Positions 1 to 64,000 of a DNA stretch of 64,000 nt are shown piece by piece; the first letter of the stretch is position 1, and every line of letters begins with the position of its first letter. The position numbers were made by a program, and so were the translations under genes. Under the pieces are notes generated by a model. It had not been told where the DNA came from, ran no database searches, and saw only the letters and a list, made by a program, of their open reading frames with translations. Location of the stretch: contig NZ_AP022576.1 in assembly GCF_010730355.1 (NCBI RefSeq), positions 4,774,001 through 4,838,000 of the forward strand, read 5' to 3'. Source of the stretch: Mycobacterium florentinum (GTDB lineage Bacteria > Actinomycetota > Actinomycetes > Mycobacteriales > Mycobacteriaceae).

Positions 1-381
1 ATCGAGCTCGACGGGCAGTTCTGCGGGCAGCTGACCATCGGCAACGTCACCCACGGCGCCTTGCGGTCGGCGTGGATCGGCTACTGGGTGCCGAGCTCGG
101 CGACCGGCGGCGGGGTGGCCACCGGCGCGCTGGCACTGGGCCTGGACCACTGCTTCGGGCCCGTCATGTTGCATCGGGTGGAGGCCACCGTGCGCCCGGA
201 GAACGTCGCGAGTCGGGCCGTGCTGGCCAAGGTCGGCTTCCGCGAAGAGGGCCTGCTGCGGCGCTACCTCGAGGTCGACCGGGCCTGGCGCGATCATCTC
301 CTGATGGCCATCACGGCCGAGGAGGTCTACGGGTCGGTCGCATCGACGCTGGTCCGCGCCGGACACGCGCGCTGGGCCTAA
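1..381 (+). CDS. GNAT acetyltransferase, RimJ-like (5' truncated by window edge)
   Basis: The open frame runs from base 1 to a TAA at 379-381, so the start lies outside the window and about 126 C-terminal residues are visible. They look like the acetyl-CoA-binding half of a GNAT N-acetyltransferase of the RimJ/RimL type: an IGYWV strand, a Gly-rich GGGVATGAL turn, and the characteristic NVASRAVLAKVGFREEGLLRRY segment near the end. Such enzymes acetylate protein N-termini or small molecules; the substrate is not evident here. The next gene resembles Rv0996, so this is probably the orthologue of M. tuberculosis Rv0995 (annotated rimJ). The internal ATG-like start at 61 is not the true start, because conserved sequence continues upstream of it. 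Confidence 0.85.
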   Translation: MELDGQFCGQLTIGNVTHGALRSAWIGYWVPSSATGGGVATGALALGLDHCFGPVMLHRVEATVRPENVASRAVLAKVGFREEGLLRRYLEVDRAWRDHLLMAITAEEVYGSVASTLVRAGHARWA

Positions 382-627
382 CGGTCTTTGGGGTTGCTGC
401 CGGGGCGGTAGTGCCTGCCGCGATGGCTTGCGAGACGACGATTTCGACGCGTTCCCGACCCGCCGCTGTAGAGAAATCGCAATAAAACTGTGGCTAGCGT
501 GACATATGTGGCGTGTGATGCTTGATTGAGGCAAATTACAGGTGTGTAATTGCGCTGGTCACAGGTCCCGGCCACGCAGGTCAACGATCGGCCTCGCGGG
601 GGATCCGACCAGAAGGAGCAGTTCATC

Positions 628-1632
628 ATGCCAAGCATCCCGCAGTCGTTGTTGTGGATCTCGCTCGTGGTGCTCTGGCTGTTCGTGCTGGTACCGATGC
701 TGGTCAGCAAGCGCGACGCCGTGCGACGGACCAGCGACGTGGCGCTGGCCACCCGGGTGCTCAACGGTGGTGCGGGTTCCCGCCTGCTTCGGCGCAACGG
801 TCCGGCGGCGGGTCACCGCAGCGATCCGGACTGGCAGCCCGAAGACGCGGGCGACGACGAGCTCGCCGAGACCGACGATGAGCACGACGCCGAGACCGAG
901 GAGCTGAGCCCCGCCGGTGCGGTCGTGATGCGGATGCCGGCCGCCGAGCCGGCCGAGCCCGACTACCTGGACGTCGACGTCATCGAAGACTCGGGCGCCC
1001 TGCCGGCCGGAGTCAGCGCCGCGGCCGTCGAACCCGAACTCGCCCCGGTGGCCGAAGACGAGCACGACGACGAGGCCGAGCACGATCACCTCGACGACGA
1101 GTACGAATACGTCGAGGACTCGTCCGGTTTAGAGCCCGAGGCAGACGACGAGGACCCGGGCGTCCGCGAGCGCGTGGTCCCGGCGAGCGCGCAGCGCCGG
1201 CGCCGTTTCGACACCAAGACCGCGGCCGCCGTCACCGCGCGCAAGTACGCCTTCCGCAGGAAGGTGCTGATGGTGATGGCGGTCGTGCTGGTCGGCTCCG
1301 CGACGGCCGCGTTCGAGATCACCCGGACCGCCTGGTGGGTGTGCGGAGTGGCCACCGCGATCACCCTGCTCTACCTGGGCTATCTGCGCCGGCAGACCAA
1401 GATCGAGGAGAAAATCCGTCGCCGCCGCACACAGCGGATGACCCGCGCCCGCTTCGGGGTCGAGAACACCCGCGACCGTGACTACGACGTGGTCCCGTCG
1501 CGGCTGCGTCGCCCCGGTGCGGTGGTGCTGGAGATCGACGACGAGGACCCGATCTTCGAGCACCTGGACTACGCGATGCCGCAGCAGAACTTCGGCTGGC
1601 CCCGGGACCTGCCGCGCGCCGTGGGCCAGTAG
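628..1632 (+). CDS. Membrane protein of the SepX/GLPR (Rv0996-like) family
   Basis: 334 residues starting at ATG 628, chosen because an AGAAGGAG ribosome-binding site lies just upstream and the next residues (MPSIPQSLLWISLVVLWLF) form a membrane segment. After that comes a long, very acidic central region rich in Asp/Glu, then two closely spaced hydrophobic segments (about residues 210-255) and a basic C-terminal part. This architecture and its position after the RimJ-like gene match M. tuberculosis Rv0996. From memory, actinobacterial relatives are the septal protein SepX of Streptomyces and GLPR, the membrane receptor of the gephyrin-like protein in corynebacteria, so a divisome/polar-growth role is likely but inferred. 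No enzymatic motif is visible. Confidence 0.8.
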   Translation: MPSIPQSLLWISLVVLWLFVLVPMLVSKRDAVRRTSDVALATRVLNGGAGSRLLRRNGPAAGHRSDPDWQPEDAGDDELAETDDEHDAETEELSPAGAVVMRMPAAEPAEPDYLDVDVIEDSGALPAGVSAAAVEPELAPVAEDEHDDEAEHDHLDDEYEYVEDSSGLEPEADDEDPGVRERVVPASAQRRRRFDTKTAAAVTARKYAFRRKVLMVMAVVLVGSATAAFEITRTAWWVCGVATAITLLYLGYLRRQTKIEEKIRRRRTQRMTRARFGVENTRDRDYDVVPSRLRRPGAVVLEIDDEDPIFEHLDYAMPQQNFGWPRDLPRAVGQ

Positions 1633-1681
1633 GCCTGTTGGCTCTGGCACTTTCCCAGAACTGGTAGCCTGCTAGCGGTCA

Positions 1682-1754
1682 GGGGCTATAGCGCAGTTGG
1701 TAGCGCGTCTCGTTCGCATCGAGAAGGTCAGGGGTTCGATTCCCCTTAGCTCCA
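1682..1754 (+). tRNA. tRNA-Ala (anticodon CGC)
   Basis: A full cloverleaf can be drawn: acceptor GGGGCTA/TAGCTCC with one G-T pair, D stem GCGC/GCGC with an AGTTGGTA loop, anticodon stem TCTCG/CGAGA with loop TTCGCAT, and T stem AGGGG/CCCCT with loop TTCGATT. Anticodon CGC reads GCG, alanine. The discriminator is A1754 and no CCA is encoded. It follows the Rv0996-like gene by 49 bases and sits at the left edge of a long accessory block. Confidence 0.97.
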
Positions 1755-1787
1755 CAACGTTTGAACTGGTCAGAGGGCTTTCTTTGA

Positions 1788-2882
1788 TCACGCCCCGGTG
1801 TTGCCGAACCCGACGTGGCCGCGGATCAGTGGCAGAGTCGCCGCGGTGGCGAAACCCGCGGGGGCCTCGCAGATCGCCCGCACGGCGTTGAGCACCTGCA
1901 TGCCGGTGGCCACGCTTGCCGAGCGGACGTGTTCTTCCATGCTCGCCGCGCGGGTGAAGCTGGCCAGGCAGAAGAAATGTGTCCGCATCGACGGGTCGCC
2001 CTCGATCGTCAGCGTCCAACCGTCCTGGGGTTTGGGCCAATGGCCCGGGTACTCGCCGCCCACGGTCCACAGCGTCTCGATCTCGACGAGCACCTCGCCG
2101 TCGCGCCGCCCCGACCACTTCCATCGTTGCCCCGCAGTGGTTCCCGCGAGCAACAGATGGTCGAAGATCTGGTGATCCTCTCGGGCGGGCACCGCCTCCA
2201 CGGTCGAGGTGACCTCATCGATGCCGGCATTCAGCGCGTCCGCGAGAAGCCACACCTGTTCGGTGAAGATCCCGCTGTTGAAGGCCAGGAACTCACTGGC
2301 CTCGGTGCTGATCTCCTCGACGGGTCGCCCAAAGCGCATGTTGTCGAACGTGATCGACGTGCTTTCGTAGACCGACCAGTCGGCCCGCTCCTGCAGCGTG
2401 ATCTTGTCGATGGTGCGGGACATGCCCGACAGGGCCAGCGGCAGGGCGCCGGAGAGGTTCCCGGGGTTCAACCCGTTGCCATGGATCGTGGTTCCGCCGG
2501 CCCGGCAGGCCTCGAGCACCCGGTCGCGGTCGGCCGGTGCGATGCGGCGCGGATGGAACAGAAACGCCGTCGTCGCAACGTTTTTCCCGCTGGCGAGCAG
2601 CGTGCACACCTCGTCGAGGTTGGTGTTGCGCGGGGTGTAGAGCACGCAATCCGCATCCAGCCCAACGATCTTGTCGACATCGGTCGTCGCGGCGACACCG
2701 ATCGGGTCGCGGCCCACCAGCGTGCCGACGTCGACTCCGTTCTTCGAGTCGGAATACACTCGGGCGCCGACGATCTCGATATCGGGCCGGTGATCGATGA
2801 TGGTGGTGACCATCTCGGCACCCACCGTGCCGGTGCCCCAAGGGATGACGCGGAGCCGCGTTAGATCACTGAATGTCGTCAC
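1788..2882 (-). CDS. NAD(P)-binding DHDPR-like / 2,4-diaminopentanoate dehydrogenase-like protein
   Basis: 364 residues, GTG start at 2882 preceded by a strong AGGAGGAAGCA site. The N-terminus has a Rossmann nucleotide-binding motif (VIPWGTGTVGAEM), as in dihydrodipicolinate-reductase-fold proteins that mycobacteria carry in many copies, often near lipid or aromatic catabolism genes. The central and C-terminal parts (GNGLNPGNLSG and following) fit that paralogous family better than true DapB, which is about 245 residues. The substrate is unknown. It is last in a run of minus-strand genes after a P450 and box-pathway genes, so a role in turnover of a catabolic intermediate is plausible but unproven. 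Confidence 0.7.
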   Translation of the reverse strand: MTTFSDLTRLRVIPWGTGTVGAEMVTTIIDHRPDIEIVGARVYSDSKNGVDVGTLVGRDPIGVAATTDVDKIVGLDADCVLYTPRNTNLDEVCTLLASGKNVATTAFLFHPRRIAPADRDRVLEACRAGGTTIHGNGLNPGNLSGALPLALSGMSRTIDKITLQERADWSVYESTSITFDNMRFGRPVEEISTEASEFLAFNSGIFTEQVWLLADALNAGIDEVTSTVEAVPAREDHQIFDHLLLAGTTAGQRWKWSGRRDGEVLVEIETLWTVGGEYPGHWPKPQDGWTLTIEGDPSMRTHFFCLASFTRAASMEEHVRSASVATGMQVLNAVRAICEAPAGFATAATLPLIRGHVGFGNTGA

Positions 2883-2949
2883 TGCTTCCTCCTGACACCG
2901 GCGGCTGAGGCGGCCTTCATTGTGACCGACCGATGGCCGCGACCCGCAA

Positions 2950-4182
2950 CTAGGTGTCGAAGGCGATAGGGAGAGTCGAGGGCCCGCTCAGCCCGACAAA
3001 CGGCTTCCACGGCGACGGCCCATTTTTGCGAGGATTCGCGATTCGACGAGTGACGGTTCGCAGCGCCTCGGCGATTTCCAGCCGGGCCAGGTTCGCACCG
3101 ACGCAATAGTGCACGCCCGCACCGAAGTTGAGCACCGGCGGCAATCCCTCGCGGGTGATGTCGAACCGATCGGGATCGTCGTAGATCGCCGGATCACGGT
3201 TGGCCGCAGCGGTATTCGAGAAAATCATGGTGCCCTCCGGAAAGAGGACACCGGCGAGTTCGACGTCCTGGGCCGCGACACGTACCAAGGAATTGGCGAT
3301 CGGGGAGTGGCGCATGGTCTCGTCGACGGCGGTCATCGCCAGCTCGGGTCTGTCTCGCAAGAGCTCCCACTGGTCGGGGTGATCGCAGAGGACGCCGATG
3401 GACGCGGCAACCTGGTTGCGCGTGGTGTCGGTGCCCGCGAGCAACAGGGCGGCCGCGAGCATCCGCAGCTCGTCGTGATTGAGCCGGTCCCCGTCGTGCT
3501 CGGCCCGGATGAGGTCGGAGAGCAGGTCGTCGGTCAGGGTGTGGCGGCGCCGGGCGATCATGTCGTCGACGTAATCGTCGAGTTCACCCCAGGCGCGCAT
3601 CACGTCGGGTACGTCAGCGGCGGTGAAGGTGAAGTTGAATGCCTTGAAGATGTCGTCCGCCCACAGTGAAAACTGTTGCCAGTCCTCGCGGGGCGCCCCG
3701 AGCAACGCACAGATGACGGGCACGGGGTACGGCCGCGCGATGTCGCTGACAACGTCGCAATGACCCCGGCGGCTGATCGGTTCGGCGATTTCGTCGATGA
3801 CCTCGACGATGGTGGCGTGCAGTCGCTCGACCGCGCGCGGGGTGAACGCCTTGGCCACGACGCCGCGGACCCGCTGGTGTTTGGCGCCCTCCATGCCCAG
3901 CAACGAGTTGACGACTTTGTCCCAGAGGGGACCGGAGGTGATGCCTTGGACGGCGAGAATATACCCGGGCGGGATCTGGAATCGATTGTCTCGCAACATA
4001 GTGCGTACCAGATCGTAGGACAGCACTTCGGGTCCGTATGGTCCCAGTGCGATCGGTGCCAACCGCTGCGCTGCCTGGAATTTCGGGTACAACTGCGCGG
4101 GTGTGGCAGTCGCGACGTCGTACTCGATGGTCGGCAAGCCCGCGTCGAACACACTCGGGCTAGCGGTGTTGACGGGCGCCAT
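2950..4182 (-). CDS. Cytochrome P450 monooxygenase
   Basis: 410 residues, the normal size for a soluble bacterial P450. The landmarks are in place: oxygen-activation motif AGTDTT at 249-254 in the I helix, the ExxR pair in ETMR (288-291), and the haem-ligand loop NFGAGVHYC with Cys360. An AGGGAGGGGCG site precedes ATG 4182. There is no adjacent ferredoxin or ferredoxin reductase, so electron partners must lie elsewhere. It lies on the same strand as, and downstream of, the benzoate-CoA ligase/boxB/boxC genes. Demethylation or ring hydroxylation of an aromatic acid before CoA activation is a reasonable guess; a sterol or terpenoid substrate cannot be excluded. Confidence 0.92.
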   Translation of the reverse strand: MAPVNTASPSVFDAGLPTIEYDVATATPAQLYPKFQAAQRLAPIALGPYGPEVLSYDLVRTMLRDNRFQIPPGYILAVQGITSGPLWDKVVNSLLGMEGAKHQRVRGVVAKAFTPRAVERLHATIVEVIDEIAEPISRRGHCDVVSDIARPYPVPVICALLGAPREDWQQFSLWADDIFKAFNFTFTAADVPDVMRAWGELDDYVDDMIARRRHTLTDDLLSDLIRAEHDGDRLNHDELRMLAAALLLAGTDTTRNQVAASIGVLCDHPDQWELLRDRPELAMTAVDETMRHSPIANSLVRVAAQDVELAGVLFPEGTMIFSNTAAANRDPAIYDDPDRFDITREGLPPVLNFGAGVHYCVGANLARLEIAEALRTVTRRIANPRKNGPSPWKPFVGLSGPSTLPIAFDT

Positions 4183-4307
4183 CGCCCCTCCCTATCAGGT
4201 TCGAGAATGCTCTAACCGACAGTCGACTGCCACTTCGTCTGACTTTAAACCCGGCGGGAGGCTCAGTCAAGCAGCTGTCAAACCTGTTGATTCCCAGCGC
4301 AACTCAT

Positions 4308-5933
4308 TCATGTCTGCGCGGTAGGCGGTCGCGTGAGTACGTCGGCGACCTGCTCGCGAAGCAGATCGCGCCGCAGTTTGGCGGTAGCGGTCTTGGGCAG
4401 CTCGGCCATCATGACGAAGGCGCGAGGTCGTTTGAACGCGGCCAGCCCCTCGCGGCACCAGGCGACAAGGGAGTCGGCGTCGGCCCGATGGCCGGGCCGC
4501 GGCACGACGCAGGCGATCGGCTTTTCCAGACCGGACGCGTCGGCGGCAGCCACGACGGCCGCCTCGATGACGTCGGGATGCTGCAGCAACCGTTCCTCAA
4601 CCTCTGCCGGCGACACCCAGATGCCGCCGGCCTTGAGCATGTCGCTGGAGCGGCCGAGCCAGCTGTACGTGCCGTCGGCGTTGCGCACGACGGCGTCGCC
4701 GGTGCGCAGCCAACCGTCCTCAAACACCTGCCGGGTGGCGTCGGCCCGGTTCCAGTAACCCGAGGCGATCGACCCGCCCTTGACATGCAGCATCCCGCGC
4801 GCGCCCGCGGCGTCGATGACGGCACCGGACTCGTCCCGCAGCTGCACCTCGTAGCCGGGCACCGGAACACCCGCCGATCCCGGTCGCGCCCGGCCCGGCT
4901 GGTTGGACAGGAAGATGTGCAGCGCCTCCGTCGACCCGATGCCGTCCAGCACCTCGACTCCGAACCGGTCACGAAACCTCTCGAACAGCACGGGAGGTAG
5001 CGCTTCTCCCGCCGAAATGCCCTGTCGGACAGACTCAAACGTACCATCGGGCAAATCGCTGGCCAGCAGCGACGAGTAGAACGTGGGAACGCCGAAAAAC
5101 AGTGTCGGGCGCTCGGCTCGGATGCGTTGCGCGATGACGGCCGGGGTCGGACGTGCTCGCTCCAAAACCGTTGTGGCACCGACCGCGAGTGGGAAGAAGC
5201 AGGAATTGCCGAGGCCGTAGGCGAAGAACAGCTTTGCGACCGACAGGCACCGGTCGTCGGGCAAGATGCCCAGCAGTCCGGCGCCGTAGCTTTCGGCAAC
5301 ACTGCGGATGCTGCCGTGCCGGTGGATGGCGGCCTTGGGCGTGCCGGTCGTGCCCGATGTGTAGAGCCACAGTGCGGGCGTCTCCTCATACGTGTCGGCG
5401 GCCGCGGCGACTGGATCGGCCGATGCGAGACATTCCCAGCGGTGCACGGCCGCGCCGGGGAGGCTATCGATTTCTTGCTGGCCGTCGAAGACCACGTCGG
5501 CGACATCGGGGGCCACCGCGGTCGCAGCGGCAACTTGAACAGCGAACTCCGTTGATGCACAGACCAATCGAGTACGCGAATCGGCGACCAACTTGCCCAA
5601 CTCCGGTCCGGACAGCATGGTGGAAACCGGGACGGCGACCGCGCCCAGATACATCGCCGCCAGGATCCCCGACAGCAGTTCGACATCGTCGGCCATGCAC
5701 AGGATGACACGGTCCTCGCGCCGCACGCCCAGATTCCGCAGCCCGCCGGCGACTCGACGCACCTCCTCGGCCAGGTCCTGGTAGCTCAGCGTGCGCGTCG
5801 AACTGACGACGGCGGTGCACTCCCCTCGCCCGACACGCAGGTGCCGATCGACGAGATAACCCGCAGCATTGAACAACGGCCGGTCGAGGGCGGTAGCCGC
5901 GCCCGCGGCCGAATGCTCAGGAAAGGTAGACAT
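4308..5933 (-). CDS. Benzoate-CoA ligase family (AMP-forming)
   Basis: 541 residues. It belongs to the acyl-adenylate superfamily: P-loop YTSGTTGTPK at 191-200, GIGSTE and YxRTGD-type motifs later (WLRTGDAV), hinge GRSSDMLKAGG, and a C-terminal PKTATAK motif carrying the likely catalytic lysine near 519. The pattern SVAKLFFAYGLGN and the GISAGEALP segment are typical of benzoate-CoA ligases. ATG 5933 was chosen over an upstream in-frame start because it lies within the last 17 bases of boxB, a coupled arrangement. Expected reaction: benzoate or a substituted benzoate + CoA + ATP to aryl-CoA, feeding BoxB. The exact aryl substrate is inferred from context. Confidence 0.88.
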   Translation of the reverse strand: MSTFPEHSAAGAATALDRPLFNAAGYLVDRHLRVGRGECTAVVSSTRTLSYQDLAEEVRRVAGGLRNLGVRREDRVILCMADDVELLSGILAAMYLGAVAVPVSTMLSGPELGKLVADSRTRLVCASTEFAVQVAAATAVAPDVADVVFDGQQEIDSLPGAAVHRWECLASADPVAAAADTYEETPALWLYTSGTTGTPKAAIHRHGSIRSVAESYGAGLLGILPDDRCLSVAKLFFAYGLGNSCFFPLAVGATTVLERARPTPAVIAQRIRAERPTLFFGVPTFYSSLLASDLPDGTFESVRQGISAGEALPPVLFERFRDRFGVEVLDGIGSTEALHIFLSNQPGRARPGSAGVPVPGYEVQLRDESGAVIDAAGARGMLHVKGGSIASGYWNRADATRQVFEDGWLRTGDAVVRNADGTYSWLGRSSDMLKAGGIWVSPAEVEERLLQHPDVIEAAVVAAADASGLEKPIACVVPRPGHRADADSLVAWCREGLAAFKRPRAFVMMAELPKTATAKLRRDLLREQVADVLTRPPTAQT

Positions 5934-7338
5934 ATTCGAAATCGAACGGCTTGTCGTTGATGCCCTGGGTCGGTGGCGCGACCCAGCCGGCGATCTTGCC
6001 CGGCTCATACACGGGCCGCATCAGCGAGCGCACGAAGGACAGGTCGTCGTTGGTGGGTAACCAGTTTGCCTTCGCGTCCTCCCACGAGGCAACGTCCACA
6101 ATGCTGCCCGCCGGAGTGATGTGGTGTTCGGCGTAGGCGCCGACGGCGCGGTTGAAACCGACGTGGGGGAGCATGAATCGATAGTCGATGCCGTTGTCGG
6201 CGAGGATCCTGTTCCACCGCTTGACACCGCTGTGACAGTCGCTGGTGTACTCGCTGCGCAGGTCCAGATTCAAGGCCAGCAGCGCCGGTAGCTCGTCGGT
6301 GTCCCAGGTTCCCTCGGGCGTGGGCCTGCCGAGCTCGGCGTGGGCGTCGACGAGCAGATGATCGTCGCTTCGTCGCTCCTCTTGCCAGCGGCCTTTCAGC
6401 CCCACGGTGAAGTAATTGGCGGCGTTGGTGGAGGTTTCGCTGCCGAACAGGTCCAGCGAGACGCTGTAGTGGAAGTTGATGTACTTCTGCAGGATCTCGA
6501 GGGGAATGCCGCCGAATCCTCCGATGTCGGCGGTATCGTGCTCGCGCATCAGCTCGGCGCTGCGAGCGACCACTCGGTCCACGCCCGTCGTGCCGACGAA
6601 CATGTGGTGCGCCTCTTCCTTCAGCATGAATTCACATGTGCGGGAAAGCGGATCGAACGCGCTCTCCTTCAACGTGCCGAGCTGATATTTGCCGTCGCGG
6701 TCGGTGAAGTAGGTGAACATGTAGAACGCGAGCCAGTCGGCGGTCGATTCGTTGAACGCCCCCAGGATGCGCGGTGAGTCGGGGCTGCCGGAATTGCGGC
6801 ACAGCAACGCCTCGGCTTCCTCGCGGCCCTCCCTGCCGAAGTAGGCGTGCAGAAGGTACACCATGGCCCAGAGGTGCCGGCCCTCTTCGACGTTGACCTG
6901 GAACAGGTTTCGCAGGTCATACAACGACGGTGCGGTCAGGCCGAGGAGGCGCTGCTGCTCTACCGAGGCCGGCTCGGTGTCGCCCTGCACCACGATCAGC
7001 CGCTGTAGGTCGGCGCGGTGTTCGCCGGGTACCTGCTGCCAAACGGGCTCACCTTTGTGCTCCCCGAACGCGATACGACGATCGGGCTTGGGTTCGGCAA
7101 GAAATATGCCCCACCGGTAGTCCGGGAGATTGACGTGGTCGAAATGGGCCCAGCCGTCGCGACCGACCGCCACGGCGGTTCGCAGGTACACACCGTGGGT
7201 TTGCACCGCCGGACCCATCTCGCCCCACCAATTGAGGAATTTGGGCTGCCATCCCTCCAGGGCGCGTTGCAGCCGGCGGTCCGAGGACAGGTCGACGTTG
7301 TTCGGGATCTTGTCTTCGTAGTTGATCGATGTGGTCAC
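5917..7338 (-). CDS. boxB: BoxB, benzoyl-CoA 2,3-epoxidase diiron subunit
   Basis: 473 residues from GTG 7338, the length usual for BoxB. The start is set by a 4-base gap to the boxC stop; an upstream in-frame ATG would run far into boxC. Di-iron carboxylate ligand candidates occur at the expected spacing: Glu122, Glu152-x-x-His155 (in EEGRH), Asp213, and Glu242-x-x-His245 (in KEEAHHM). BoxB uses O2 with electrons from the reductase BoxA to convert benzoyl-CoA into its 2,3-epoxide in the cytoplasm. The coding end overlaps the ligase start by 17 bases. No boxA is visible anywhere in the window, so its reductase partner is encoded elsewhere or replaced. Confidence 0.92.
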   Translation of the reverse strand: MTTSINYEDKIPNNVDLSSDRRLQRALEGWQPKFLNWWGEMGPAVQTHGVYLRTAVAVGRDGWAHFDHVNLPDYRWGIFLAEPKPDRRIAFGEHKGEPVWQQVPGEHRADLQRLIVVQGDTEPASVEQQRLLGLTAPSLYDLRNLFQVNVEEGRHLWAMVYLLHAYFGREGREEAEALLCRNSGSPDSPRILGAFNESTADWLAFYMFTYFTDRDGKYQLGTLKESAFDPLSRTCEFMLKEEAHHMFVGTTGVDRVVARSAELMREHDTADIGGFGGIPLEILQKYINFHYSVSLDLFGSETSTNAANYFTVGLKGRWQEERRSDDHLLVDAHAELGRPTPEGTWDTDELPALLALNLDLRSEYTSDCHSGVKRWNRILADNGIDYRFMLPHVGFNRAVGAYAEHHITPAGSIVDVASWEDAKANWLPTNDDLSFVRSLMRPVYEPGKIAGWVAPPTQGINDKPFDFEYVYLS

Positions 7339-7342
7339 GACG

Positions 7343-9067
7343 TCATACCCGCTTCGGGTCGAAGTTGGCCGATTTGCCGGTGCCGTATCGGCGTAACGCT
7401 CCTTCGGGCCCGGAAGCGTTGGGCCGCAGGAAGATCCAGTTTTGCCAGGCCGATAGCCGGCCGAAGATCTTGGTCTCGACCGTTTCGGGACCGACGAAGC
7501 GGTGATTGGCCTCCATGCCGGTGCAGGCATCCGGTGACAGCGCCGCGCGCCCCTCCACGACGAGCCGGATTTCGTCCTGCCAGTCGATGTCGTCGGGGGC
7601 GGCGGTGACCAGCCCCAGTTCCGCGGCGCGGGGGGCCGTCAGTTCGGCATCAATTACAGTGTCTCGCAGCAGGGTTAGGTGATCGCTGTGGCCGTAGAAG
7701 CGCGATTCCAGGCGACTCAATCCGTTGCCCATCGGAAAGACCCCGAAGTTGGCGGCCGTCAGCCGCAGGCTCGCGCGCGCTTGGCTTTCTTCGTTGTCCA
7801 GCGGCGGGCCGTCGAGGATGTACTGACGGTCGCATGCCAGGGCCAGCTCGGTCAGCATCCCGGTGCAGGCGCTGCCCGGTTCGATCAGGGCGATGAGGCT
7901 ACGGCTGGTCACATCCAGCCGCTTGAGCACGCGCTTGTAGTACTGCACGATTTCGTTGGCAAGCCAATGACTTTCGGCATTGTGCAGTAGCAGGCGTTCG
8001 TAGCCGTCGACGGTGGCCATGTCACCGCCGGTCTGCAGTAGCCAGATGCCGATGTTCGTTTCGTTGGTCCGCAGCCGCAGGATGAGATCGTCGAGCTGGC
8101 GGGTCAGCGCCAGCGGCCAGAACGCGGCGCCCTGCGCGGCGGCTTCGTCGAAGTCGGCGGGCGCGGGCTCTGTCGGGGCATGCAGCGTGATGGTGGCTGT
8201 CGAACTTGTCCGATCAATGGTGGCGGTGACGTAGTCGTAGACGATGCTGTCGGAACGGATCTCGCGGTTCAGCCCGACGAGTTCGATGCCCCGGGCATGT
8301 GACGGGCGGGCCGAGCGCGCGGCGAGTTCGGTGGCGCGGCGGCGCACCGCATCGTCGAATTGGCGCGGCAGCACCAGCTCGTCGACCAGTCCCCACTGCG
8401 CGGCCGTCTTGCCGCGCACGCCGTTGGAACGGGTGGCGAACACGTCGGCCAGATCCTTGCGCACCCGGCGCTTGTCGACGACGCGGATTAGTCCTCCCGT
8501 GCCGGGCAGCACACCCAACAGCGGCACTTCCGGTAGCGATACCGCCGAGGAGTTGTCGTCCACCAGCAGGATGTGGTCGCAGGCGAGGGCGAGTTCGTAG
8601 CCACCGCCCGCGCAAGAACCGTTGACCGCGGCCAGATATGTCTGCCCCGAGTTCTCGGTGGCATCCTCGATGCCGTTGCGCGTCTCGTTGGTGAACTTGC
8701 AGAAGTTCACCTTCCATTCGTGGGTCGAGGCGGCGAGCATCTGAATGTTGGCACCCGCACAGAAGACCTTCTCTTTGCCGCTGGTCAGGATGACCGTTTT
8801 GACCTCTGGGTGCTCGAATCGCAGTCGCTGCGTTGCGTCGTAGAGCTCGATGTCGACACCGAGGTCATACGAGTTGAGCTTCAGCTCGTAGCCGGGTACC
8901 AACCCGGCGTCCTCGGACACGTCCAGCACCAGCCAGGCCAGGTCGCCGTCGAGTCGCAGGTTCCAATGCCGGTACCGACCGGGGTGGGTGTCGAACGAGA
9001 CTACGGGCGCGGTGGCGTCAGCCGCGCAGACGCGGGGGTGGTGTCCGACATCGATGCCGACCGCCAT
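7343..9067 (-). CDS. boxC: BoxC, 2,3-epoxybenzoyl-CoA dihydrolase
   Basis: 574 residues from ATG 9067, chosen for the strong AGGAGGA site eight bases upstream; an in-frame ATG nine codons earlier has none. It has a tandem crotonase-like fold: a first enoyl-CoA hydratase-type domain with the oxyanion segment GKEKVFCAGANIQML and GGGYELALACD, then a second, more divergent domain with a repeat of the ACTGMLTELALACD theme. BoxC opens the epoxide ring hydrolytically, giving 3,4-dehydroadipyl-CoA semialdehyde and formate. It is the first gene of the boxC-boxB-ligase unit and sits behind a sigma-A-like promoter. Confidence 0.92.
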   Translation of the reverse strand: MAVGIDVGHHPRVCAADATAPVVSFDTHPGRYRHWNLRLDGDLAWLVLDVSEDAGLVPGYELKLNSYDLGVDIELYDATQRLRFEHPEVKTVILTSGKEKVFCAGANIQMLAASTHEWKVNFCKFTNETRNGIEDATENSGQTYLAAVNGSCAGGGYELALACDHILLVDDNSSAVSLPEVPLLGVLPGTGGLIRVVDKRRVRKDLADVFATRSNGVRGKTAAQWGLVDELVLPRQFDDAVRRRATELAARSARPSHARGIELVGLNREIRSDSIVYDYVTATIDRTSSTATITLHAPTEPAPADFDEAAAQGAAFWPLALTRQLDDLILRLRTNETNIGIWLLQTGGDMATVDGYERLLLHNAESHWLANEIVQYYKRVLKRLDVTSRSLIALIEPGSACTGMLTELALACDRQYILDGPPLDNEESQARASLRLTAANFGVFPMGNGLSRLESRFYGHSDHLTLLRDTVIDAELTAPRAAELGLVTAAPDDIDWQDEIRLVVEGRAALSPDACTGMEANHRFVGPETVETKIFGRLSAWQNWIFLRPNASGPEGALRRYGTGKSANFDPKRV

Positions 9068-9102
9068 CGGTCCTCCTAGTGGTGGGAGCCGCATGCCGCT
9101 TC

Positions 9103-9132
9103 AATATATGACACTAGTTATGCGTATCGCAA
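9103..9132 (-). promoter_or_regulatory. Candidate promoter of the boxC-boxB-ligase unit
   Basis: On the minus strand TTGCGA (9132-9127) and TATATT (9108-9103) are separated by 18 bases, a sigma-A-like arrangement placing transcription start about 30 bases before the boxC ATG. The -35 box lies inside the short palindrome TGCGTATCGCA (9121-9131), a possible repressor contact for the neighbouring PaaX-like protein. This is based on eye matching only. Confidence 0.4.
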
Positions 9133-9159
9133 AGGTTTTGTAGAAGAAGAACGACGGAC

Positions 9160-10044
9160 CTATTCGGCTTCGTCGGCGAATTCGCGCCACCGGCGCTGGG
9201 CGCGTTCGTGCCAATGCTGGTGCTGATCCTGAAAGAGCCGGGCGGCAGGTGTCCCGCTCCAGTGCGACGGCAGCAATACGGGCGGTAGCTGGGGATCGAG
9301 GAACGGGAATCGGCGCCACTCGTGGACGAGCCGAATCTGGGCGACGAACACGTCGTCGGGCGTCGTCGGTTTCAGTCCGCTGAACTCGGTGATGAATTCC
9401 TGGTAGCAGCAGTCGATTTCGGCCAGGTCCCACGCCGAATTGACCATATCTCGTTCGCTGCCGAGCGCACCGTACTCGGCGACAAAGGACAGCGCCTTGC
9501 TCGACAGGTCCAGGTTGTCGAGGATGTCCTTGGCTTCCGCGGCGACGGCCGTCCTCGGTGAGATCCATACGCCCGGCGACGGAGAGCCGAATCCGGCCCA
9601 GCTCAGTTGTGCGCGCAGCTTGTGGCGCAGGACGCGCATCGATTCGGGTATCGAGACCAGCACCACAAACCAGTGGCCATCCCAGGACGGCTCGTCGGAT
9701 CCGAAGGTGTAGATGCGGTGGGCACCCTCCACGAGGAGCCGCCGCCCGGCATCGGTGAGCAACCAGCGCGTCCGGCGGCCGACCCGCTCCGACGAGAGCC
9801 ATCCCTGGGCTGCGGTGCGCGCCAGCGCCTGACGTGCGGAACCCTCTTCAATACCCAACGCGGTCAGTGCCTGCACCAGGGTGGCGGTCCAGACGTGTTG
9901 TCCGGTCGGCAGCACGAACTCACCGAGGATCGTCATCAGCAGCGAGCGGGTGCTCGGATCGCCGACTTGATGCCGCCGACTCACAGAGGGGATCACCGCG
10001 GGGGGCTTATCGGCTCCGCCACCGCGCCGGGACACTCCCGCCAC
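9160..10044 (-). CDS. PaaX-like transcriptional regulator
   Basis: About 294 residues. The PaaX N-terminal winged-helix domain is recognisable (STRSLLMTILGEFV, then ALGIEEGSARQALARTAAQGWL and the RRTRWLLTDAGRR wing), followed by the PaaX-like C-terminal region (WDGHWFVVLVSIPE; KLRAQLSWAGFG; GVWISP). GTG 10044 is preferred because AGGGAGG lies five bases upstream; ATG 10068 and ATG 9936 are alternatives, the latter cutting into the conserved domain. PaaX proteins repress aryl-CoA catabolic genes and are released by aryl-CoA. Being next to boxC, it probably controls the box genes with benzoyl-CoA or a related thioester as effector, which is inference. Confidence 0.82.
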   Translation of the reverse strand: MAGVSRRGGGADKPPAVIPSVSRRHQVGDPSTRSLLMTILGEFVLPTGQHVWTATLVQALTALGIEEGSARQALARTAAQGWLSSERVGRRTRWLLTDAGRRLLVEGAHRIYTFGSDEPSWDGHWFVVLVSIPESMRVLRHKLRAQLSWAGFGSPSPGVWISPRTAVAAEAKDILDNLDLSSKALSFVAEYGALGSERDMVNSAWDLAEIDCCYQEFITEFSGLKPTTPDDVFVAQIRLVHEWRRFPFLDPQLPPVLLPSHWSGTPAARLFQDQHQHWHERAQRRWREFADEAE

Positions 10045-10149
10045 GTCGTCCTCCCTAGGGCCAAGCATGCGAACTTCAAGCTTCTCATTGTCGTGGCGAC
10101 AACGGCCGACGCCGTGGTCCTGCGGCTCCGGCGAGCCTACGATCGCTTT

Positions 10150-10350
10150 ATGAGTAGGGCTTTCGTCGTCACATTCGCGGTCGGATTGCTCGTCGCAGTC
10201 TTCGGTCTGATCTGGGCGCTGCAGGGATTCGGAGTGCTTGGGGGTAGCCCGATGAGCAACACCACCACCTGGTCCATCATCGGCCCGATCACGGTGGTGA
10301 TCGGCATCGCGGTCGCGGTATTCAGCTGGCGGAAAATCACGTCGAAATAG
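10150..10350 (+). CDS. Small two-helix membrane protein, function unknown
   Basis: 66 residues from ATG 10150. Two hydrophobic segments (about 4-24 and 41-60) are separated by a short polar loop (GGSPMSNTTTW) and followed by a basic tail WRKITSK. The frame is open upstream, but the hydrophobic start and divergent spacing to the regulator support this ATG. I recognise no family with a known function; similar short membrane proteins are common in mycobacteria. It is divergent from the PaaX-like gene and convergent with the molybdenum enzyme gene, with only 10 bases between stops. Confidence 0.65.
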   Translation: MSRAFVVTFAVGLLVAVFGLIWALQGFGVLGGSPMSNTTTWSIIGPITVVIGIAVAVFSWRKITSK

Positions 10351-10360
10351 TTTGTCAGGT

Positions 10361-11893
10361 CTACGCCACGGTGAAGTCCACCGTGTGCCATCCGGTGGCG
10401 CCGTCGGGGACGCTGCCCACCCGATCTGCGGTTTGGGTAGCTCCGGTGTCGTCGGTGGCGCGCACCGTGATGGTGTGGTTCCCGGGCGTTTTAGCCTGCC
10501 AACCGAAGCTCCACAATCGCCACGTCGCCCCGGAATAGCTCGCTCCCATTTCGGCGGGCTGCCACCCGCCGTCGTCGATGCGAACCTCCACGGTCCGCAC
10601 CCCACGATTCTGTGCCCACGCGACACCGCCGAATACGACTGGCCCGTCCGGTAATTTCTGACCGTCTCTCGGCACGTCGATGCGCGACTCGGTCTTGATG
10701 GGCGCCCGCGCGGCCCAGCCGAACCGCGTCCAGTACGCCTTTGCTTGGTCGAAACGGGTCAGCTCCAGGTCAACGACCCATTTGGTCGCGGACACATAGC
10801 CGTAGAGACCCGGTACCACCAGCCGGGCCGGGTAGCCATGCTCGATCGGCAGCGGCTGACCGTTGAGACCCACCGCGAGAAGCGCCTCGCGGCCATCGGT
10901 GAGGGCCTCCACGGGCGTGCCCGCGGTGAATCCGTCGATCGACGTGGAGAGCACCATGTCGGCGTCCGCGTGCACACCGGCCGCCGCGAGCAGGTCGGCC
11001 ATCCGGTAGCCCGTCCAAACGCCCGTCGAGATCAGTTTTCCTCCAACGGGATTCGAAACGCAGGTCAACGTTGTCACCATCTCGACGACGTCGAAGTGGG
11101 CGAGGTCGTCGAAGCTGTAGGTGGCTTCGCGGTTCACCTTGCCGTGGATGCGCAGCCGCCAGTCGCCGTGGCTGAGTTGAGGAATGCTCAGCGCGGTATC
11201 CACCCGGTAGAAGTCCGCGCTCGGGGTGATAAAGCTGGGTAGTGCAACGTTTTTCGGCTGCACATCGGCGGGTATCGGGGGAGCCGGCGTGCGCGGGCGG
11301 GGGAGCGCGAAGGTGTTGCGGTCGCCGGCCACCGAATGCGCCAACCGCGTCACGACCGCACCGACCACGCCGCTCACCACGCCGAATCCGAGCAACCCGA
11401 ACACGATCAGCGTGCGCCTGCGCGCGTCCGGCTCGTCGTCGGCGCCGTCGGCTGGTTCTGCCGGCCAGAACCGGCGGGTCAGCAAACGCAGGACCGCGAC
11501 GCCGCAGGCAGCTCCCGCAACGGTGGGGATCGTGTCGACCAACGTTGTATGCCCCCGCGATAGCACCGCGATGCATCCGAGGACACCCGCCGCGGCGATC
11601 ACGGCGCTGCCGAATGGGCGTCGCCGAGTTTCGAGGCTCCCGGCGATCGCGGCGATCGTAGCGATCACCACGAGCACCACGATAGCCAGGAAGACTTTGT
11701 CCAGGGAGCCCAGGGTCTGGATCGCCCACTCCTTGACGGTGCCTGGAGTCAGGTCGACGATCACCGACCCGATCGCGGCACGCGCATTGGCCCGCGCGCC
11801 GAACGGAATGTCCACCAGCTCGGCTACTCCGAGCGAGACGGCCGCGGCGGAGACCCCGGCGATCATCCGCTCATTCGACGGGGCGACGGCCAT
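10361..11893 (-). CDS. Membrane-anchored molybdopterin-dependent oxidoreductase (sulfite-oxidase fold)
   Basis: 510 residues. The N-terminal ~190 residues contain about five hydrophobic segments, so the enzyme is membrane anchored. The rest is an oxidoreductase molybdopterin-binding domain: the Mo-ligand cysteine is probably Cys278 in TTLTCVSNPVGG, with downstream motifs IEHGYPARLVVPGLYGY and GVAWAQNRGVRTVEVRID, the latter beginning the Mo-cofactor dimerisation domain. It resembles the Rv0218-type proteins of M. tuberculosis. The catalytic domain is expected outside the membrane. The electron donor or acceptor is unknown; the divergent neighbour is a second enzyme of this superfamily. Confidence 0.85.
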   Translation of the reverse strand: MAVAPSNERMIAGVSAAAVSLGVAELVDIPFGARANARAAIGSVIVDLTPGTVKEWAIQTLGSLDKVFLAIVVLVVIATIAAIAGSLETRRRPFGSAVIAAAGVLGCIAVLSRGHTTLVDTIPTVAGAACGVAVLRLLTRRFWPAEPADGADDEPDARRRTLIVFGLLGFGVVSGVVGAVVTRLAHSVAGDRNTFALPRPRTPAPPIPADVQPKNVALPSFITPSADFYRVDTALSIPQLSHGDWRLRIHGKVNREATYSFDDLAHFDVVEMVTTLTCVSNPVGGKLISTGVWTGYRMADLLAAAGVHADADMVLSTSIDGFTAGTPVEALTDGREALLAVGLNGQPLPIEHGYPARLVVPGLYGYVSATKWVVDLELTRFDQAKAYWTRFGWAARAPIKTESRIDVPRDGQKLPDGPVVFGGVAWAQNRGVRTVEVRIDDGGWQPAEMGASYSGATWRLWSFGWQAKTPGNHTITVRATDDTGATQTADRVGSVPDGATGWHTVDFTVA

Positions 11894-12021
11894 CGAGTCA
11901 CCCTACTGCGGCGCGAGCGCGTTCAGCTGCGTAAATCCCGGTCGAGACGTAACTTGTCGGGTGGGGGGTGGAGACGGTCTGATCGAAATGGTCTCAGCGC
12001 GAGAAGTGGAGGGGACACGGC

Positions 12022-13830
12022 ATGACCGACAATCCGCAGGCTGATCGAGGCCCGGCTCCCCCCGCTCGCCTGGAGTCATTGCTTGACCAACGTGGGCGTC
12101 CGCCGGTGCTGAAACGTTCCGTCGACCTCGAAGACTGGGCCGGCGGGATAGCGCAGGAATCGGCGCGGGTCCCCGCCGTTCGGGTCGGCCGTCGCTGGCT
12201 CAGCACGCTGTGGCTGATACCGATCGGGGTGGCCGGCCTCCTGGTCGCCGTCGCGCTGGCGCAGCAGCTTCGTCAGTACGGCTGGATGCAAAGCTTCCTC
12301 GAGACCTATCCGGGAACGTCGACGACCTATGCGGCGCCCGTCACCTCCGGATTTCCGGCATGGCTGCGTTGGCAGCACCTGTTCAACATCATCTTCATGA
12401 TGTTCATCATCCGGGCGGGGCTGCAGATTCTCGCCGATCATCCGCGGCTGTATCTCAATTCGGGCTGCCGCCCCGGAACCGAATGGTTCAGAATGCGCGA
12501 CCCGGTGCCGTCGGACCGCATGGATCAAGAGGACGCGGCGCGTGTGTGGACGGCGAAAGATGATGCGGTTGCCCTTCCGAAATGGCTGGGCATTCCCGGC
12601 ATACGCCACACGATCGGGCTGGCGCGGTGGTGGCACTTCAGCTTCGATCTCCTATGGCTGGTCAATGGCATCGTCTTTTACGTACTACTGTTCTCGACTG
12701 GCCAATGGCGGCGAATCGTCCCGCGATCATGGGATGTCTTGCCCAATGCTCTGTCCACGGCGGTTCAGTACGCATCCCTTGATTTCCCGGCCAATGTCGG
12801 TTTTACGAACTACAACGGGATGCAGATCATCGCCTACTTCACCACCGTCTTCGTCGCTGCCCCACTGGCTTTCGTCACCGGCCTGCTGCAGGCGCCCGCG
12901 ATTGCCGCCCGGTTCGGCTTCGGCCGGGGTGTTCTGAATCGGCAGGTCGCGCGGACCGCCCATTTCGCGGTTCTGGTGTGGATGGTGTTTTTCATCTTCG
13001 TCCACACGGTGATGGTGTTCACCACCGGACTGGTGGGGAACCTGAACCACATCGTCTTGGGCACCGACACCAAATCGTATTGGCCCCTGCTGATTTACGT
13101 CGTGGCGATGGTCGTCATCATCGCCCTGTGGTTGAGTGCCACTCCCGTCACGCTCCGCTATCCCGGGGTGGTCCAGGTGGTCGGTCGCTGGACGGTCGGA
13201 TGGTTGAAGGACGCGATGGAACTACTTCATCCCAACGCCTCCTATTCGGAAAAAGACATCTCCCCGTACCTCTGGCCCAACGGCACGCTACCGACCTCCG
13301 ATGATTACCGTCGTTTGCAAGCGGACAATTGGAAGAACTATTCGCTCCGTATCGAGGGGCTCGTGGAGAACTCGGTTTCGCTGTCCTACAACGATCTTCG
13401 CGCGCTACCCAAGCATGAAAAGATCACCCAGCATTACTGCATCCAAGGGTGGTCCGGTGTTGCCAAATGGGGCGGCGTTCGCATGTCCGACATCCTCGAT
13501 ATTGTGCACCCGCTGCCGACGGCGCGTTGGGTGGTGTTCTACTCCTTCGCGGAAGGGGCCGGCGGGGCACTAGAAGGTCGGTATTACGACTGCCACAAGA
13601 TCGGCCACATGCGTGAACCGACGTGTCTGCTTGCCTACGAAATGAACGGCCAGCCGCTCAACGAGGCCCACGGTGCGCCGCTGCGGCTGCGAAATGAGCG
13701 CGAGATCGGCTTCAAGCAGGTCAAGTGGATCGAGGCGATCGAGTTCGTGGATAGCTTCGACCACCTCGGGTTCGGGCAAGGCGGATACAACGAAGACCAC
13801 GAGTTTTACGGGTATCGAATGCCGATCTGA
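12022..13830 (+). CDS. Cytochrome-b-like membrane domain fused to a molybdopterin oxidoreductase domain
   Basis: 602 residues from ATG 12022, preceded by GGAGGGGA. The N-terminal ~390 residues hold about six membrane helices with several histidines placed within or beside them (WQHLFNIIF, RWWHFSFD, TAHFAVLVWM, VHTVMVF), as in di-haem cytochrome b561-like or DUF4405-type modules. The C-terminal ~190 residues form a sulfite-oxidase-type molybdopterin domain with ligand Cys473 in HYCIQGWSG and the late motif LNEAHGAPLRLRNE. One chain may thus pass electrons between a Mo centre and the membrane quinone pool. The substrate is unknown. The fusion contrasts with the YedY/YedZ pair, where these parts are separate proteins. 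Confidence 0.85.
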   Translation: MTDNPQADRGPAPPARLESLLDQRGRPPVLKRSVDLEDWAGGIAQESARVPAVRVGRRWLSTLWLIPIGVAGLLVAVALAQQLRQYGWMQSFLETYPGTSTTYAAPVTSGFPAWLRWQHLFNIIFMMFIIRAGLQILADHPRLYLNSGCRPGTEWFRMRDPVPSDRMDQEDAARVWTAKDDAVALPKWLGIPGIRHTIGLARWWHFSFDLLWLVNGIVFYVLLFSTGQWRRIVPRSWDVLPNALSTAVQYASLDFPANVGFTNYNGMQIIAYFTTVFVAAPLAFVTGLLQAPAIAARFGFGRGVLNRQVARTAHFAVLVWMVFFIFVHTVMVFTTGLVGNLNHIVLGTDTKSYWPLLIYVVAMVVIIALWLSATPVTLRYPGVVQVVGRWTVGWLKDAMELLHPNASYSEKDISPYLWPNGTLPTSDDYRRLQADNWKNYSLRIEGLVENSVSLSYNDLRALPKHEKITQHYCIQGWSGVAKWGGVRMSDILDIVHPLPTARWVVFYSFAEGAGGALEGRYYDCHKIGHMREPTCLLAYEMNGQPLNEAHGAPLRLRNEREIGFKQVKWIEAIEFVDSFDHLGFGQGGYNEDHEFYGYRMPI

Positions 13831-13837
13831 CGGTTCG

Positions 13838-15076
13838 CTATGCGGCGCTGGGGTTTTCCAGCACGACGGCCACACCTTGGCCCGACCCGATGCACACTCC
13901 GATGACGCCGTAGCGGGCGCCGCGCTCCTGCAGTTCGGTCGCCAGGGTGAGCACATAGCGAGTTCCGGTGGCGCCGAACGGATGTCCTATCGCGACGGCG
14001 CCGCCGTTGGGTGTCAGCTTGTCGTCCGGAATCACGAAACCGCCTAGCTGGTTGGGCAATTCGCGCAAGACGCCGAGCGCCTGAGCGCTGAATGCCTCAT
14101 GGACTTCCCAGATGTCGATCTGCTCGGGCGTCAGACCTGCCCGGCGGATCGCCATCGGAATGGCCCACGCCGGGGCGAGTCCCATGATGAGCGGGTCGAT
14201 CCCGTATACCGCGCTGGACACCACCCGGGCCAGTGGTGCTACCCCGAGTTCGGCGGCTCTCTCACCGGAGGCGACGACGACCGCGCTCGCACCGTCGGTC
14301 AGTGGAGTGGAGTTGGCCGCCGTCATCTGGGTGGTGCCGGGTTGGACGGGCAGGGCGGCGAGTGTTTCGGCCGTGGTGTCGTCGCGGATGAATTCGTCGT
14401 GCTCGGACAGCCGCGCGGGGGTCTTCTTCGTCGCGGGGATCGGCACGCTCATGATCTCCTTGGCGAACCGGCCGCGGTCGCGTGCGGCCTTGGCGTGCTG
14501 TTGGGACCGCAGCGCGAAAGCGTCGATCTCCTCGCGGCTCAGCGAGTACCGGTCGGCGACGTTTTGCGCGGTCTCGATCATGCTGATGTAGGCGTTGCGG
14601 GCAAGCAGGGCCGGGTTGGGCGGACCGCCGGCGCCCGACCACATGGTGTCGAGCATGAGCACCGGGCCGCGCGGACTAAACGGTGCGTCGCCTTTCATCA
14701 GCGCCCACCCCGACCGCGACATCGATTCGACGCCGCCGGCGATCCCGACGCCCAAGTCGCCGGCCTTGATGGCATGGCTGACGCTGACCAGCGCGCTGAG
14801 CGACGATCCGCAGTACCGATTGAGGGTTGCCCCGGCGACGCTGTCGGGGAATCCCACCGCCAGCGCTGCCCAGCGGGCGATGTCGCCCATTCCCTCGTGC
14901 GCGGGATTCACGCAGCCGGCGACGATGTCCTCTACGGCGTGCAAAGGCACACCGACCCGCTCGCAGGCGCCTTTCATGGTCATGCCGAGCAACTCGTCGG
15001 TGCGGATACCGGATAGCGTGCCGCCATAGCGGGTGAACGGGGTGCGCACTCCACCTAGGACGTATGCCTCAGTCAT
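13838..15076 (-). CDS. Thiolase (acetyl-CoA acetyltransferase family)
   Basis: 412 residues with all thiolase landmarks: acyl-accepting Cys89 in NRYCGSS, the WEVHEAFSAQ motif, His in GHPFG, and the second catalytic Cys in CIGSGQG. It degrades or builds beta-ketoacyl-CoA. Its end faces the molybdenum enzyme gene with a seven-base gap. In the box pathway, ring-opening products go through a beta-oxidation-like sequence ending in beta-ketoadipyl-CoA thiolysis, so this gene could serve that step, but generic fatty-acid or sterol-chain thiolases look similar. An AAAGGT site precedes ATG 15076. Confidence 0.88.
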   Translation of the reverse strand: MTEAYVLGGVRTPFTRYGGTLSGIRTDELLGMTMKGACERVGVPLHAVEDIVAGCVNPAHEGMGDIARWAALAVGFPDSVAGATLNRYCGSSLSALVSVSHAIKAGDLGVGIAGGVESMSRSGWALMKGDAPFSPRGPVLMLDTMWSGAGGPPNPALLARNAYISMIETAQNVADRYSLSREEIDAFALRSQQHAKAARDRGRFAKEIMSVPIPATKKTPARLSEHDEFIRDDTTAETLAALPVQPGTTQMTAANSTPLTDGASAVVVASGERAAELGVAPLARVVSSAVYGIDPLIMGLAPAWAIPMAIRRAGLTPEQIDIWEVHEAFSAQALGVLRELPNQLGGFVIPDDKLTPNGGAVAIGHPFGATGTRYVLTLATELQERGARYGVIGVCIGSGQGVAVVLENPSAA

Positions 15077-15097
15077 CGTTGACCTTTCAGATAATCG

Positions 15098-15718
15098 TCA
15101 GGACTGGCTGACGCTGGACAAGTTTAGGCTCATCCGCCCACCGGCCGGGGCTTTCTGCTTGGGCACACAATGCTGCCAGTCACGCTGGCAACGACCCTGC
15201 ATGAGGATCAGGTCTCCGCCCGCCGGCGTGAACACCGTGCTGGGGCCGCCGCCGCTGGGGCGGACCAGGAATCGACGAGGCGCGCCAAGGCTCAGCACAG
15301 GAACGATCGCCGTCGGCGCCTTGTGCGCCGGACGGTCGGCGTGCCAGCCGGTGCCGTCGTGGTGGTCTCGGTACCAGTTCATCCAGATCCGGTCGTACGG
15401 CACGCCGAGTCGCTCGCCGAGCGTGGCGGCCAGCTCTGCCAGCAGCGCGGGCGCGGCGGTCAGGTCGACGTATTCGCCGGTCAGCCGGGGTTCGTCGACC
15501 ATCCGTTCGTACATCCAGCGCCGACGTTGTTCCCACACGTCCAGGGTGGCCGGCTCGTCGAGCAGCCGCCGGTGTCCAACAAGGAAACCCGGCACGTGGG
15601 TGATCCATGAGTGCTCGTCGAGCCGGTGTTCGGTGGCAGCGTCAAACGCGTCGATATCGATTGCGGGAGGCAGGTTTTCGTCGTCACCGAACAGCGTCGG
15701 CTGGTAGGCGTGCGTCAT
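15098..15718 (-). CDS. AlkB-like 2-oxoglutarate/Fe(II) dioxygenase (paralogue 1)
   Basis: 206 residues, ATG 15718 with AAGGAGG upstream. The iron triad is visible as WHADRP (His and Asp) and His in WQHCVPKQ, with the 2-oxoglutarate-binding arginine in GGRMSLN. PRRFLVRP and the GGDLILMQG strand are typical of the AlkB superfamily. Such enzymes oxidatively demethylate DNA/RNA bases such as 1-methyladenine. A second AlkB-like gene lies at 30811-31440, in the Rv1000c position. This copy sits among catabolic and TetR/LLM genes, without an obvious DNA-repair neighbour. Confidence 0.88.
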   Translation of the reverse strand: MTHAYQPTLFGDDENLPPAIDIDAFDAATEHRLDEHSWITHVPGFLVGHRRLLDEPATLDVWEQRRRWMYERMVDEPRLTGEYVDLTAAPALLAELAATLGERLGVPYDRIWMNWYRDHHDGTGWHADRPAHKAPTAIVPVLSLGAPRRFLVRPSGGGPSTVFTPAGGDLILMQGRCQRDWQHCVPKQKAPAGGRMSLNLSSVSQS

Positions 15719-15819
15719 CGGCGCCTCCTTGTATCGCAGCGAACTCCGTAGACAACGGCGAAAGCCGACGAAATAGTCCGACCTACCCGGGACTTAATTG
15801 CCGAAGATGGCCGCGGTAG

Positions 15820-16464
15820 TCAGCGCCCCAGGATCCTGCGCAGACCGGCAAGGTATTGGTGCTCGGTTACGTCGGCGCCCATCCGACCCGAAACCTTTGT
15901 CAGATAGGGGAACTCGGACTTATCGAGCAGATGGATCCACGTGGAGCGCGGCCGATCGGCCCCGGCCTCGGTCTCGACAATCGCGAACAACGCGAATCCC
16001 AGGGTGTAGGTCGCAAGAGTGCGCTGCAGCACGAAGGCCTCGTCGGCACAGAAACCGGCCTTGTCGAGACAATGCAGCACCTGCTCGATGATCTTGGCCT
16101 GCGCATGACCGAATACCGGTAGCTCGGCGATCGCCTGGGTGACGTTGCGGTGATCGAGGAACCTGCGGTAGATGGCGAGGAAAACCTTCTCCAGCGCGGT
16201 GTCCCAGGCCCGCCGCATGTCCAGTGCCGGCAGATTCTCCAGGAGCAGGTCCGGAAGCATGGCCAGGATCGCGTCCTTGGACTCGGCATAGCCGTAGATG
16301 GTCATGGGCCCGACTCCGAGTTCGCGGGCGAGCCGCGCAATCGTCAGCGCCGCAGCACCTTCGGTGTCGACGAGTTCGAAGGCCGCTCGGGCGACGCGTT
16401 CGCTGGTGAGCAGCGACGGCCTGCCGGGCCGGCGCTGCCCGCCGGTCTCAGCTGGCTCGGTCAC
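15820..16464 (-). CDS. TetR-family transcriptional regulator
   Basis: About 214 residues. The N-terminal helix-turn-helix is clear: RVARAAFELVDTEGAAALTIARLARELGVGPMTIYGYAESKDAI. GTG 16464 was chosen because it overlaps the last 17 bases of the upstream LLM-oxidoreductase gene; an in-frame ATG at 16509 would reach further into it. The ligand-binding C-terminal domain has no recognisable ligand signature. As the second gene of a two-gene unit behind an inverted repeat (17594-17623), it probably represses that unit and itself. Confidence 0.85.
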   Translation of the reverse strand: MTEPAETGGQRRPGRPSLLTSERVARAAFELVDTEGAAALTIARLARELGVGPMTIYGYAESKDAILAMLPDLLLENLPALDMRRAWDTALEKVFLAIYRRFLDHRNVTQAIAELPVFGHAQAKIIEQVLHCLDKAGFCADEAFVLQRTLATYTLGFALFAIVETEAGADRPRSTWIHLLDKSEFPYLTKVSGRMGADVTEHQYLAGLRRILGR

Positions 16465-17554
16465 GCCACGCAGCCACCAACCCGGCGTTCTGCGCCGGCG
16501 TCGACCCATAGGTCACGATCTCGTCGGCCCCGGCGTCGATGAACCGCTGCAGATTGGTCACGCATTCGGCGACCGTGCCGATCGCGCTGCAGTCCCAGAT
16601 GTATTCGTCGGGAATCAAGCCGGCGACATCCATCATCTGGTGGCGCTGAAACTCGCGATCCGCGACCTGCTTGATGCCCTCGAAGAGCTTGTGGTTACGG
16701 ATCTTGTCGAGCAGGCCCAGATCCCAGCCGTTGGCGTTGCAAAGCTGCTCGCCGTAACCGGGATACTGCAGATACGTCACCATCCGCCCGCTCGAGATCG
16801 CGCGTGCCTCGAAGTCGTCGAGGTCGGGGGCGGTGACGACCAGTGCGGCGATTCGGATGTCGGCGGGGTCCCGGCCCACGCGTTCGCAGGCATCCACGAT
16901 GCGTTGCTTGGCGGCAGCCACTGCCGTCGGGTTCATCATCGGGATCAGGATAACGCCGTCGGACTTGGCCGCCGCGAACTCGGCGCCCTTCGGCCCGCAG
17001 AAGCCGCCGAACCAAATCGGGGGCGGCGCACCGTGATACGTCTCGGCGAACGACAGATCCTCAAAGGTGCCGACGGGCCCGTCGTACTGGACATGCTTGC
17101 CGTCCCAGAGGTTTCGCAGGATATCGACATAGTCGTGCATCTGGCGAAACGTCGCCATCTTGATGCCGGTGCCCTTGAAGTAACCGTTGTCGCCGCGTCC
17201 CAGCCCCATGTTGAAGCGCTCGCCGTAGCACGCCTGCATCGTCGCCCCAAATGCCGCGGCGGTCCACGGATGCCGGGTGGTCGGGTCGATGACGCCCGTT
17301 CCGACTTCCAACCGCGAGGTCCGCGCCGCGATACCGGACAGGATCACGTCGGCCCACTTGATGTCGATGCGCTCGGACAGCCAGACCCGTCGGAAGCCCA
17401 ACCGCTCCGCATCGACGCCGTCCTGGATGCCTTGCGCCGGAGTCCGTGAGACGGTGTCGAACTTCGAATCCTCTTGCTGCGACGTGACAGCGCCGGCGAT
17501 GACGAACGCGCTCATGTCCTCGGCGACGGGGGGCAGGGCGGTGTCGAGGCTCAT
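16448..17554 (-). CDS. LLM-class (probably F420-dependent) oxidoreductase
   Basis: 368 residues. The luciferase-like monooxygenase barrel is recognisable: DAERLGFRRVWLSERID, LEVGTGVIDPTTRHPW, FNMGLGRGDNGYFKGTG, and the PPPIWFGGFCGPKGAEFAA stretch followed by SDGVILIPMMNP. Mycobacterial members with this spacing generally use the deazaflavin F420 rather than FMN; that is family knowledge, not visible chemistry. The substrate is unknown. An AGAAAG site precedes ATG 17554, the coding end overlaps the TetR gene, and a dyad element lies 40-70 bases upstream. Confidence 0.85.
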   Translation of the reverse strand: MSLDTALPPVAEDMSAFVIAGAVTSQQEDSKFDTVSRTPAQGIQDGVDAERLGFRRVWLSERIDIKWADVILSGIAARTSRLEVGTGVIDPTTRHPWTAAAFGATMQACYGERFNMGLGRGDNGYFKGTGIKMATFRQMHDYVDILRNLWDGKHVQYDGPVGTFEDLSFAETYHGAPPPIWFGGFCGPKGAEFAAAKSDGVILIPMMNPTAVAAAKQRIVDACERVGRDPADIRIAALVVTAPDLDDFEARAISSGRMVTYLQYPGYGEQLCNANGWDLGLLDKIRNHKLFEGIKQVADREFQRHQMMDVAGLIPDEYIWDCSAIGTVAECVTNLQRFIDAGADEIVTYGSTPAQNAGLVAAWRDRAS

Positions 17555-17593
17555 AGTCTTTCTCTTCTCACGTCCGAACGGAGTTTTCCGTAT

Positions 17594-17623
17594 GCTATAC
17601 CGAAACGTGCATTTTCGTATAGC
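17594..17623. promoter_or_regulatory. Inverted repeat, candidate TetR operator
   Basis: GCTATAC (17594-17600) and GTATAGC (17617-17623) are perfect 7-base arms, extended inward by CGAAA/TTTTCG with one offset base. The element lies in the 87-base gap between the LLM gene and the CDF gene stop, upstream of the LLM-TetR unit, a normal place for an autoregulatory TetR operator. The A+T content is unusual for this genome. Confidence 0.5.
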
Positions 17624-17641
17624 GCACGAATAAGTTGCCGC

Positions 17642-18679
17642 TCAGTGGTGATGGCTGTGTGACGCGGTGCTATCGCGATGTTCCTGGGCCGCGTTGGTTC
17701 CGCCGGCCGGATAGGCGTGAATCATCGCGGTGGTCAGTTTGGGCACGGCATGAATGAGATCGTGTTCGGATTCGTGTGCAATCTGATGTGCCGCAGACAA
17801 ACTCAGAGCGGGGTCGATGTCGAGTTCGGCGTCGGCGTGCAGCCGGTGCCCGATCCAGCGCATCCGCATGCTGCGCACCGAACGCACACCCGGTCGGGCG
17901 GCGAGCGCGGCCTCGGCAGCATCGATGAACGACGGATCGACACCGTCCATCAGCCGGCGGAACACATCTCGCACCGCGGTGCGCAGCACGGCCAGGATCG
18001 CCACCGTAATCACCAGGCCGACGATCGGATCGGCAAGCGGGAAGCCCAAAGCCACGCCGCCCGCGCCGATCAGCACCGCCAGCGAGGTAAAGCCGTCGGT
18101 GCGCGCGTGCAACCCGTCGGCGACCAGCGCGGCCGAACCGATGCGGCGTCCGACCCGAATGCGATACAGCGCCACCCATTCGTTTCCGATGAACCCGACG
18201 ACTCCGGCCAACGCGACCCAGCCGACGTGCTCGATGGGCCGCGGATTGATCAGCCGCTCAACGGCCTCATACCCGGCGATGATCGCCGACAGCGTGATCA
18301 TCGCGACCACGAACAGTCCGGCCAAGTCTTCAGCCCGGCCGAAGCCGTAGGTGTAGCGGCGGGTTGCGGCCTTGGTGCTCAACGAAAACGCGATCCACAG
18401 CGGCACGGCGGTCATTGCGTCGGAGAAGTTGTGGATGGTGTCGGCGGCCAGCGCGATGGAGCCGGAGAGGACCACGACGACGATCTGCGCGCCGGCGGTC
18501 GCGCCCAGGACCAGCAGGCTGATCTTGACCGCGCGGATCCCGTCGGCGCTGGATTCCAGCTCGCTGTCAAAGCTGTCCGCAGCGTCGTGGGAATGCGGCG
18601 CGAAGATCTCCCGGATCGCGCCCCGCAATCCCTTCGGGTGATCGTGGCCGTGATCGTGGGAGTGGTCGTGATCGTTCAT
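17642..18679 (-). CDS. Cation diffusion facilitator (CDF) metal exporter, His-rich
   Basis: 345 residues. The N-terminus is a His/Asp-rich metal-binding stretch (HDHSHDHGHDHPKG) and the C-terminus ends SHSHHH. Between them are about six membrane helices with the CDF metal-site motifs ADTIHNFSD in helix II and ADGLHARTDG in helix V, and a cytoplasmic C-terminal domain (HRLHADAELDID). The start overlaps the stop of the upstream kmtR-type gene by four bases (ATGA). In M. tuberculosis KmtR controls the CDF gene Rv2025c, so this is most likely a Ni/Co-responsive exporter. Metal specificity is inferred from the regulator. Confidence 0.92.
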   Translation of the reverse strand: MNDHDHSHDHGHDHPKGLRGAIREIFAPHSHDAADSFDSELESSADGIRAVKISLLVLGATAGAQIVVVVLSGSIALAADTIHNFSDAMTAVPLWIAFSLSTKAATRRYTYGFGRAEDLAGLFVVAMITLSAIIAGYEAVERLINPRPIEHVGWVALAGVVGFIGNEWVALYRIRVGRRIGSAALVADGLHARTDGFTSLAVLIGAGGVALGFPLADPIVGLVITVAILAVLRTAVRDVFRRLMDGVDPSFIDAAEAALAARPGVRSVRSMRMRWIGHRLHADAELDIDPALSLSAAHQIAHESEHDLIHAVPKLTTAMIHAYPAGGTNAAQEHRDSTASHSHHH

Positions 18680-19074
18680 CGCGCGTTGGCCTTTCGGGGC
18701 CGGGGACCGGTTGAGATGCCCCGCACGTTCGGGTCACCGCGGTGGTGGGACGGCACACCGGGACCGGCGTGCTCGGCATTGAACACCGCATCGATGACCA
18801 ACTGGCGGACGTGTTCGTTCTCCAGGCTGTAGAAGATCGTGGTGCCGGAGCGGCGGGTGCGTACCAGCCGCGCCATGCGCAGTTTCGCCAGGTGCTGGGA
18901 CACCGACGGCGCGGGCTTATCCACCTTTTCGGCGAGGTCGTTGACCGACGACTCGCCCTCTGTCAGCGCCCACAACACCCGAATACGGGTGTGGTCGGCC
19001 AACATTCGGAAGACCTCGACGATCAGGCCTACCTGATCCTCGGCGAGGGGTGCTGCAGCAGTATCTGCATTCAT
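18676..19074 (-). CDS. kmtR: KmtR, Ni(II)/Co(II)-sensing ArsR/SmtB repressor
   Basis: 132 residues with a winged helix (NDLAEKVDKPAPSVSQHLAKLRMARLVRTRR) of the ArsR/SmtB type. Residues His88, Glu101, His102, His110 and His111 are all present, at the positions I recall as the KmtR metal site, in LENEH, NAEHAGPG and SHHRG. The sequence is very close to M. tuberculosis KmtR (Rv0827c), which derepresses the CDF exporter in response to nickel or cobalt. Here regulator and exporter form one overlapping unit, whereas in M. tuberculosis they are apart, so autoregulation would control both. Confidence 0.9.
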   Translation of the reverse strand: MNADTAAAPLAEDQVGLIVEVFRMLADHTRIRVLWALTEGESSVNDLAEKVDKPAPSVSQHLAKLRMARLVRTRRSGTTIFYSLENEHVRQLVIDAVFNAEHAGPGVPSHHRGDPNVRGISTGPRPRKANAR

Positions 19075-19150
19075 ACGTAGATAGTAGCTTAAAGACCCGC
19101 GCGGCGCCTTCTCGAGCGACCATTGGGCGACTTTCGGATGGGATATCGCA

Positions 19151-19177
19151 TCCGCGAACCGGCTATTGGTTCGCGGA
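19151..19177 (-). terminator. Stem-loop after the SDR gene, likely terminator
   Basis: TCCGCGAACC (19151-19160) and GGTTCGCGGA (19168-19177) are perfect 10-base arms with a 7-base loop. On the minus strand it lies about 28 bases after the SDR stop and before the kmtR start. There is no long U tract, as is common for mycobacterial terminators. An operator function is the alternative. Confidence 0.55.
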
Positions 19178-19204
19178 CGTTACTTGTGTGACGGGCGCGG
19201 TTCG

Positions 19205-20050
19205 TTAGAACTTCGCGACGGCTCCCGCATCGATCGGCAACGCTGCCCCGGTGATGTACTGCGCCTCGTCGGAAGCGAGGAACAGCACGGCGTTGCTGAC
19301 GGCGCGTGCCTCGATCACCGGCACCGGAAGCATATGGAAGTGGCCGAGCACGGCGGCGGTGTCGTCCATGGTGGGGTGGGGCAGGTCCGGTCGCAGCGTG
19401 CGGTGGAACTGCTCGTTGTCGATCATCGGCGTCCGTATGTTGCCCGGGTGGATCGAGTTGACGCGAATCAACTGCGGTGCAAGCTCATTCGCGAGTGAGT
19501 TCATCAAGCCGACAACGCCGTGCTTCGCCGAGGCGTAGTGCGCCATGTACCCGCCACCACGCAGACCCAACATGGAACTCACCAGGATGATGGATCCGCC
19601 ACGGCCGTCGGACATGTGTGGCACCGCCACCTTGATGGTGTGAAAGACCCCGGTGAGGTTGATATCGAGCATCGTCTTCCAGGCAGCCTCTTCGATCAGC
19701 GCGGCGGGCGCGGGGCTGCCGCTGATGCCGGCATTGGCGATCACCACATCGGGCCGGCCCAACTCGTCGACTCCCCGCTGTAACGCTTCGCGAAGACTTG
19801 CGAGATCCCTGACATCGGCCTTGGCGGTCACGATGCGCCTTCCCGACTTATCGACCAGCGCCGCGGTTTCGTCGAGGTCGGCCTCAGTCGCCCCCGGATA
19901 GATGACACCTTCGACATCGCCGCACAGGTCGACGGCGATGATGTCGGCGCCTTCCTCGGCCAAGCGGACGGCGTGTTCTCGGCCCTGCCCGCGCGCAGCA
20001 CCCGTGATGAATGCGACCTTGCCGGCCACCCTGCCAACGGCGTTTGTCAT
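19205..20050 (-). CDS. Short-chain dehydrogenase/reductase, mycofactocin-type
   Basis: 281 residues from ATG 20050. The Rossmann motif AFITGAARGQGREHA, NAGIS (NAG motif) and the catalytic YASAKHG (Tyr-x3-Lys) with upstream Ser (LVSSM) are present. The GQGR variant, the 20-30-residue insertion after AVDLCGDV and the ASDEAQYITGAALPIDAG end match mycobacterial SDRs whose NAD is not exchangeable and which work with mycofactocin. The substrate is unknown. The start overlaps the ctpJ stop in an ATGA, so it is probably translated with the metal ATPase, an odd pairing. Confidence 0.88.
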   Translation of the reverse strand: MTNAVGRVAGKVAFITGAARGQGREHAVRLAEEGADIIAVDLCGDVEGVIYPGATEADLDETAALVDKSGRRIVTAKADVRDLASLREALQRGVDELGRPDVVIANAGISGSPAPAALIEEAAWKTMLDINLTGVFHTIKVAVPHMSDGRGGSIILVSSMLGLRGGGYMAHYASAKHGVVGLMNSLANELAPQLIRVNSIHPGNIRTPMIDNEQFHRTLRPDLPHPTMDDTAAVLGHFHMLPVPVIEARAVSNAVLFLASDEAQYITGAALPIDAGAVAKF

Positions 20051-21987
20051 GGTGGACACGATATCGCTGACCGCCAGGCCCGCCCGCTCAGGAGTCGCAA
20101 TCCGTTGAGCGCGACGATGATTGTCGAACCTTCGTGGCCGGCCACGCCGAGGGGCAGCGGCAGGTGGCCGAGTAAGTCCCACACGACGAGGCCGGTGATG
20201 AATGTCGCCGCGATGGCCAAATTGGCGATGACGACGCGGCGCGCACGACGGGCCAGCGCAATGACTGCGGGAATCGTGGCGAGTTCGTCGCGGACGGCGA
20301 CGGCGTCGGCGGTTTCCAGGGTGAGATCGGATCCATTGCGGCCCATGGCGATCGACGAGTGCGCCGCGGCCATGGCGGGTGCGTCATTGATGCCGTCGCC
20401 GACAAACAACACCCGATGGCCGTCGGCCTCGAGCTGACGTACGGCGGCGACCTTGTCGTCGGGCAGCAGGTCGGCGCGAACATCGGTGATCCCGACCTGC
20501 GCGGCCAGATGCTCCGCTGCCGGCCGGGTATCGCCGGTGAGCAGGGTCGGCGGGCTGGACGTGATCGCGGTGACGGCGCGGACCACCGCGTCGGTTCCTT
20601 CGCGCACAGTGTCGTCCAGTCCGAGAACACCCACCGGCGCTGCGTCGACGGTGACGAGCACGGCCGTCGTGCCCCGGCGTTCGAGGTTGCTCGCCGCGAC
20701 CGGATTGCTGTGAAATGCGCGCGGGCTCAGCACTTCGATCGTCCGTTCCGCGACGCGCGCGCGCACGCCGCGACCGGGCAGGGCCTGGAATTCGGTGGCT
20801 TCGGCAACGGCGAGGCCCCGTGCGTGGGCGGCGGCCGCGACCGCGCGCCCAAGTGGATGCTCGCTGAATTGCTCTGCGCCGGCAGCTATTCGCAGCACGT
20901 CGTCGTCCGAGTAGCGATCGTCGATCACCGTGATGCTGGTCAGTTGCGGTGTCCCGGTCGTCAGGGTGCCGGTCTTGTCGATGGTGACCGCGGTGGTATC
21001 CGCAAGGTGCTCCATCGCGACCGCCGACTTGACCAGGACACCGTGGCGTCCGGCGTTGGCGATCGCCGAGAGCAGCGGCGGCATGGTGGCCAACACCACC
21101 GCGCACGGCGACGCCACGATCATGAACGTCATCGCCCGAAGCAGCGTCGACTGTAGTTGCGCCCCGAGCAGCAGGGGCACCGCGAACAGGGCGAGGGTCG
21201 CCGCGACAACGCCCACGGAATAGCGCTGCTCGACCTTTTCGATGAACAGTTGCGTCTTGGCTTTGGTCGCCGATGCCTCCGCGACCAGGGCAACGATGCG
21301 GGCAACGACGGTGTCGGACGGGTCCTTGGTGACGCGAATGCGTAGTGCCCCAGCACCATTGAGGGTTCCGGCGAATACCTCGTCATCGCCTGCCTTGGCG
21401 ACCGGAATCGGCTCCCCGGTCACCGACGATTGGTCGACATCTGACGCACCATCGACGACGACACCGTCGGCGCAGAAGCGTTCACCGGGGCGCACGATGA
21501 CACGGTCACCGACGCGAAGGTCGGCCGCGTTGACCGATTCTTCGACCCCGTCGGCATCGATGCGGACCGCGCGATCGGGTGCGAGGTCAAGCAACCCCGT
21601 GACCGAATCCTCGGTGCGCTTGGTCGCCGCGTCTTCCAATGCGCCCGACGTGGCGAAAATGACGATCAGCAGCGCCCCGTCAAAGATCTGGCCGATGCTC
21701 ACGGCGCCAACGGCGGCGACCACCATCAGCAGATCAACGTCGAGCGTGCGAGAACGCAACGCCTGCAAGCCTTCCCAGGCGGGCGACCAGCCGCCGATGA
21801 GGTAGCACGCCAGGTAGAAAACCCACCAACTCCACGAAGGAGCGTCGAGTAGCTGGGCCGCGAGTCCGGCCACAAACAGGACCACGGCGACGGTCGCCAA
21901 CCGGACCGATGCGACCGACCACAGACCCGAGACGCTCGACCGCCGTACCGATGGCGCGTGCGTCGGCTGCACGGTGGTGCAAGTCAT
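20047..21987 (-). CDS. ctpJ: CtpJ-type P1B-4 metal-transporting ATPase
   Basis: 646 residues. P-type ATPase signatures: TGEP in the actuator (190-193), the transmembrane metal motif SPC (293-295), phosphorylation loop DKTGT (337-341), hinge VGDGINDAP, and the P1B-4 motif HEGST near the C-terminus. No N-terminal metal-binding domain is present. It aligns by eye with M. tuberculosis CtpJ and its paralogue CtpD, exporters of Co/Ni or Fe. It is divergent from nmtR, as is the CtpJ-NmtR pair in M. tuberculosis, which favours the CtpJ name over CtpD. Expected to be induced by Ni/Co on release of NmtR. Confidence 0.88.
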   Translation of the reverse strand: MTCTTVQPTHAPSVRRSSVSGLWSVASVRLATVAVVLFVAGLAAQLLDAPSWSWWVFYLACYLIGGWSPAWEGLQALRSRTLDVDLLMVVAAVGAVSIGQIFDGALLIVIFATSGALEDAATKRTEDSVTGLLDLAPDRAVRIDADGVEESVNAADLRVGDRVIVRPGERFCADGVVVDGASDVDQSSVTGEPIPVAKAGDDEVFAGTLNGAGALRIRVTKDPSDTVVARIVALVAEASATKAKTQLFIEKVEQRYSVGVVAATLALFAVPLLLGAQLQSTLLRAMTFMIVASPCAVVLATMPPLLSAIANAGRHGVLVKSAVAMEHLADTTAVTIDKTGTLTTGTPQLTSITVIDDRYSDDDVLRIAAGAEQFSEHPLGRAVAAAAHARGLAVAEATEFQALPGRGVRARVAERTIEVLSPRAFHSNPVAASNLERRGTTAVLVTVDAAPVGVLGLDDTVREGTDAVVRAVTAITSSPPTLLTGDTRPAAEHLAAQVGITDVRADLLPDDKVAAVRQLEADGHRVLFVGDGINDAPAMAAAHSSIAMGRNGSDLTLETADAVAVRDELATIPAVIALARRARRVVIANLAIAATFITGLVVWDLLGHLPLPLGVAGHEGSTIIVALNGLRLLSGRAWRSAISCPP

Positions 21988-22017
21988 CGAAGCCCCTCCC
22001 GCGTCAACACAGCCATC

Positions 22018-22059
22018 TATGTATACATGTAAAGCTCTACATATGTCATATCAGTTTGT
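22018..22059. promoter_or_regulatory. AT-rich divergent ctpJ/nmtR control region with palindromes
   Basis: The 94-base gap between ctpJ and nmtR holds a conspicuous AT-rich core. It includes the perfect palindrome ATGTATACAT (22019-22028) and, about ten bases on, an imperfect dyad ACATATGTCATAT (22040-22052). ArsR-family sensors bind AT-rich dyads of this kind. Which one is the NmtR operator cannot be decided by eye. Confidence 0.5.
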
Positions 22060-22081
22060 AGGTGCGTGCTTCAATTGAGAG

Positions 22082-22435
22082 ATGGGACACGGAGTCGGCG
22101 GCAGGGTGAGGCCACCGGCGACGCTCGACTCGGTGTCCGCGGTCAAGATCGCCGAGACGCTGCAAGCCTTGGCGTCACCCAATCGGCTGATGATCCTGAC
22201 CAGGCTGCGCCAATCCCCGTGCTCGGTCGGCGAGCTGTCGACGGCCGTCGGCATGGAACAGCCGGCGGTGTCTCACCAGTTGCGGCTGCTTCGAGCCCTC
22301 GGACTGGTCGCTGGTGACCGCAACGGCCGCAACATCGTCTACCGCCTCTATGACAATCACGTCGCTCAATTGCTCGACGAGGCCGTCTACCACATCGAGC
22401 ACTTGCGTCTCGGCGCGACCGATACGACGGCGTAG
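22082..22435 (+). CDS. nmtR: NmtR, Ni(II)/Co(II)-sensing ArsR/SmtB repressor
   Basis: 117 residues. The N-terminus MGHGVGGR carries the NmtR-specific Gly2-His3 metal-binding arm, and the helix-5 ligands Asp91, His93, His104 and His107 are all present (LYDNHVAQ, AVYHIEHL). The winged helix is MEQPAVSHQLRLLRALGL. Compared with M. tuberculosis NmtR, the additional histidines 109 and 116 are missing (Arg109; the tail ends at 117 without His). These were once proposed as ligands but appear dispensable. It represses the divergent ctpJ until Ni or Co binds. Its stop faces the mini-protein gene with a four-base gap. Confidence 0.93.
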   Translation: MGHGVGGRVRPPATLDSVSAVKIAETLQALASPNRLMILTRLRQSPCSVGELSTAVGMEQPAVSHQLRLLRALGLVAGDRNGRNIVYRLYDNHVAQLLDEAVYHIEHLRLGATDTTA

Positions 22436-22439
22436 CGAC

Positions 22440-22664
22440 TTAGTGGGCGCCCATCATCGGCGGCCCCATCATTCCCCGCATCATCGGCGGCATTCCGTCG
22501 CGGACGAACCCGCTGATTTCCAGGGCGTGCGCCCGAATGGCTTGGGTGAGCACAGGATCGTCGGCGGTTTCTTCGGCCACGACACCGTTTGCGGTGAAGG
22601 TCAATTGGCGACGGTAGCCGTTCGCGTGTCTGAACAGCGTGGGGAGACTGCCGCTCATACACAT
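22440..22664 (-). CDS. Met-rich mini-protein, probably CsoR-regulated
   Basis: 74 residues, ATG 22664 (ATG 22658 also possible). Residues 11-58 (LFRHANGYRRQLTF to ISGFVRDGMPP) resemble one repeat of a family of small prokaryotic proteins that carry HA..I...V and DDP....I..HA..VSGFV motifs. The end is a methionine/histidine-rich tail MMRGMMGPPMMGAH, of the kind that binds Cu(I). It is divergent from a CsoR-type repressor and shares its CsoR-like operator at 22724-22749, so copper-responsive expression is likely. Nothing visible shows export. An AGGAGG lies too far upstream (about 19 bases) to be an ideal site. Possible role: cytosolic copper buffering. Confidence 0.65.
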   Translation of the reverse strand: MCMSGSLPTLFRHANGYRRQLTFTANGVVAEETADDPVLTQAIRAHALEISGFVRDGMPPMMRGMMGPPMMGAH

Positions 22665-22723
22665 GACTTCGGCGCTCTGGTCGAACCTCCTGGTGTGGTG
22701 GACAGATCAATTGCGAGCCATGC

Positions 22724-22749
22724 TACCCCTCCCGGGGAGGGGTGGGGTA
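22724..22749. promoter_or_regulatory. CsoR-type copper operator
   Basis: TACCCC (22724-22729) and GGGGTA (22744-22749) flank a GC-rich core, with an inner perfect dyad CCCCTCCC-G-GGGAGGGG (22726-22742). The design matches the CsoR/RicR operators of mycobacteria, which have TACCC/GGGTA-type arms around a G/C tract. It lies between the divergent mini-protein gene and the CsoR-family gene and could control both. Confidence 0.7.
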
Positions 22750-22803
22750 GGCTGATTGTTGACGAGTTCAACCGCGCTGTTGGGCGCCCGGAAGGAGGCG
22801 ACG

Positions 22804-23145
22804 ATGACTCAGGAGCTGACGGCCAAAAAGCGTTCGGCGCTCAATCGGCTCAAGACCGTTCGAGGTCATCTCGACGCGATAATCCGGATGCTCGAAACCG
22901 ACGCGTACTGCGTGGACGTCATGAAGCAGATTTCCGCGACGCAGTCGGCGCTGGAGCGCACGAACAGGGTCATGTTGCACAACCACTTGGAAACCTGCTT
23001 CTCCGAGGCGGTGCTGGACGGACGGGGAGCAGGAGCCATCGACGAGCTCGTCGATGCTCTCAAGTTCAGTCCCGCATTGACCGGACCGGATGCTTGCTTG
23101 AACGGCACGGCCGCCGACGAGGCGATGCGCGCCCGTACACCGTGA
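22804..23145 (+). CDS. CsoR/RcnR-family metal-sensing repressor, probably Cu(I)
   Basis: 113 residues from ATG 22804, with AAGGAGG eight bases upstream. The all-helical CsoR fold is recognisable (RLKTVRGHLDAIIRMLE; MKQISATQSALERTN). Cys36, His61 and Cys65 occur at exactly the Cu(I)-ligand positions of M. tuberculosis CsoR (DAYCVDV, HNHLETC), which argues for copper rather than nickel, formaldehyde or sulfide sensing. The C-terminal tail is longer than in RicR. The operator immediately upstream indicates autoregulation and control of the divergent Met-rich protein. Whether it is the orthologue of CsoR, RicR or a third paralogue cannot be settled here. Confidence 0.88.
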   Translation: MTQELTAKKRSALNRLKTVRGHLDAIIRMLETDAYCVDVMKQISATQSALERTNRVMLHNHLETCFSEAVLDGRGAGAIDELVDALKFSPALTGPDACLNGTAADEAMRARTP

Positions 23146-23266
23146 GCCGTCGTCGATGCCTCACCAGCCTGGGTGTTCGACCTGGTCGGAGAAATTTAGC
23201 TGAACATTTGATAAGACCGTGTTTCGGGATGGGATTAGATACGGTATCGGCTCTAATGTGGTGGAG

Positions 23267-23518
23267 ATGAGTATCGAGTACTACCTGCAGAAGGTCCCGG
23301 TCGAATCCGTCGAGCCGGGCTTCTCGCTGGCCATCGGCGAAGACGGCGACTACCGGCTGTTCCAGGTCGAATGCACGCAGAGGTCGCATCGGGCCGGCTT
23401 GCCCATCACGTTCAGGCTCACCTCCGAGCCCGTCAACGGTGGCGATCCCTGGGTCCTGGAGTGCGAAGAGGGCACGCCGGTCGTCCGCATTCTCGGCGTC
23501 GGCAAGGCGGCGTCCTAG
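23267..23518 (+). CDS. Small hypothetical protein
   Basis: 83 residues from ATG 23267; an in-frame start at 23219 exists but the protein-like sequence begins at MSIEYYLQKVPV. It is mostly polar, with a probable small beta fold (GFSLAIGEDGDYRLFQVEC; WVLECEEGTPVVRILGVG). No signal peptide, membrane segment or metal motif. I do not recognise a family. Its last four bases overlap the convergent methyltransferase gene. Confidence 0.6.
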   Translation: MSIEYYLQKVPVESVEPGFSLAIGEDGDYRLFQVECTQRSHRAGLPITFRLTSEPVNGGDPWVLECEEGTPVVRILGVGKAAS

Positions 23519-24273
23519 GCCTCCTGGGCCGTTGCCGCCGGCTTAGCCGCGACGACGAACTGCACCGCGCGCTGCGTCTGCTGTTCGATGTCGACGAGCC
23601 CGGCCGACGAGAACAGGTCGATGAAGGCGTGCCGGCCGAACACCGTGAGCCCGATGCTGCGCGCGGCCACGGTCATCAGATGCCGCACCGCGGCCGCTTC
23701 GGGGGCATAGCTGGTCAGGATCGCGATCCGACCGCCGGGCCGCAGCACGCGCACCATCTCGCCGGCCACCCGGAACGGCTCGGGCATCAGGTACAGCGCA
23801 CCGAAACAGCAAACGGCGTCAAAGGTTTCGTCGTCGAACGGCAACATGCGGGCATCGCCGCGGACATAGCAGGTTTGCGGCCCACTGTTGTCGGCGACAG
23901 CCCGCGTCAGCATCGATTCGGAGATATCGAATCCGACCGCCAGGCCGGCGTCCGGCAATACGGCGGCCAGGGGAGCGGTGAAATTGCCTGGGCCACAAGC
24001 GACATCGAGCAACCTGTGTGCGTCCGGTAGATGCAGCGCCGACGCCGCGCGGCGCTGTTCGGCCCGGTGCGTCAGCCCGCTGGCCGCGTAGAAGGCGGTC
24101 GGGCGCCACAATCGCTCGTAGACGGTCGCGACGAACGGGCTGTTCATGGCGCGCTGCGCAACGGTTGGAACCGGCGCGCCGGTCGATTCGCCCAACACGT
24201 CGAGAAAACCGCGTCGCAGCTCGGCGGTCCGGCTCATGAGGCCGCGGGTCAATTCGACCGGATCCTGGCTCAT
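23515..24273 (-). CDS. Class I SAM-dependent methyltransferase
   Basis: 252 residues. The SAM-binding core is clear: motif I LLDVACGPGNFT, motif II VGFDISESML, GDARMLPFDDETFDAV (motif III/IV) and EMVRVLRPGGR. This is the Methyltransf_11 / UbiE-like fold used for small molecules; the N-terminal ~80 residues (MNSPFVATVYERLWRPTAFYAASG) are typical of mycobacterial lipid or quinone-type methyltransferases. The substrate is unknown and the neighbours, all metal genes, give no clue. Converges with the small hypothetical gene. Confidence 0.85.
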   Translation of the reverse strand: MSQDPVELTRGLMSRTAELRRGFLDVLGESTGAPVPTVAQRAMNSPFVATVYERLWRPTAFYAASGLTHRAEQRRAASALHLPDAHRLLDVACGPGNFTAPLAAVLPDAGLAVGFDISESMLTRAVADNSGPQTCYVRGDARMLPFDDETFDAVCCFGALYLMPEPFRVAGEMVRVLRPGGRIAILTSYAPEAAAVRHLMTVAARSIGLTVFGRHAFIDLFSSAGLVDIEQQTQRAVQFVVAAKPAATAQEA

Positions 24274-24341
24274 TGTGTTCCGACGCTAGTGGACCGCGCC
24301 GCCGCGCGGGGGCCCGGGTGCGTGCGCCGGGCTCGTCACAG

Positions 24342-24356
24342 TGATAATCATTTTCA
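24342..24356. promoter_or_regulatory. Zur/Fur-type box
   Basis: TGATAATCATTTTCA is a 15-base near-palindrome (TGATAAT-C-ATTTTCA, one mismatch between arms) of the AT-rich form recognised by Zur or Fur proteins in mycobacteria. It lies 36 bases upstream of the permease ATG and far from any other AT-rich stretch. Zinc-dependent repression of the downstream permease pair is predicted. Confidence 0.55.
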
Positions 24357-24391
24357 TCAATGGTCATGGGATTTCAGGCCGGGTGCGATAG

Positions 24392-25387
24392 ATGAGGGCC
24401 GAGCGCCGACCGCGTTTCGGGTCAATGGAAGTCCTGGTCTTCGGTTTGGTGGGGTTCGCGATCGCGGGGACGTGGCTGCGCGCCGTCGTCGCGAACAGCG
24501 ACGCATTGGCCACCGCGGGCACGGTGTTCTGCGGCGTCTTCGTCCAGGCCCTGCCCTTCCTGGGCTTGGGTGTGGTGGTCAGCGGATTGATCGCGGTGTT
24601 CGTGCCGCCCGAGCGGCTGGTGCGCTGGCTGCCGCGCCGGCCCGCGGCCGCTGTGCTGGCTGCCGGTGTCGCCGGGGCCGCGCTGCCCGGATGTGAGTGC
24701 GGCTCGGTGCCGGTGGCGCGCCGGCTCTTCGGCGACGGCGGGGCCGCAGGAGCGGCGGCGTTGACGTTCATGCTCGCCGCGCCCGCCATCAACCCCGTCG
24801 TGGTGGTCGCGACGGCCGTCGCCTTCCCGGGTCAGCCGAAGATGGTCATCGCCAGGGTCGCCGCGTCGCTGCTGACCGCGGTGGTGATGGGCTGGGCGTG
24901 GTCGCGGTGGGGCCGTACCGAGTGGATCACCCGCCGGCTCCCGCCGCACGAGTCGCACGGTTCGGGGGCGCAGTCGAAGTGGCTGCTGTTCTGCGAAGTG
25001 GCCCGGCACGACTTTCTGCAGGCCGCGGCCTACCTCGTGGTGGGAGCCGCCGCCGCGGCGGCCCTGCATGTTCTGGTGCCGCCGTGGATCTTCGAAAACG
25101 TCGGCGCGCATTTGGTTCTCGGCGTCGTCGTGATGGCCGTGCTGGCCGTCACCCTGGCGGTGTGCTCGGAAGCCGACGCGTTCGTGGCGTCGAGCCTGAC
25201 GATGGTTCCGCTGGTGCCGCGGCTGGTGTTCCTGGTGGTCGGGCCCGCCGTCGACGTCAAGCTGCTGGCCATGCAATCCGGCATGTTCGGGCGCGCGTTC
25301 GCCACCCGTTTTGCCCCCGCGACTTTGGTGGTGGCCACCGCGGTGGCCACCGGAGTCGGCGTGCTGCTGCTGGGCGGTTCGCGATGA
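24392..25387 (+). CDS. Permease of the UPF0718/DUF318 (YraQ-like) family
   Basis: 331 residues, about eight hydrophobic segments. The family signature around residues 100-140 is visible: PGCECGSVPVARRLF with Cys-Glu-Cys in a putative membrane pore, then LTFMLAAPAINPVVVVATAVAF; a second motif VCSEADAFVASSLTM occurs near 275. These permeases have no confirmed substrate; cysteines in the transport path suggest a soft metal or thiol compound. The gene overlaps the next one (ATGA at 25384-25387). Position behind a Zur/Fur-like box makes a zinc-linked role plausible. Confidence 0.85.
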   Translation: MRAERRPRFGSMEVLVFGLVGFAIAGTWLRAVVANSDALATAGTVFCGVFVQALPFLGLGVVVSGLIAVFVPPERLVRWLPRRPAAAVLAAGVAGAALPGCECGSVPVARRLFGDGGAAGAAALTFMLAAPAINPVVVVATAVAFPGQPKMVIARVAASLLTAVVMGWAWSRWGRTEWITRRLPPHESHGSGAQSKWLLFCEVARHDFLQAAAYLVVGAAAAAALHVLVPPWIFENVGAHLVLGVVVMAVLAVTLAVCSEADAFVASSLTMVPLVPRLVFLVVGPAVDVKLLAMQSGMFGRAFATRFAPATLVVATAVATGVGVLLLGGSR

Positions 25388-26091
25388 GGCGCGAAACCGA
25401 GAACACGATCCTGCTGCTGGTCGGCCTGAGCATCGCGCTGATCCTGGCCACCGGCGTGTTCACCCGCTACGTCAAGCCCTCGCTGCTGCCGTGGCTGGTG
25501 CTCACCGCCGCGTTGCTGATCGGGCTCGCGCTGGTGTCCATCGCCGGCGACGTGCGTCGCGGCGGCCGTGATCCCGAAGACGGGCATGCCCACCGCGGCG
25601 GCGTGGTGTGGCTGCTCGCCGTGCCCATCGTGGTGCTGTGCTTTGTGACGCCCCCCGCGTTGCGGCCCCAAGCCGCGACCGGGTCGGTGACCAACGTCTC
25701 CAATAATGTTCTGCGCGTGGCATTTCCGCCGCTACCGCCGGGACGGGCGCCGGAGCTCTCGCTGGCGGAGGCGGTGGTGCGGTCAGCCAACGACAGCACG
25801 GGGTCGCTGGACAACCGGCTGATCACGGTCACCGGCTTCGCCCTTCACGAACCCGGCGGCGTCGACCTCGCCCGCATCGTCATCATCTGTTGTGCGGCCG
25901 ACGCCCAACTGGCCCGCATCCATCTGCGCGATCACGACGGCGCCAGCACCTTCGGATTCCCGGACAACACCTGGCTGCGGGTGGAAGGCGTGGTGACACC
26001 GGCCGAGCGCCAACCGCACACGCCGCCGATCCCGACCCTGCGGGCCGTCTCGGTCACGCCCGTCCCCGCGCCGGCCAACCCCTACGCGTAG
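25384..26091 (+). CDS. TIGR03943-family (YcgQ-like) permease partner
   Basis: 235 residues, start overlapping the permease stop. Two hydrophobic helices at about 10-28 and 35-55, a His-containing loop (GHAHRGGVVW), another helix (VWLLAVPIVVLCFVTPPAL), then an exposed C-terminal domain with conserved motifs VTGFALHEPGGVDLARIVIICCAADAQ and DNTWLRVEGVVT. This is the usual companion of DUF318 permeases, and the Cys-Cys pair in the exported domain is conserved in the family as I recall it. The two proteins probably form one transporter or assembly complex. Confidence 0.83.
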   Translation: MRRETENTILLLVGLSIALILATGVFTRYVKPSLLPWLVLTAALLIGLALVSIAGDVRRGGRDPEDGHAHRGGVVWLLAVPIVVLCFVTPPALRPQAATGSVTNVSNNVLRVAFPPLPPGRAPELSLAEAVVRSANDSTGSLDNRLITVTGFALHEPGGVDLARIVIICCAADAQLARIHLRDHDGASTFGFPDNTWLRVEGVVTPAERQPHTPPIPTLRAVSVTPVPAPANPYA

Positions 26092-26174
26092 GCCCAAAGA
26101 ACGACAAACCCGCTGGTTAGCCTGTTAGGCTCGCGTCGGCCCAGCGCAGCGAATCACGTCGGAAGAGACTCTGG

Positions 26175-27191
26175 ATGACGCGCCCACGAATCCGCGCCCG
26201 TGCGCCGCTGCGGATTTCGTTCGCCGGCGGCGGCACCGACGTCCCACCCTTCCCCGCGCTCGAAGGCGGCTGTGTGCTGTCGGCGACCATCGACCGCTAC
26301 GCCTATGGATCGCTGACTCCGCGTACCGATCGCAAGGTCACCATCGAGTCGGTGGACTTCAAGACCACTCACGAAATGACGCTCGACAGCGAGATCCTCT
26401 ACGACGGCAGTCTCGACCTGATCAAAGCGGCGGTGCGGCGGTTCGGCCGCGACGGTACGGACGGTTACGACCTGGTGCTGCGTTCGAGCGCGCCGCCCGG
26501 ATCCGGACTCGGCTCGTCGTCGACGATGATGGTCGCGCTCACCGGCCTGCTCGCCGAGCACTACCGGGCGCCGATGGGCGAGTACGAGACCGCGCAGCTG
26601 GCCTGTGCGATCGAACGCGACGACCTCGGCATCGCCGGCGGTATGCAGGACATGTACGCGGCGACATTCGGCGGATTCAATTTCATCGAGTTCAGCGACC
26701 GGGTGATCGTCAACCCGCTGCGCATCCGCGACGAGACCGCCTTCGAGCTCGAGCTCAGCCTGCTGCTCTGCTACACGGGCATCACGCGGGACTCCGCACG
26801 AGTGATCGAAGACCAAACACGCCGCGCGACCACGGGTGCCGACGACACCCTCGCCGGACTGCGAGCCCAGAAGGAACTGGCGGTGGCCATGAAGGCCGCG
26901 CTCCTGACGGGCAAGCTGAACGACTTCGGCGCCCTGCTGGGCGAGGCGTGGACCCAGAAGAAGCGGATGTCGCCCTACATCACCAACGCACGCATCGACG
27001 AGCTGTACGAGCTCGCGTTGCGGAGCGGCGCGCTCGGCGGCAAGATCACCGGCGCCGGCGGTGGTGGCTACATCCTGTTGTTCTGCGACTTCACCAAGAA
27101 GCACCGCCTCATCGAGGCTCTCGAGGGTGCGGGTGCCGCCATCACCGAATTCGCTTTCGAGAGCAAGGGATTGACCACATGGCAGGCATGA
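26175..27191 (+). CDS. hddA: D-glycero-D-manno-heptose 7-phosphate kinase (HddA, GHMP family)
   Basis: 338 residues with GHMP-kinase motifs: N-terminal APLRISFAGGGTDVP, ATP-binding SSAPPGSGLGSSST near 110, and C-terminal GKITGAGGGGYILLF. The GGGTD start is characteristic of heptose 7-phosphate kinases of the GDP-D-glycero-alpha-D-manno-heptose route (Rv0115 in M. tuberculosis). It phosphorylates the anomeric carbon to give the 1,7-bisphosphate. Followed directly by gmhA and gmhB, so three consecutive steps are encoded together; the guanylyltransferase that would finish the activated sugar is not in the window. Confidence 0.9.
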   Translation: MTRPRIRARAPLRISFAGGGTDVPPFPALEGGCVLSATIDRYAYGSLTPRTDRKVTIESVDFKTTHEMTLDSEILYDGSLDLIKAAVRRFGRDGTDGYDLVLRSSAPPGSGLGSSSTMMVALTGLLAEHYRAPMGEYETAQLACAIERDDLGIAGGMQDMYAATFGGFNFIEFSDRVIVNPLRIRDETAFELELSLLLCYTGITRDSARVIEDQTRRATTGADDTLAGLRAQKELAVAMKAALLTGKLNDFGALLGEAWTQKKRMSPYITNARIDELYELALRSGALGGKITGAGGGGYILLFCDFTKKHRLIEALEGAGAAITEFAFESKGLTTWQA

Positions 27192-27796
27192 GCACGTCGG
27201 ATGTCGTTGCACCCAGTGTGGAGACGGTCCAGGCAAGGCTGGCGGACACGATCGCCGTCAAGCAGCAGATGCAATCCGGGGAATTCGCGGCGCAGACCGT
27301 CGAGGTGGCGCGGGTCATCATCGACGCGCTGCGCGCCGACCGAAAGGTGATCTTCTTCGGCAACGGCGGCTCCGCCCAAGATGCGGGACACCTGGCCGCC
27401 GAGCTGATGGGCCGCTTCGCCTTCGACCGTCCCGGGCTGGCCGCGATCAGCCTGCCGGACGCGACGGCGGCGATCACGGCGATCGGCAACGACTACTCCT
27501 ACGACGAGGTATTCGCCCGCCAGGTGCTGGCCGCCGGCCGGGCCGGAGACGTGGTGGTCGGGCTGACCACGTCGGGCAACTCACCCAATGTGGTGCGCGC
27601 GCTCGAGGCGGCCGGTCAGGCCGGGATGAAGACCGTGACGCTCACCGGCGCCCGCGGCGGCAAGGTTGCCGACGTGGCCGAGATCTGCATCAGGGTGCCC
27701 AGCGCGGACACCGGCCGGATTCAGGAAGCGTGCCTGCACCTGGGCCACACCATTTGCGAAATGGTCGAAGCCGCCCTGTTCCCGCGACCGTCCTGA
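27179..27796 (+). CDS. gmhA: Sedoheptulose 7-phosphate isomerase (GmhA)
   Basis: 205 residues from ATG 27179, chosen for AAGGGA eight bases upstream; ATG 27188, in the same frame and overlapping the hddA stop as ATGA, is the alternative. SIS-domain phosphosugar isomerase: FFGNGGSAQDAGHLAAEL, GRFAFDRPGLAAISL, TTSGNSPNV and the C-terminal HLGHTICEMVE, whose histidines are typical of the GmhA zinc site. It converts sedoheptulose 7-phosphate to D-glycero-D-manno-heptose 7-phosphate, the substrate of the preceding kinase. Confidence 0.93.
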   Translation: MAGMSTSDVVAPSVETVQARLADTIAVKQQMQSGEFAAQTVEVARVIIDALRADRKVIFFGNGGSAQDAGHLAAELMGRFAFDRPGLAAISLPDATAAITAIGNDYSYDEVFARQVLAAGRAGDVVVGLTTSGNSPNVVRALEAAGQAGMKTVTLTGARGGKVADVAEICIRVPSADTGRIQEACLHLGHTICEMVEAALFPRPS

Positions 27797-27798
27797 CG

Positions 27799-28323
27799 AT
27801 GGGTTGGGCGAACGTCCGCACCGTCTTTCTGGACCGCGACGGGACCATCAATGTCAAGGCCGCCGAGGGCGAATACATCCGATCGCCCGCGGAATTGGTG
27901 CTGCTGCCCGGCGCGGCCGAGGCGATCGCCGCGCTGAATGCGGCCGGCCTGCGCACGGTCCTGGTGACCAACCAGCGCTGGCTGTCCGAACCGTCCGCCG
28001 ACCCAGCGCATTTCGATGCCATCCAGGACCGGCTGCGAGAACTGCTCGCCGAGCGGGGCGCCCGCCTCGATGCGGCCTATCACTGCCCGCACGCGGCGAA
28101 CAGCTGTGACTGTCGTAAACCGTTGGCCGGCATGTTGATTCGCGCGGCTGCGGAGTACGGCTTCGATCTGGCCGAGTCGGTGATGGTCGGCGACAGCGAC
28201 GCCGACGTCGCGGCGGGCCGAGCGGCCGGCGCCACGACCGTGCTGCTGCGCGCCGGTGACGGAGGTGATGCCGACGTTGTCGTCGACGACCTCGCCGCCG
28301 CCGTACGGCTCATCCTCGCCTGA
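27799..28323 (+). CDS. gmhB: D-glycero-D-manno-heptose 1,7-bisphosphate 7-phosphatase (GmhB)
   Basis: 174 residues, starting two bases after the gmhA stop. HAD-superfamily motifs: FLDRDGTIN (nucleophile Asp), VLVTNQ (motif II Thr), the GmhB zinc loop HCPHAANSCDCRKP with Cys/His ligands, and VGDSDADVAAG (motif IV). It removes the 7-phosphate from the heptose bisphosphate. With hddA and gmhA it gives a heptose 1-phosphate pathway that could feed a surface glycan; the polysaccharide locus 20 kb to the right is a possible but unproven user. Confidence 0.92.
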   Translation: MGWANVRTVFLDRDGTINVKAAEGEYIRSPAELVLLPGAAEAIAALNAAGLRTVLVTNQRWLSEPSADPAHFDAIQDRLRELLAERGARLDAAYHCPHAANSCDCRKPLAGMLIRAAAEYGFDLAESVMVGDSDADVAAGRAAGATTVLLRAGDGGDADVVVDDLAAAVRLILA

Positions 28324-28411
28324 ACCGCGCAACGATCGACCGGACCACCAGCGCGAGCGCAAAAGGTACGCATAAGTTGTTGCTGCATACACCGCCGACG
28401 CCATAACCTGA

Positions 28412-29431
<1,020 letters not shown>

Positions 29432-29457
29432 TCCGGTATCTCGTGATATCAACGGGA

Positions 29458-30126
29458 ATGCGGCCGTTCTGGTTTGGCGCGGTGCTCATGGTGTTGCTGG
29501 TCGCATGCTCACACGTGCCCGCACGCCGGCCGCCGGCCACGCCGTCACCGTCGGCGCATGGCACCGCCGTCAACCCCGCCAACATCAAGCGGGTGGTTCG
29601 CGACCTGCCACCCCACTACGAGGCCACCCCCAACATCCCGAGCGCGGTCTCGCCACGGGTGATCTGGGGTCTTGACCCCGACGCGACATCCAAGCCCGCG
29701 TCGTGTGCCGCACTCGCCGACCCCGGCAAGGGACGCGACCAATCGGCGCAGGGCCTGTCCGCGTCGGGTCCGGGCGGCATCATCAATGTGGCGGTGGTGG
29801 CTTTGCCAGACGTTGACCTGGACCAGGACGTCGTCGACGCCTGCGGCCAGTGGGCCATGACCGCCGCGCACACCACCGCCAGCGTCCGGCTCACCGACCC
29901 TCCGCACATCGACGATGCACAAACCGTCGGCATGGTCGTCGACATCAAATCCGCCGTCGAGGCGGGGACCGAAATCGATTCGCGGGCATACACATTCATC
30001 GCGTATCTGGGCGGCTTCTACGCGTTCACCACGGTGACCACCGATCCGGGCTCGGCGCTGCCGGCACTGCCGCCGCAATTCGCCGCCGATCTGCTGGTCA
30101 AAACGGTGTCCACGTTGCGCAGCTGA
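29458..30126 (+). CDS. Lipoprotein, DUF5642-type (copy 1)
   Basis: 222 residues from ATG 29458 (an in-frame GTG at 29443 is possible). The signal peptide ends in a lipobox-like VLLVAC, giving an exported lipoprotein. The mature part contains two Cys-linked regions (KPASCAALADP; VVDACGQWAM) and a C-terminal YTFIAYLGGFYAFTTVTTD. It looks like a divergent tandem paralogue of the next gene and corresponds in position to Rv0999. Function unknown. Confidence 0.78.
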   Translation: MRPFWFGAVLMVLLVACSHVPARRPPATPSPSAHGTAVNPANIKRVVRDLPPHYEATPNIPSAVSPRVIWGLDPDATSKPASCAALADPGKGRDQSAQGLSASGPGGIINVAVVALPDVDLDQDVVDACGQWAMTAAHTTASVRLTDPPHIDDAQTVGMVVDIKSAVEAGTEIDSRAYTFIAYLGGFYAFTTVTTDPGSALPALPPQFAADLLVKTVSTLRS

Positions 30127-30154
30127 GGGTCGGGCTTTGGGTAGATTAGCCACG

Positions 30155-30814
30155 GTGTCCAAGCTGGTATGCGCGATCGCGGCCGTCTGTGTGCTCGCCG
30201 GTTGTTCGTCGAATGCCACGACCGCCGCGACAAATGCCGACATCGCCAAGGTCGTCGGGGTGAAGTCGAACTTTGGGCCCGAGTTCAAGGTCACCGACAT
30301 TTCGGAACGTGCGATCGATCCCAAGCTGCTGTCCGCCCGCAAGCTGCCCGAGGGGTTGAAGTTCGACCCCGCCAACTGCGCGAAGTTGGCGTCGGGGCCC
30401 GAGATGCCGCCGGACGTGCAGGGCAACATGGCCGCGGTGTCCGCCGAGGGTAACGGCGACCGGTACGTCGTCATCGCGGTGGAGACGTCCAAACCGCTGC
30501 CCGTCAACGACCCGGGCAAGGACTGCACCAAGGTCGCGTTCGCCGGGACCGGGGTACGCGGCGGCCTCGAGGTCATCGACGCCCCGAGCATCGACGGGGC
30601 GCACACGTTCGGCGTGCATCGGGTGCTGCAGGCGCTGGTCGCAGGAGGTCCTCGCACCGGCGAGCTGTACGACTACTCCGCGCAGTTCGGCGACTACCAG
30701 GTGATCGTGATTGCCAACCCGCTCGTCGTCCCGGACCAGCCGGTCGCCAAGGTGGACACGCAGCGGGCTCGCGACCTGCTCGTCAAGGCGGTGGCCGCGA
30801 TCCGCGCGTCCTAG
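30155..30814 (+). CDS. Lipoprotein, DUF5642-type (copy 2)
   Basis: 219 residues from GTG 30155 (a TTG at 30137 is an alternative). The signal peptide MSKLVCAIAAVCVLAGC ends in a good lipobox LAGC. The mature domain mirrors copy 1: FDPANCAKLASG aligns with the SCAALADP region and KDCTKVAFAGTG with its second cysteine segment. Likely surface protein; function unknown. Its last four bases overlap the convergent alkB gene. Confidence 0.8.
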   Translation: MSKLVCAIAAVCVLAGCSSNATTAATNADIAKVVGVKSNFGPEFKVTDISERAIDPKLLSARKLPEGLKFDPANCAKLASGPEMPPDVQGNMAAVSAEGNGDRYVVIAVETSKPLPVNDPGKDCTKVAFAGTGVRGGLEVIDAPSIDGAHTFGVHRVLQALVAGGPRTGELYDYSAQFGDYQVIVIANPLVVPDQPVAKVDTQRARDLLVKAVAAIRAS

Positions 30815-31440
30815 CGCACGTCGCGCGGGCGGAACTGGATGCTGACGCGCGGGCCCTTGCGAATCGCCGTCTTCGGCACCGCGTGCTCCCAGGTGCGCTG
30901 GCAGGATCCGCCCATCACCAGCAGGTCGCCATGCGCCTGGGGCAGCCGCAGCGACGGCCCGCCGCCGCGCCGGCGCATCGCGAACGTCCGCGTGGCGCCG
31001 AGACTGATGATCGCCACCATGGTGTCCTCGGTGCTGCTGCGGCCGATCGTGTCGCCGTGCCACGCGACGCTGTCGGCGCCGTCGCGGTAACAGCACAACC
31101 CGATCGTGGTGAAGGGCTCGCCGAGCTCGCCCGCGTAGATGTCGTTGAGCCGCCGCCGCAGCCGCGCCAGCAACGGGTGGGGCGGCTCCTCGACGGTCAG
31201 GTCGTGAAAACTCACCAGCCGCGGCACGTCGACCACGCGGTCGTACATCTGGCGGCGCTCGGCCCGCCACGGGACCGTCGACAAGAGCTCGTCGAGCAGG
31301 TCTTGCGCACCGCGGGGATCGTCGCTGAGCCAACCGGCGCGGATCTCGATGAAGGCGCCGTCGCCGAGTTGTCGTCGCTGGGTGTGCTCGAAAAGCGAGC
31401 CCTGTACCGCGGTTCCCACGCGGCACAGTTTATCGCACAT
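30811..31440 (-). CDS. AlkB-like 2-oxoglutarate/Fe(II) dioxygenase (paralogue 2, Rv1000c position)
   Basis: 209 residues; the true start may be a few codons later (LFEHTQ region). Iron ligands: His and Asp in AWHGDTIG and His in WEHAVPK; the 2-oxoglutarate-binding arginine is in RVSIQFR. Length and neighbours correspond to M. tuberculosis Rv1000c. Likely a base-demethylation repair enzyme. It shares a general fold with the gene at 15098-15718 but differs in the nucleotide-recognition lid region, so the two are not recent duplicates. Confidence 0.88.
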   Translation of the reverse strand: MCDKLCRVGTAVQGSLFEHTQRRQLGDGAFIEIRAGWLSDDPRGAQDLLDELLSTVPWRAERRQMYDRVVDVPRLVSFHDLTVEEPPHPLLARLRRRLNDIYAGELGEPFTTIGLCCYRDGADSVAWHGDTIGRSSTEDTMVAIISLGATRTFAMRRRGGGPSLRLPQAHGDLLVMGGSCQRTWEHAVPKTAIRKGPRVSIQFRPRDVR

Positions 31441-31464
31441 CCGTTCGATTGATCCGGACTCGCC

Positions 31465-31482
31465 GGGCCACCAGGGTGGCCC
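31465..31482. promoter_or_regulatory. 18-base palindrome between alkB and arcA
   Basis: GGGCCACC-AG-GGTGGCCC is a perfect 8-base inverted repeat with two central bases. A two-base centre makes an RNA hairpin unlikely, so a protein-binding operator is the simpler reading. It sits about 46 bases upstream of the arcA start, and close to the divergent alkB start. Confidence 0.45.
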
Positions 31483-31515
31483 CGGGTATGACGCGACGGT
31501 CCCGTTTCGCGCGGC

Positions 31516-31521
31516 TACGGT
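31516..31521 (+). promoter_or_regulatory. -10 element of a leaderless arcA promoter
   Basis: TACGGT fits the mycobacterial TANNNT -10 pattern and is followed by exactly six bases before the arcA GTG, placing the transcript's first base at the start codon. There is no ribosome-binding site between them. Confidence 0.5.
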
Positions 31522-31527
31522 TTAGTT

Positions 31528-32739
31528 GTGGGTGTGATCGAGCTGGGCACCAATTCCGAGGTGGGCGCGCTGCGGGTGGCGATCCTGCACCGTCCCGGCG
31601 CCGAGTTGCGGCGGCTCAACCCGCGCAACAACGATCAGCTGCTGTTCGACGGGCTGCCGTGGGTCGACCGCGCGCAGGACGAGCACGACCAGTTCACCGA
31701 GCTGTTGCGTTCCCGCGGCGTGGAGGTGCTGCTGCTGTCCGACCTGCTGACCGAGGCACTCAACCACAGCGGAGCTGCCCGGATGCAGGGGGTTGCGGCC
31801 GCCGTCGACGCGCGACGGCTCGGAGTGCCACTGGCGCAAGAGCTTTCGGCCTATCTTCGTGGCCTTGACCCGGCCAAGCTGGCGCACGTGCTGATGGCCG
31901 GCATGACGTTCAACGAGCTGCCCGCCGACACCCGGACCGACGTGTCGCTGGTGCTTCGCATGCACCACGGCGGAGACTTCGTGATCGACCCGCTGCCGAA
32001 CCTGGTGTTCACCCGTGACTCGTCGATCTGGATCGGGCAGCGGGTGGTGATCCCGTCGCTGGCGCTGCGGGCCCGGGTGCGCGAGACGTCGCTGACCGAC
32101 CTGATCTATGCCCACCACCCGCGGTTCACCGGGGTGCGCAAGGCCTACGAATCCAGATCCGCCCCCGTCGAAGGCGGGGACGTGCTGTTGCTCGCCCCCG
32201 GCGTGGTCGCGGTCGGAGTCGGGGAGCGGACCACGCCGGCCGGGGCGGAAGCGTTGGCGCGCAGCCTCTTTGACGACGAGCTCGCGGACACCGTGTTGGC
32301 CGTTCCGATCGCGCAACAGCGCGCGCAGATGCACCTGGACACGGTGTGCACGATGGTCGACACCGACACGGTGGTCATGTACGCGAACATCGTTGACAAC
32401 CTTTCGGCGTTCACGATCCAGCGCGGGGCCGACGGGGTGAGTATCAGCGATGAGGCCCCGTTCTTGGAGGCGGCGGCCAAGGCGATGGGTATCGACAAGC
32501 TGCGCGTCATCGACACCGGCTTGGATCCTGTTGTGGCCGAACGCGAACAGTGGGACGACGGCAACAACACGTTGGCGTTGGCCCCCGGCATCGTCGTCGC
32601 CTACGAGCGCAACGTGCAGACCAACACCCGGCTACAGGACGCGGGCATCGAGGTCTTGACGATCGCCGGTTCCGAACTGGGCACCGGACGCGGCGGTCCG
32701 CGATGCATGTCCTGCCCGGTTGCGCGCGACGCGCTGTGA
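31528..32739 (+). CDS. arcA: Arginine deiminase
   Basis: 403 residues, GTG start. Guanidino-modifying enzyme fold with ADI motifs: [19 protein letters not shown], the catalytic [11 protein letters not shown] and the C-terminal GGPRCMSCP with nucleophile Cys393. It hydrolyses arginine to citrulline and ammonia, which can buffer acid and supply nitrogen or ATP. No arcB or arcC is adjacent, as in M. tuberculosis Rv1001. A leaderless-type promoter and an upstream palindrome suggest dedicated control. Confidence 0.95.
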
Positions 32740-32758
32740 GGGTTTGCCGAGCTGCTGA

Positions 32759-32884
32759 TCAGCAGCCGATCGGGCCGCCGCCCGCGGGGCAGTTGACTGT
32801 CGAGATAGGTAGACAGCTCACCGAGGTCGTCGAGACGGCGACTGCGAGCAGCAACGCAACCAAAACCCGTTTCCCCCTGGCCAT
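32759..32884 (-). CDS. Short secreted Cys-containing peptide
   Basis: 41 residues in the gap between arcA and pmt, below the length usually called. ATG 32884 is followed by a basic n-region and a hydrophobic core (MARGKRVLVALLLAVAVS), then a short Cys/Pro/Gly-rich mature part with Cys24, Cys32 and Cys41, ending at the very last residue. It reads like an exported mini-protein. SVSC is not a standard lipobox. No ribosome-binding site is seen, so it may be translated from the pmt message, whose stop lies 54 bases upstream. Function unknown. Confidence 0.5.
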   Translation of the reverse strand: MARGKRVLVALLLAVAVSTTSVSCLPISTVNCPAGGGPIGC

Positions 32885-32938
32885 GAACCAAAACCGTACG
32901 CGCGGTTCCGATCTCGCGAGGCAATTTCGACGCAAACG

Positions 32939-34495
32939 TCAGCGCCAGCTGGGCAGCCAGATCTCCATGTCCCAGGTCTGCTGCGAGATAGGCAGACCGG
33001 TCAGCACCGGGAACAGCCAGGCGAAGTTGGTCACCACCAAGGCGACATAAAAGCTCACGATCATGAGTCCCAGCGTTCGGCGCTCCGGGCTTTGGCCCGG
33101 GCGATACAAAATGTCGCCGCAGATCAACGCGATGCCCATCACCAGGAACGGCGCCATCGTCGCGGCGTAGAAGAAGTACATCTGCCGGTCGATGTCGGCG
33201 AACCACGGCAGCCACCCGGCGCAGTAGCCGACGAGCACGACGGCGTAACGCCAATCCCGCCGGACGAACGCTCTCCAGCACGCGTACAGCAGCACCGGCA
33301 CCGCCAGCCACCACATCGCGGGCGTACCGACCAGCATCTCTGCCTTCACGCACGACTGCGCCCCGCAGCCGCTGACGTTCTGCTGATCGATCGCGTACAG
33401 CACCGGCCGCAGCGACATCGGCCAGCTCCACGGCTTGGATTCCCACGGGTGGTAGTTGCCGGCCGAATTGGTCAGGCCCGCATGGAATTGCAGCGCTTTC
33501 GCGCTGTAGTGCCACAGCGAGCGCAGCGCGTCGGGCACCGGGAAGTCACTCTGCGGGCCGATCGTCTGGCCCACCTCGTGGCGGTCGATCGCGGTCTCGG
33601 ACGCGAACCACGGCGCGTAGCTGGCCAGATAGATCGCGATCGGGATCAACCCCAGCGCGTACCCGGTGGGGACCAGGTCGCGGCGCAGCGTGCCCAGCCA
33701 GGGCCGGTTCACCTGGTACTGCCGCCTCGCGGCCACGTCGAACGCCAGCGACATCGCCCCGAAGAACACCACGAAATAGAGGCCGGACCACTTTGTCCCG
33801 CAAGCCAATCCGAGCATGACGCCGGCCAGGAACCGCCACCAGCGCACACCCAGCCGCGGACCCCATTCGGTCGCGGCGTTGCGGCCTTCGAGCAGCGCGA
33901 CGTGCATTCGCCGGCGCACCTCGTCGCGGTCGACGATCAGCGCGCCGAATGCCGCGACGACGAAGAAGACGAGGATGCCGTCGAGCAGCGCGGTGCGGGC
34001 GGCCACGAAGCTGACGCCGTCGCAGATGCACAGCACCCCGGCGATCGCGCCCACCAGCGTCGAGCGGCTGATCCGGCGCACGATCCGCATCACCAGCAGC
34101 ACCATCACGACGCCGAGCAGCGCGCCGGTGAACCGCCAACCCACCCCGTTGTAGCCGAAGATCGCCTCGCCGATCGCGATCAGCTGCTTGCCGACCGGCG
34201 GGTGGACCACCAGGCCGAACCCGGGGTTGTCCTCCACGCCGTGGTTGTGCAGCGCCTGCCACGCCTGCGGCGCGTAATGCTTCTCGTCGAAGATGGGGGT
34301 GCCGGCGTCGGTCGGCGAGCCCAGGTTGACGAATCGGGTGATCGCCGCGAGCAGCGTGATGATGCCGGTGACCACCCAGCCGCGGATGGTGTCGATCGGT
34401 CCGAAGTCCGCGACCGGAATCAACGGTCCCGGGCTGACCACGGGCACGACGCGCTCTTCCGCGGTGACGGAGGCTTCGCTGGGCGGGGCGGACAT
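32939..34495 (-). CDS. pmt: Protein O-mannosyltransferase (Pmt, Rv1002c-like)
   Basis: 518 residues from ATG 34495; an in-frame ATG at 34522 would overlap the divergent rsmI start, so the downstream one is preferred, which also agrees with the length of the M. tuberculosis protein. GT39 family with about ten or more membrane helices; the catalytic first loop has the FDEKHYAPQAW acidic pair, and a large extracytoplasmic loop carries HYHPWESKPW-like PMT motifs (NYHPWESKPWSWP). It transfers mannose from polyprenyl-phospho-mannose to Ser/Thr of Sec-exported proteins, including lipoproteins such as those encoded nearby. Confidence 0.95.
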   Translation of the reverse strand: MSAPPSEASVTAEERVVPVVSPGPLIPVADFGPIDTIRGWVVTGIITLLAAITRFVNLGSPTDAGTPIFDEKHYAPQAWQALHNHGVEDNPGFGLVVHPPVGKQLIAIGEAIFGYNGVGWRFTGALLGVVMVLLVMRIVRRISRSTLVGAIAGVLCICDGVSFVAARTALLDGILVFFVVAAFGALIVDRDEVRRRMHVALLEGRNAATEWGPRLGVRWWRFLAGVMLGLACGTKWSGLYFVVFFGAMSLAFDVAARRQYQVNRPWLGTLRRDLVPTGYALGLIPIAIYLASYAPWFASETAIDRHEVGQTIGPQSDFPVPDALRSLWHYSAKALQFHAGLTNSAGNYHPWESKPWSWPMSLRPVLYAIDQQNVSGCGAQSCVKAEMLVGTPAMWWLAVPVLLYACWRAFVRRDWRYAVVLVGYCAGWLPWFADIDRQMYFFYAATMAPFLVMGIALICGDILYRPGQSPERRTLGLMIVSFYVALVVTNFAWLFPVLTGLPISQQTWDMEIWLPSWR

Positions 34496-34520
34496 CGGTG
34501 TCGATCGTAGGCTGTCCGTC

Positions 34521-35360
34521 ATGTCTCACGGTCGCCTATTGCTCGGTGCGACCCCGCTGGGCCAGCCGTCGGATGCCTCCCCGCGGCTGATCAAGGCGCT
34601 GGGCGAGGCCGATGTGGTGGCGGCCGAGGACACCCGGCGGGTGCGAACGCTCGCCAAAGCGCTCGACGTCCGCATCAGCGGCCGGGTGGTCAGCATGTTC
34701 GACCAGGTGGAGGCCACCCGCGTGCCGGCGCTGGTCGACGAGATCAAGGCCGGTGCGACGGTGCTGGTGGTCAGCGACGCCGGAATGCCGCTGATCAGCG
34801 ACCCGGGCTACCGGATGGTTGCGGCGTGCGTCGACGCCGGCGTCGCGGTGACGTGCTTGCCCGGGCCGTCCGCGGTGACGACCGCGCTGGCGGTGTCCGG
34901 TCTGCCGTCGGAGAAGTTCTGCTTCGAGGGCTTCGCGCCGCGCAAGAGCGGGGCGCGCAAGACCTGGCTGGCCTCGCTGGCCGGCGAGCGGCGCACCTGC
35001 GTGTTCTTCGAGTCGCCGCGCCGGCTGGCGGCGTGTCTGCTCGATGCCGTCGAACAGCTCGGTGGCGACCGCCAAGCGGCGATCTGCCGTGAGCTGACCA
35101 AGGTGCACGAGGAAGTGGTGCGCGGAACGCTGCAGGAGCTGGCGGCCTGGGCGGCCGACGGCGTGCTCGGCGAGATCACGGTCGTGCTGGCCGGCGCGAG
35201 CCCGCCCGCCGATGTGGCATCGCTGGTGGCCCGCGTGCAGGAGCTGGTCGCCGGCGGGGTTCGCGTCAAGGACGCCTGCAACGAGGTGGCCGCGGCGCAT
35301 CCGGGTGTGCGCTCGCGTCAGCTCTACGACGAGGTGCTGGCCGCGCGTCGCGAGGACTAA
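34521..35360 (+). CDS. rsmI: 16S rRNA (cytidine1402-2'-O)-methyltransferase RsmI
   Basis: 279 residues, tetrapyrrole-methylase fold: LLLGATPLGQPSDASPR start, AEDTRRV, VSDAGMPLISDPGYR (SAM-binding) and PGPSAVTTALAVSGLP. It methylates the ribose of C1402 in 16S rRNA. The ATG directly follows TAGGCT (34508-34513) with seven bases between, a leaderless-type arrangement. Convergent with pabB, overlapping it by four bases. Matches Rv1003. Confidence 0.95.
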   Translation: MSHGRLLLGATPLGQPSDASPRLIKALGEADVVAAEDTRRVRTLAKALDVRISGRVVSMFDQVEATRVPALVDEIKAGATVLVVSDAGMPLISDPGYRMVAACVDAGVAVTCLPGPSAVTTALAVSGLPSEKFCFEGFAPRKSGARKTWLASLAGERRTCVFFESPRRLAACLLDAVEQLGGDRQAAICRELTKVHEEVVRGTLQELAAWAADGVLGEITVVLAGASPPADVASLVARVQELVAGGVRVKDACNEVAAAHPGVRSRQLYDEVLAARRED

Positions 35361-36604
35361 CCGGCCGCGGCCGCGGTGCACGGCACCCCGACGACGGGGG
35401 CGGCCTTGTGCAGGCATTCCTCCCATTCGGCGTCGGGGTTCGAATCGGCGGTGATCCCGCCGCCGACGCCCAGCACCGCGGTGCCGGCGGCGTCGAACTC
35501 CACGGTGCGGATCGCGACGTTGAGCTCGCAGCCAGCGATCGGCGACGCCAAACCGACTGTGCCGCAATATATCCCGCGACGATGTGATTCCCACTGCGAA
35601 ATCAATTGGCGGGCACGGTGTTTGGGGGTGCCGGTGACCGAGGCCGGCGGGAAGGCGGCGTCCAGCAGCGTCGAGGTGGGCAGCTCGACGGGCACCTGCG
35701 CCGCCACCGTCGACACCAGATGCCACACCCCGGGCGCGCGCCGCACCACCAGCAGCTCGGGCACCTTGACGGTCCCGGTGACCGCCACCCGGCCCAGGTC
35801 GTTGCGCACCAGGTCGACGATCATGATGTTCTCGGCCACCTCTTTCGGCGAGGCGCGCAGCGCCGACGGCCAGGCGTCCAGGGGCAGGGTGCCCTTGATC
35901 GGGCTCGACATCACGGCCGCGCCGTGGCGGCGCAGGAACAGCTCGGGCGACAGCGACGCGACCGCACCCCAACGGCCCTCGACATAGGCCGCGCGGGCCG
36001 GCGAGGTGCGCGCGATGCCGTCGATGAAGAAGTCCAGCGAGGACCCGGCGACCGTCCCGGTGAACCGGGTGCACACGCACGCCTGGTAGACCTCGCCGGC
36101 GCGAATCGCCTCCAGGCAGGCCAGCACGGCGCCGCGGTGCGCCTCCCGGTCGGCCACGCCCCAATTGATCCGGCACTCGCGCGCCGGTCCCGGCGTCGCG
36201 GCCAGGGCGGCGGTTAGCCACTCCGGCATCGCCGCCCCGGACAGGCTCTCGTACCACCACTGTCCGTCCCGGTCGCGGCGCAGCACGCAGTCGGTCCAGC
36301 CGCCGGCGGCCTCGGGGATGCGATGCGGCCGTCCGTCGGCGCCGGCGTCCGGATAGGACAGGTAGCCCACCCAGCCGCCGCCCAGCGCGGGGGACCGGTC
36401 GGTGTGCGAGCCCTGGGGGACGGCGAACGCATCCGCGGTATCCACCGGACGCACTGCCAGGCTCGGCGCGATGATCGCCAGCGCACCGAACCATTCGCCG
36501 GTCAGCGCGGCGGGCGGGGGCAACCCGAGCCGGCGGGTGGCATCACCGATCGCGCGCAGCACACCGGGTGCCTCGCCGAGGTTGCCGAGCCGGTCGATTC
36601 GCAC
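35357..36604 (-). CDS. pabB: Aminodeoxychorismate synthase component I
   Basis: 415 residues. The chorismate-binding domain is complete: INWGVADREAHRGAVLACLEAIRAGEVYQAC, the PIKGT lysine motif that marks PabB-type enzymes, IVDLVRNDLGRV, and GTPKHRARQLI with GIYCGTVG. It converts chorismate and ammonia to aminodeoxychorismate for folate synthesis. Matches Rv1005c. The Rv1004c-like membrane gene found between rsmI and pabB in M. tuberculosis is absent; the two genes abut here. Confidence 0.94.
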   Translation of the reverse strand: MRIDRLGNLGEAPGVLRAIGDATRRLGLPPPAALTGEWFGALAIIAPSLAVRPVDTADAFAVPQGSHTDRSPALGGGWVGYLSYPDAGADGRPHRIPEAAGGWTDCVLRRDRDGQWWYESLSGAAMPEWLTAALAATPGPARECRINWGVADREAHRGAVLACLEAIRAGEVYQACVCTRFTGTVAGSSLDFFIDGIARTSPARAAYVEGRWGAVASLSPELFLRRHGAAVMSSPIKGTLPLDAWPSALRASPKEVAENIMIVDLVRNDLGRVAVTGTVKVPELLVVRRAPGVWHLVSTVAAQVPVELPTSTLLDAAFPPASVTGTPKHRARQLISQWESHRRGIYCGTVGLASPIAGCELNVAIRTVEFDAAGTAVLGVGGGITADSNPDAEWEECLHKAAPVVGVPCTAAAAG

Positions 36605-36654
36605 TGCCCTAGCTTGACAGAAGGGTGACTATTCGCACCCCAGACCTCCGGCGC

Positions 36655-37548
36655 TCAGCCCCGGCTGATATCGCGGGCGGTCCCCAGGGCGACCAGTTTG
36701 TCCGGGTTTCGCATCACGTAGAAGTTGGTGATCTTGTCGCCGTCGATCTCCAGCGTGATGACCCCCTCGAGCTGGTCGCCGAGGTAGAGCAGCACCGCCG
36801 GGGCGTTGTTGCAATTCACCATTTCCGCGCGCAGCACGGCCGCGGCCTTGCGCATCAGCCCGGCCACGGCCCTGGCCACCTTGTCGGCGCCGACCACCGG
36901 CCGCCGGGCCGCGGACACCTTGCCCCCGCTGTCGGCCATCCAGGTCGCATCCGGGGCCAGCATCGCCATCAGCCCTTCCACGTCGCCGCTGGCCGCGGTG
37001 GCCAGGAACTGCGCGGTGATCTCGGCGTTGCGCGCCGGGTCCGTGTCGAAGCGCTTGCGGCGTGCCTGGACGTGTTCGCGGGCCCGGTGCGCGACCTGGC
37101 GGACGGTCGGCGCCGGTTTACCCACCGCGTCGGCGATCTCGGCGTAGTCGAAACCGAACACCTCGCGCAGCACGAACACCGCCCGCTCGTCGGGGCTCAG
37201 CGTCTCCAGCAGCACCAGCATGGCCATCGAAACCGATTCGGCCAGAACGACATCGGTTGACGGGTCGTGGTCGTCGAGCAGCAGCGGCTCGGGCAGCCAC
37301 GGCCCGACGTACTCCTCGCGGCGACGGGCGCCGGCCCGCAGCGCGTTGAGCGCCTGACGGGTCACCAGCCGGGCCAGGTACGACTTGGTGTCGTGCACCG
37401 CCGACAGGTCGACGTCCGCCCACCGCAGATAGCTGTCCTGCAATACGTCGTCGGCCTCGGTGGCCGAGCCCAGGATTTCGTAGGCGATGGTGAACAGCAA
37501 CGGGCGCAGCAGCGTGAACCGTTCCGCGTGCTCGCCGGTCGCGATCAT
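36655..37548 (-). CDS. ECF41-family sigma factor (SigJ-like) with SnoaL-type C-terminal domain
   Basis: 297 residues. Sigma region 2 (LLFTIAYEILGSATEADDVLQDSYLRW) and region 4 (LSPDERAVFVLREVFGFDYAEIADAVGKPAPTVRQ) are followed by a ~120-residue SnoaL/NTF2-like extension. The ECF41 signatures are present: linker WLPEPLL, DSGGKV in place of DGGGKV, and a C-terminal NPDKL. In this group the extension controls the sigma factor instead of a separate anti-sigma. The partner gene is normally a carboxymuconolactone decarboxylase, oxidoreductase or epimerase; here it is an NDH-2-like flavoprotein whose stop overlaps this ATG (37545-37548). Confidence 0.9.
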   Translation of the reverse strand: MIATGEHAERFTLLRPLLFTIAYEILGSATEADDVLQDSYLRWADVDLSAVHDTKSYLARLVTRQALNALRAGARRREEYVGPWLPEPLLLDDHDPSTDVVLAESVSMAMLVLLETLSPDERAVFVLREVFGFDYAEIADAVGKPAPTVRQVAHRAREHVQARRKRFDTDPARNAEITAQFLATAASGDVEGLMAMLAPDATWMADSGGKVSAARRPVVGADKVARAVAGLMRKAAAVLRAEMVNCNNAPAVLLYLGDQLEGVITLEIDGDKITNFYVMRNPDKLVALGTARDISRG

Positions 37549-38723
37549 TTGATCGCGACCTGCTCGTCGGCGGCCGGTTGAGCGGGCCGGTTACCGCCCT
37601 TGAGCCAGAAGTACGAGCCCGGCTTGGCGGCCTCGCGCCGAATGGCCCACAGCGTGCCCCGACAGATTCTCTCCTTGATCGCGGCGGTGGTGCGGCCGCC
37701 CAGCGCCAGGTTCACCGGGGTGTCGTCGGTGCGGGCGAACTGCAGCGTGCCGCGGCTGCGGCCGATGCTGATGCATTGGCCGACGAACGCCTGCTTGAGC
37801 GCCGCAGGGGTCTGCCCGGCGATGCGGGCGAGCACGGTTTCGGCGGCCTGGGCGCCCAGCGGCTCGGCGGCCTGGCAACTCATCCGCAACGGCTGGCCGG
37901 ACGGGGCGGCGGCGTCACCCGCGGCGACGATGCGGTCGTCGTCGACGCTGGTCAGCGTCTCGTCGGTGAGCAGCCTGCCCAACTCGTCGGTGCGCAGCCC
38001 GCTGCGGGTGGCCAGGTCCGGCACGGTGAAACCGGCGGTCCACACGGTTGCCGCGCTGGGCAGCACCGCGCCGTCGCTGAGCACCACGCTGTCCCAGCGG
38101 ACCTCGCTGACGGCGACCGTTTCGGCGATGGTGACCTCGAGCCGGCGCAGTTGCTTGGCCACCGAACGGCGGCCCCGTTTGCTCAGCGACGTCCCGAGGG
38201 TGCCACCGCACACCAGCGTCACCGGACGACCCTGCTCGGCCAGCTCGGACGCCGTTTCGATACCCGTCAACCCGCCACCGACCACGGTGACTGGTGCGTT
38301 CAGCGGCAGGTCGGCGAGTGCATAACGCAGCCGCTGCGCACTTTCCAGATCGCAGATCGAGTGGGCGAATTCGGCGGCGCCGGGCACCGCGTCCTGGGCG
38401 GGCACCACGCCCGTACTGCCGACCGCGTAGATCAGGTAGTCGTAGGCCAGCGCGGTGCCGGAGGTCAGCAGCAGCCGCCGGTCGGCGGTGTCGATCCGCT
38501 CGACGGCGTCGACGACGAGCTGGATGCCCTCACCGAGCAGCGTGCCGTAGTCGGCGGTCGCGGCGCCGGTGTCGGCGACCAGCTGGTGCAAGCGGATTCG
38601 TTCGACGAAGACCGGACGGGGATTCACCAGGGTGACCTCGAGGTCCGGCCGCTGCCGCAGGCGATTGGCCGCCAAAGTGCCGGCGTATCCACCGCCGATG
38701 ACGACCACACGAGTGTTGCTCAT
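37545..38723 (-). CDS. NDH-2-like FAD-dependent pyridine nucleotide oxidoreductase
   Basis: 392 residues from ATG 38723, with AAGGAGA upstream. Two Rossmann motifs are visible: FAD-binding VVIGGGYAGTLAA at the N-terminus and NAD(P)-binding VTVVGGGLTGIETASELAEQG near 155, plus the second FAD contact VAAGDAAAPSG. It resembles type II NADH dehydrogenases but lacks an obvious C-terminal membrane anchor. It is translationally coupled to the ECF41 sigma gene and is presumably its main target. The physiological substrate is unknown. Confidence 0.88.
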   Translation of the reverse strand: MSNTRVVVIGGGYAGTLAANRLRQRPDLEVTLVNPRPVFVERIRLHQLVADTGAATADYGTLLGEGIQLVVDAVERIDTADRRLLLTSGTALAYDYLIYAVGSTGVVPAQDAVPGAAEFAHSICDLESAQRLRYALADLPLNAPVTVVGGGLTGIETASELAEQGRPVTLVCGGTLGTSLSKRGRRSVAKQLRRLEVTIAETVAVSEVRWDSVVLSDGAVLPSAATVWTAGFTVPDLATRSGLRTDELGRLLTDETLTSVDDDRIVAAGDAAAPSGQPLRMSCQAAEPLGAQAAETVLARIAGQTPAALKQAFVGQCISIGRSRGTLQFARTDDTPVNLALGGRTTAAIKERICRGTLWAIRREAAKPGSYFWLKGGNRPAQPAADEQVAIK

Positions 38724-38761
38724 TGCTGTCTCCTTATTCTCTTCGGGACGTGTGCCCTTGA

Positions 38762-38788
38762 GACACCGCAGCGCGGCCAGGCGTGACA
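38762..38788 (-). promoter_or_regulatory. Candidate ECF41-dependent promoter
   Basis: Reading the minus strand, TGTCACG (38788-38782) and TGTC (38765-38762) are separated by 16 bases. ECF41 promoters are reported as TGTCACA-N16-CGTC; each box here differs by one base. Transcription would start about 30 bases before the flavoprotein ATG. This fits autoregulation of the flavoprotein-sigma unit. Confidence 0.6.
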
Positions 38789-38801
38789 ATTCGGTCGGGA
38801 T

Positions 38802-38817
38802 TGTGAGCTGTATCACC
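38802..38817. promoter_or_regulatory. CRP-like (cAMP receptor protein) site
   Basis: TGTGA-GCTGTA-TCACC matches the mycobacterial/corynebacterial CRP consensus TGTGA-N6-TCACA except for the last base. It lies 13 bases upstream of the ECF41-type -35 box and in the gap before the FkbM gene stop. A weaker relative (TGTGA-N6-TCGCT) occurs at 39830-39845 upstream of the first DUF4832 gene. Confidence 0.45.
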
Positions 38818-38849
38818 GACGCTCACAGCTCGGCGGCCCGAACCTGCGC

Positions 38850-39644
38850 CTAAGAGTCCTCGGGAAAGAAGGTGAAGTTGTTGACGTAGGTGCCGCGGGC
38901 CGCCCAGCCGTTCTCGCGGCTGCCGACGTTTGCCGGGTTCTGATGACGTGCCGGGTCGAACTCTGCTATCGGCCGCCGAGCGTCATCGAGGTCGAAGTAA
39001 CCCGCGTAGCCGAGCCCGGTCAACAGCCTGGTGATCGCGGCTACGGCGTCGGGGTGATGGCGTTCCTCGGCTTCCACGACAACCGTTGGCCGGTTGCGGG
39101 TGAGGGTGTCGGTGGCGCCGCGCAGTACTGCCAGTTCGTGGCCTTCCACGTCGATCTTGATCAGGCCCACGTCGTCCAGGTGCAGATCATCGAGCCGTTT
39201 GACTGGCACGTCGATGCTTTGAATCTCGCCGCCGTCCACGTCGCCGAGGCTGTTGTCGGTGTCGATCGTGCTGCGACCGGGCTCGGACTCGACCACCCGC
39301 ATGGGCAGCACGCCGGGTTTGTCCGATAGCGCCACCGCTTCCACCCGGACCTCCGCGCCTACCGCGTCGAACATCGACGCCAGGGCGCGGGCCTGGGCAG
39401 GCCGCGGCTCGAATGCGATGACCGCCCGCGACCCCGCCAACATCGCGACCGTGAACTCGCCGACGTCGGCACCGATATCCAGGGAGACCCGGTTGGGATC
39501 GCACAACGACGCCGCCAGCTGCACGTCCGGGCGAGATTGGCCCAGACGTTGCATGGCGCGATACTTCCGCCGCCAGAACAGTTGTGGGGCGATGGCCTTT
39601 GCCGCCGGCACGAGCCAACGTTTGGCCGAGCGTGCGACGGGCAT
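38850..39644 (-). CDS. FkbM-family methyltransferase
   Basis: 264 residues. SAM-binding motif SLDIGADVGEFTVAML followed by AFEPRPAQARAL, and the FkbM-family VGLIKIDVEGHELAVLRGA. FkbM enzymes O-methylate sugars or polyketides; in mycobacteria they methylate glycopeptidolipid and other surface-glycan sugars. The C-terminus is extended with NNFTFFPED. It stands alone, divergent from the first DUF4832 lipoprotein and next to the polysaccharide locus, so methylation of that polymer is a reasonable hypothesis. Confidence 0.87.
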   Translation of the reverse strand: MPVARSAKRWLVPAAKAIAPQLFWRRKYRAMQRLGQSRPDVQLAASLCDPNRVSLDIGADVGEFTVAMLAGSRAVIAFEPRPAQARALASMFDAVGAEVRVEAVALSDKPGVLPMRVVESEPGRSTIDTDNSLGDVDGGEIQSIDVPVKRLDDLHLDDVGLIKIDVEGHELAVLRGATDTLTRNRPTVVVEAEERHHPDAVAAITRLLTGLGYAGYFDLDDARRPIAEFDPARHQNPANVGSRENGWAARGTYVNNFTFFPEDS

Positions 39645-39896
39645 TTCTTGAGTCTCCAGTGCGGTCTTCTGGCGACCGCAGGCTCGACGGGACCGGGCCG
39701 CCGCGGGTGGCCAGCAATTTGTCAGGCGTCAGCCTAGTCGAAGCAGCGTAGGCCAATGTTTACGCGTGGCAACGCCTGCTCACCAGCACCACGGCAACTC
39801 GGCCAGGCCGTGACTACCAGGCCCACGATTGTGAGCCGTATCGCTGAATCTGGGTCGCTGCGGCGGAGCCGCCGCTCACACCGGGGCGCGCATCCC

Positions 39897-39911
39897 TCTA
39901 GCATCGCAACG
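39897..39911 (+). repeat. 15-base leader repeat, copy 1, with leaderless -10
   Basis: TCTAGCATCGCAACG directly precedes the ATG of the first DUF4832 gene and recurs exactly at 43459-43473 before the second. It contains TAGCAT, a TANNNT-type -10, seven bases from the start codon, and no ribosome-binding site, which indicates a leaderless transcript. Confidence 0.6.
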
Positions 39912-41468
39912 ATGGTCCGGACACTGAGGCGAGGCGCGGCGGCGGTTGGCGCCTGCGCGGCGCTCGTGTTGAGCGCCTGCGGCGGTCACGTCACCCCCGG
40001 GCCGTTGTCGGCCATGGTCAGTCCGGCCATCCCGCCCGGCGTCGCCGACATCCCCAACCCGCTGCGCGGGCAGTACGAAGACTTGATGAATCCGCTTTTC
40101 CCGCAAGGCAATCCCGCGCAGCAGCGCTACCCGGCGTGGCCCGCGTCGTATGACGCCAGCATGAGTATCTCGTGGCGGCAGTTGCAGCCCACCGATCCGG
40201 CCACGCTGCCCCCCGATGCGCCCGACGATCGCAAGTTCGACTTCAGCGCGATCGACGACGCGCTGAACAAGCTGGCCAGCCGTAGCATGCGGCTTGCCCT
40301 GCGCGTTTACTCCTACAGCTCCGACCCGAACGGCACGGGCATCGCCGTCCCCGAATGGGCGCGGCCGGTGACCACCAGCTTCCCGCCGCCGCCGAACAGT
40401 CCCGGCGTGCCGCAGGCGGTGCCGAACTGGGACGACCCGCGCTACCTCGACGAGTTCGGCCAGCTGCTCGCGGCGCTGGGCCGCCGCTATGACGGGGACG
40501 AGCGGCTCAGCGTCTTCGAGTTCGCCGGATACACCCAATTTCGGGACCAGGGCATCAGCGCCGCGTCGATCCGGCAGCTGGTCGCGGCCAACGTCAACGC
40601 CTTCGGTCACACCCAATTGGTGGTGGCGCCGCAGAACCCGGAGATCGTGCGCGAACTGTTCTCCGACGACGTCACCAAGAAGCTGTCGGCTCCGGTGGGT
40701 GTCCGCTCGGATTGCCTGGGCGTCCAGTCGCCGTTGCCCGGTTGGGCCGAGTCCGGTGACTCCCGGTACGTCCGCAACAACGATGCGATCGTCAACGCGA
40801 TCAAGCAGCGGCTGCGCTCGGCTCCGGTGATCACCGAATGGTGCTCCCTGCCCGGTGGGGCCGACTCCAAGGGCTACTACGAAAAGGGCCTGCACGACGT
40901 CGTCAAGTACCACGTGTCGATGACGGCGAGCGCGAACTTCCCGGACCGGGATTCGACATCGGCGATGGACCCGAAGCTGTACGCGTTGTGGGCGCAGGCC
41001 AATGCGGCTGCCGGATACCGGTATTCGGTGGATGCGAAGCCGGGATCGCAATCGATTCAGGGCAAAGTGGCGGCCATCTCGGTGGAGTGGACGAACTACG
41101 GCGCGGCCGCTACCACCGAGCAGTGGGCGCCCAACTACAAGCTGGTGGATTACACCGGTGCGGTGGTACGCACGCTGCCGGCCACGGTCAACCTCAAGAC
41201 ATTGGTGCACGACGATTCCAGCCCGTCGCGCGACGAGGCGGTCCCCGCGTCGGCTACCGAGACCGTGCACGTCGACCTGTCCGGGCTGGTGCCGGGGCAC
41301 TACACGCTGCGCGCCTCGGTGGATTGGCAACAGCACAAGCCGGGTGCGTCGCACGTGGTGAACTACGGCCCGATGGCACTGGCCCGCGACGGGCGTGACG
41401 GCTCCGGCCTGTACCCGATTGCAACCCTTGACATCCCGCGCGACAACACGAACTCAACCAACGGTTGA
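39912..41468 (+). CDS. DUF4832/DUF4874-type surface lipoprotein (copy 1)
   Basis: 518 residues from ATG 39912. Signal peptide ending LVLSAC gives a lipoprotein. The mature chain starts with NPLRGQYEDLMNPLFPQG, then WRQLQP and KFDFSAIDDALNKLASRSMRLALRV, a pattern typical of a TIM-barrel, glycosidase-like fold (DUF4874), and ends in a beta-rich DUF4832-like domain (VEWTNYGAA; GHYTLRASVDWQQHKPGASHVV). Members are found in polysaccharide-related loci of other phyla and their substrates are unknown. A close paralogue lies 2 kb downstream. It probably binds or trims a surface glycan outside the cell. Confidence 0.85.
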   Translation: MVRTLRRGAAAVGACAALVLSACGGHVTPGPLSAMVSPAIPPGVADIPNPLRGQYEDLMNPLFPQGNPAQQRYPAWPASYDASMSISWRQLQPTDPATLPPDAPDDRKFDFSAIDDALNKLASRSMRLALRVYSYSSDPNGTGIAVPEWARPVTTSFPPPPNSPGVPQAVPNWDDPRYLDEFGQLLAALGRRYDGDERLSVFEFAGYTQFRDQGISAASIRQLVAANVNAFGHTQLVVAPQNPEIVRELFSDDVTKKLSAPVGVRSDCLGVQSPLPGWAESGDSRYVRNNDAIVNAIKQRLRSAPVITEWCSLPGGADSKGYYEKGLHDVVKYHVSMTASANFPDRDSTSAMDPKLYALWAQANAAAGYRYSVDAKPGSQSIQGKVAAISVEWTNYGAAATTEQWAPNYKLVDYTGAVVRTLPATVNLKTLVHDDSSPSRDEAVPASATETVHVDLSGLVPGHYTLRASVDWQQHKPGASHVVNYGPMALARDGRDGSGLYPIATLDIPRDNTNSTNG

Positions 41469-41600
41469 CACGCCACCGACGGCGTTCGTTCGACCGGAGA
41501 AAACGTGCCGTGCATGATACGGTTCTCTGACTAATATGATCCGTGACCTGCTCAAATCTGGTCGCTCGACCGGGACATGCGCCCCACAACGGAGGTCTGG

Positions 41601-43463
41601 ATGCCGCGCAGCCTGGACCTGGTCGTAACCTCCGTCGCCAACCAGCTGGTGGACGCGACCGCGGCCACCGCGGCTGAGGTGAGCCAAAAGGTCCTCGCTC
41701 AGCTCGTCGAGCAGTTCGATTTGGATACCGCCTTTTTGCGCCACCGCGACGAGTCTTCCCGGGCCTCGGTGCTGGTCGCGGAGTGGCCACCGCGAACCGA
41801 GGTCACGGATGCGGATCCGCTGGCCGCTATCGAAGCCGCCACCGTCGATCCGCTGCTTGACCCGGGCGAGCAGGGCGGCAAGCCGGTCCTGATATCGCCC
41901 CGTCAGCGCGGTTCGTGGTGGCGTGTGCTGACGGGGCCCAAGCAACCGGTGACGCCTTCGGTGGTGGCCGCACCGCTGGTCTCGGGCGAAGTGACGACCG
42001 GCGTGCTCGGCTTCGTCAGGTTCGGCATCCGGAAGTGGAAGCAAACCGAGGTCAACACGCTCGAAGCGATCGCCGCACTGTTCGCGCAGCTACAAGCACG
42101 TCTTGCGGCCGAGGAGAAGCTTCGCTACCTGGCCGAGCACGACGATCTGACCGGCTTGTACAACCGGCGGGCGCTGGTCGCCCACCTGTCCGAGCGGCTC
42201 GCCGCCGGCAAGCCGGGACCCGTCGCGGTGCTGTATCTCGACCTCGACCGGTTGAAGCCGATCAACGACTATCTGGGCCATACCGCGGGCGACTGGTTCA
42301 TCAGGGTCTTCGCGCAACGCATTCAGGCCTGCGCCGGCGGTCAGGCGATGATCGCCCGGCTGGGTGGCGACGAGTTCGTCGTCGTACCCGACCAGTCGAT
42401 GTCGCCGGAGACCGCGGAGTCGTTCGCCCGTCGCTTGTCGAAAATGCTCTGCGAGCGCCTGGCCATCGGCGGTCACATGATCAGCCGCACCGTCAGCATC
42501 GGGCTGGCGGTCGGCATGCCGGAGCGCGACAACTGCACCGCACTGTTGCGCCGCGCCGACGAGGCGGTGCTCACCGCCAAGCGGGCCGGCGGCAACCAGA
42601 TCGCGGTGTTCACCGATGACATGTCGCTGAAAAGCGCCTTCCGCAACGACATTGAGCTGCATCTGCAGGGCGATATCGGCAGCGAGGCGCTGCTGCTGCA
42701 TTATCTTCCCGAGGTCGACCTGTGGACCGGCGCGGTGGTCGCCGCCGAGGCGCTGGTCCGCTGGCGGCACCCGATCTGGGGACTGCTGCTGCCGGACGCG
42801 TTCATCGGCGTGGCCGAATCGACCAACCTGGCCGGCGAGCTGGGCCGCTGGGTGATGCGCACCGCCTGCGCCGAGTTCAGCCGGTGGCGTGCCAACGGAG
42901 TGGGGCAGGGCGCGATCCTGCGTGTCAATGTGTCACCGGTGCAACTGATCACCCGCGGCTTCGTGCGCAGTGTCGCCGAGACGATCGAAGAGTTCGGCAT
43001 CGACGCCGCATCGTTGTGCCTGGAGATCACCGAGCGCGCCGTCGTGCACGACATCGAGACCACCCGCAATACTCTCGAGGAGCTCAAAGAGGTCGGGGTG
43101 CAGCTGGCCGTCGACGACTTCGGCACCGGCTATGCGGTGCTGTCACATCTGAAGTCGCTGCCGGTCGACATGCTGAAGATCGACGCCGGATTCGTCCGGG
43201 ACCTGGGTAACAATGCCGGCGACCTGGCCATCGTTCGCGCCATCATCGGGCTCGCCGAGGCGTTCGGTCTGCAAGTCGTCGCCGAGGGAGTCGAGACACC
43301 CGCTGCCGCACTGACTTTGATGCAACACGGCTGCCACCGCGCGCAAGGATTCTTGCTGTCGAGGCCCGTCCCGGGCGACGCGATGGAGGCATTATTTTCG
43401 GCGCGCTGGATGCCGATGCCGTTCCTGGCCGATCGTGAGGCCTTGTCGCAGGGCGTAATCTAG
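41601..43463 (+). CDS. GAF-GGDEF-EAL bifunctional c-di-GMP enzyme (Rv1354c-like)
   Basis: 620 residues from ATG 41601, chosen for GGAGG six bases upstream; an ATG eight codons earlier lacks one. An N-terminal GAF-like domain (about 10-180), a GGDEF domain with intact RLGGDEF at about 255, and an EAL domain with EALVRW near 382, NVS, LEITER, VDDFGTG, LKID and EGVE all present. Both activities, synthesis and breakdown of cyclic di-GMP, therefore look possible. The RxxD inhibitory site that normally precedes GGDEF is absent. It aligns well with M. tuberculosis Rv1354c. Here it lies between two surface lipoproteins beside a polysaccharide locus. Confidence 0.93.
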   Translation: MPRSLDLVVTSVANQLVDATAATAAEVSQKVLAQLVEQFDLDTAFLRHRDESSRASVLVAEWPPRTEVTDADPLAAIEAATVDPLLDPGEQGGKPVLISPRQRGSWWRVLTGPKQPVTPSVVAAPLVSGEVTTGVLGFVRFGIRKWKQTEVNTLEAIAALFAQLQARLAAEEKLRYLAEHDDLTGLYNRRALVAHLSERLAAGKPGPVAVLYLDLDRLKPINDYLGHTAGDWFIRVFAQRIQACAGGQAMIARLGGDEFVVVPDQSMSPETAESFARRLSKMLCERLAIGGHMISRTVSIGLAVGMPERDNCTALLRRADEAVLTAKRAGGNQIAVFTDDMSLKSAFRNDIELHLQGDIGSEALLLHYLPEVDLWTGAVVAAEALVRWRHPIWGLLLPDAFIGVAESTNLAGELGRWVMRTACAEFSRWRANGVGQGAILRVNVSPVQLITRGFVRSVAETIEEFGIDAASLCLEITERAVVHDIETTRNTLEELKEVGVQLAVDDFGTGYAVLSHLKSLPVDMLKIDAGFVRDLGNNAGDLAIVRAIIGLAEAFGLQVVAEGVETPAAALTLMQHGCHRAQGFLLSRPVPGDAMEALFSARWMPMPFLADREALSQGVI

Positions 43464-43473
43464 CATCGCAACG
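43459..43473 (+). repeat. 15-base leader repeat, copy 2, with leaderless -10
   Basis: Exact copy of TCTAGCATCGCAACG; the last base is the G of the GTG start of the second DUF4832 gene. It overlaps the last codons of the GGDEF-EAL gene, so the second lipoprotein has its own promoter in addition to any read-through. TAGCAT is six bases from the start codon. Confidence 0.6.
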
Positions 43474-45146
43474 TGATCCGAAGAGCGAGCAAATGCATGG
43501 CGGCCGTTGTGGCGTGCGCGGCGCTGGTCTTGAGCGGATGCAGCAAGTCGAGTGGCCATGAACCGCTGAGCGCGGTTGTCAGTCCGGCGATCCCGTTGAA
43601 CGTGCAGGAGGTGCCGAACCCGCTGCGCGGCCAGTACGAAGATCTCCTGATGCCGCTGTTCCCACAGGGCAACCCCGCCCAGCACCGGTACCCTGCGTGG
43701 CCGGCGTCCTACGACGCCAGTTTGCGTGTCACCTGGCGCCAGCTGCAGCCGGTCGATCCGGCCCGGCTGCCCCCCGACGCCCCCGACGACCGCAAGTTCG
43801 ACTTCAGCGTTATCGACGACGCGCTCGCGAAACTCGCCGGCCAAAACATGCGGCTCACCCTTCGCGTGGTCGCCTACAACTCGTGTTGCAACTCTTGGTA
43901 TCCGAACAACACCAACATCGCGATTCCCGACTTCATGTGGCCGCTGGCCGCCAATTATACTGGGCCACAACGCTATTGGTGGACGACCGGAGTGACGCAT
44001 GTCGTTCCGAATTGGAACGACCCTCAGTACCTGGACGCGTTCGGCCAGCTGCTCGCCGCGCTGGGTCGTCGTTACGACGGCGACGAGCGGCTGAGCGTGT
44101 TCGAGTTCTCCGGTTACGGAGACTTCAGCGAGAACCACATCTCCTACCAACGTGACACGCTGGGTGCGCCGGGCCCGGCTCCTGACGAAAGCGTGGCAAA
44201 GCTGGGCTATTACAGCCAGTTTCGTGACCAGACCATCACCGCCGCATCCATTCGGCAGCTCGTTGCCGCGCATGTAAGCGCGTTCCCCCATACCCAATTG
44301 GTGACGACGGCGCTGAACCCGGAGATCGTGCGGGAGCTGCTCGCCGACGACGTCACGAAGAAATTGTCCGCGCCGGTAGGTATCCGTGCGGACTGCCTTG
44401 GCGTCCAGGCGCCCCTGCCTGCCTGGGCCGAACGAGAAGGTTCGCAGTATTTGAAGGTGAAGGACCCGGTCGTCGGCCAACTGAAAGACCGGATGGCCTC
44501 GGCACTGGTGATTACCGAATGGTGCCAGTTGCCCGACGGAACCGATCCGAAGTCCTATTACGAAAAGGGCCTGCGCGACGTCGTCAAGTACCACGTGTCG
44601 ATGACGTCGAGCTTCAACTTCCCGGCCGTGGATTCGAGTAGTCCGATGGACCCGGCGTTATACCTGCTGTGGGCGAGGGCCAATGTCGTCGCGGGTTATC
44701 GGTATTCGGTCCAAGCGCACGGGGGATCGCAAACGTTCCACGACGGGGAAGCGACGATCGGTGTCACCTGGACCAACTACGGCTCCGCCGCCGCCGGCGA
44801 AAAATGGGTTCCCGGCTACCGGCTGGTGGACTTCACGGGCGCGGTGATCCGGGAAATGCCCGCGACCGTCAACCTGAAGTCCCTGGTCCGCGGGGACAAC
44901 TCCGGCGACGAACCCGCCCCGGCGTCGGCCGACGAAACCGTGACCGTGGATATCGGGAGCCTGCCGCCCGGGAATTACACCCTGCAGGCGGGTGCCACCT
45001 GGCAACAGCACAAACCCAATGCATCCCACGTCGTGAACTACCCGCCGATGCGGTTGGCCCGCGATGGGCGGGACGGAACCGGGTGGTATCCCGTCGCGAC
45101 GGTCGACATACCGCGCGAGGTGCTCACTTCCACCCCTCGGCAGTGA
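43473..45146 (+). CDS. DUF4832/DUF4874-type surface lipoprotein (copy 2)
   Basis: 557 residues from GTG 43473. Lipobox LVLSGC after a short signal. The mature part is closely similar to copy 1 over nearly the whole length (PNPLRGQYEDL, WRQLQPVDPARLPPDAP, RYDGDERLSVFEF, YYEKGLRDVVKYHVSM, ATWQQHKPNASHVVNY). It carries two extra stretches: a Cys-Cys-containing loop (NSCCNSWYPNNTNIAIPD) and a ~30-residue insert after VFEFSGYGDFSENH. It is thus a duplicate that has diverged at loops, perhaps for a different glycan. The gene starts ten bases after the GGDEF-EAL stop. Confidence 0.86.
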   Translation: MIRRASKCMAAVVACAALVLSGCSKSSGHEPLSAVVSPAIPLNVQEVPNPLRGQYEDLLMPLFPQGNPAQHRYPAWPASYDASLRVTWRQLQPVDPARLPPDAPDDRKFDFSVIDDALAKLAGQNMRLTLRVVAYNSCCNSWYPNNTNIAIPDFMWPLAANYTGPQRYWWTTGVTHVVPNWNDPQYLDAFGQLLAALGRRYDGDERLSVFEFSGYGDFSENHISYQRDTLGAPGPAPDESVAKLGYYSQFRDQTITAASIRQLVAAHVSAFPHTQLVTTALNPEIVRELLADDVTKKLSAPVGIRADCLGVQAPLPAWAEREGSQYLKVKDPVVGQLKDRMASALVITEWCQLPDGTDPKSYYEKGLRDVVKYHVSMTSSFNFPAVDSSSPMDPALYLLWARANVVAGYRYSVQAHGGSQTFHDGEATIGVTWTNYGSAAAGEKWVPGYRLVDFTGAVIREMPATVNLKSLVRGDNSGDEPAPASADETVTVDIGSLPPGNYTLQAGATWQQHKPNASHVVNYPPMRLARDGRDGTGWYPVATVDIPREVLTSTPRQ

Positions 45147-45181
45147 ATCGCGCGTAGGGTGCGTCGGCGAACCCACGCGAA

Positions 45182-45201
45182 TCCGCCCCTGCCAGGGCGG
45201 A
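45182..45201 (+). terminator. Stem-loop after the second DUF4832 gene
   Basis: TCCGCCC (45182-45188) and GGGCGGA (45195-45201) form a 7-base stem with a 6-base loop, 35 bases after the lipoprotein stop and before the wzz promoter region. It lacks a U tract. It is a plausible transcript end separating the lipoprotein block from the polysaccharide operon. Confidence 0.45.
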
Positions 45202-45204
45202 CGG

Positions 45205-45233
45205 TCGGATCCGATTTGACGATGCTGCATAAT
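45205..45233 (+). promoter_or_regulatory. Candidate wzz-operon promoter with palindrome
   Basis: TGCATAAT (45226-45233) is a good extended -10 element. The region 17-23 bases upstream, where a -35 box would lie, is the perfect 10-base palindrome TCGGATCCGA (45205-45214), a possible operator. A leader of about 75 bases would precede the wzz ATG at 45317. Confidence 0.4.
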
Positions 45234-45316
45234 GAGCGTTGGGTTTGCGCAGCGGGTGTTTCGGAGACCGAATGGATGCTCTAGGCCAGTCGCGCTGTTA
45301 GAAGGGTATTGGTTCG

Positions 45317-46765
45317 ATGGATTTCCGTACTTTTGTCCGGATTATGACGGCGCACTGGAAGCTCGCCCTGACTGCGCTGCTGATGTGTACCCTCGGTGCC
45401 GCGTTCGTCACGGCGGTGCAGAACAAGCACTATCAGTCGTCGGCCACCGTCCTCATCTCGTTTACCGGCGCTACCGACCTCAACGAGGTGTACAGCGGCA
45501 CGGTGGCCGCACAAGAACGGCTGTCGTCGTATGCGCAGATCGCCGGTGGACGCACTGTGGCAGAGCGCGCGGTCACTCAGCTGCAACTCCCCATCAGCGC
45601 CGACGAGGTGCTCAGTCAAACCCAGGTGAAATACACCGCGAAATCGCTGCTGTTCACGATCAGCGTCAAAGATACCGATCCGGGCCGCGCCGCCGCGCTG
45701 GCCGGCGCGATGGCGGATCAGTTCAGTGCGCTCGTACCAACGCTGGCCGGCAACCCGCGGCCGGCCGACACGACCGCGACGCCGCCCGACGCTCCCGGAG
45801 CCCCGGGAACCCCCGGAGCGCCAGGACCGCTGGGACCGCTGGGACCGACGGGCAAGCCGTTCCCGATCGCCCACGCGAAGGTGGTGGAGCCGCCCCGGAT
45901 ATCGCGCATTCCGGTCTCGCCCGTGCCGATGCGCAACATGGCGATCGGCGTTGTCGCCGGTGTGCTGCTGGCCATCGCGGTGGCGCTGACCCGCGAGGCC
46001 AGCGACCGCACCGTGCGCACCCGCGAGAAGCTGGAAGAGCTCTCGGGCCTGCCGACGTTGGGTGAGCTGCCCGGAAAGCGCGGCACCGCACCGAAATTCG
46101 GCACCGACATCGCATTCGACGACGCGGTCCGCGGCCTGCGTACCCGGCTGAGCCGGGCCATGGGACCCGATGCCCGCCGGGTGTTGGTTGCGGCGCCGTT
46201 CGGCGGGGAGGGAACCACGACGACGGTGCTGAACCTGTCGCGGGCATTCACCGAACTCGGCCAAGACGTGCTGCTCGTCGAGGGCGACACCCGGCGGCCC
46301 GTGGTCGCGGGTCTGCTCAGTGTCGAATCGGGGGAGGGGTTGGCGCATGCGCTGGCCGACCCCGGCATCGCCGTGCAAGCGGTGCGCCAGACCCCGATCT
46401 CGAGGCTGTTCCTTCTCGCGGCCCGGTCCGGTCGGCGCGGCGAGGGCGTGCCCGTCAGCGCGTTCACGCCGGACGTGATCGACAGCGTGCTGGCGAACCT
46501 GTCGTCGCGGTTCGGCCAGACGGTGGTCGACGGGCCGCCGGTGCTCGCCACCGCCGATTCCGGTCTGCTGGCCGGCGCGGTTCAGGCCACGGTGCTGGTC
46601 GTGCGCGCCAATCGGACCACCGTCGACGAACTCACCGACGCGCTGGCCGCGTTGCGCGCCGCCGGCGCGCGCGTCGTCGGAACCGTGCTGACCGGTGCCA
46701 AGCCGTCGGTGCACAGCCGGGCCGCCGCGCGCGCATACCGTGGAAAGCTCAGCGGGTCGGCGTGA
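45317..46765 (+). CDS. Wzz/CapB-type polysaccharide chain-length regulator with degenerate BY-kinase domain
   Basis: 482 residues. Membrane helices at about 15-34 and 207-225 bracket an extracytoplasmic Wzz-like domain (QSSATVLISFT; DPGRAAALAGAMADQF). Between them residues 161-181 are seven Gly-X-Y triplets (GAPGTPGAPGPLGPLG...), a collagen-like insert. The cytoplasmic half resembles a bacterial tyrosine kinase/ParA fold: Walker A region GGEGTTTT (296-303) has Thr300 where the nucleotide-binding Lys is expected; Walker A' LLVEGDTRRP and B VVDGPPV remain. Only one Tyr lies in the tail (ARAYRGK). It should set polymer length with the downstream polymerase, possibly without kinase activity. Confidence 0.87.
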   Translation: MDFRTFVRIMTAHWKLALTALLMCTLGAAFVTAVQNKHYQSSATVLISFTGATDLNEVYSGTVAAQERLSSYAQIAGGRTVAERAVTQLQLPISADEVLSQTQVKYTAKSLLFTISVKDTDPGRAAALAGAMADQFSALVPTLAGNPRPADTTATPPDAPGAPGTPGAPGPLGPLGPTGKPFPIAHAKVVEPPRISRIPVSPVPMRNMAIGVVAGVLLAIAVALTREASDRTVRTREKLEELSGLPTLGELPGKRGTAPKFGTDIAFDDAVRGLRTRLSRAMGPDARRVLVAAPFGGEGTTTTVLNLSRAFTELGQDVLLVEGDTRRPVVAGLLSVESGEGLAHALADPGIAVQAVRQTPISRLFLLAARSGRRGEGVPVSAFTPDVIDSVLANLSSRFGQTVVDGPPVLATADSGLLAGAVQATVLVVRANRTTVDELTDALAALRAAGARVVGTVLTGAKPSVHSRAAARAYRGKLSGSA

Positions 46766-48231
46766 TTTTCTACCTGCGGAATCGCGATCGCCTGGTAGTG
46801 GCTGCGGCTCTGCTGGGTCTGTTCGTGATGGGGTGCTTCCTGTTCGGCGTGCTCTCGGTTCGCCGGACCACCGAGGGAGTGGTGCTCACCGCCGTATTGT
46901 TCTGCGTGGTCGTCTACTGGGTGAAACCCGAGGGGATGGTCGCGGTCACGCTGTTCGGGTCGTTCGCGGCACTGCCCGAAGGATTGCACGTAGGCAAAGT
47001 TCTTGGCCCCGTGACGATCTTTGCCTATCAAGTGGCCGCGGTGCTCGCGATCTGCTACCTGCTCCCGGTCGTGCGACTGCGGTTCCGAGATTTCCGATTG
47101 CCCGGACTCCTCGTGCTCGTGGTGCTGGCTTCCACCGTCACCGGGCTCGCGACGGGACAACTCCCCCTAGTGGTGATGCGCGAATCCCAAACCATGCTCG
47201 AAATGGTGGTTGGGTTCATCCTGGCGTTGTGCGTCGTCTACGGCGGTTACCTCGCATTTTCGATGCGCGTGATGATGGTGGTCCTGTGGTTTTCGGCGGC
47301 CATGGCAGTGGTGAGTTCGTTGCACGCGGTCCGGCTGGCCGGGCGTGCGGAAAGCCTGGAAGATACGACGGGCGCGGGCCAGGCCCTGCGCATCATCGTG
47401 TCCACCCAAACGCCGGCCACCGCCGTGCTGAGCGGGCTGGTCGCTGCGGCGGTCGTCGGCCGGGTCAAACCTGCGGTCTATTTCGCGTTGGGCCCCCCGG
47501 CGTTGCTCATTTCGCTGCTCTCCTTCTCCCGCAACACACTTATCGCCATGGCAGTAGCCGGCGGCATCGCCCTCCTCGGCACTTTGAGCTGGGCGGCCCT
47601 GCGCCGGACGGCCGCCGCTCTCGCCGTCGCCGTGGCCGCCATCGCGGCGGCGGTGCCGGGGTCGCTGTTTTTGCTGCAACGTTCCAAGTCCGGGGCATGG
47701 CTCGCCGATCAGTTCGCGGCGTTCAATCAGCGGGTGCTGGGCGGCGTTACGGAAAGTGCGCTCGCCGTGGACGATTCGGCGCTGGAACGACTGCGGGAAA
47801 TCAATCTGCTCAAGGAGACCATTGCCGCGGCCCCGGTGTTCGGCCATGGCCTGGGCTACCCCTATCAACCGCCGACCGGGAACGACGAGTTCCATTTGAC
47901 GCTCTACCCCGCCTATTCCCACAACTTCTACCTGTGGTGGTTGGCCAAGGCCGGGGCGGTGGGCATGGCGGTGTTCGCGTTGTTCGCGCTCACGCCGGTG
48001 ATCCTGGCGCTGCGTTGTGCGTCGGCGCCGGCGAAAATCAGTGCGGCGGTCAGCGCCGGCCTCCTGGCGATATCCGCCGTGTGGCCGTTGCCGGAGATGC
48101 CGATGGACGCCCTGGGACTGGGTCTGGCCCTGGGTACCGCGATGGGGTACGCCGGCTTGCGGCGCAGGGCCCAGGATGACCGTCAGGTCGGCGTCGAGCA
48201 GGCGCCGGCCCTGACCGCGACGCCCAGCTGA
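46762..48231 (+). CDS. O-antigen polymerase/ligase-like protein (Wzy)
   Basis: 489 residues, GTG start overlapping the wzz stop (GTGA). About ten to twelve membrane helices. The Wzy_C-type extracytoplasmic loop is recognisable (REINLLKETIAAAPVFGHGLGYPYQP, then YSHNFYLWWLAKAGAVGM), the usual signature of polymerases and O-antigen ligases. It would join repeat units on the outer face of the plasma membrane. Coupling to the chain-length regulator supports the polymerase reading; the ligase alternative is less likely without a lipid-A-type acceptor. Confidence 0.87.
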   Translation: MIFYLRNRDRLVVAAALLGLFVMGCFLFGVLSVRRTTEGVVLTAVLFCVVVYWVKPEGMVAVTLFGSFAALPEGLHVGKVLGPVTIFAYQVAAVLAICYLLPVVRLRFRDFRLPGLLVLVVLASTVTGLATGQLPLVVMRESQTMLEMVVGFILALCVVYGGYLAFSMRVMMVVLWFSAAMAVVSSLHAVRLAGRAESLEDTTGAGQALRIIVSTQTPATAVLSGLVAAAVVGRVKPAVYFALGPPALLISLLSFSRNTLIAMAVAGGIALLGTLSWAALRRTAAALAVAVAAIAAAVPGSLFLLQRSKSGAWLADQFAAFNQRVLGGVTESALAVDDSALERLREINLLKETIAAAPVFGHGLGYPYQPPTGNDEFHLTLYPAYSHNFYLWWLAKAGAVGMAVFALFALTPVILALRCASAPAKISAAVSAGLLAISAVWPLPEMPMDALGLGLALGTAMGYAGLRRRAQDDRQVGVEQAPALTATPS

Positions 48232-48354
48232 TTGCGCGAGCGTCACCCGGTTGGCTCTCGGCCTGGTTTATCTTGACCGTATGGCCGGTTTGCTGAGGGA
48301 CTTCCGTGCGCACACCCGTCGGCCTCGGGTCTGCGCGGCCGCACTTGGCGGAAA

Positions 48355-49368
48355 ATGATCGCAGTCATTCATGTGGGGCCCGACATGTACAGCATCGGCG
48401 GGACGCAGTCGGTGATCCGAGTCCTCTGCGACAACAAGATTGGCGCGGACGACATCCGTGTTCTGTCGACGTGGAGCGGCCGGAACCACCTGCGGAACCT
48501 GCTTCTGATGGCACGCGCGGCGGTTGCGCTGACCACCGTGCGCCGCACGACCATCGTGCATTTCCACATCTCCAATGGGGGAGCCTGGTTGCGCGAAGGA
48601 CCGATGATCCGCCTGGCCAGCGCTCGGGGCTTGAGGATTGTCGTCACCCTCCACGGCCCCGACTTTCCCGAGTTCGCCAGATCACGTCCCCGCTTCGTGG
48701 CGGCCACGTTGAAGCATGCGGACCATGTGATCCTCCTATCGGAGGAGGCACGCAGCGCTGTGGCAGAGGTGGCGCCGGCGGTGTCAACCTCCGTCGTGGC
48801 CAACCCGATCGTGATTGATCGAGACGCGCCCCGCGCCAGCTCGACGCCACCGGTGGTGCTTTTTGCTGGCACCATCGGGCGCCGCAAAGGCGTCGACCGG
48901 CTTGTCGCGGCCTGGCGGCTGCTTCTCGCCGAGGGCATTGAGGGGCAATGCCGGATAGTCGGACCCGTCGACGACTACGCTCCGCCGCCAACCGAGCGCC
49001 TTTCCGTTGAGGCTCCGATCCCCCCGGATGGTGTCCGTGATCTGCTCCGGGCGGTTCGAGTGGTTGCACTCCCGTCATCCGCCGAAGGAATGCCGATGAT
49101 CCTCACCGAGTCCCTTGCCGGCGCGCGGCCGTTCGTGGCGACCCCAGTGGGCGGCACAGCGCAGATTGCGTCCGACCCCGGCATGCTCGTACCCGTTGGT
49201 GATGTGCCCGCATTGGCGGCCGCCATCGGCCGCTACCTGCGCGATCCCGAATTGGCCGAACGTGATGGACTCCGAGGTCAGGCTCACGTTGCGGCGACCC
49301 GCAGCCCCGAAGTCATCGGACCGGAGCTCCGCCGGATTTACGAGGGATGTCGCATTGAAACGAGTTGA
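48355..49368 (+). CDS. GT4-family glycosyltransferase
   Basis: 337 residues. GT-B fold: N-terminal GGTQSVIRVL glycine-rich loop, VVTLHGPDFPEF, hinge VVANPI, FAGTIGRRKGVDRLV, and the EGMPMILTE (E-x7-E) motif that binds the nucleotide sugar, followed by GGTAQIASD. A retaining transferase using an NDP-sugar on the cytoplasmic face. The donor and acceptor are unknown. Its last 14 bases contain the start of the aldo/keto reductase gene. Confidence 0.9.
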   Translation: MIAVIHVGPDMYSIGGTQSVIRVLCDNKIGADDIRVLSTWSGRNHLRNLLLMARAAVALTTVRRTTIVHFHISNGGAWLREGPMIRLASARGLRIVVTLHGPDFPEFARSRPRFVAATLKHADHVILLSEEARSAVAEVAPAVSTSVVANPIVIDRDAPRASSTPPVVLFAGTIGRRKGVDRLVAAWRLLLAEGIEGQCRIVGPVDDYAPPPTERLSVEAPIPPDGVRDLLRAVRVVALPSSAEGMPMILTESLAGARPFVATPVGGTAQIASDPGMLVPVGDVPALAAAIGRYLRDPELAERDGLRGQAHVAATRSPEVIGPELRRIYEGCRIETS

Positions 49369-50311
49369 ACTTCAGGGACCGCAGCTGACGGTGAGTGCGG
49401 TCGGCTTCGGATGCGGCAGCCTGATGCAGTCGCCGTTCCGCAAGGAGCGGATGGCCGTACTCGCCAGCGCGGTTGACAGCGGGATCACCCACTTCGACAC
49501 CGCGCGGATGTACGGCTTGGGGATGGCCGAGGCGGAATTGGGGAGGTTCTTGCGCACGGTGGATCGTGACGCTGTGACCATCGCTACCAAGTTCGGCATC
49601 GATGTCGGCGGCGCGGCTCGGCGTCTCAGCCGATTTCAGGCTCCGGCGCGGGCGCTACTGCGAAAGGCTCCGGCGCTCCGGCGTGCCGTCAAGCGGCAGC
49701 AGGACCCGTCGACGACCGCCCGGCTCTACGATCACGCCATCGCGGCGCGCAGCCTTGACCAGAGTCTCGGGGCACTCGGCGTCGACCACGTTGACATCTT
49801 GTTCGTTCATGCCCCGCGCCCCGGGGACACGGTGGCCAGCGACCAACTCCGCGAATTTTTCGAGCGTGCCCGCCAGCAGGGCAAGATTCGCGCGTGGGGC
49901 GTGTCCCAAGAGGAGGGGCTCGAAGTAGATTTCGCGCGCGCGTTCGCGCCCGAGGAAGTCAGCCAACTCCGCAGTGACGTGCTCGATCCTTCGCCGCGGC
50001 CTGCCGACCTGGCGTTCGGCGTACTGAACGCGCCGCACGCGAGGCTGTCCGGGGCGCTGTCAGCGGACGCGCGATTGGCGAGACGTTGGCGCGACACGCT
50101 CCAGATTGACCCGCTGGCGCCAGGCGTGCTCGCGAAGTTGATCCTCGGGTGTTCGCTCTCCGCTACGGGTTGCCGCGCGATCCTGTACAGCACCACCAAA
50201 CCGCAGCGGGTCGCCGATGCGGCCAGCGCGGTCTGCGCACCACTGGACCCGGAGATCTTGACGCGATTCCTCGCTCTGGTCAAGGAGTTTCGGGTGGGTG
50301 CTTCCGCGTGA
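49355..50311 (+). CDS. Aldo/keto reductase-family protein, TTG start
   Basis: 318 residues if read from TTG 49355, which gives the family-typical beginning L(M)KRVELQG...VSAVGFGCGSLM and has GAGGGA upstream; the next in-frame ATG would remove the first beta strand. The AKR catalytic tetrad appears intact: Asp and Tyr in HFDTARMYG, Lys in ATKFG, His in LFVHAP. About 60 residues between TKFG and the RSLDQSLGALGVDHVDIL helix are basic and Ala-rich, longer than usual. It probably reduces or epimerises a sugar intermediate, or acts on a sugar aldehyde. Overlaps the next gene by GTGA. Confidence 0.83.
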   Translation: MKRVELQGPQLTVSAVGFGCGSLMQSPFRKERMAVLASAVDSGITHFDTARMYGLGMAEAELGRFLRTVDRDAVTIATKFGIDVGGAARRLSRFQAPARALLRKAPALRRAVKRQQDPSTTARLYDHAIAARSLDQSLGALGVDHVDILFVHAPRPGDTVASDQLREFFERARQQGKIRAWGVSQEEGLEVDFARAFAPEEVSQLRSDVLDPSPRPADLAFGVLNAPHARLSGALSADARLARRWRDTLQIDPLAPGVLAKLILGCSLSATGCRAILYSTTKPQRVADAASAVCAPLDPEILTRFLALVKEFRVGASA

Positions 50312-52005
50312 TTCGTGGCCCGGGGGAGTTCGGCGATGGCACGACGATCCAGACCGATGTGGTGATCGTCGGGGCGGGTCCGATCGGCATCGCGACGGCG
50401 CTGGAACTCGCGAGATCGGGCGTCGAGGTCGCGCTGATCGAAAGCGGTCGCGAGCATTGGCAGCGCGCGGCGCAGGATTTGGCGACTTTCGATTCGCGGC
50501 AGGACGACTACTTCCATTCGCGTAGTGAGCTCACGGTCCGTCGGCAAGTGGGAGGAACGACCGCCCTCTGGGGTGGGCGTTGTGTCAAGTTCGACCCCGT
50601 CGATTTCGAGGACCGGCCGATCACCGCCCAGGCGCCCTGGCCGATCGGGTACCGGGATGTCGAGCCGTACCTGCAGAGGGCCTGCGATTGGGCGGCGTGC
50701 GGTCAGGCGGCATTCAATGCGCGCGACATCCCCGAGCTTGCGCATCGGGACATGATCGCGGGGCTTCCCGACGGTGTGGTGCGCACGACCGATCTCGAGC
50801 GCTGGGCGTTGCCAACGCGTTTCGGCCGCGAATACCGGACCGCGTTGCGCGACACCCCCGGTATTACTGTGTGGACCGGCCTCACGTGCACCGAAATCGT
50901 GACGAGCGAAGCCGGCGATTCCGTCGACCACCTCGTGGTCAAGACACTCGACGGCCGCCAGGGGACATTCGTGGCGGTGGACTACGTCATCGCGACCGGT
51001 GGTTTGGAGGCAACCCGTCTGCTGCTGGTGTCCGACGGCCATCATCCCGGTGGGCTGGGAAATGCGGGCGGGCACCTCGGACGGTGGTACATGGGTCACG
51101 TCGAGGCCCGGGTCGCGTGCGTGCATTTAACGACGGACGAGGTCATCTATTCACATGAGCGGGACAACGACGGGGTGTACGTTCGCCGACGCTTTACCAT
51201 CGATCCCGAACGACAGCGCGAATCCGGGATGCCGAATTCCGCTGTCTGGCTGGTGAATCCGCCGATCAGCGATCCCGATCATCGAAGTGGGATTCTGTCG
51301 GGCGTCTACCTCACCCTGATATCTCCGGTCGGCCGGTTCCTGCTCGCGGAGGCGATTCGGGAGGCGCACACCAAGACCGACGCCACGCCACAGATTCGCG
51401 CGCACCTGCGCAATATCGTGCGAGACCTGTTCCCATCGATTTGGTTTGCGGTCGCGTTTTGCTACGCCCGGTTCGTCCGCAGGGGCCGGAAGGCGCCGGG
51501 CTTTTTCGTGAAGAGCGCCGACAATCGATATCCTCTGCACTACCACGGCGAGCAGGTTGCCCACTGGGAGAGTCGAGTTGAGCTCACCGACGAACGAGAC
51601 GCCGTCGGCATGCGCCGGATTCGCACCCGCATGCACTTCTCCGACGCCGACTACCAGAGCGTGCGCAAGGCCATCGTCTTGATCGACGAGCACCTTCGCC
51701 GCCACGGTGTCGGATACGTGGAGTGGCTCACCGACGACGTCGAGGGCGCCGTACGCGCCTACATGGCGCAACGGGCCGGTTTCCACCAGTCCGGAACCAC
51801 TCGGATGTCGAAAACCCCGGAGGGCGGCGTCGTAGACGCACAGCTGCAGGTCCACGGCGTGCGCGGACTCTACGTAGCGGCCACGTCCGTCCTGCCGACA
51901 TCCAGCCAGGCCAACCCGACCCTGCTCGGGATCGCGCTGGGTGTCCGGCTTGCGGAGCGCCTCGCAGCCGCTCGAAAGGGTTGCGGGCCTTCGGATTCAG
52001 GATGA
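50308..52005 (+). CDS. GMC-family FAD oxidoreductase
   Basis: 565 residues from GTG 50308. FAD-binding VVIVGAGPIGIATALELARSGVEVALIE at the N-terminus, GGTTALWGGRC (the second flavin contact), and the GMC C-terminus with HQSGTTRMSKTP (active-site His) and QANPTLLGIALGVRLAE. Such enzymes oxidise alcohol groups of sugars or sterols; close relatives are found in polysaccharide loci, where they may oxidise a sugar hydroxyl. It is the last gene of the rightward wzz-to-GMC operon. Confidence 0.88.
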   Translation: MIRGPGEFGDGTTIQTDVVIVGAGPIGIATALELARSGVEVALIESGREHWQRAAQDLATFDSRQDDYFHSRSELTVRRQVGGTTALWGGRCVKFDPVDFEDRPITAQAPWPIGYRDVEPYLQRACDWAACGQAAFNARDIPELAHRDMIAGLPDGVVRTTDLERWALPTRFGREYRTALRDTPGITVWTGLTCTEIVTSEAGDSVDHLVVKTLDGRQGTFVAVDYVIATGGLEATRLLLVSDGHHPGGLGNAGGHLGRWYMGHVEARVACVHLTTDEVIYSHERDNDGVYVRRRFTIDPERQRESGMPNSAVWLVNPPISDPDHRSGILSGVYLTLISPVGRFLLAEAIREAHTKTDATPQIRAHLRNIVRDLFPSIWFAVAFCYARFVRRGRKAPGFFVKSADNRYPLHYHGEQVAHWESRVELTDERDAVGMRRIRTRMHFSDADYQSVRKAIVLIDEHLRRHGVGYVEWLTDDVEGAVRAYMAQRAGFHQSGTTRMSKTPEGGVVDAQLQVHGVRGLYVAATSVLPTSSQANPTLLGIALGVRLAERLAAARKGCGPSDSG

Positions 52006-52030
52006 CAACACGCGCGCACGGGCCGGGGAA

Positions 52031-52900
52031 TCACGTCGGCGCCCGCCAGAGTTCGTCGATCAGGGACTTCGTCTCCCGGATGTTCGTGCGGCTGGACGCG
52101 CCAAAGACGATCGAGTGGATCTGCGGCTGTCTGCAGACGTAGTCGATCGCCTCGCGTGGCCGGATCGCACCTGAGGCGAAGACCGACATCGCGATCACCC
52201 GGCACCGGCGTTCGCGGATTGTCTTCTCGTAAAGCTCTATGCCGCCGCACATCCGGAAGCCGATCTTGTTGAAATTAGTGCAGATGATCGGGTTCTCGAT
52301 CCCTTGCCTGTCCAGCACGTCGAGGAGGCGCGGCAGGTTCATCGTGATGAAGCCCGGCTCGGCGTTGTACTTCAGCCTGACGTGGTCGGCGAACAGTCGG
52401 AAGGTCTCGTCCATTCCGAGTCCGAGGAGCAGGTCCGTCACGACGTTCTGAAGGAAGATGACGGGCGTCGAAAGTCCGGCGAACATCTTCATCTCGGCAT
52501 CGACCAGCAGCTGCATCAACGGCTCCACGTCCTTGCTGGCGAGAGCAACGCCGCCCTTGAACATCGACCTCACGGCCCCGCTGTCCGGCAAAAACTTCCG
52601 GAGCGCCTCTATCATCCCGTACTCGGTCACCGCATTCGCATACTTGTGCGCATACGGCATGCATGGGTAAAAGACGTAATCCGGGTATTCAATCTCGTTG
52701 GCGCGGAAATGATCACAGATTTCGCCAACACGATCATGGGTCGTGCAGACGAACGTGCGGATGCCTTCCCGATAAGCGTCGTCGAGCGTCGCGAGCACAG
52801 CCGGGAGGTGCTGGAAGCGAATCGCCTGCGCGCGCGCCTTTTCCTCGGACATATGGTTGACGCCGAAAAATTGATTGTCTCCGAACAGCACACGGTCCAT
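52031..52900 (-). CDS. TIM-barrel protein distantly related to aldo/keto reductases
   Basis: 289 residues from ATG 52900, two bases after the upstream gene's stop. The N-terminus MDRVLFGDNQFFGVNHMSEE and the C-terminal REAIDYVCRQPQIHSIVFGASSRTNIRET resemble the first and last strands of the aldo/keto reductase barrel, but the catalytic Asp-Tyr-Lys-His set is not evident. Family unnamed to me. Gene pairs of this type with Gfo/Idh-like enzymes occur in sugar-modification clusters, so it may act on a nucleotide sugar. It is convergent with the GMC gene. Confidence 0.65.
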   Translation of the reverse strand: MDRVLFGDNQFFGVNHMSEEKARAQAIRFQHLPAVLATLDDAYREGIRTFVCTTHDRVGEICDHFRANEIEYPDYVFYPCMPYAHKYANAVTEYGMIEALRKFLPDSGAVRSMFKGGVALASKDVEPLMQLLVDAEMKMFAGLSTPVIFLQNVVTDLLLGLGMDETFRLFADHVRLKYNAEPGFITMNLPRLLDVLDRQGIENPIICTNFNKIGFRMCGGIELYEKTIRERRCRVIAMSVFASGAIRPREAIDYVCRQPQIHSIVFGASSRTNIRETKSLIDELWRAPT

Positions 52901-52902
52901 GG

Positions 52903-54018
52903 TCACGATGCCTCCGCGGTTGCGAGTCTGCGGATACGAGCCAGGAACTCGCGGCGGCGGGTGCCGCGTGGGGCCTTGCGCTGCGGGGGCGGCGCGGAAC
53001 CCGTGCCGAGTGCGGCGCCGGTGATCATGTCGACCACGCGATCGACGTCGAGCGCCGAACGAAATGTGTTCTCGCCGTCTAGCCTGTTCTTCGCGACGCT
53101 CTCGGCGAAATAGTCGATCTGCGCCGAATACTCCTCGCCGCGAAGGTAATACCAGACCTCGTCGGTGAGGTCGGTGGTGTACCGGACCGTCCACCCGGGT
53201 GCGAATTCGGGGAGCGCGGCGTGTGCCTCGCGCAGATAGATCTGGCACTCCTGCCGATCGGCGATCACGCGGCCGTTTGTCCCCCATACCGAGACCTTGG
53301 TCGACATCTTGCGGAAGCTCTCGTCGCTCCAGTTCACGCACAGCTGGCCGCTTGCGCCGCCTGCGTAGCGCATCGTGCAGTAGACCTCGTCGTCGACGTC
53401 GCGGGAGAAAACGCTATGACGGACGACTCCGTCGACCGAATCGGGAACGCCGGCAATGAAATTCATCAAGTCAATGGCGTGGCACGCGTAGTCGTAAAGG
53501 GCGCCACCGCCTTCGGCCTTCACCCCGCGCCACGTGCTGCCTTTTTCGCGCAGGACGACCGGGCCGTATGCCTCCGTGCGCACGTGGTGTGCGCGCCCGA
53601 GCGCGCCCGACGCGACGATCCGTGCCGCCTCTTGGAACGCGCCGACAAACCGATAGTGGTAGCCGACCTGAGTGACGAGTTGACTGCTTTCCGCCAAGGC
53701 CACCAAGCGCTCGCCATCCCGCACATCGAGGACGAACGGCTTCTCGCAGAACACATGCGCCCCGGACCGCAGTGCCTTCTCGACGATCGGCGCGTGCAGC
53801 CTCGACGGGACGGCAACGACCACCGCTTCGGGCTTCGACTCCGCCAGCATCCGATCGAAATCGTCGTAGCACGAGAGGCCGGTGTACTTGCCGAGGACAT
53901 TGCGCACATAGCCGGCCGAATCGCAGATGCCAACCACGTCGAGGTCTGGGTGCGGACGAAGTATCGCAAGGTGCGACAACCCCATCTTCCCCAGGCCGAC
54001 TATGGCCGTTCGGATCAT
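52903..54018 (-). CDS. Gfo/Idh/MocA-family sugar dehydrogenase
   Basis: 371 residues. Rossmann start TAIVGLGKMGLSHLAIL, the family's HVFCEKPF (Glu-Lys-Pro) motif at about 95, and GGGALYDYACHAIDLMNF with the catalytic-type His. The extra ~45 C-terminal residues are basic (PPPQRKAPRGTRRREFL). These enzymes oxidise or reduce hydroxyls of sugars or NDP-sugars with NAD(P). The partner gene follows two bases later. A 251-base gap to the right contains no gene I can support. Confidence 0.9.
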   Translation of the reverse strand: MIRTAIVGLGKMGLSHLAILRPHPDLDVVGICDSAGYVRNVLGKYTGLSCYDDFDRMLAESKPEAVVVAVPSRLHAPIVEKALRSGAHVFCEKPFVLDVRDGERLVALAESSQLVTQVGYHYRFVGAFQEAARIVASGALGRAHHVRTEAYGPVVLREKGSTWRGVKAEGGGALYDYACHAIDLMNFIAGVPDSVDGVVRHSVFSRDVDDEVYCTMRYAGGASGQLCVNWSDESFRKMSTKVSVWGTNGRVIADRQECQIYLREAHAALPEFAPGWTVRYTTDLTDEVWYYLRGEEYSAQIDYFAESVAKNRLDGENTFRSALDVDRVVDMITGAALGTGSAPPPQRKAPRGTRRREFLARIRRLATAEAS

Positions 54019-54269
54019 CGTCTGCGCCTCTCAGTCATGTTTTGAGTCCCGCATTGCCGATGCACCCGGCTCCGCCGTCGAGCCACGCGATGATTGCTGC
54101 TTTGGCGAGCTCAAGCCAACAACGAGGACGCTAGCATCCGGTCGGTCGCCGCCCCCGGCGATCTCGTCGATCGCTTTGGCCGCGACGGGCGTTAATCTTC
54201 TCGTCTAGCAGCTCGACGCCGACTTGATGCGGCAGAGCTTGGTCGCGAGCGCCGGAGGTGACGGTAGAC

Positions 54270-54725
54270 ATGGGCCGCCTGCTCCTCATCGCGTCGTCCG
54301 GCGGGCACATCTACGAGATGTTCTGTCTGCGGGAGTTCTGGCAAGACAAGGACCGGTACTGGGTCAGTTTCGGGACAGCCGATGCTCGCTATCTGCTGCG
54401 CGACGAGCATGAGGTGTACTGGGCGGCACATCCCACCGTCCGCAATGTGCCCAACCTGCTTCGCAATCTGGTGTTGGCGCTGCGTCTTCTGACCCGCCAC
54501 CGGCCCGCGATGATCTTGACCACCGGTTCCGGCGTGGCCGCGCCCTTCCTGTGGCTGGCGTGGTTTCTGCGGATCCCGACCGTCTTCGTCGAATCCATCA
54601 CCCGCATCACCGGGTTGTCGCTCACCGCGCGGATGGTGAAACCTTTCGCCTCCCGATTCCTGGTGCAGTGGCCCGAATTGGTCGACCAGATTCCCCGCAC
54701 CGAATATCACGGGAGGGTCGTGTGA
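54270..54725 (+). CDS. PssD/Alg14-like glycosyltransferase subunit
   Basis: 151 residues from ATG 54270, with GGAGGTGA eight bases upstream; GTG 54258 is an alternative. It is the membrane-associated acceptor half of a split GT-B transferase: LLLIASSGGHIYEM, then TTGSGVAAPFLWLAWFLRIPTVFVES with a hydrophobic helix, and the C-terminal VQWPELV. In other bacteria this subunit recruits the catalytic PssE/Alg13-like protein, encoded here by the overlapping next gene. Likely adds an early sugar to the polyprenyl-linked repeat unit. Confidence 0.9.
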   Translation: MGRLLLIASSGGHIYEMFCLREFWQDKDRYWVSFGTADARYLLRDEHEVYWAAHPTVRNVPNLLRNLVLALRLLTRHRPAMILTTGSGVAAPFLWLAWFLRIPTVFVESITRITGLSLTARMVKPFASRFLVQWPELVDQIPRTEYHGRVV

Positions 54726-55261
54726 TCTTCGTGATCATGGGGATGGAGGTGCATCCGTTCGACCGGCTGGCGCGCGCGGTCGACGAGCTGGCGCGCACCG
54801 GCGCGGTCGAGGACGATTTTTTCGTGCAGCTCGGCACCTGTAAGTACGAGCCGCGCCACGCCCGGTTCGAGCGCTTCCTCTCCTTCGGAGACCTCTGCGA
54901 GCAAATTCGGCGAGCCTGCGTGGCCGTCACGCATGCCGGCGCCGGATCGGCGCTGTCGTGCATCGAGCAGGGCAAGCACCCGGTGCTGGTGCCCCGGCGC
55001 TCGTCGCTGGGCGAGCACGTCGACGAGCACCAGCTGCCGTTCGCCGAGAAGCTGGAGGCGGGCGGGCTCGCGACCGTGGCCCGGGAGATGGAGGAGCTGC
55101 CCGCGGCCATCGCCGCGGCGCGGTCGATGTCGGCGCCGGCCGAGGCGCTCGGCCGGGCTCGCGAGCTCACCGGGTGGCTAGAGACGTACTGGCAAGGGCT
55201 TGGCGGTGGGCGGAGCAACGGTCGGCGCGGCCTTCGTGCACTCGGCCCCCGCCGTCGCTGA
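54722..55261 (+). CDS. PssE/Alg13-like glycosyltransferase subunit
   Basis: 179 residues from GTG 54722, overlapping the stop of the PssD-like gene by four bases. It is the donor-binding half of the GT28 fold: IFVIMGMEVHPFDRL start, FLSFGDLCEQIRRA, VTHAGAGSALSCIEQGKHPVLVPRRSSLGEHVDEHQ, the nucleotide-sugar-binding segment. Compared with typical ~165-residue subunits the C-terminus has a Gly/Arg-rich tail. It faces the leftward GT4 gene with a six-base gap. Confidence 0.9.
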   Translation: MIFVIMGMEVHPFDRLARAVDELARTGAVEDDFFVQLGTCKYEPRHARFERFLSFGDLCEQIRRACVAVTHAGAGSALSCIEQGKHPVLVPRRSSLGEHVDEHQLPFAEKLEAGGLATVAREMEELPAAIAAARSMSAPAEALGRARELTGWLETYWQGLGGGRSNGRRGLRALGPRRR

Positions 55262-55267
55262 CGTAAC

Positions 55268-56326
55268 TCAGCGCCGAGGGGCCAACACCTCGGCGATGAC
55301 GTCCAGGAAGCGCTCCGCGACGATGTCGACTGCGCACCGCTGCTCGTAGTAACGCGCCGCTTCCGCTCCGAGCCGCGCGGCGACGGCGGGGTCGGCCAGC
55401 AGGTCGAAGGCGGCGGCGAGCCCGGCAACGTCGTCGACATCGATGGGGGTGCAGCCCGGCGGCTGGTATTCGGGCAGCGCTCCGGCCGTCGACACGATCG
55501 GCATGACGCCCAGCTGCATGGAGAGCACCTGCACCCCGCTCTGGGAGGCACGCCGGTAGTGGGAGACCGAACCCTTTGCGGCGGCCAGGGTGGGGATGAC
55601 ATCGGCATAGCGGAAGCTGCCGGTACGCCAGCGCACGTGTTTGGGCAGAGCGGCGGCGTCCAGTGACCCGTTGCCGATCAGGACCAGGTTGTCGCCGCGC
55701 CAGCCGCCCCCGACGACGTGGCGCTGCCACGCGGCGAGCACCACGTCGACGTTCTTGTACGGGTTGAGCCGGCCGAACAGGACGAAGTCGCGGCGCGCTT
55801 CGGGCCCGACGAACGGGGGGATCCGGGGCAGGTCGACATCGCTGGCGAGCGGCACCACGTGCACGGGCGTGCCGGCGACGTCGCGGTTGTTCGCGACCGC
55901 GGTGGCGACAAAATTGCTGTAGGTGATGGTGGCCGCGGAGCGGGCGCCCCAGCGATCGAAAACCGCTGTCTCGTAGGCCGGCCGCTGCTCGTCGGGGTCG
56001 TGCGGCCGGTCGTCGTGCACCACCTGGATGCGTGGTACCCGCCCGGCCAGCGCGATCCAGCGCGGATCGCGAACCAGCTCGGCGATGACGACGTCGGGCC
56101 GGAAGGCCCGGATTTGCCGCCAGGCCTTCAGGGTTGGCAGCCAGGTCGCGGCGGTCTTGAACCGCGGATCGAGCACCAGTTCGTAGTCACGGGCGGCGTC
56201 CGATTCCGGGTGCTGGTCCGAGGTCACCAGCAACACCTCGGCGCCATGGCGAATCAGCGCTTCGGACTGCACGCGTACCGCCGGGCGTGTCCAAGGCGAA
56301 AGCCAAAGCACCCGAGTCGAATTCAC
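55268..56326 (-). CDS. GT4-family glycosyltransferase
   Basis: 352 residues from GTG 56326, which overlaps the stop of the upstream gene (GTGA); an in-frame ATG at 56467 would lie deep in that gene. GT-B fold with LWLSPWTRPAVRVQSEAL, VVHDDRPHDPDE, FVLFGRLNPYKNVDVVLAAW and LSMQLGVMPIVSTAGALPE. The usual E-x7-E is partly replaced (QSGVQVLSMQLG), so the donor site deviates from classical GT4 members. Last gene of the leftward sugar-transferase operon. Confidence 0.85.
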   Translation of the reverse strand: MNSTRVLWLSPWTRPAVRVQSEALIRHGAEVLLVTSDQHPESDAARDYELVLDPRFKTAATWLPTLKAWRQIRAFRPDVVIAELVRDPRWIALAGRVPRIQVVHDDRPHDPDEQRPAYETAVFDRWGARSAATITYSNFVATAVANNRDVAGTPVHVVPLASDVDLPRIPPFVGPEARRDFVLFGRLNPYKNVDVVLAAWQRHVVGGGWRGDNLVLIGNGSLDAAALPKHVRWRTGSFRYADVIPTLAAAKGSVSHYRRASQSGVQVLSMQLGVMPIVSTAGALPEYQPPGCTPIDVDDVAGLAAAFDLLADPAVAARLGAEAARYYEQRCAVDIVAERFLDVIAEVLAPRR

Positions 56327-58263
56327 AGTACCGTCCCGATCGCGTCGATATAGGCGTCGGTCATGGCCTCCACCGTGTAGCGCTTGCGCATGCGCTCGAG
56401 GCCGAGCCGCCCCACCGTCGGTAATGCGCCGGGGTCCGCCAGGATTTGGCCCAGGTGTTCTCGCCATCCCGACACCGACACGGGCTCGACGACGAACCCC
56501 GCTCTACCGAAATTCAGCATTTCCGGGACGGCGCAGATCGCCGACGCCGCAACGGGTATCCCGCGTGCCATCGCTTCCAGAATCACCAGCGGGAACGCCT
56601 CCGAGCGGCTCGGCACGCACAGCAGATCGGCGTCGCTTAGGGCGGGCCCGGGGCCCGCAGACCATCCGCGCCAGTGCACCCGATCGCGCAGCTCGGGGGG
56701 CGTACGCGCCTGCAGTCGTTCCCGATCGGGGCCGTCACCGAAAATCGACAGCCGCCAAGGCATATCGGCGAGTCCGCTCAGCGCCTCGACGAGCACGTGC
56801 GGGTTCTTGTGCTCGAGGATGCGCGAGAGCATCACCAAGTGCACGGGTTCATCATCGGCCCGGATCCGCCTGCTCGGTTCGCCCGGAGCGACCACGCCGT
56901 TGGGTGCGATGAACCGCCGTCCCGACAGCCGATGCTGTGCGATCAGCATGTCCCAATGCCGTTGCGCCAGAACGATAATACCGTCCGCCCGGCGGATCGC
57001 CGCGGTCAGCGGCCGTGAGTAGATAGGCCGGTCATCCTCGGGAGGAACGTGCGGCGCGACCAACCAGCGCCGGTCGGGTGAGGCCGCGCGCCACAACGTG
57101 GCGAATCCCGTCTCGGTGTTCGTGTCGCCGGAGATCAGCACTGCCGGACCCTTGGGAATATCGACGGCGGGCGCCCACCAAGGCTGGCGCACCACCCGAA
57201 CGGTCGGCGGAATCTCGGAGATCAACGGGCCGAACCGCTGCACGCAGACGATCGTGACCGAGTAGCCGCGGCGATCCAATTCCGCTGCCAGCAAAGCCTT
57301 TTGCCGCTCAGCCCCGCCGTAGACCAGCCGGTTGGTGGTGATCACGATCGACGGCAGTTCGGTGCGACGGTCGACGGGCACCTCACGCCTGGACCGCTGC
57401 ACGCGCTGCAGCAGTGTGGTTCCGGCCAGATACAGGTCCGCCTGGTGCACGCTCTTGTGGTGTTCGAGCAGCAGCGCCGTGTTGGTGCGCAGCAAGTCCA
57501 GATCGCGGCGGCGCTCGACGCCCTTGCGGGGCATCGGGTTACCGCGATCGACGCCGAGTTCGTCGGCCAGCAGCAGCGCCCAGCCCGCCGCACGGGTCCG
57601 GGCCTGCCAGTCGGCCGTCTCGCCGTACCTGAAGAATTCCTCGTCGAAGCCGCCGACGGTGTTCCAGGCCGCGCGGTCGATCGCCAGGCAAGTACCGTCC
57701 AAATCGCCTTCAAGACTTTGTGATTCGGGAGGCTGGTGGGCGTAGCGGGCGGAGATCGGCGTGCCCCGCCTCGAGTGGGAGTAGCCCGCGTCCGCCGCCA
57801 GCGCCCGGGCCAGGGTGGGGCGGCGGGTCACGGTGTCCCACGGCTGCAGGCCGGCCGCCGTGCTGTCCTGCGCCATCGGCGAGACCGCTGCGACGTTCGG
57901 CCGAGCGAGCAGCTCTCGGGTGCGCTTCAACGGCCCCAGCAGGCGGGCATCGGCGCGCAACAACAGTAGATCGGCTTCCGGCGGCGCGTGCTCGACCAGC
58001 ATGTTGAACGCCGCTGCGAAGCCAACATTCGCCGATCCCGACACCCAGTGCACCGACGGGTACCGTGCGGCCAAGTCCTCGCGGTCGGTGGCCCAGACAT
58101 AGACGGGCAGCTCCGGCAGGTGCTCGGTGACGCTGGCCAGGCACCGCTCGAGCGGCTCGGCGTCGTGCGCCACGATCAGCACCGCAAGCGTCCGTGTCGC
58201 CGGCAGCGCCGCTGTGCCGTCAACCGGGCGCTTCAGATATGCCCGGTCCACATCGTGGGTCAT
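56323..58263 (-). CDS. GT2-GT4 fusion glycosyltransferase
   Basis: 646 residues from ATG 58263, overlapping the flippase stop (ATGA). The first ~305 residues are a GT2-like domain: LAVLIVAHDAEPLERCLASV, GSANVGFAAAFN, DGTCLAIDRAAWNTVGGFDEEFFRYGETADW. The rest is a GT4 domain: VYGGAERQKALLAAEL, MLSRILEHKNPHVLVEAL, FGDGPDRERLQ and SEAFPLVILEAMARG (E-x7-E). Two consecutive sugars could be added by one chain. The open frame upstream to 59529 is an antisense-free shadow of the flippase gene and not part of the protein. Confidence 0.88.
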   Translation of the reverse strand: MTHDVDRAYLKRPVDGTAALPATRTLAVLIVAHDAEPLERCLASVTEHLPELPVYVWATDREDLAARYPSVHWVSGSANVGFAAAFNMLVEHAPPEADLLLLRADARLLGPLKRTRELLARPNVAAVSPMAQDSTAAGLQPWDTVTRRPTLARALAADAGYSHSRRGTPISARYAHQPPESQSLEGDLDGTCLAIDRAAWNTVGGFDEEFFRYGETADWQARTRAAGWALLLADELGVDRGNPMPRKGVERRRDLDLLRTNTALLLEHHKSVHQADLYLAGTTLLQRVQRSRREVPVDRRTELPSIVITTNRLVYGGAERQKALLAAELDRRGYSVTIVCVQRFGPLISEIPPTVRVVRQPWWAPAVDIPKGPAVLISGDTNTETGFATLWRAASPDRRWLVAPHVPPEDDRPIYSRPLTAAIRRADGIIVLAQRHWDMLIAQHRLSGRRFIAPNGVVAPGEPSRRIRADDEPVHLVMLSRILEHKNPHVLVEALSGLADMPWRLSIFGDGPDRERLQARTPPELRDRVHWRGWSAGPGPALSDADLLCVPSRSEAFPLVILEAMARGIPVAASAICAVPEMLNFGRAGFVVEPVSVSGWREHLGQILADPGALPTVGRLGLERMRKRYTVEAMTDAYIDAIGTVL

Positions 58264-59723
58264 GCCGCCGACTGCTTCCCACGCAACGACGCCAATGCCG
58301 AGAAGGTGATCGGGCCGAACACCGCGCTGGTGGCCAGGTAGGCGGTCGCGGCGGCCAGCAGGACCAGGACCACCTGGTGACCCGAAAGCAGCAGTGTCAC
58401 CAGGACGCTCGCGCCCGTCGGGATGAAGAGCCGCAGCACGAACATCACCGGCGTACGGTAACCGCAGTGCCGGTGCAGCCACCAGGTGGAGACCGCCATG
58501 TTGAACAGCTCCGTGCACACCAGCGCGACGCCGGGTCCAACGGCGCCGAACCGCCCGGCGAGTGCGAGGTTCAGCGCGACGTTGAGGGCAAGGGTGGCGA
58601 CGGTCAGCCAGAACAGCACCCGCTGATGGTGGGAGGCGACCAACCCCTGCCCGAGCGTGCCGCCGACGAACCGAAGGGCTGCCGCGATGAACAACAACGC
58701 CAGCGTCGGCGTCCCGCGGGCGACGAAGGCCTGGTCGCCGAAGAACGCGATCAACGGCCCGGCCAGCAGGGTGCCGACGACCGCGATCGGGACCGCCGCG
58801 AAGTACATCAGCTCGACGCCGCGGCGCAGGAAGCCGGCGAACGCCGCGACGTCTCGCGCATACAGCTCGGTGCCCGTCGACAGCGTCGACTTGAGGAAGA
58901 TAAGCGACACCACGATGGTGTTGAACGCGATGGTCAGGGCCAGCCCGTAGACGCCCACCTCGGAGTGGGTGCTCAGCAAGGACAGGATCACACCGTCGGC
59001 TCTGGTGTAGAGGATCCCGACCACCATGAATCCGATCAGCGGCAGGGTCTCGCGCAGCAGATCGACGGCCTCGCCGCGTGCGAAGACCGGGCGCACCGAG
59101 ATGTGCCGCGTCGCGGCGATGCCCTGGATCAGCAATTGCACCGCGGGCGGGATGAGTTGGGCTACCGCGAACCAGACGACGTTCGCGTGCTGCGACACCA
59201 GGTAGGCGACCATGGCCAACGTGCCGGTCCGGGCCGTGACGTCGGAGATGGCCACCGCCGAAAAGCGAACGGTGGCAAGGAACACCGGCTCGAAGCGTGT
59301 CGTGATGGTCTGCAGCAGCAGCCCGCCGGACAGCACCACCAGCATCACGCGCACGTCGCGGTCGTGATAGACGAGCAACCCCGATCCGGCCGCCAGCAGC
59401 GCCAGCGGAACGCAATAGACCAGGGCCATACCGCTGTTGACCCGCACGAGGCGTTCGAGATCGCCGCGGCCGGAGGTCACCCGGCGCACGATCACAGTGG
59501 CGAAACCGAGATCGGCAAAGCTGGTCCACATCCCCACGAACGCGACCGCCATGGTGAGCAGGCCGTAGCGGCTGGGACCCAGATAGCGGGCGGTCATCGC
59601 CACCGACACCACCGAGGCAACCATCCCCAGCGCGCGACAGATCAGCTGGATGGAGAACGCGTGAGCCATCCGCCGGAGCGGCACTGACGGGACGACCGCA
59701 CCGGGTGCCGTCGGCTCAGTCAT
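58260..59723 (-). CDS. Wzx-type polysaccharide flippase (MATE/MOP superfamily)
   Basis: 487 residues with about twelve to fourteen membrane helices. The N-terminal MAHAFSIQLICRALGMVASVVSVAMTARYLGPSRYGLLTMA is the classic start of a Wzx/polysaccharide-transport protein (ARYLGPSRYG). Charged residues lie within several helices. It would flip the polyprenyl-linked repeat unit across the plasma membrane. It begins six bases after the sugar-transferase stop. Confidence 0.92.
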   Translation of the reverse strand: MTEPTAPGAVVPSVPLRRMAHAFSIQLICRALGMVASVVSVAMTARYLGPSRYGLLTMAVAFVGMWTSFADLGFATVIVRRVTSGRGDLERLVRVNSGMALVYCVPLALLAAGSGLLVYHDRDVRVMLVVLSGGLLLQTITTRFEPVFLATVRFSAVAISDVTARTGTLAMVAYLVSQHANVVWFAVAQLIPPAVQLLIQGIAATRHISVRPVFARGEAVDLLRETLPLIGFMVVGILYTRADGVILSLLSTHSEVGVYGLALTIAFNTIVVSLIFLKSTLSTGTELYARDVAAFAGFLRRGVELMYFAAVPIAVVGTLLAGPLIAFFGDQAFVARGTPTLALLFIAAALRFVGGTLGQGLVASHHQRVLFWLTVATLALNVALNLALAGRFGAVGPGVALVCTELFNMAVSTWWLHRHCGYRTPVMFVLRLFIPTGASVLVTLLLSGHQVVLVLLAAATAYLATSAVFGPITFSALASLRGKQSAA

Positions 59724-59729
59724 GACTCC

Positions 59730-61319
59730 CTAGTATGCGCCGTGGCTGGTGAGAACGGCCTTCACGGTCTTGGCGATGATCATCAGGTCACCCGCCATCG
59801 ACCAGTTGTCGACATAGGACAGATCCAACCGGACCGACTGCTCCCAGGACAGATCCGAGCGGCCGCTCACTTGCCACAGCCCGCTGACACCCGGTTTCAC
59901 CAGCAGTCGGCGCGCGACGTCGCCGTCGTAGTTCTCGACCTCCCGGCGCAGCGGCGGCCGCGGCCCGACGACGCTCATGTCGCCCTTGATCACGTTGATG
60001 AACTGGGGCAGCTCGTCGATGCTGAAGCGGCGCAGAAGTCTGCCGACCGGCGTGACCCGGGGGTCGTTGCGGATCTTGAACAACATGCCGCCGGTGCTTT
60101 CGTTGTGCGCCAGCAGGTGCTCGATTTGCTTGTCGGCGCCGTCGGTCATGGTGCGGAACTTCAGCATCGTGAACGGGTTTCCGTCGATGCCGATGCGCTC
60201 GGACGGGTAGAAGACGGGCCCCCTGCTGGTCAGCTTGACGGCGATCGCCGCGACTATCAGCACCGGCGCGGTCGCGATCAGGGCGGCCAGCGCGAAGCAG
60301 AAGTCGAAGGCCTGCTTCTGAAAGCGCTGTGTCCCTTCATATTGCGGCTTCTCGACGTGCAGCAGGGGCAGGCCGGCGGTGAGCTGCAGGGTCAGTCGCG
60401 CTTCGGCGACGTCCATCACGCCGGGGGAGACCACCAGGTCGACGTCCTTGGTCTCCAACTGCCACATCAGCTCTCGGATCCCGCGGACACCGAAGTGCTC
60501 GGTCCGGGTGACCGCCACGGTGTCCGCACCGCACCGGTCGATCGCGGCCACGGCGTGGCTTTCGTCGCCCAGGATCGGGACCTCGCGGCCATCGACCACC
60601 AGGGTGTTGCCGCGCGACGGGCCGTATCCGGGAATGCAGACCCCGACCACGACGCAGCCCGCCCGGGGATTGCGGGCCAGTTCGTGCGCGAGGTGCGTGA
60701 CCGCCTGCCGGTCGCCGACCGCCAGCACCTTGGTCTGGCACTGGCCGCGCGCCCGCAGGCTGCCGAGGTGTTGGCGCCACAGGCTGCGGCTGGCCAGCAA
60801 GCCGAGTGTGCCTGCGGGAAGCGCGATCGCCAGGTAACCACGGGCCAGGTCGACCTTGGCGAGCAGGGTGACCATGGCGATGATGCCGAAGGTCCAGAAG
60901 GACGCGCTGCCGATCCGCCGGTACTCGTCGATGCCCGCCCCGATGATGCGCGGAGACCGTGTCTGGAATACCGCCAGCGACGACAGCCACAGCGCCGCGA
61001 ACAGGATCGAGAACATCGTCATCACCGGGCCCGAGTAGGCCGAGGTGCGGGCCGGGGATTCCCCGAACCGGACGAGTTGGGCGAGCATGACCGATCCCGA
61101 CACGATCAGCGTGTCGCTGACCCGCAGCCGTCCCGCGTACAGGTTCTGCCAGCGCCGCACGACGGTGGCGCTGGGTACCGCCACCGACTGGGCGGCCAAT
61201 GCCGAACCAGGAAGTCGACCACCCGGCAACGAGATCATCCCTGCTGGCTTTCGCTTATACGGTGGCTGGTTGGGGCGGAACGCCGTCGCGGACGGCGCCG
61301 GAGCCATTGGCATGATCAT
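59730..61319 (-). CDS. Polyprenyl glycosylphosphotransferase (WbaP/CpsE-type), initiating enzyme
   Basis: 529 residues. Four to five N-terminal membrane helices, a central CoA-binding-like domain (KVLAVGDRQAVTHLAHEL...VVVGVCIPG), and the C-terminal bacterial sugar-transferase domain: DFCFALAALIATAP, PVFYPSERIGIDGNPFTMLKFRTM, the FSIDELPQFINVIKGDMSVVGPRP catalytic region and PGVSGLWQVSGRS. It transfers sugar-1-phosphate from an NDP-sugar to decaprenyl phosphate, the first committed step of a Wzx/Wzy polymer. First gene of the leftward operon with wzx and two transferase genes. Several ATGs near the start are equally possible. Confidence 0.93.
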   Translation of the reverse strand: MIMPMAPAPSATAFRPNQPPYKRKPAGMISLPGGRLPGSALAAQSVAVPSATVVRRWQNLYAGRLRVSDTLIVSGSVMLAQLVRFGESPARTSAYSGPVMTMFSILFAALWLSSLAVFQTRSPRIIGAGIDEYRRIGSASFWTFGIIAMVTLLAKVDLARGYLAIALPAGTLGLLASRSLWRQHLGSLRARGQCQTKVLAVGDRQAVTHLAHELARNPRAGCVVVGVCIPGYGPSRGNTLVVDGREVPILGDESHAVAAIDRCGADTVAVTRTEHFGVRGIRELMWQLETKDVDLVVSPGVMDVAEARLTLQLTAGLPLLHVEKPQYEGTQRFQKQAFDFCFALAALIATAPVLIVAAIAVKLTSRGPVFYPSERIGIDGNPFTMLKFRTMTDGADKQIEHLLAHNESTGGMLFKIRNDPRVTPVGRLLRRFSIDELPQFINVIKGDMSVVGPRPPLRREVENYDGDVARRLLVKPGVSGLWQVSGRSDLSWEQSVRLDLSYVDNWSMAGDLMIIAKTVKAVLTSHGAY

Positions 61320-61387
61320 CGCGCGGCTTCCTTAGTTCGCACATGACGGGTAGGTCACCTGAAGAGCCGGCGCAATGGCGGCACCCC

Positions 61388-61951
61388 TCAGCATGATGCT
61401 GCGCTCACAACCGGCGCGGGCCGGGGCGCATACGCGGGCCAGCTCGCGTCCTCCTCGGAGATGACGGTGACTGGCAGCGGCCATTCGATTCCGAATTCCG
61501 CGTCGTTCCAACGCAATCCCTGTTCGTCGGCCACCTCGCGGTGGCTGCTGATCTGGTAGTTGACTTCGGTGTTGGCGGTCAGGGTCTGAAAGCCGTACGC
61601 GACGTAGGGCGGTAAGAACAGCGCCCGGTGATTGTCGGCGTTCAGCTCGACCATCATGTGATCGCCGAAAGTCTGTGCCTCGGGCCGAATGTCGACCACG
61701 GCGGTGGCAATGGCACCGCGGGTGCAGCGCACCAGCCTGGATTCGGCGTGCGGGGGCAATTGAAAGTGCAGACCCCGCACGGTGCCCCGGGTGTAGTTGA
61801 AGAGCACGTCGGTCTGGACGACCTTGAAAGTCAGGCCGTAGCGATTGAATTCGTCGGCGCAGAACGAACGTGACGAGAAGCCGCGGTGGTCCCGTTGCGG
61901 TTCGAGGTCGACGATCGTCACGCCGGCAACCTTCGTTGGCGTGTACTTCAC
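61388..61951 (-). CDS. dTDP-4-dehydrorhamnose 3,5-epimerase-like protein
   Basis: 187 residues, GTG start with AAGGAG upstream. Cupin fold of the RmlC family: DHRGFSSRSF, RGTVRGLHFQLPP with the catalytic His (in GLHFQ), RLVRCTRGAIATAVVDIR, and LFLPPYVAYGFQTL. In RmlC the last motif is usually PxGFAHGF, where a second His/Tyr acts; here Tyr and Phe occupy that stretch, so a 3-epimerase or 4-ketoreductase-like variant is possible. Probably makes a deoxysugar for the locus; rmlA, B and D are not nearby. Confidence 0.83.
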   Translation of the reverse strand: MKYTPTKVAGVTIVDLEPQRDHRGFSSRSFCADEFNRYGLTFKVVQTDVLFNYTRGTVRGLHFQLPPHAESRLVRCTRGAIATAVVDIRPEAQTFGDHMMVELNADNHRALFLPPYVAYGFQTLTANTEVNYQISSHREVADEQGLRWNDAEFGIEWPLPVTVISEEDASWPAYAPRPAPVVSAASC

Positions 61952-61995
61952 GTAGCGCTCCTTCCGTATGGGGCGTTCATAGGAGGGCTTCTTAC

Positions 61996-63153
61996 TTATC
62001 CGGCGGCGAACGGGCGGGCCATCGCGGTGGGGATGAGCCCGTAGCGAGGCACCGGGGGTGTGCGCGGTGCGGTGCCACGCGCCATCGGCAGTCCGCCCAG
62101 CATGTTCGGCATCGAGCTGCCGTTGAGGGCGATGTTGGGCAGCGCCGCGGCTGCCATCGGGGTCGGCGGGATCACGCTGGTCCAGGCCGTGGGCACCGAC
62201 ATCGGGCCCAGGTGGGCCGCCGTGCCGAGGCTGCCGATTACGCCCGATCCGATGTTCGGCAACGAGGAGGCCGCACTTGCCGCACCCGACGCGGCTCCTT
62301 GCGCGGCGGCGGCGGCGCTTTCGGCCGCGGTGCGCGCCATACCCTGCGCGGTCTGGGCCATCGACAGCACGGAGGACATTCCGTACAGCGGGGTGGCGCC
62401 CGCGTTGAGGTAGTTGGGCAGCCAGTTGGGCACCTGGGACGCGAGGTTGGTCAGCGTGTCCGAAACGGCGGTGCTGGTACCCGTCGAAACGGTGCCGGTG
62501 GCGGGCGTGGTGAGCGACTGCATCGTGGAGGGCACCTGGGCGACCAGGTTCGCCAGGTCTGCGTGCTGCAATCCGGTGGCGGCCGTGGCCTGGCCGACCG
62601 CATTACTCTGGGCGACCAACCCGGCGTCATCGGTGACCTTGGGCGGAAGGTTGAACTGGCTGACGTCGCAGACGGCCACCGAGTTTCCGGCGTATTGGTA
62701 CATCGCGGCGGCGTCCTGCGCCCACATCTCGCCGTATTCGGCTTCGTTGGCCGCGATCGCTGCCGAGTTCTGGCCGAAGAAGTTGGTGGACATCAGCGTC
62801 GCGAGCTGAACCCGGTTGGCCGTCACCACCGGTGGCGGAACGGTCATCGCGAAGGCGGCTTCATAGATCTCGACGGCGAGAGCGGCATGGCTAGCGGCCT
62901 CTTCGGCCCGCGCGGCCGCACCCGACATCCACGCCACATAGGGGCCGAAGGCGGACGCCATGGTCAGCGACGTGGGACCCAGCCACCGTCCGGTGGTCAA
63001 TCCCGAGATCAGCGAGCGGTAAGAACTTGCGGCCGAGTGCAGCTCGGTGGCCAGGTTGGTCCAGGCGACCGCGGCCATGGTCATCGAGGCCGGCCCGGGG
63101 CCGGCGTACATCCGTGCGGAGTTGATCTCCGGGGGCAAAGCGCCAAAGTCCAT
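61996..63153 (-). CDS. PPE family protein, SVP subfamily
   Basis: 385 residues. The N-terminus [16 protein letters not shown] with Pro-Pro-Glu at 7-9 and a WxG-like motif (GRWLGPTS) mark a PPE domain of about 180 residues. The C-terminal part contains [10 protein letters not shown], the Gxx-SVPxxW signature of the PPE-SVP subfamily, after an Ala/Ser-rich stretch. PPE proteins are type VII secretion substrates, usually exported as dimers with a PE protein. No intact PE gene is adjacent; a 19-codon frame 15 bases upstream may be a remnant. A GAGGGA site precedes ATG 63153. Confidence 0.95.
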
Positions 63154-63168
63154 CGTGAATCCCTCGTG

Positions 63169-63228
63169 TCAGCGGGCCGCGCGGGCCGCTACGGCCGGGG
63201 CGACCAGCTCAGTGGTGACGACCAACAT
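63169..63228 (-). pseudogene. 19-codon upstream frame, possible PE remnant or leader peptide
   Basis: ATG 63228 to TGA 63169 reads MLVVTTELVAPAVAARAAR. The MxVVTxELVA pattern recalls the start of PE proteins (which begin with short Val/Thr/Glu-Leu-Val-Ala helices), and the frame ends 15 bases before the PPE ATG where a PE gene would normally stand. A short translated leader is the alternative. The match is too short to be sure. Confidence 0.3.
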
Positions 63229-63614
63229 GTGCTTCCCATCCCCGAGAGGTTCCTGCCAACAAACTGACGAGTTGATAATAACCTAGAAAACATACTAATG
63301 GTCAAGGAAGTGGGGAGTGATGCTGACTACAAGTATCGAGCCTGGTATGAACGCGACCGTTAATTCGGGGCCCGTGCTGCTAACCTCGTAGTCAGTTCAA
63401 ATGTCGTCCCGGGAATCGCGGTGCGTGTTTGCGCAAACCGCTCAAGAGCCGAGGTGTGTGCCCTGCTCGAGGAAGGCATCATCGACGTGAAGGCGATCAA
63501 CCCAGGTCAGGGCCCCGCTTGCCCAGTGGGGTCCGGTGTTGGCGCCGGGTTGCTCCCGCCGACCAGCGTTGATCGGCTATCTACCGATGCCGGAGAGTCG
63601 AGTTGTCCGTTTCG
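63229..63614. other. Intergenic region between PPE and TetR genes
   Basis: 386 bases with no supportable gene. It includes an AT-rich stretch (about 63265-63305, with TTGATAATAACC and CATACTAATGG) that may hold the PPE promoter on the minus strand. A 66-codon plus-strand frame at 63421-63618 has no ribosome-binding site or family resemblance and is not called. Confidence 0.5.
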
Positions 63615-64000
63615 ATGACGAGCCACTCAACCGACGGGCGGGCCGATGCGACCCGCCGACACATCCTGCGCGCCGCATCGCACCAGTTCGCACGGCGGGC
63701 CTACCACGAGGTGGGCCTCGACGACATCCTCGCCGAGGCGGAACTGACCAAGGGCGCGATGTACTTCCACTTCCGGTCGAAGCACGCCCTGGCGGTCGCG
63801 ATCATCGACACGCAGACCGAAGCCGGCACCGTGGCCGTCCAGGACCTGGTCACGCGGGGACTTTCCGGCCTGGAGACCCTGATCGACTTCTCGTACCTGA
63901 TCGCCATCCAGGACATCAAGACCGATCGCGTCAGGGCGGGACTGAACCTGATCGAGTCGGTCGGGCGTTCGGAAGGCCTGCAGGAGAGGCTGCTGGAGCA
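63615..64000 (+). CDS. TetR-family regulator (3' truncated by window edge)
   Basis: Open from ATG 63615 to the window end, 128 residues visible. The helix-turn-helix domain is TRRHILRAASHQFARRAYHEVGLDDILAEAELTKGAMYFHFRSKHALAVAIID, and the following FSYLIAIQDIKTDRVRAGLNLIES resembles the ScbR/gamma-butyrolactone-receptor branch of TetR proteins. An in-frame TTG at 63603 is an alternative start. Target genes unknown; it is divergent from the PPE gene. Confidence 0.88.
   Translation, partial: MTSHSTDGRADATRRHILRAASHQFARRAYHEVGLDDILAEAELTKGAMYFHFRSKHALAVAIIDTQTEAGTVAVQDLVTRGLSGLETLIDFSYLIAIQDIKTDRVRAGLNLIESVGRSEGLQERLLE

Follow-up and report, generated by a model that had tools for sequence, protein, structure and literature searches.

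A locus at positions 38,850 to 61,951 of the window (the whole stretch of 64,000 nucleotides that was analysed) is predicted to encode a Wzx/Wzy-type assembly line for a repeating-unit polysaccharide, and slow-growing mycobacterial species have likely exchanged its interior but not its left flank; the probability of this reading is put at roughly 0.8. Descriptions of the mycobacterial surface centre on arabinogalactan, LAM, glucan, mannan and species-specific glycolipids. The host is a slow-growing mycobacterium, and the assembly route is predicted to differ from that of the well-known mycobacterial sugars. The reading is built on gene content, conservation, adjacency, missing residues and discordant trees. 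Profile searches place a Wzx/Wzy gene set where an earlier note on this DNA had seen one, and Wzx and Wzy, whose failure to match their families that note had named as grounds against it, both score above curated cut-offs. No account of a Wzx/Wzy locus in mycobacteria was found among the matches listed in the open-access literature, from which subscription journals are mostly absent.

The initiating enzyme is a polyprenyl glycosylphosphotransferase (PHPT; 59730..61319, reverse strand), which matches TIGR03025 at 1e-126 (423.4 bits, cut-off 295.55) and is the sole PF02397 match in a profile search of the genome. Its Asp-Glu dyad is conserved in 117 of 117 proteins, and its start lies at 61319 by the longest frame or at 61184 by the codon model. 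The MOP-type flippase Wzx (58260..59723, reverse strand) matches Polysacc_synt (PF01943) at 7e-18, with 65.5 bits against a cut-off of 28.2, and has 11 hydrophobic segments by hydropathy. Four transferase units are counted at the locus. Both GT4 enzymes of the earlier note were recovered by Pfam, one in the variable interior (48355..49368, forward; PF13692, 3e-20) and one in the core (55268..56272, reverse; PF13439, 2.5e-11), the latter found in 37/40 loci of the 40-locus set. The split transferase was likewise borne out, with an Alg14-like subunit (54270..54725, forward; PF08660, 4e-19, 69.7 bits, cut-off 27) and an Alg13-like subunit of PssE/Cps14G type (54722..55261, forward; PF04101, 1e-11), which scores 94.8 bits with NCBIfam PssE, below the cut-off of 120. 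The proposed GT2-GT4 fusion (56323..58263, reverse strand; in 34/40 loci of the same set) held for its C-terminal GT4 half (3e-26) but not, at Pfam level, for its N-terminal half, where no Pfam score exceeds its cut-off (best 14.7 against 23 bits); the GT2 label comes from motifs read by eye, and the window carries R where 76/92 relatives carry N or D. A 1068-aa frame running upstream over the flippase was rejected as a single gene, codon-usage models stopping at 58263.

All of the proposed sugar modifiers were recovered by profile search: an aldo/keto reductase (AKR; 49391..50311, forward; Pfam 1e-23) and a GMC oxidoreductase (50308..52005, forward; 5e-23) in the variable interior, a Gfo/Idh/MocA oxidoreductase (52903..54018, reverse; 2e-28) and an RmlC-like dTDP-sugar epimerase (61388..61951, reverse; 2e-51). 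The last scores 131.6 bits, below the NCBIfam equivalog cut-off of 155.75; it is an extra copy, and was rejected as the housekeeping rmlC, PF00908 matching more strongly elsewhere in the genome. Next to the Gfo/Idh gene lies a gene with no Pfam or NCBIfam score above cut-off (52031..52906, reverse), whose family occurs in 14/117 loci, always as a cassette with the next three genes (Gfo/Idh-Alg14-Alg13). In the left flank, an FkbM-type methyltransferase (38850..39644, reverse; PF05050, 4e-19) is found at 68-95% identity in 17/40 loci of the same set, in which not every locus extends to its position.

The protein labelled a Wzz-type regulator (45317..46765, forward) keeps that label in part: its PDB profile matches (BceF, VpsO, CapB and Wzc) and its hydrophobic segments (14-36 and 202-225, the second preceded by a Pro-rich motif) fit, but Pfam Wzz gives 23.3 bits against a cut-off of 25.5, and NCBIfam scores are likewise below their cut-offs. 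Its kinase-like domain lacks the Walker A lysine in 37/37 proteins (T in 33, S in 3, A in 1), and this lysine is retained in the two PDB relatives compared. The C-terminal tyrosine cluster of BY-kinases (Wzc/CapB) was found in none of the 37 proteins, which have 0-2 tyrosines in their last 30 residues. Since the ATP-binding lysine is missing from the kinase-like domain, the co-polymerase likely acts independently of tyrosine phosphorylation.

Also encoded in the range are two paralogous lipoproteins and a GAF-GGDEF-EAL protein; none of the three had a part in the earlier note's reasoning. The predicted c-di-GMP cyclase/phosphodiesterase (41577..43463, forward; EAL 5e-67, GGDEF 1e-35) has intact GGDEF and EAL motifs in its translation, and its gene sits between the two glycosidase-like lipoprotein genes. 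At 70% identity or more, all 41 of 41 GGDEF-EAL genes, the window's included, lie at most 234 bp from a lipoprotein gene; at 69% or more, 43/45 adjoin one, the exception being G148, which has two such genes (69%) and no lipoprotein match in its genome. PilZ (PF07238), the type of c-di-GMP receptor searched for, has no match in the window's own genome (positive control matched in 5/14 genomes), and no Rfam riboswitch reaches the gathering score in the window, the sole match there being a tRNA. It is thus the adjacency of the genes by itself that suggests a regulatory link to c-di-GMP.

Both lipoproteins are secreted and predicted to be glycoside hydrolases. Lipoprotein 1 (39912..41468, forward; lipobox LSAC) is 68% identical to lipoprotein 2 and scores 20.9 bits with DUF4832, below the cut-off of 29.2. 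Lipoprotein 2 (43497..45146, forward) is modelled as a TIM barrel plus beta-sandwich (pLDDT 69). Its candidate catalytic glutamates, E203 (27/27) and E341 (26/27), lie where the strands read as 4 and 7 end, which would suit a glycoside hydrolase of clan GH-A; the model superposes poorly overall, with Foldseek TM-scores mostly 0.2-0.4. A PDB profile search for solved relatives returned nothing convincing. Among 68 lipoprotein-bearing genomes, 12 of them weaker or partial, 25 have no Wzy match, and in three genomes a distance of 38-41 kb separates the lipoprotein from Wzy; both observations count against the reading.

The locus is widespread. The comparison across the genus that the earlier note had proposed found Wzy in 47 of 198 sampled genomes (3 of the 47 distant, at 28-37% identity), so a single-species oddity was rejected. 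Wzy is also listed under species names, including M. intracellulare, M. kansasii, M. colombiense and M. gastri; in the record of the M. gastri type strain (L092), PHPT, Wzx and both core transferases are present. The PHPT matches used extend down to 692 bits; of the rows that follow, at 64-65% identity, three genomes have no Wzy match (G166, G119 and G170) and one has a match (G079). Locus counts are not genome counts, as many loci of the compared sets share genomes. Both ends of the locus are conserved and its middle differs between species in a serotype-like manner; different sets of sugar genes at the same place likely give each species a different coat. The mosaic structure was examined with two trees, one for a gene of the flank and the other for a gene of the interior. 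The Wzy tree, which includes the long branches G071, G006 and G143, conflicts with the tree of the flanking GGDEF-EAL gene: the flank grouping, chosen in advance as the presumed close relatives of the window and also a clade of the GGDEF-EAL tree, is rejected (AU test, p-AU 2.9e-43). Because of this conflict, we infer that the interior, unlike the left flank, was likely exchanged between slow-growing mycobacterial species.

Fast evolution of the interior genes with no exchange is a very improbable account of the break in identity. Families such as Wzy and Wzz generally evolve fast, and Wzx (81%) and the two-domain transferase (72%) are less similar to those of L042's genome than neighbouring genes are. 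Against this, identity differs between two genomes whose GGDEF-EAL genes are about equally close to the window's (91% for L042, 90% for L035): for lipoprotein 2 it is 92% in the former and 70% in the latter, for Wzz 81% and 64%, and for Wzy 90% and 51%. Gene order differs too, and the rejected flank grouping also speaks for exchange. A different challenge concerns the predicted polymerase (46762..48231, forward), which matches Wzy_C (PF04932) with 50.3 bits against a cut-off of 31.7, in line with the earlier description as polymerase-like. Its model has a WaaL/SEDS-like fold, and the conserved Arg and His are all present; a PDB profile search for solved sequence relatives gave nothing convincing. 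The protein might instead be a ligase or a PglL-like enzyme that moves short oligosaccharides to proteins or lipid, yielding glycoproteins or glycolipids and no long polymer. PF04932 is named O-antigen ligase in Pfam, covers ligases and polymerases alike and is not known to tell them apart; moreover, the structure prediction called for in the earlier note has WaaL, a ligase, as its best solved match. However, the gene of the Wzz-type co-polymerase lies directly upstream with a stop/start overlap (46762/46765), Wzz adjoins Wzy in 26 of the 30 loci of the 40-locus set with a called Wzy frame, and profile scans of the locus genes yielded no second polymerase candidate, which makes a ligase improbable.

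How the polymer would leave the cell is a further point at which readings diverge. The earlier note had seen no OPX/Wza-like channel, and this now extends to the whole genome, where Poly_export (PF02563) has 0 matches (positive control matched in 4/14 genomes); a surface polymer would have to cross the mycomembrane by another route, which counts against that part of the reading. LCP enzymes occur in mycobacteria, and the polymer could be anchored to peptidoglycan by them, as other Gram-positive wall glycopolymers are, rather than released or capsular. The missing PF02563 match would suit such anchoring, but the locus genes scanned include no LCP gene, and we regard it as rather unlikely. Membership in lipooligosaccharide (LOS) or glycopeptidolipid (GPL) synthesis is extremely improbable. 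LOS clusters, such as those of M. marinum and M. kansasii, are also mycobacterial surface glycan clusters with many glycosyltransferases, epimerases and methyltransferases, and M. kansasii, which carries the locus, produces LOS (PMC4403928). Those clusters differ in carrying pks, acyltransferase and MmpL genes, and the main text of that source uses none of the terms flippase, Wzx, polymerase or sugar transferase (PMC4403928). Profile scans of 38.8-62 kb found no PKS, acyltransferase, fatty acyl-CoA synthase or MmpL gene, and LOS/GPL membership was rejected. Orthologues characterised in GPL, LOS or LAM synthesis, which the earlier note had held to be fatal to its proposal, were not found among the matches listed in the open-access literature.

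One of the closest likenesses is with Wzy-dependent capsule loci of the pneumococcal type. Pneumococcal cps combines a PHPT start, Wzx, Wzy, a Wzz-type co-polymerase and a split Alg14/Alg13-type pair, with conserved ends and a type-specific middle; the same gene set and layout are predicted here. In contrast to cps, the co-polymerase and the kinase-like domain form one protein, and the domain has lost the Walker A lysine; the locus carries GGDEF-EAL and lipoprotein genes; the cell has a mycomembrane; and exchange appears to have occurred between species. The Psl locus of Pseudomonas aeruginosa likewise combines Wzx/Wzy-type exopolysaccharide synthesis with a glycoside hydrolase of its own and regulation by c-di-GMP; in the mycobacterial locus the hydrolases are predicted and the regulation is presumptive. 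Unlike Psl, this system has neither a PF02563 channel nor a PilZ match, and its hydrolase-like proteins form a pair of lipoproteins that resemble PslG weakly, at the level of the fold. PslG does not feature among the 50 VIA matches listed, which speaks neither for nor against a likeness. Another actinomycete, Actinoplanes missouriensis, has Wzx/Wzy/Wzz sets in its wps and imp clusters, tied there to a matrix polysaccharide, and hydrolases act on the sporangium matrix (PMC13390465). Deletion mutants with a phenotype exist for wps/imp, whereas the mycobacterial locus is known here from its genes; c-di-GMP and tyrosine kinase do not appear in the main text of that paper (PMC13390465).

From these genes we infer the biochemical steps, the polymer, its surface location, its export route and its regulation. 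The PHPT would begin the repeat unit on a polyprenyl-phosphate carrier. Lengthening it would fall to the GT4, Alg13/14 and two-domain transferases, its sugar make-up likely being fixed by the AKR, GMC, Gfo/Idh and RmlC-like enzymes. Wzx would then flip the unit, and the Wzy-like protein would polymerise units outside the plasma membrane; the Wzz-type co-polymerase would control chain length, likely with no need for tyrosine phosphorylation. A likely role of the two lipoproteins is to trim the polymer or release it outside the membrane, and output is likely tied to c-di-GMP by the enzyme encoded between their genes. A more tentative idea, held at somewhat less than even odds, is capsule switching in slow-growing mycobacteria: a sugar cassette swapped between species beside a fixed flank would give serotype-like coats, with a kinase-dead co-polymerase, tuning by a resident c-di-GMP enzyme, paired surface hydrolases and an unknown mycomembrane channel.

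Beyond the earlier note, the locus emerges as widespread, variable in its interior between species and equipped with its own c-di-GMP enzyme. If the reading is true, a polymerase-built polysaccharide that varies with the cassette would give M. intracellulare, M. kansasii, M. scrofulaceum, M. triplex and related species a new surface layer, on which biofilm matrix and antigenic differences among nontuberculous mycobacteria may be based. It would also provide c-di-GMP in mycobacteria with a concrete, testable output, and its polymer would be a defined cargo for tracing the route of a polysaccharide across the mycomembrane.

The genes of the locus are defined by gene models based on codon usage, within a window that covers bases 4774001–4838000 of a 6.22-Mb single-contig genome. 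Profile searches with Pfam and NCBIfam place the polyprenyl glycosylphosphotransferase (PHPT, 59730–61319), the flippase Wzx (58260–59723), the predicted polymerase Wzy (46762–48231), and the GT4, Alg14, Alg13-type, AKR, GMC, Gfo/Idh and RmlC-like genes. Within its own genome PHPT alone matches PF02397, and the same kind of search of that genome returns no match to either PF02563 (the OPX-type export domain) or PF07238 (PilZ). The G+C content of the locus, taken in 2-kb steps, is 63–69%, similar to that of the remainder of the window. Among the matches listed from the open-access literature, no publication on a mycobacterial Wzx/Wzy locus was found.

Components of the locus differ in how widely they occur in the genus. 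Among 198 sampled genomes, a PHPT relative is present in 150 (E ≤ 1e-20), the lipoprotein in 68, and Wzy in 47, three of which carry a distant form. Wzy accompanies PHPT in all 42 of the best PHPT matches (692 bits or more). Where Wzy and the lipoprotein lie on one contig (41 genomes), they are separated by no more than 2.3 kb in 38 and by 38–41 kb in three. The closest named relatives of PHPT are in M. ahvazicum (92%) and M. montefiorense (89%), and Wzy is 90% identical to a protein annotated in M. stomatepiae. Wzy carriers among the matches listed (120 of 237) include M. intracellulare, M. colombiense, M. malmoense, M. kansasii, M. gastri, M. nebraskense, and some M. marinum records.

The lipoprotein also occurs apart from the polymerase, with no Wzy match in 25 of the 68 genomes that carry it, G058, G113 and G195 among them. 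Together with G059, these three sampled genomes keep both the lipoprotein gene and the adjoining gene for the GGDEF-EAL c-di-GMP enzyme; since the two persist without a Wzy match, the pair may have a separate role or may be a leftover. In G075 and G115, two reduced 3.3-Mb single-contig genomes that are absent among the Wzy and PHPT matches to the 198 sampled genomes, the lipoprotein gene survives as short, disrupted fragments (42–58% identity, with internal stops). In one lipoprotein copy (L111:15516–17201), Q replaces the second conserved glutamate.

Gene content in the middle of the locus differs among 40 compared loci. Wzx and the core GT4 enzyme (55268–56272) are common to the window and 37 of the 40, the two-domain transferase (56323–58263) is found in 34 and Wzy in 31, counts to be read with the fact that some of the compared stretches end early. 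The remaining three loci have just PHPT in common with the window, plus one weak match to the co-polymerase Wzz. Elsewhere the middle holds a UDP-sugar dehydrogenase, epimerases, C-methyltransferases and other methyltransferases, additional GT4 enzymes, a hexapeptide transferase, a polysaccharide deacetylase, and a WecG-type transferase. A 650–670 residue protein with no Pfam match also recurs (cluster c10, e.g. L060:9633–11633 and L127:3964–5952); it accounts for 47 open frames, eight of them inside the interior among the 40 compared loci and others beyond PHPT. For the N-terminal, GT2-like half of the two-domain transferase, 76 of 92 relatives carry N or D at position 103, but the window's copy carries R. 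Judged from this residue, the GT2-like domain of M. florentinum may use a different donor or be inactive.

A block of four genes, encoding an unknown protein, Gfo/Idh, Alg14 and Alg13, is whole in 14 of 117 loci (the 40 and a further 77 from named records). Across the 117, the unknown protein never occurs without the other three, and two or three of those others are present in L109, L115 and, distantly, L131. Compared with the window, the M. ahvazicum locus (L062) lacks the block; its PHPT and PPE gene are 93% and 96% identical, and its variable-interior GT4, AKR and GMC genes 78–79%.

The PPE-family gene (61996–63153) adjoins the RmlC-like gene, and a PPE relative (48–96% identity) lies near PHPT in 66 of the 77 loci from named records. 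To the left, a sigma-70-type factor (36655–37548), whose C-terminus gives a weak SnoaL-like match (23.7 bits, below the cut-off of 27), stands beside a chorismate-binding enzyme (35357–36604). Ten genes scanned farther out (4308–34495) include an AMP-binding enzyme, two molybdopterin oxidoreductases, a P-type ATPase, an ArsP-type permease, an arginine deiminase, and a protein mannosyltransferase.

Identity to other loci changes along the locus. Against L035, best-segment identity is 97% for the sigma factor, 99% for the reductase, 95% for the methyltransferase FkbM (38850–39644), 92% for lipoprotein 1 (39912–41468) and 90% for GGDEF-EAL (41577–43463), and falls to 70% for lipoprotein 2 (43497–45146), 64% for Wzz (45317–46765) and 51% for Wzy. 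Against the sampled genome G031 (L042), GGDEF-EAL is 91% identical over its full length, lipoprotein 2 92%, Wzz 81% and Wzy 90%; Wzx (81%) and the two-domain transferase (72%) are both lower than their neighbours, perhaps the result of a second exchange. In the GGDEF-EAL tree the window groups with G031, G164, G110, G132 and G076 (support 100/100), and in the Wzy tree the window and G031 group with G118, G061, G046 and G131 (support 100/99). The Wzy data reject the GGDEF-EAL-tree grouping (p-AU 2.9e-43). The simplest reading of these sequence comparisons is that the interior of the locus has been exchanged.
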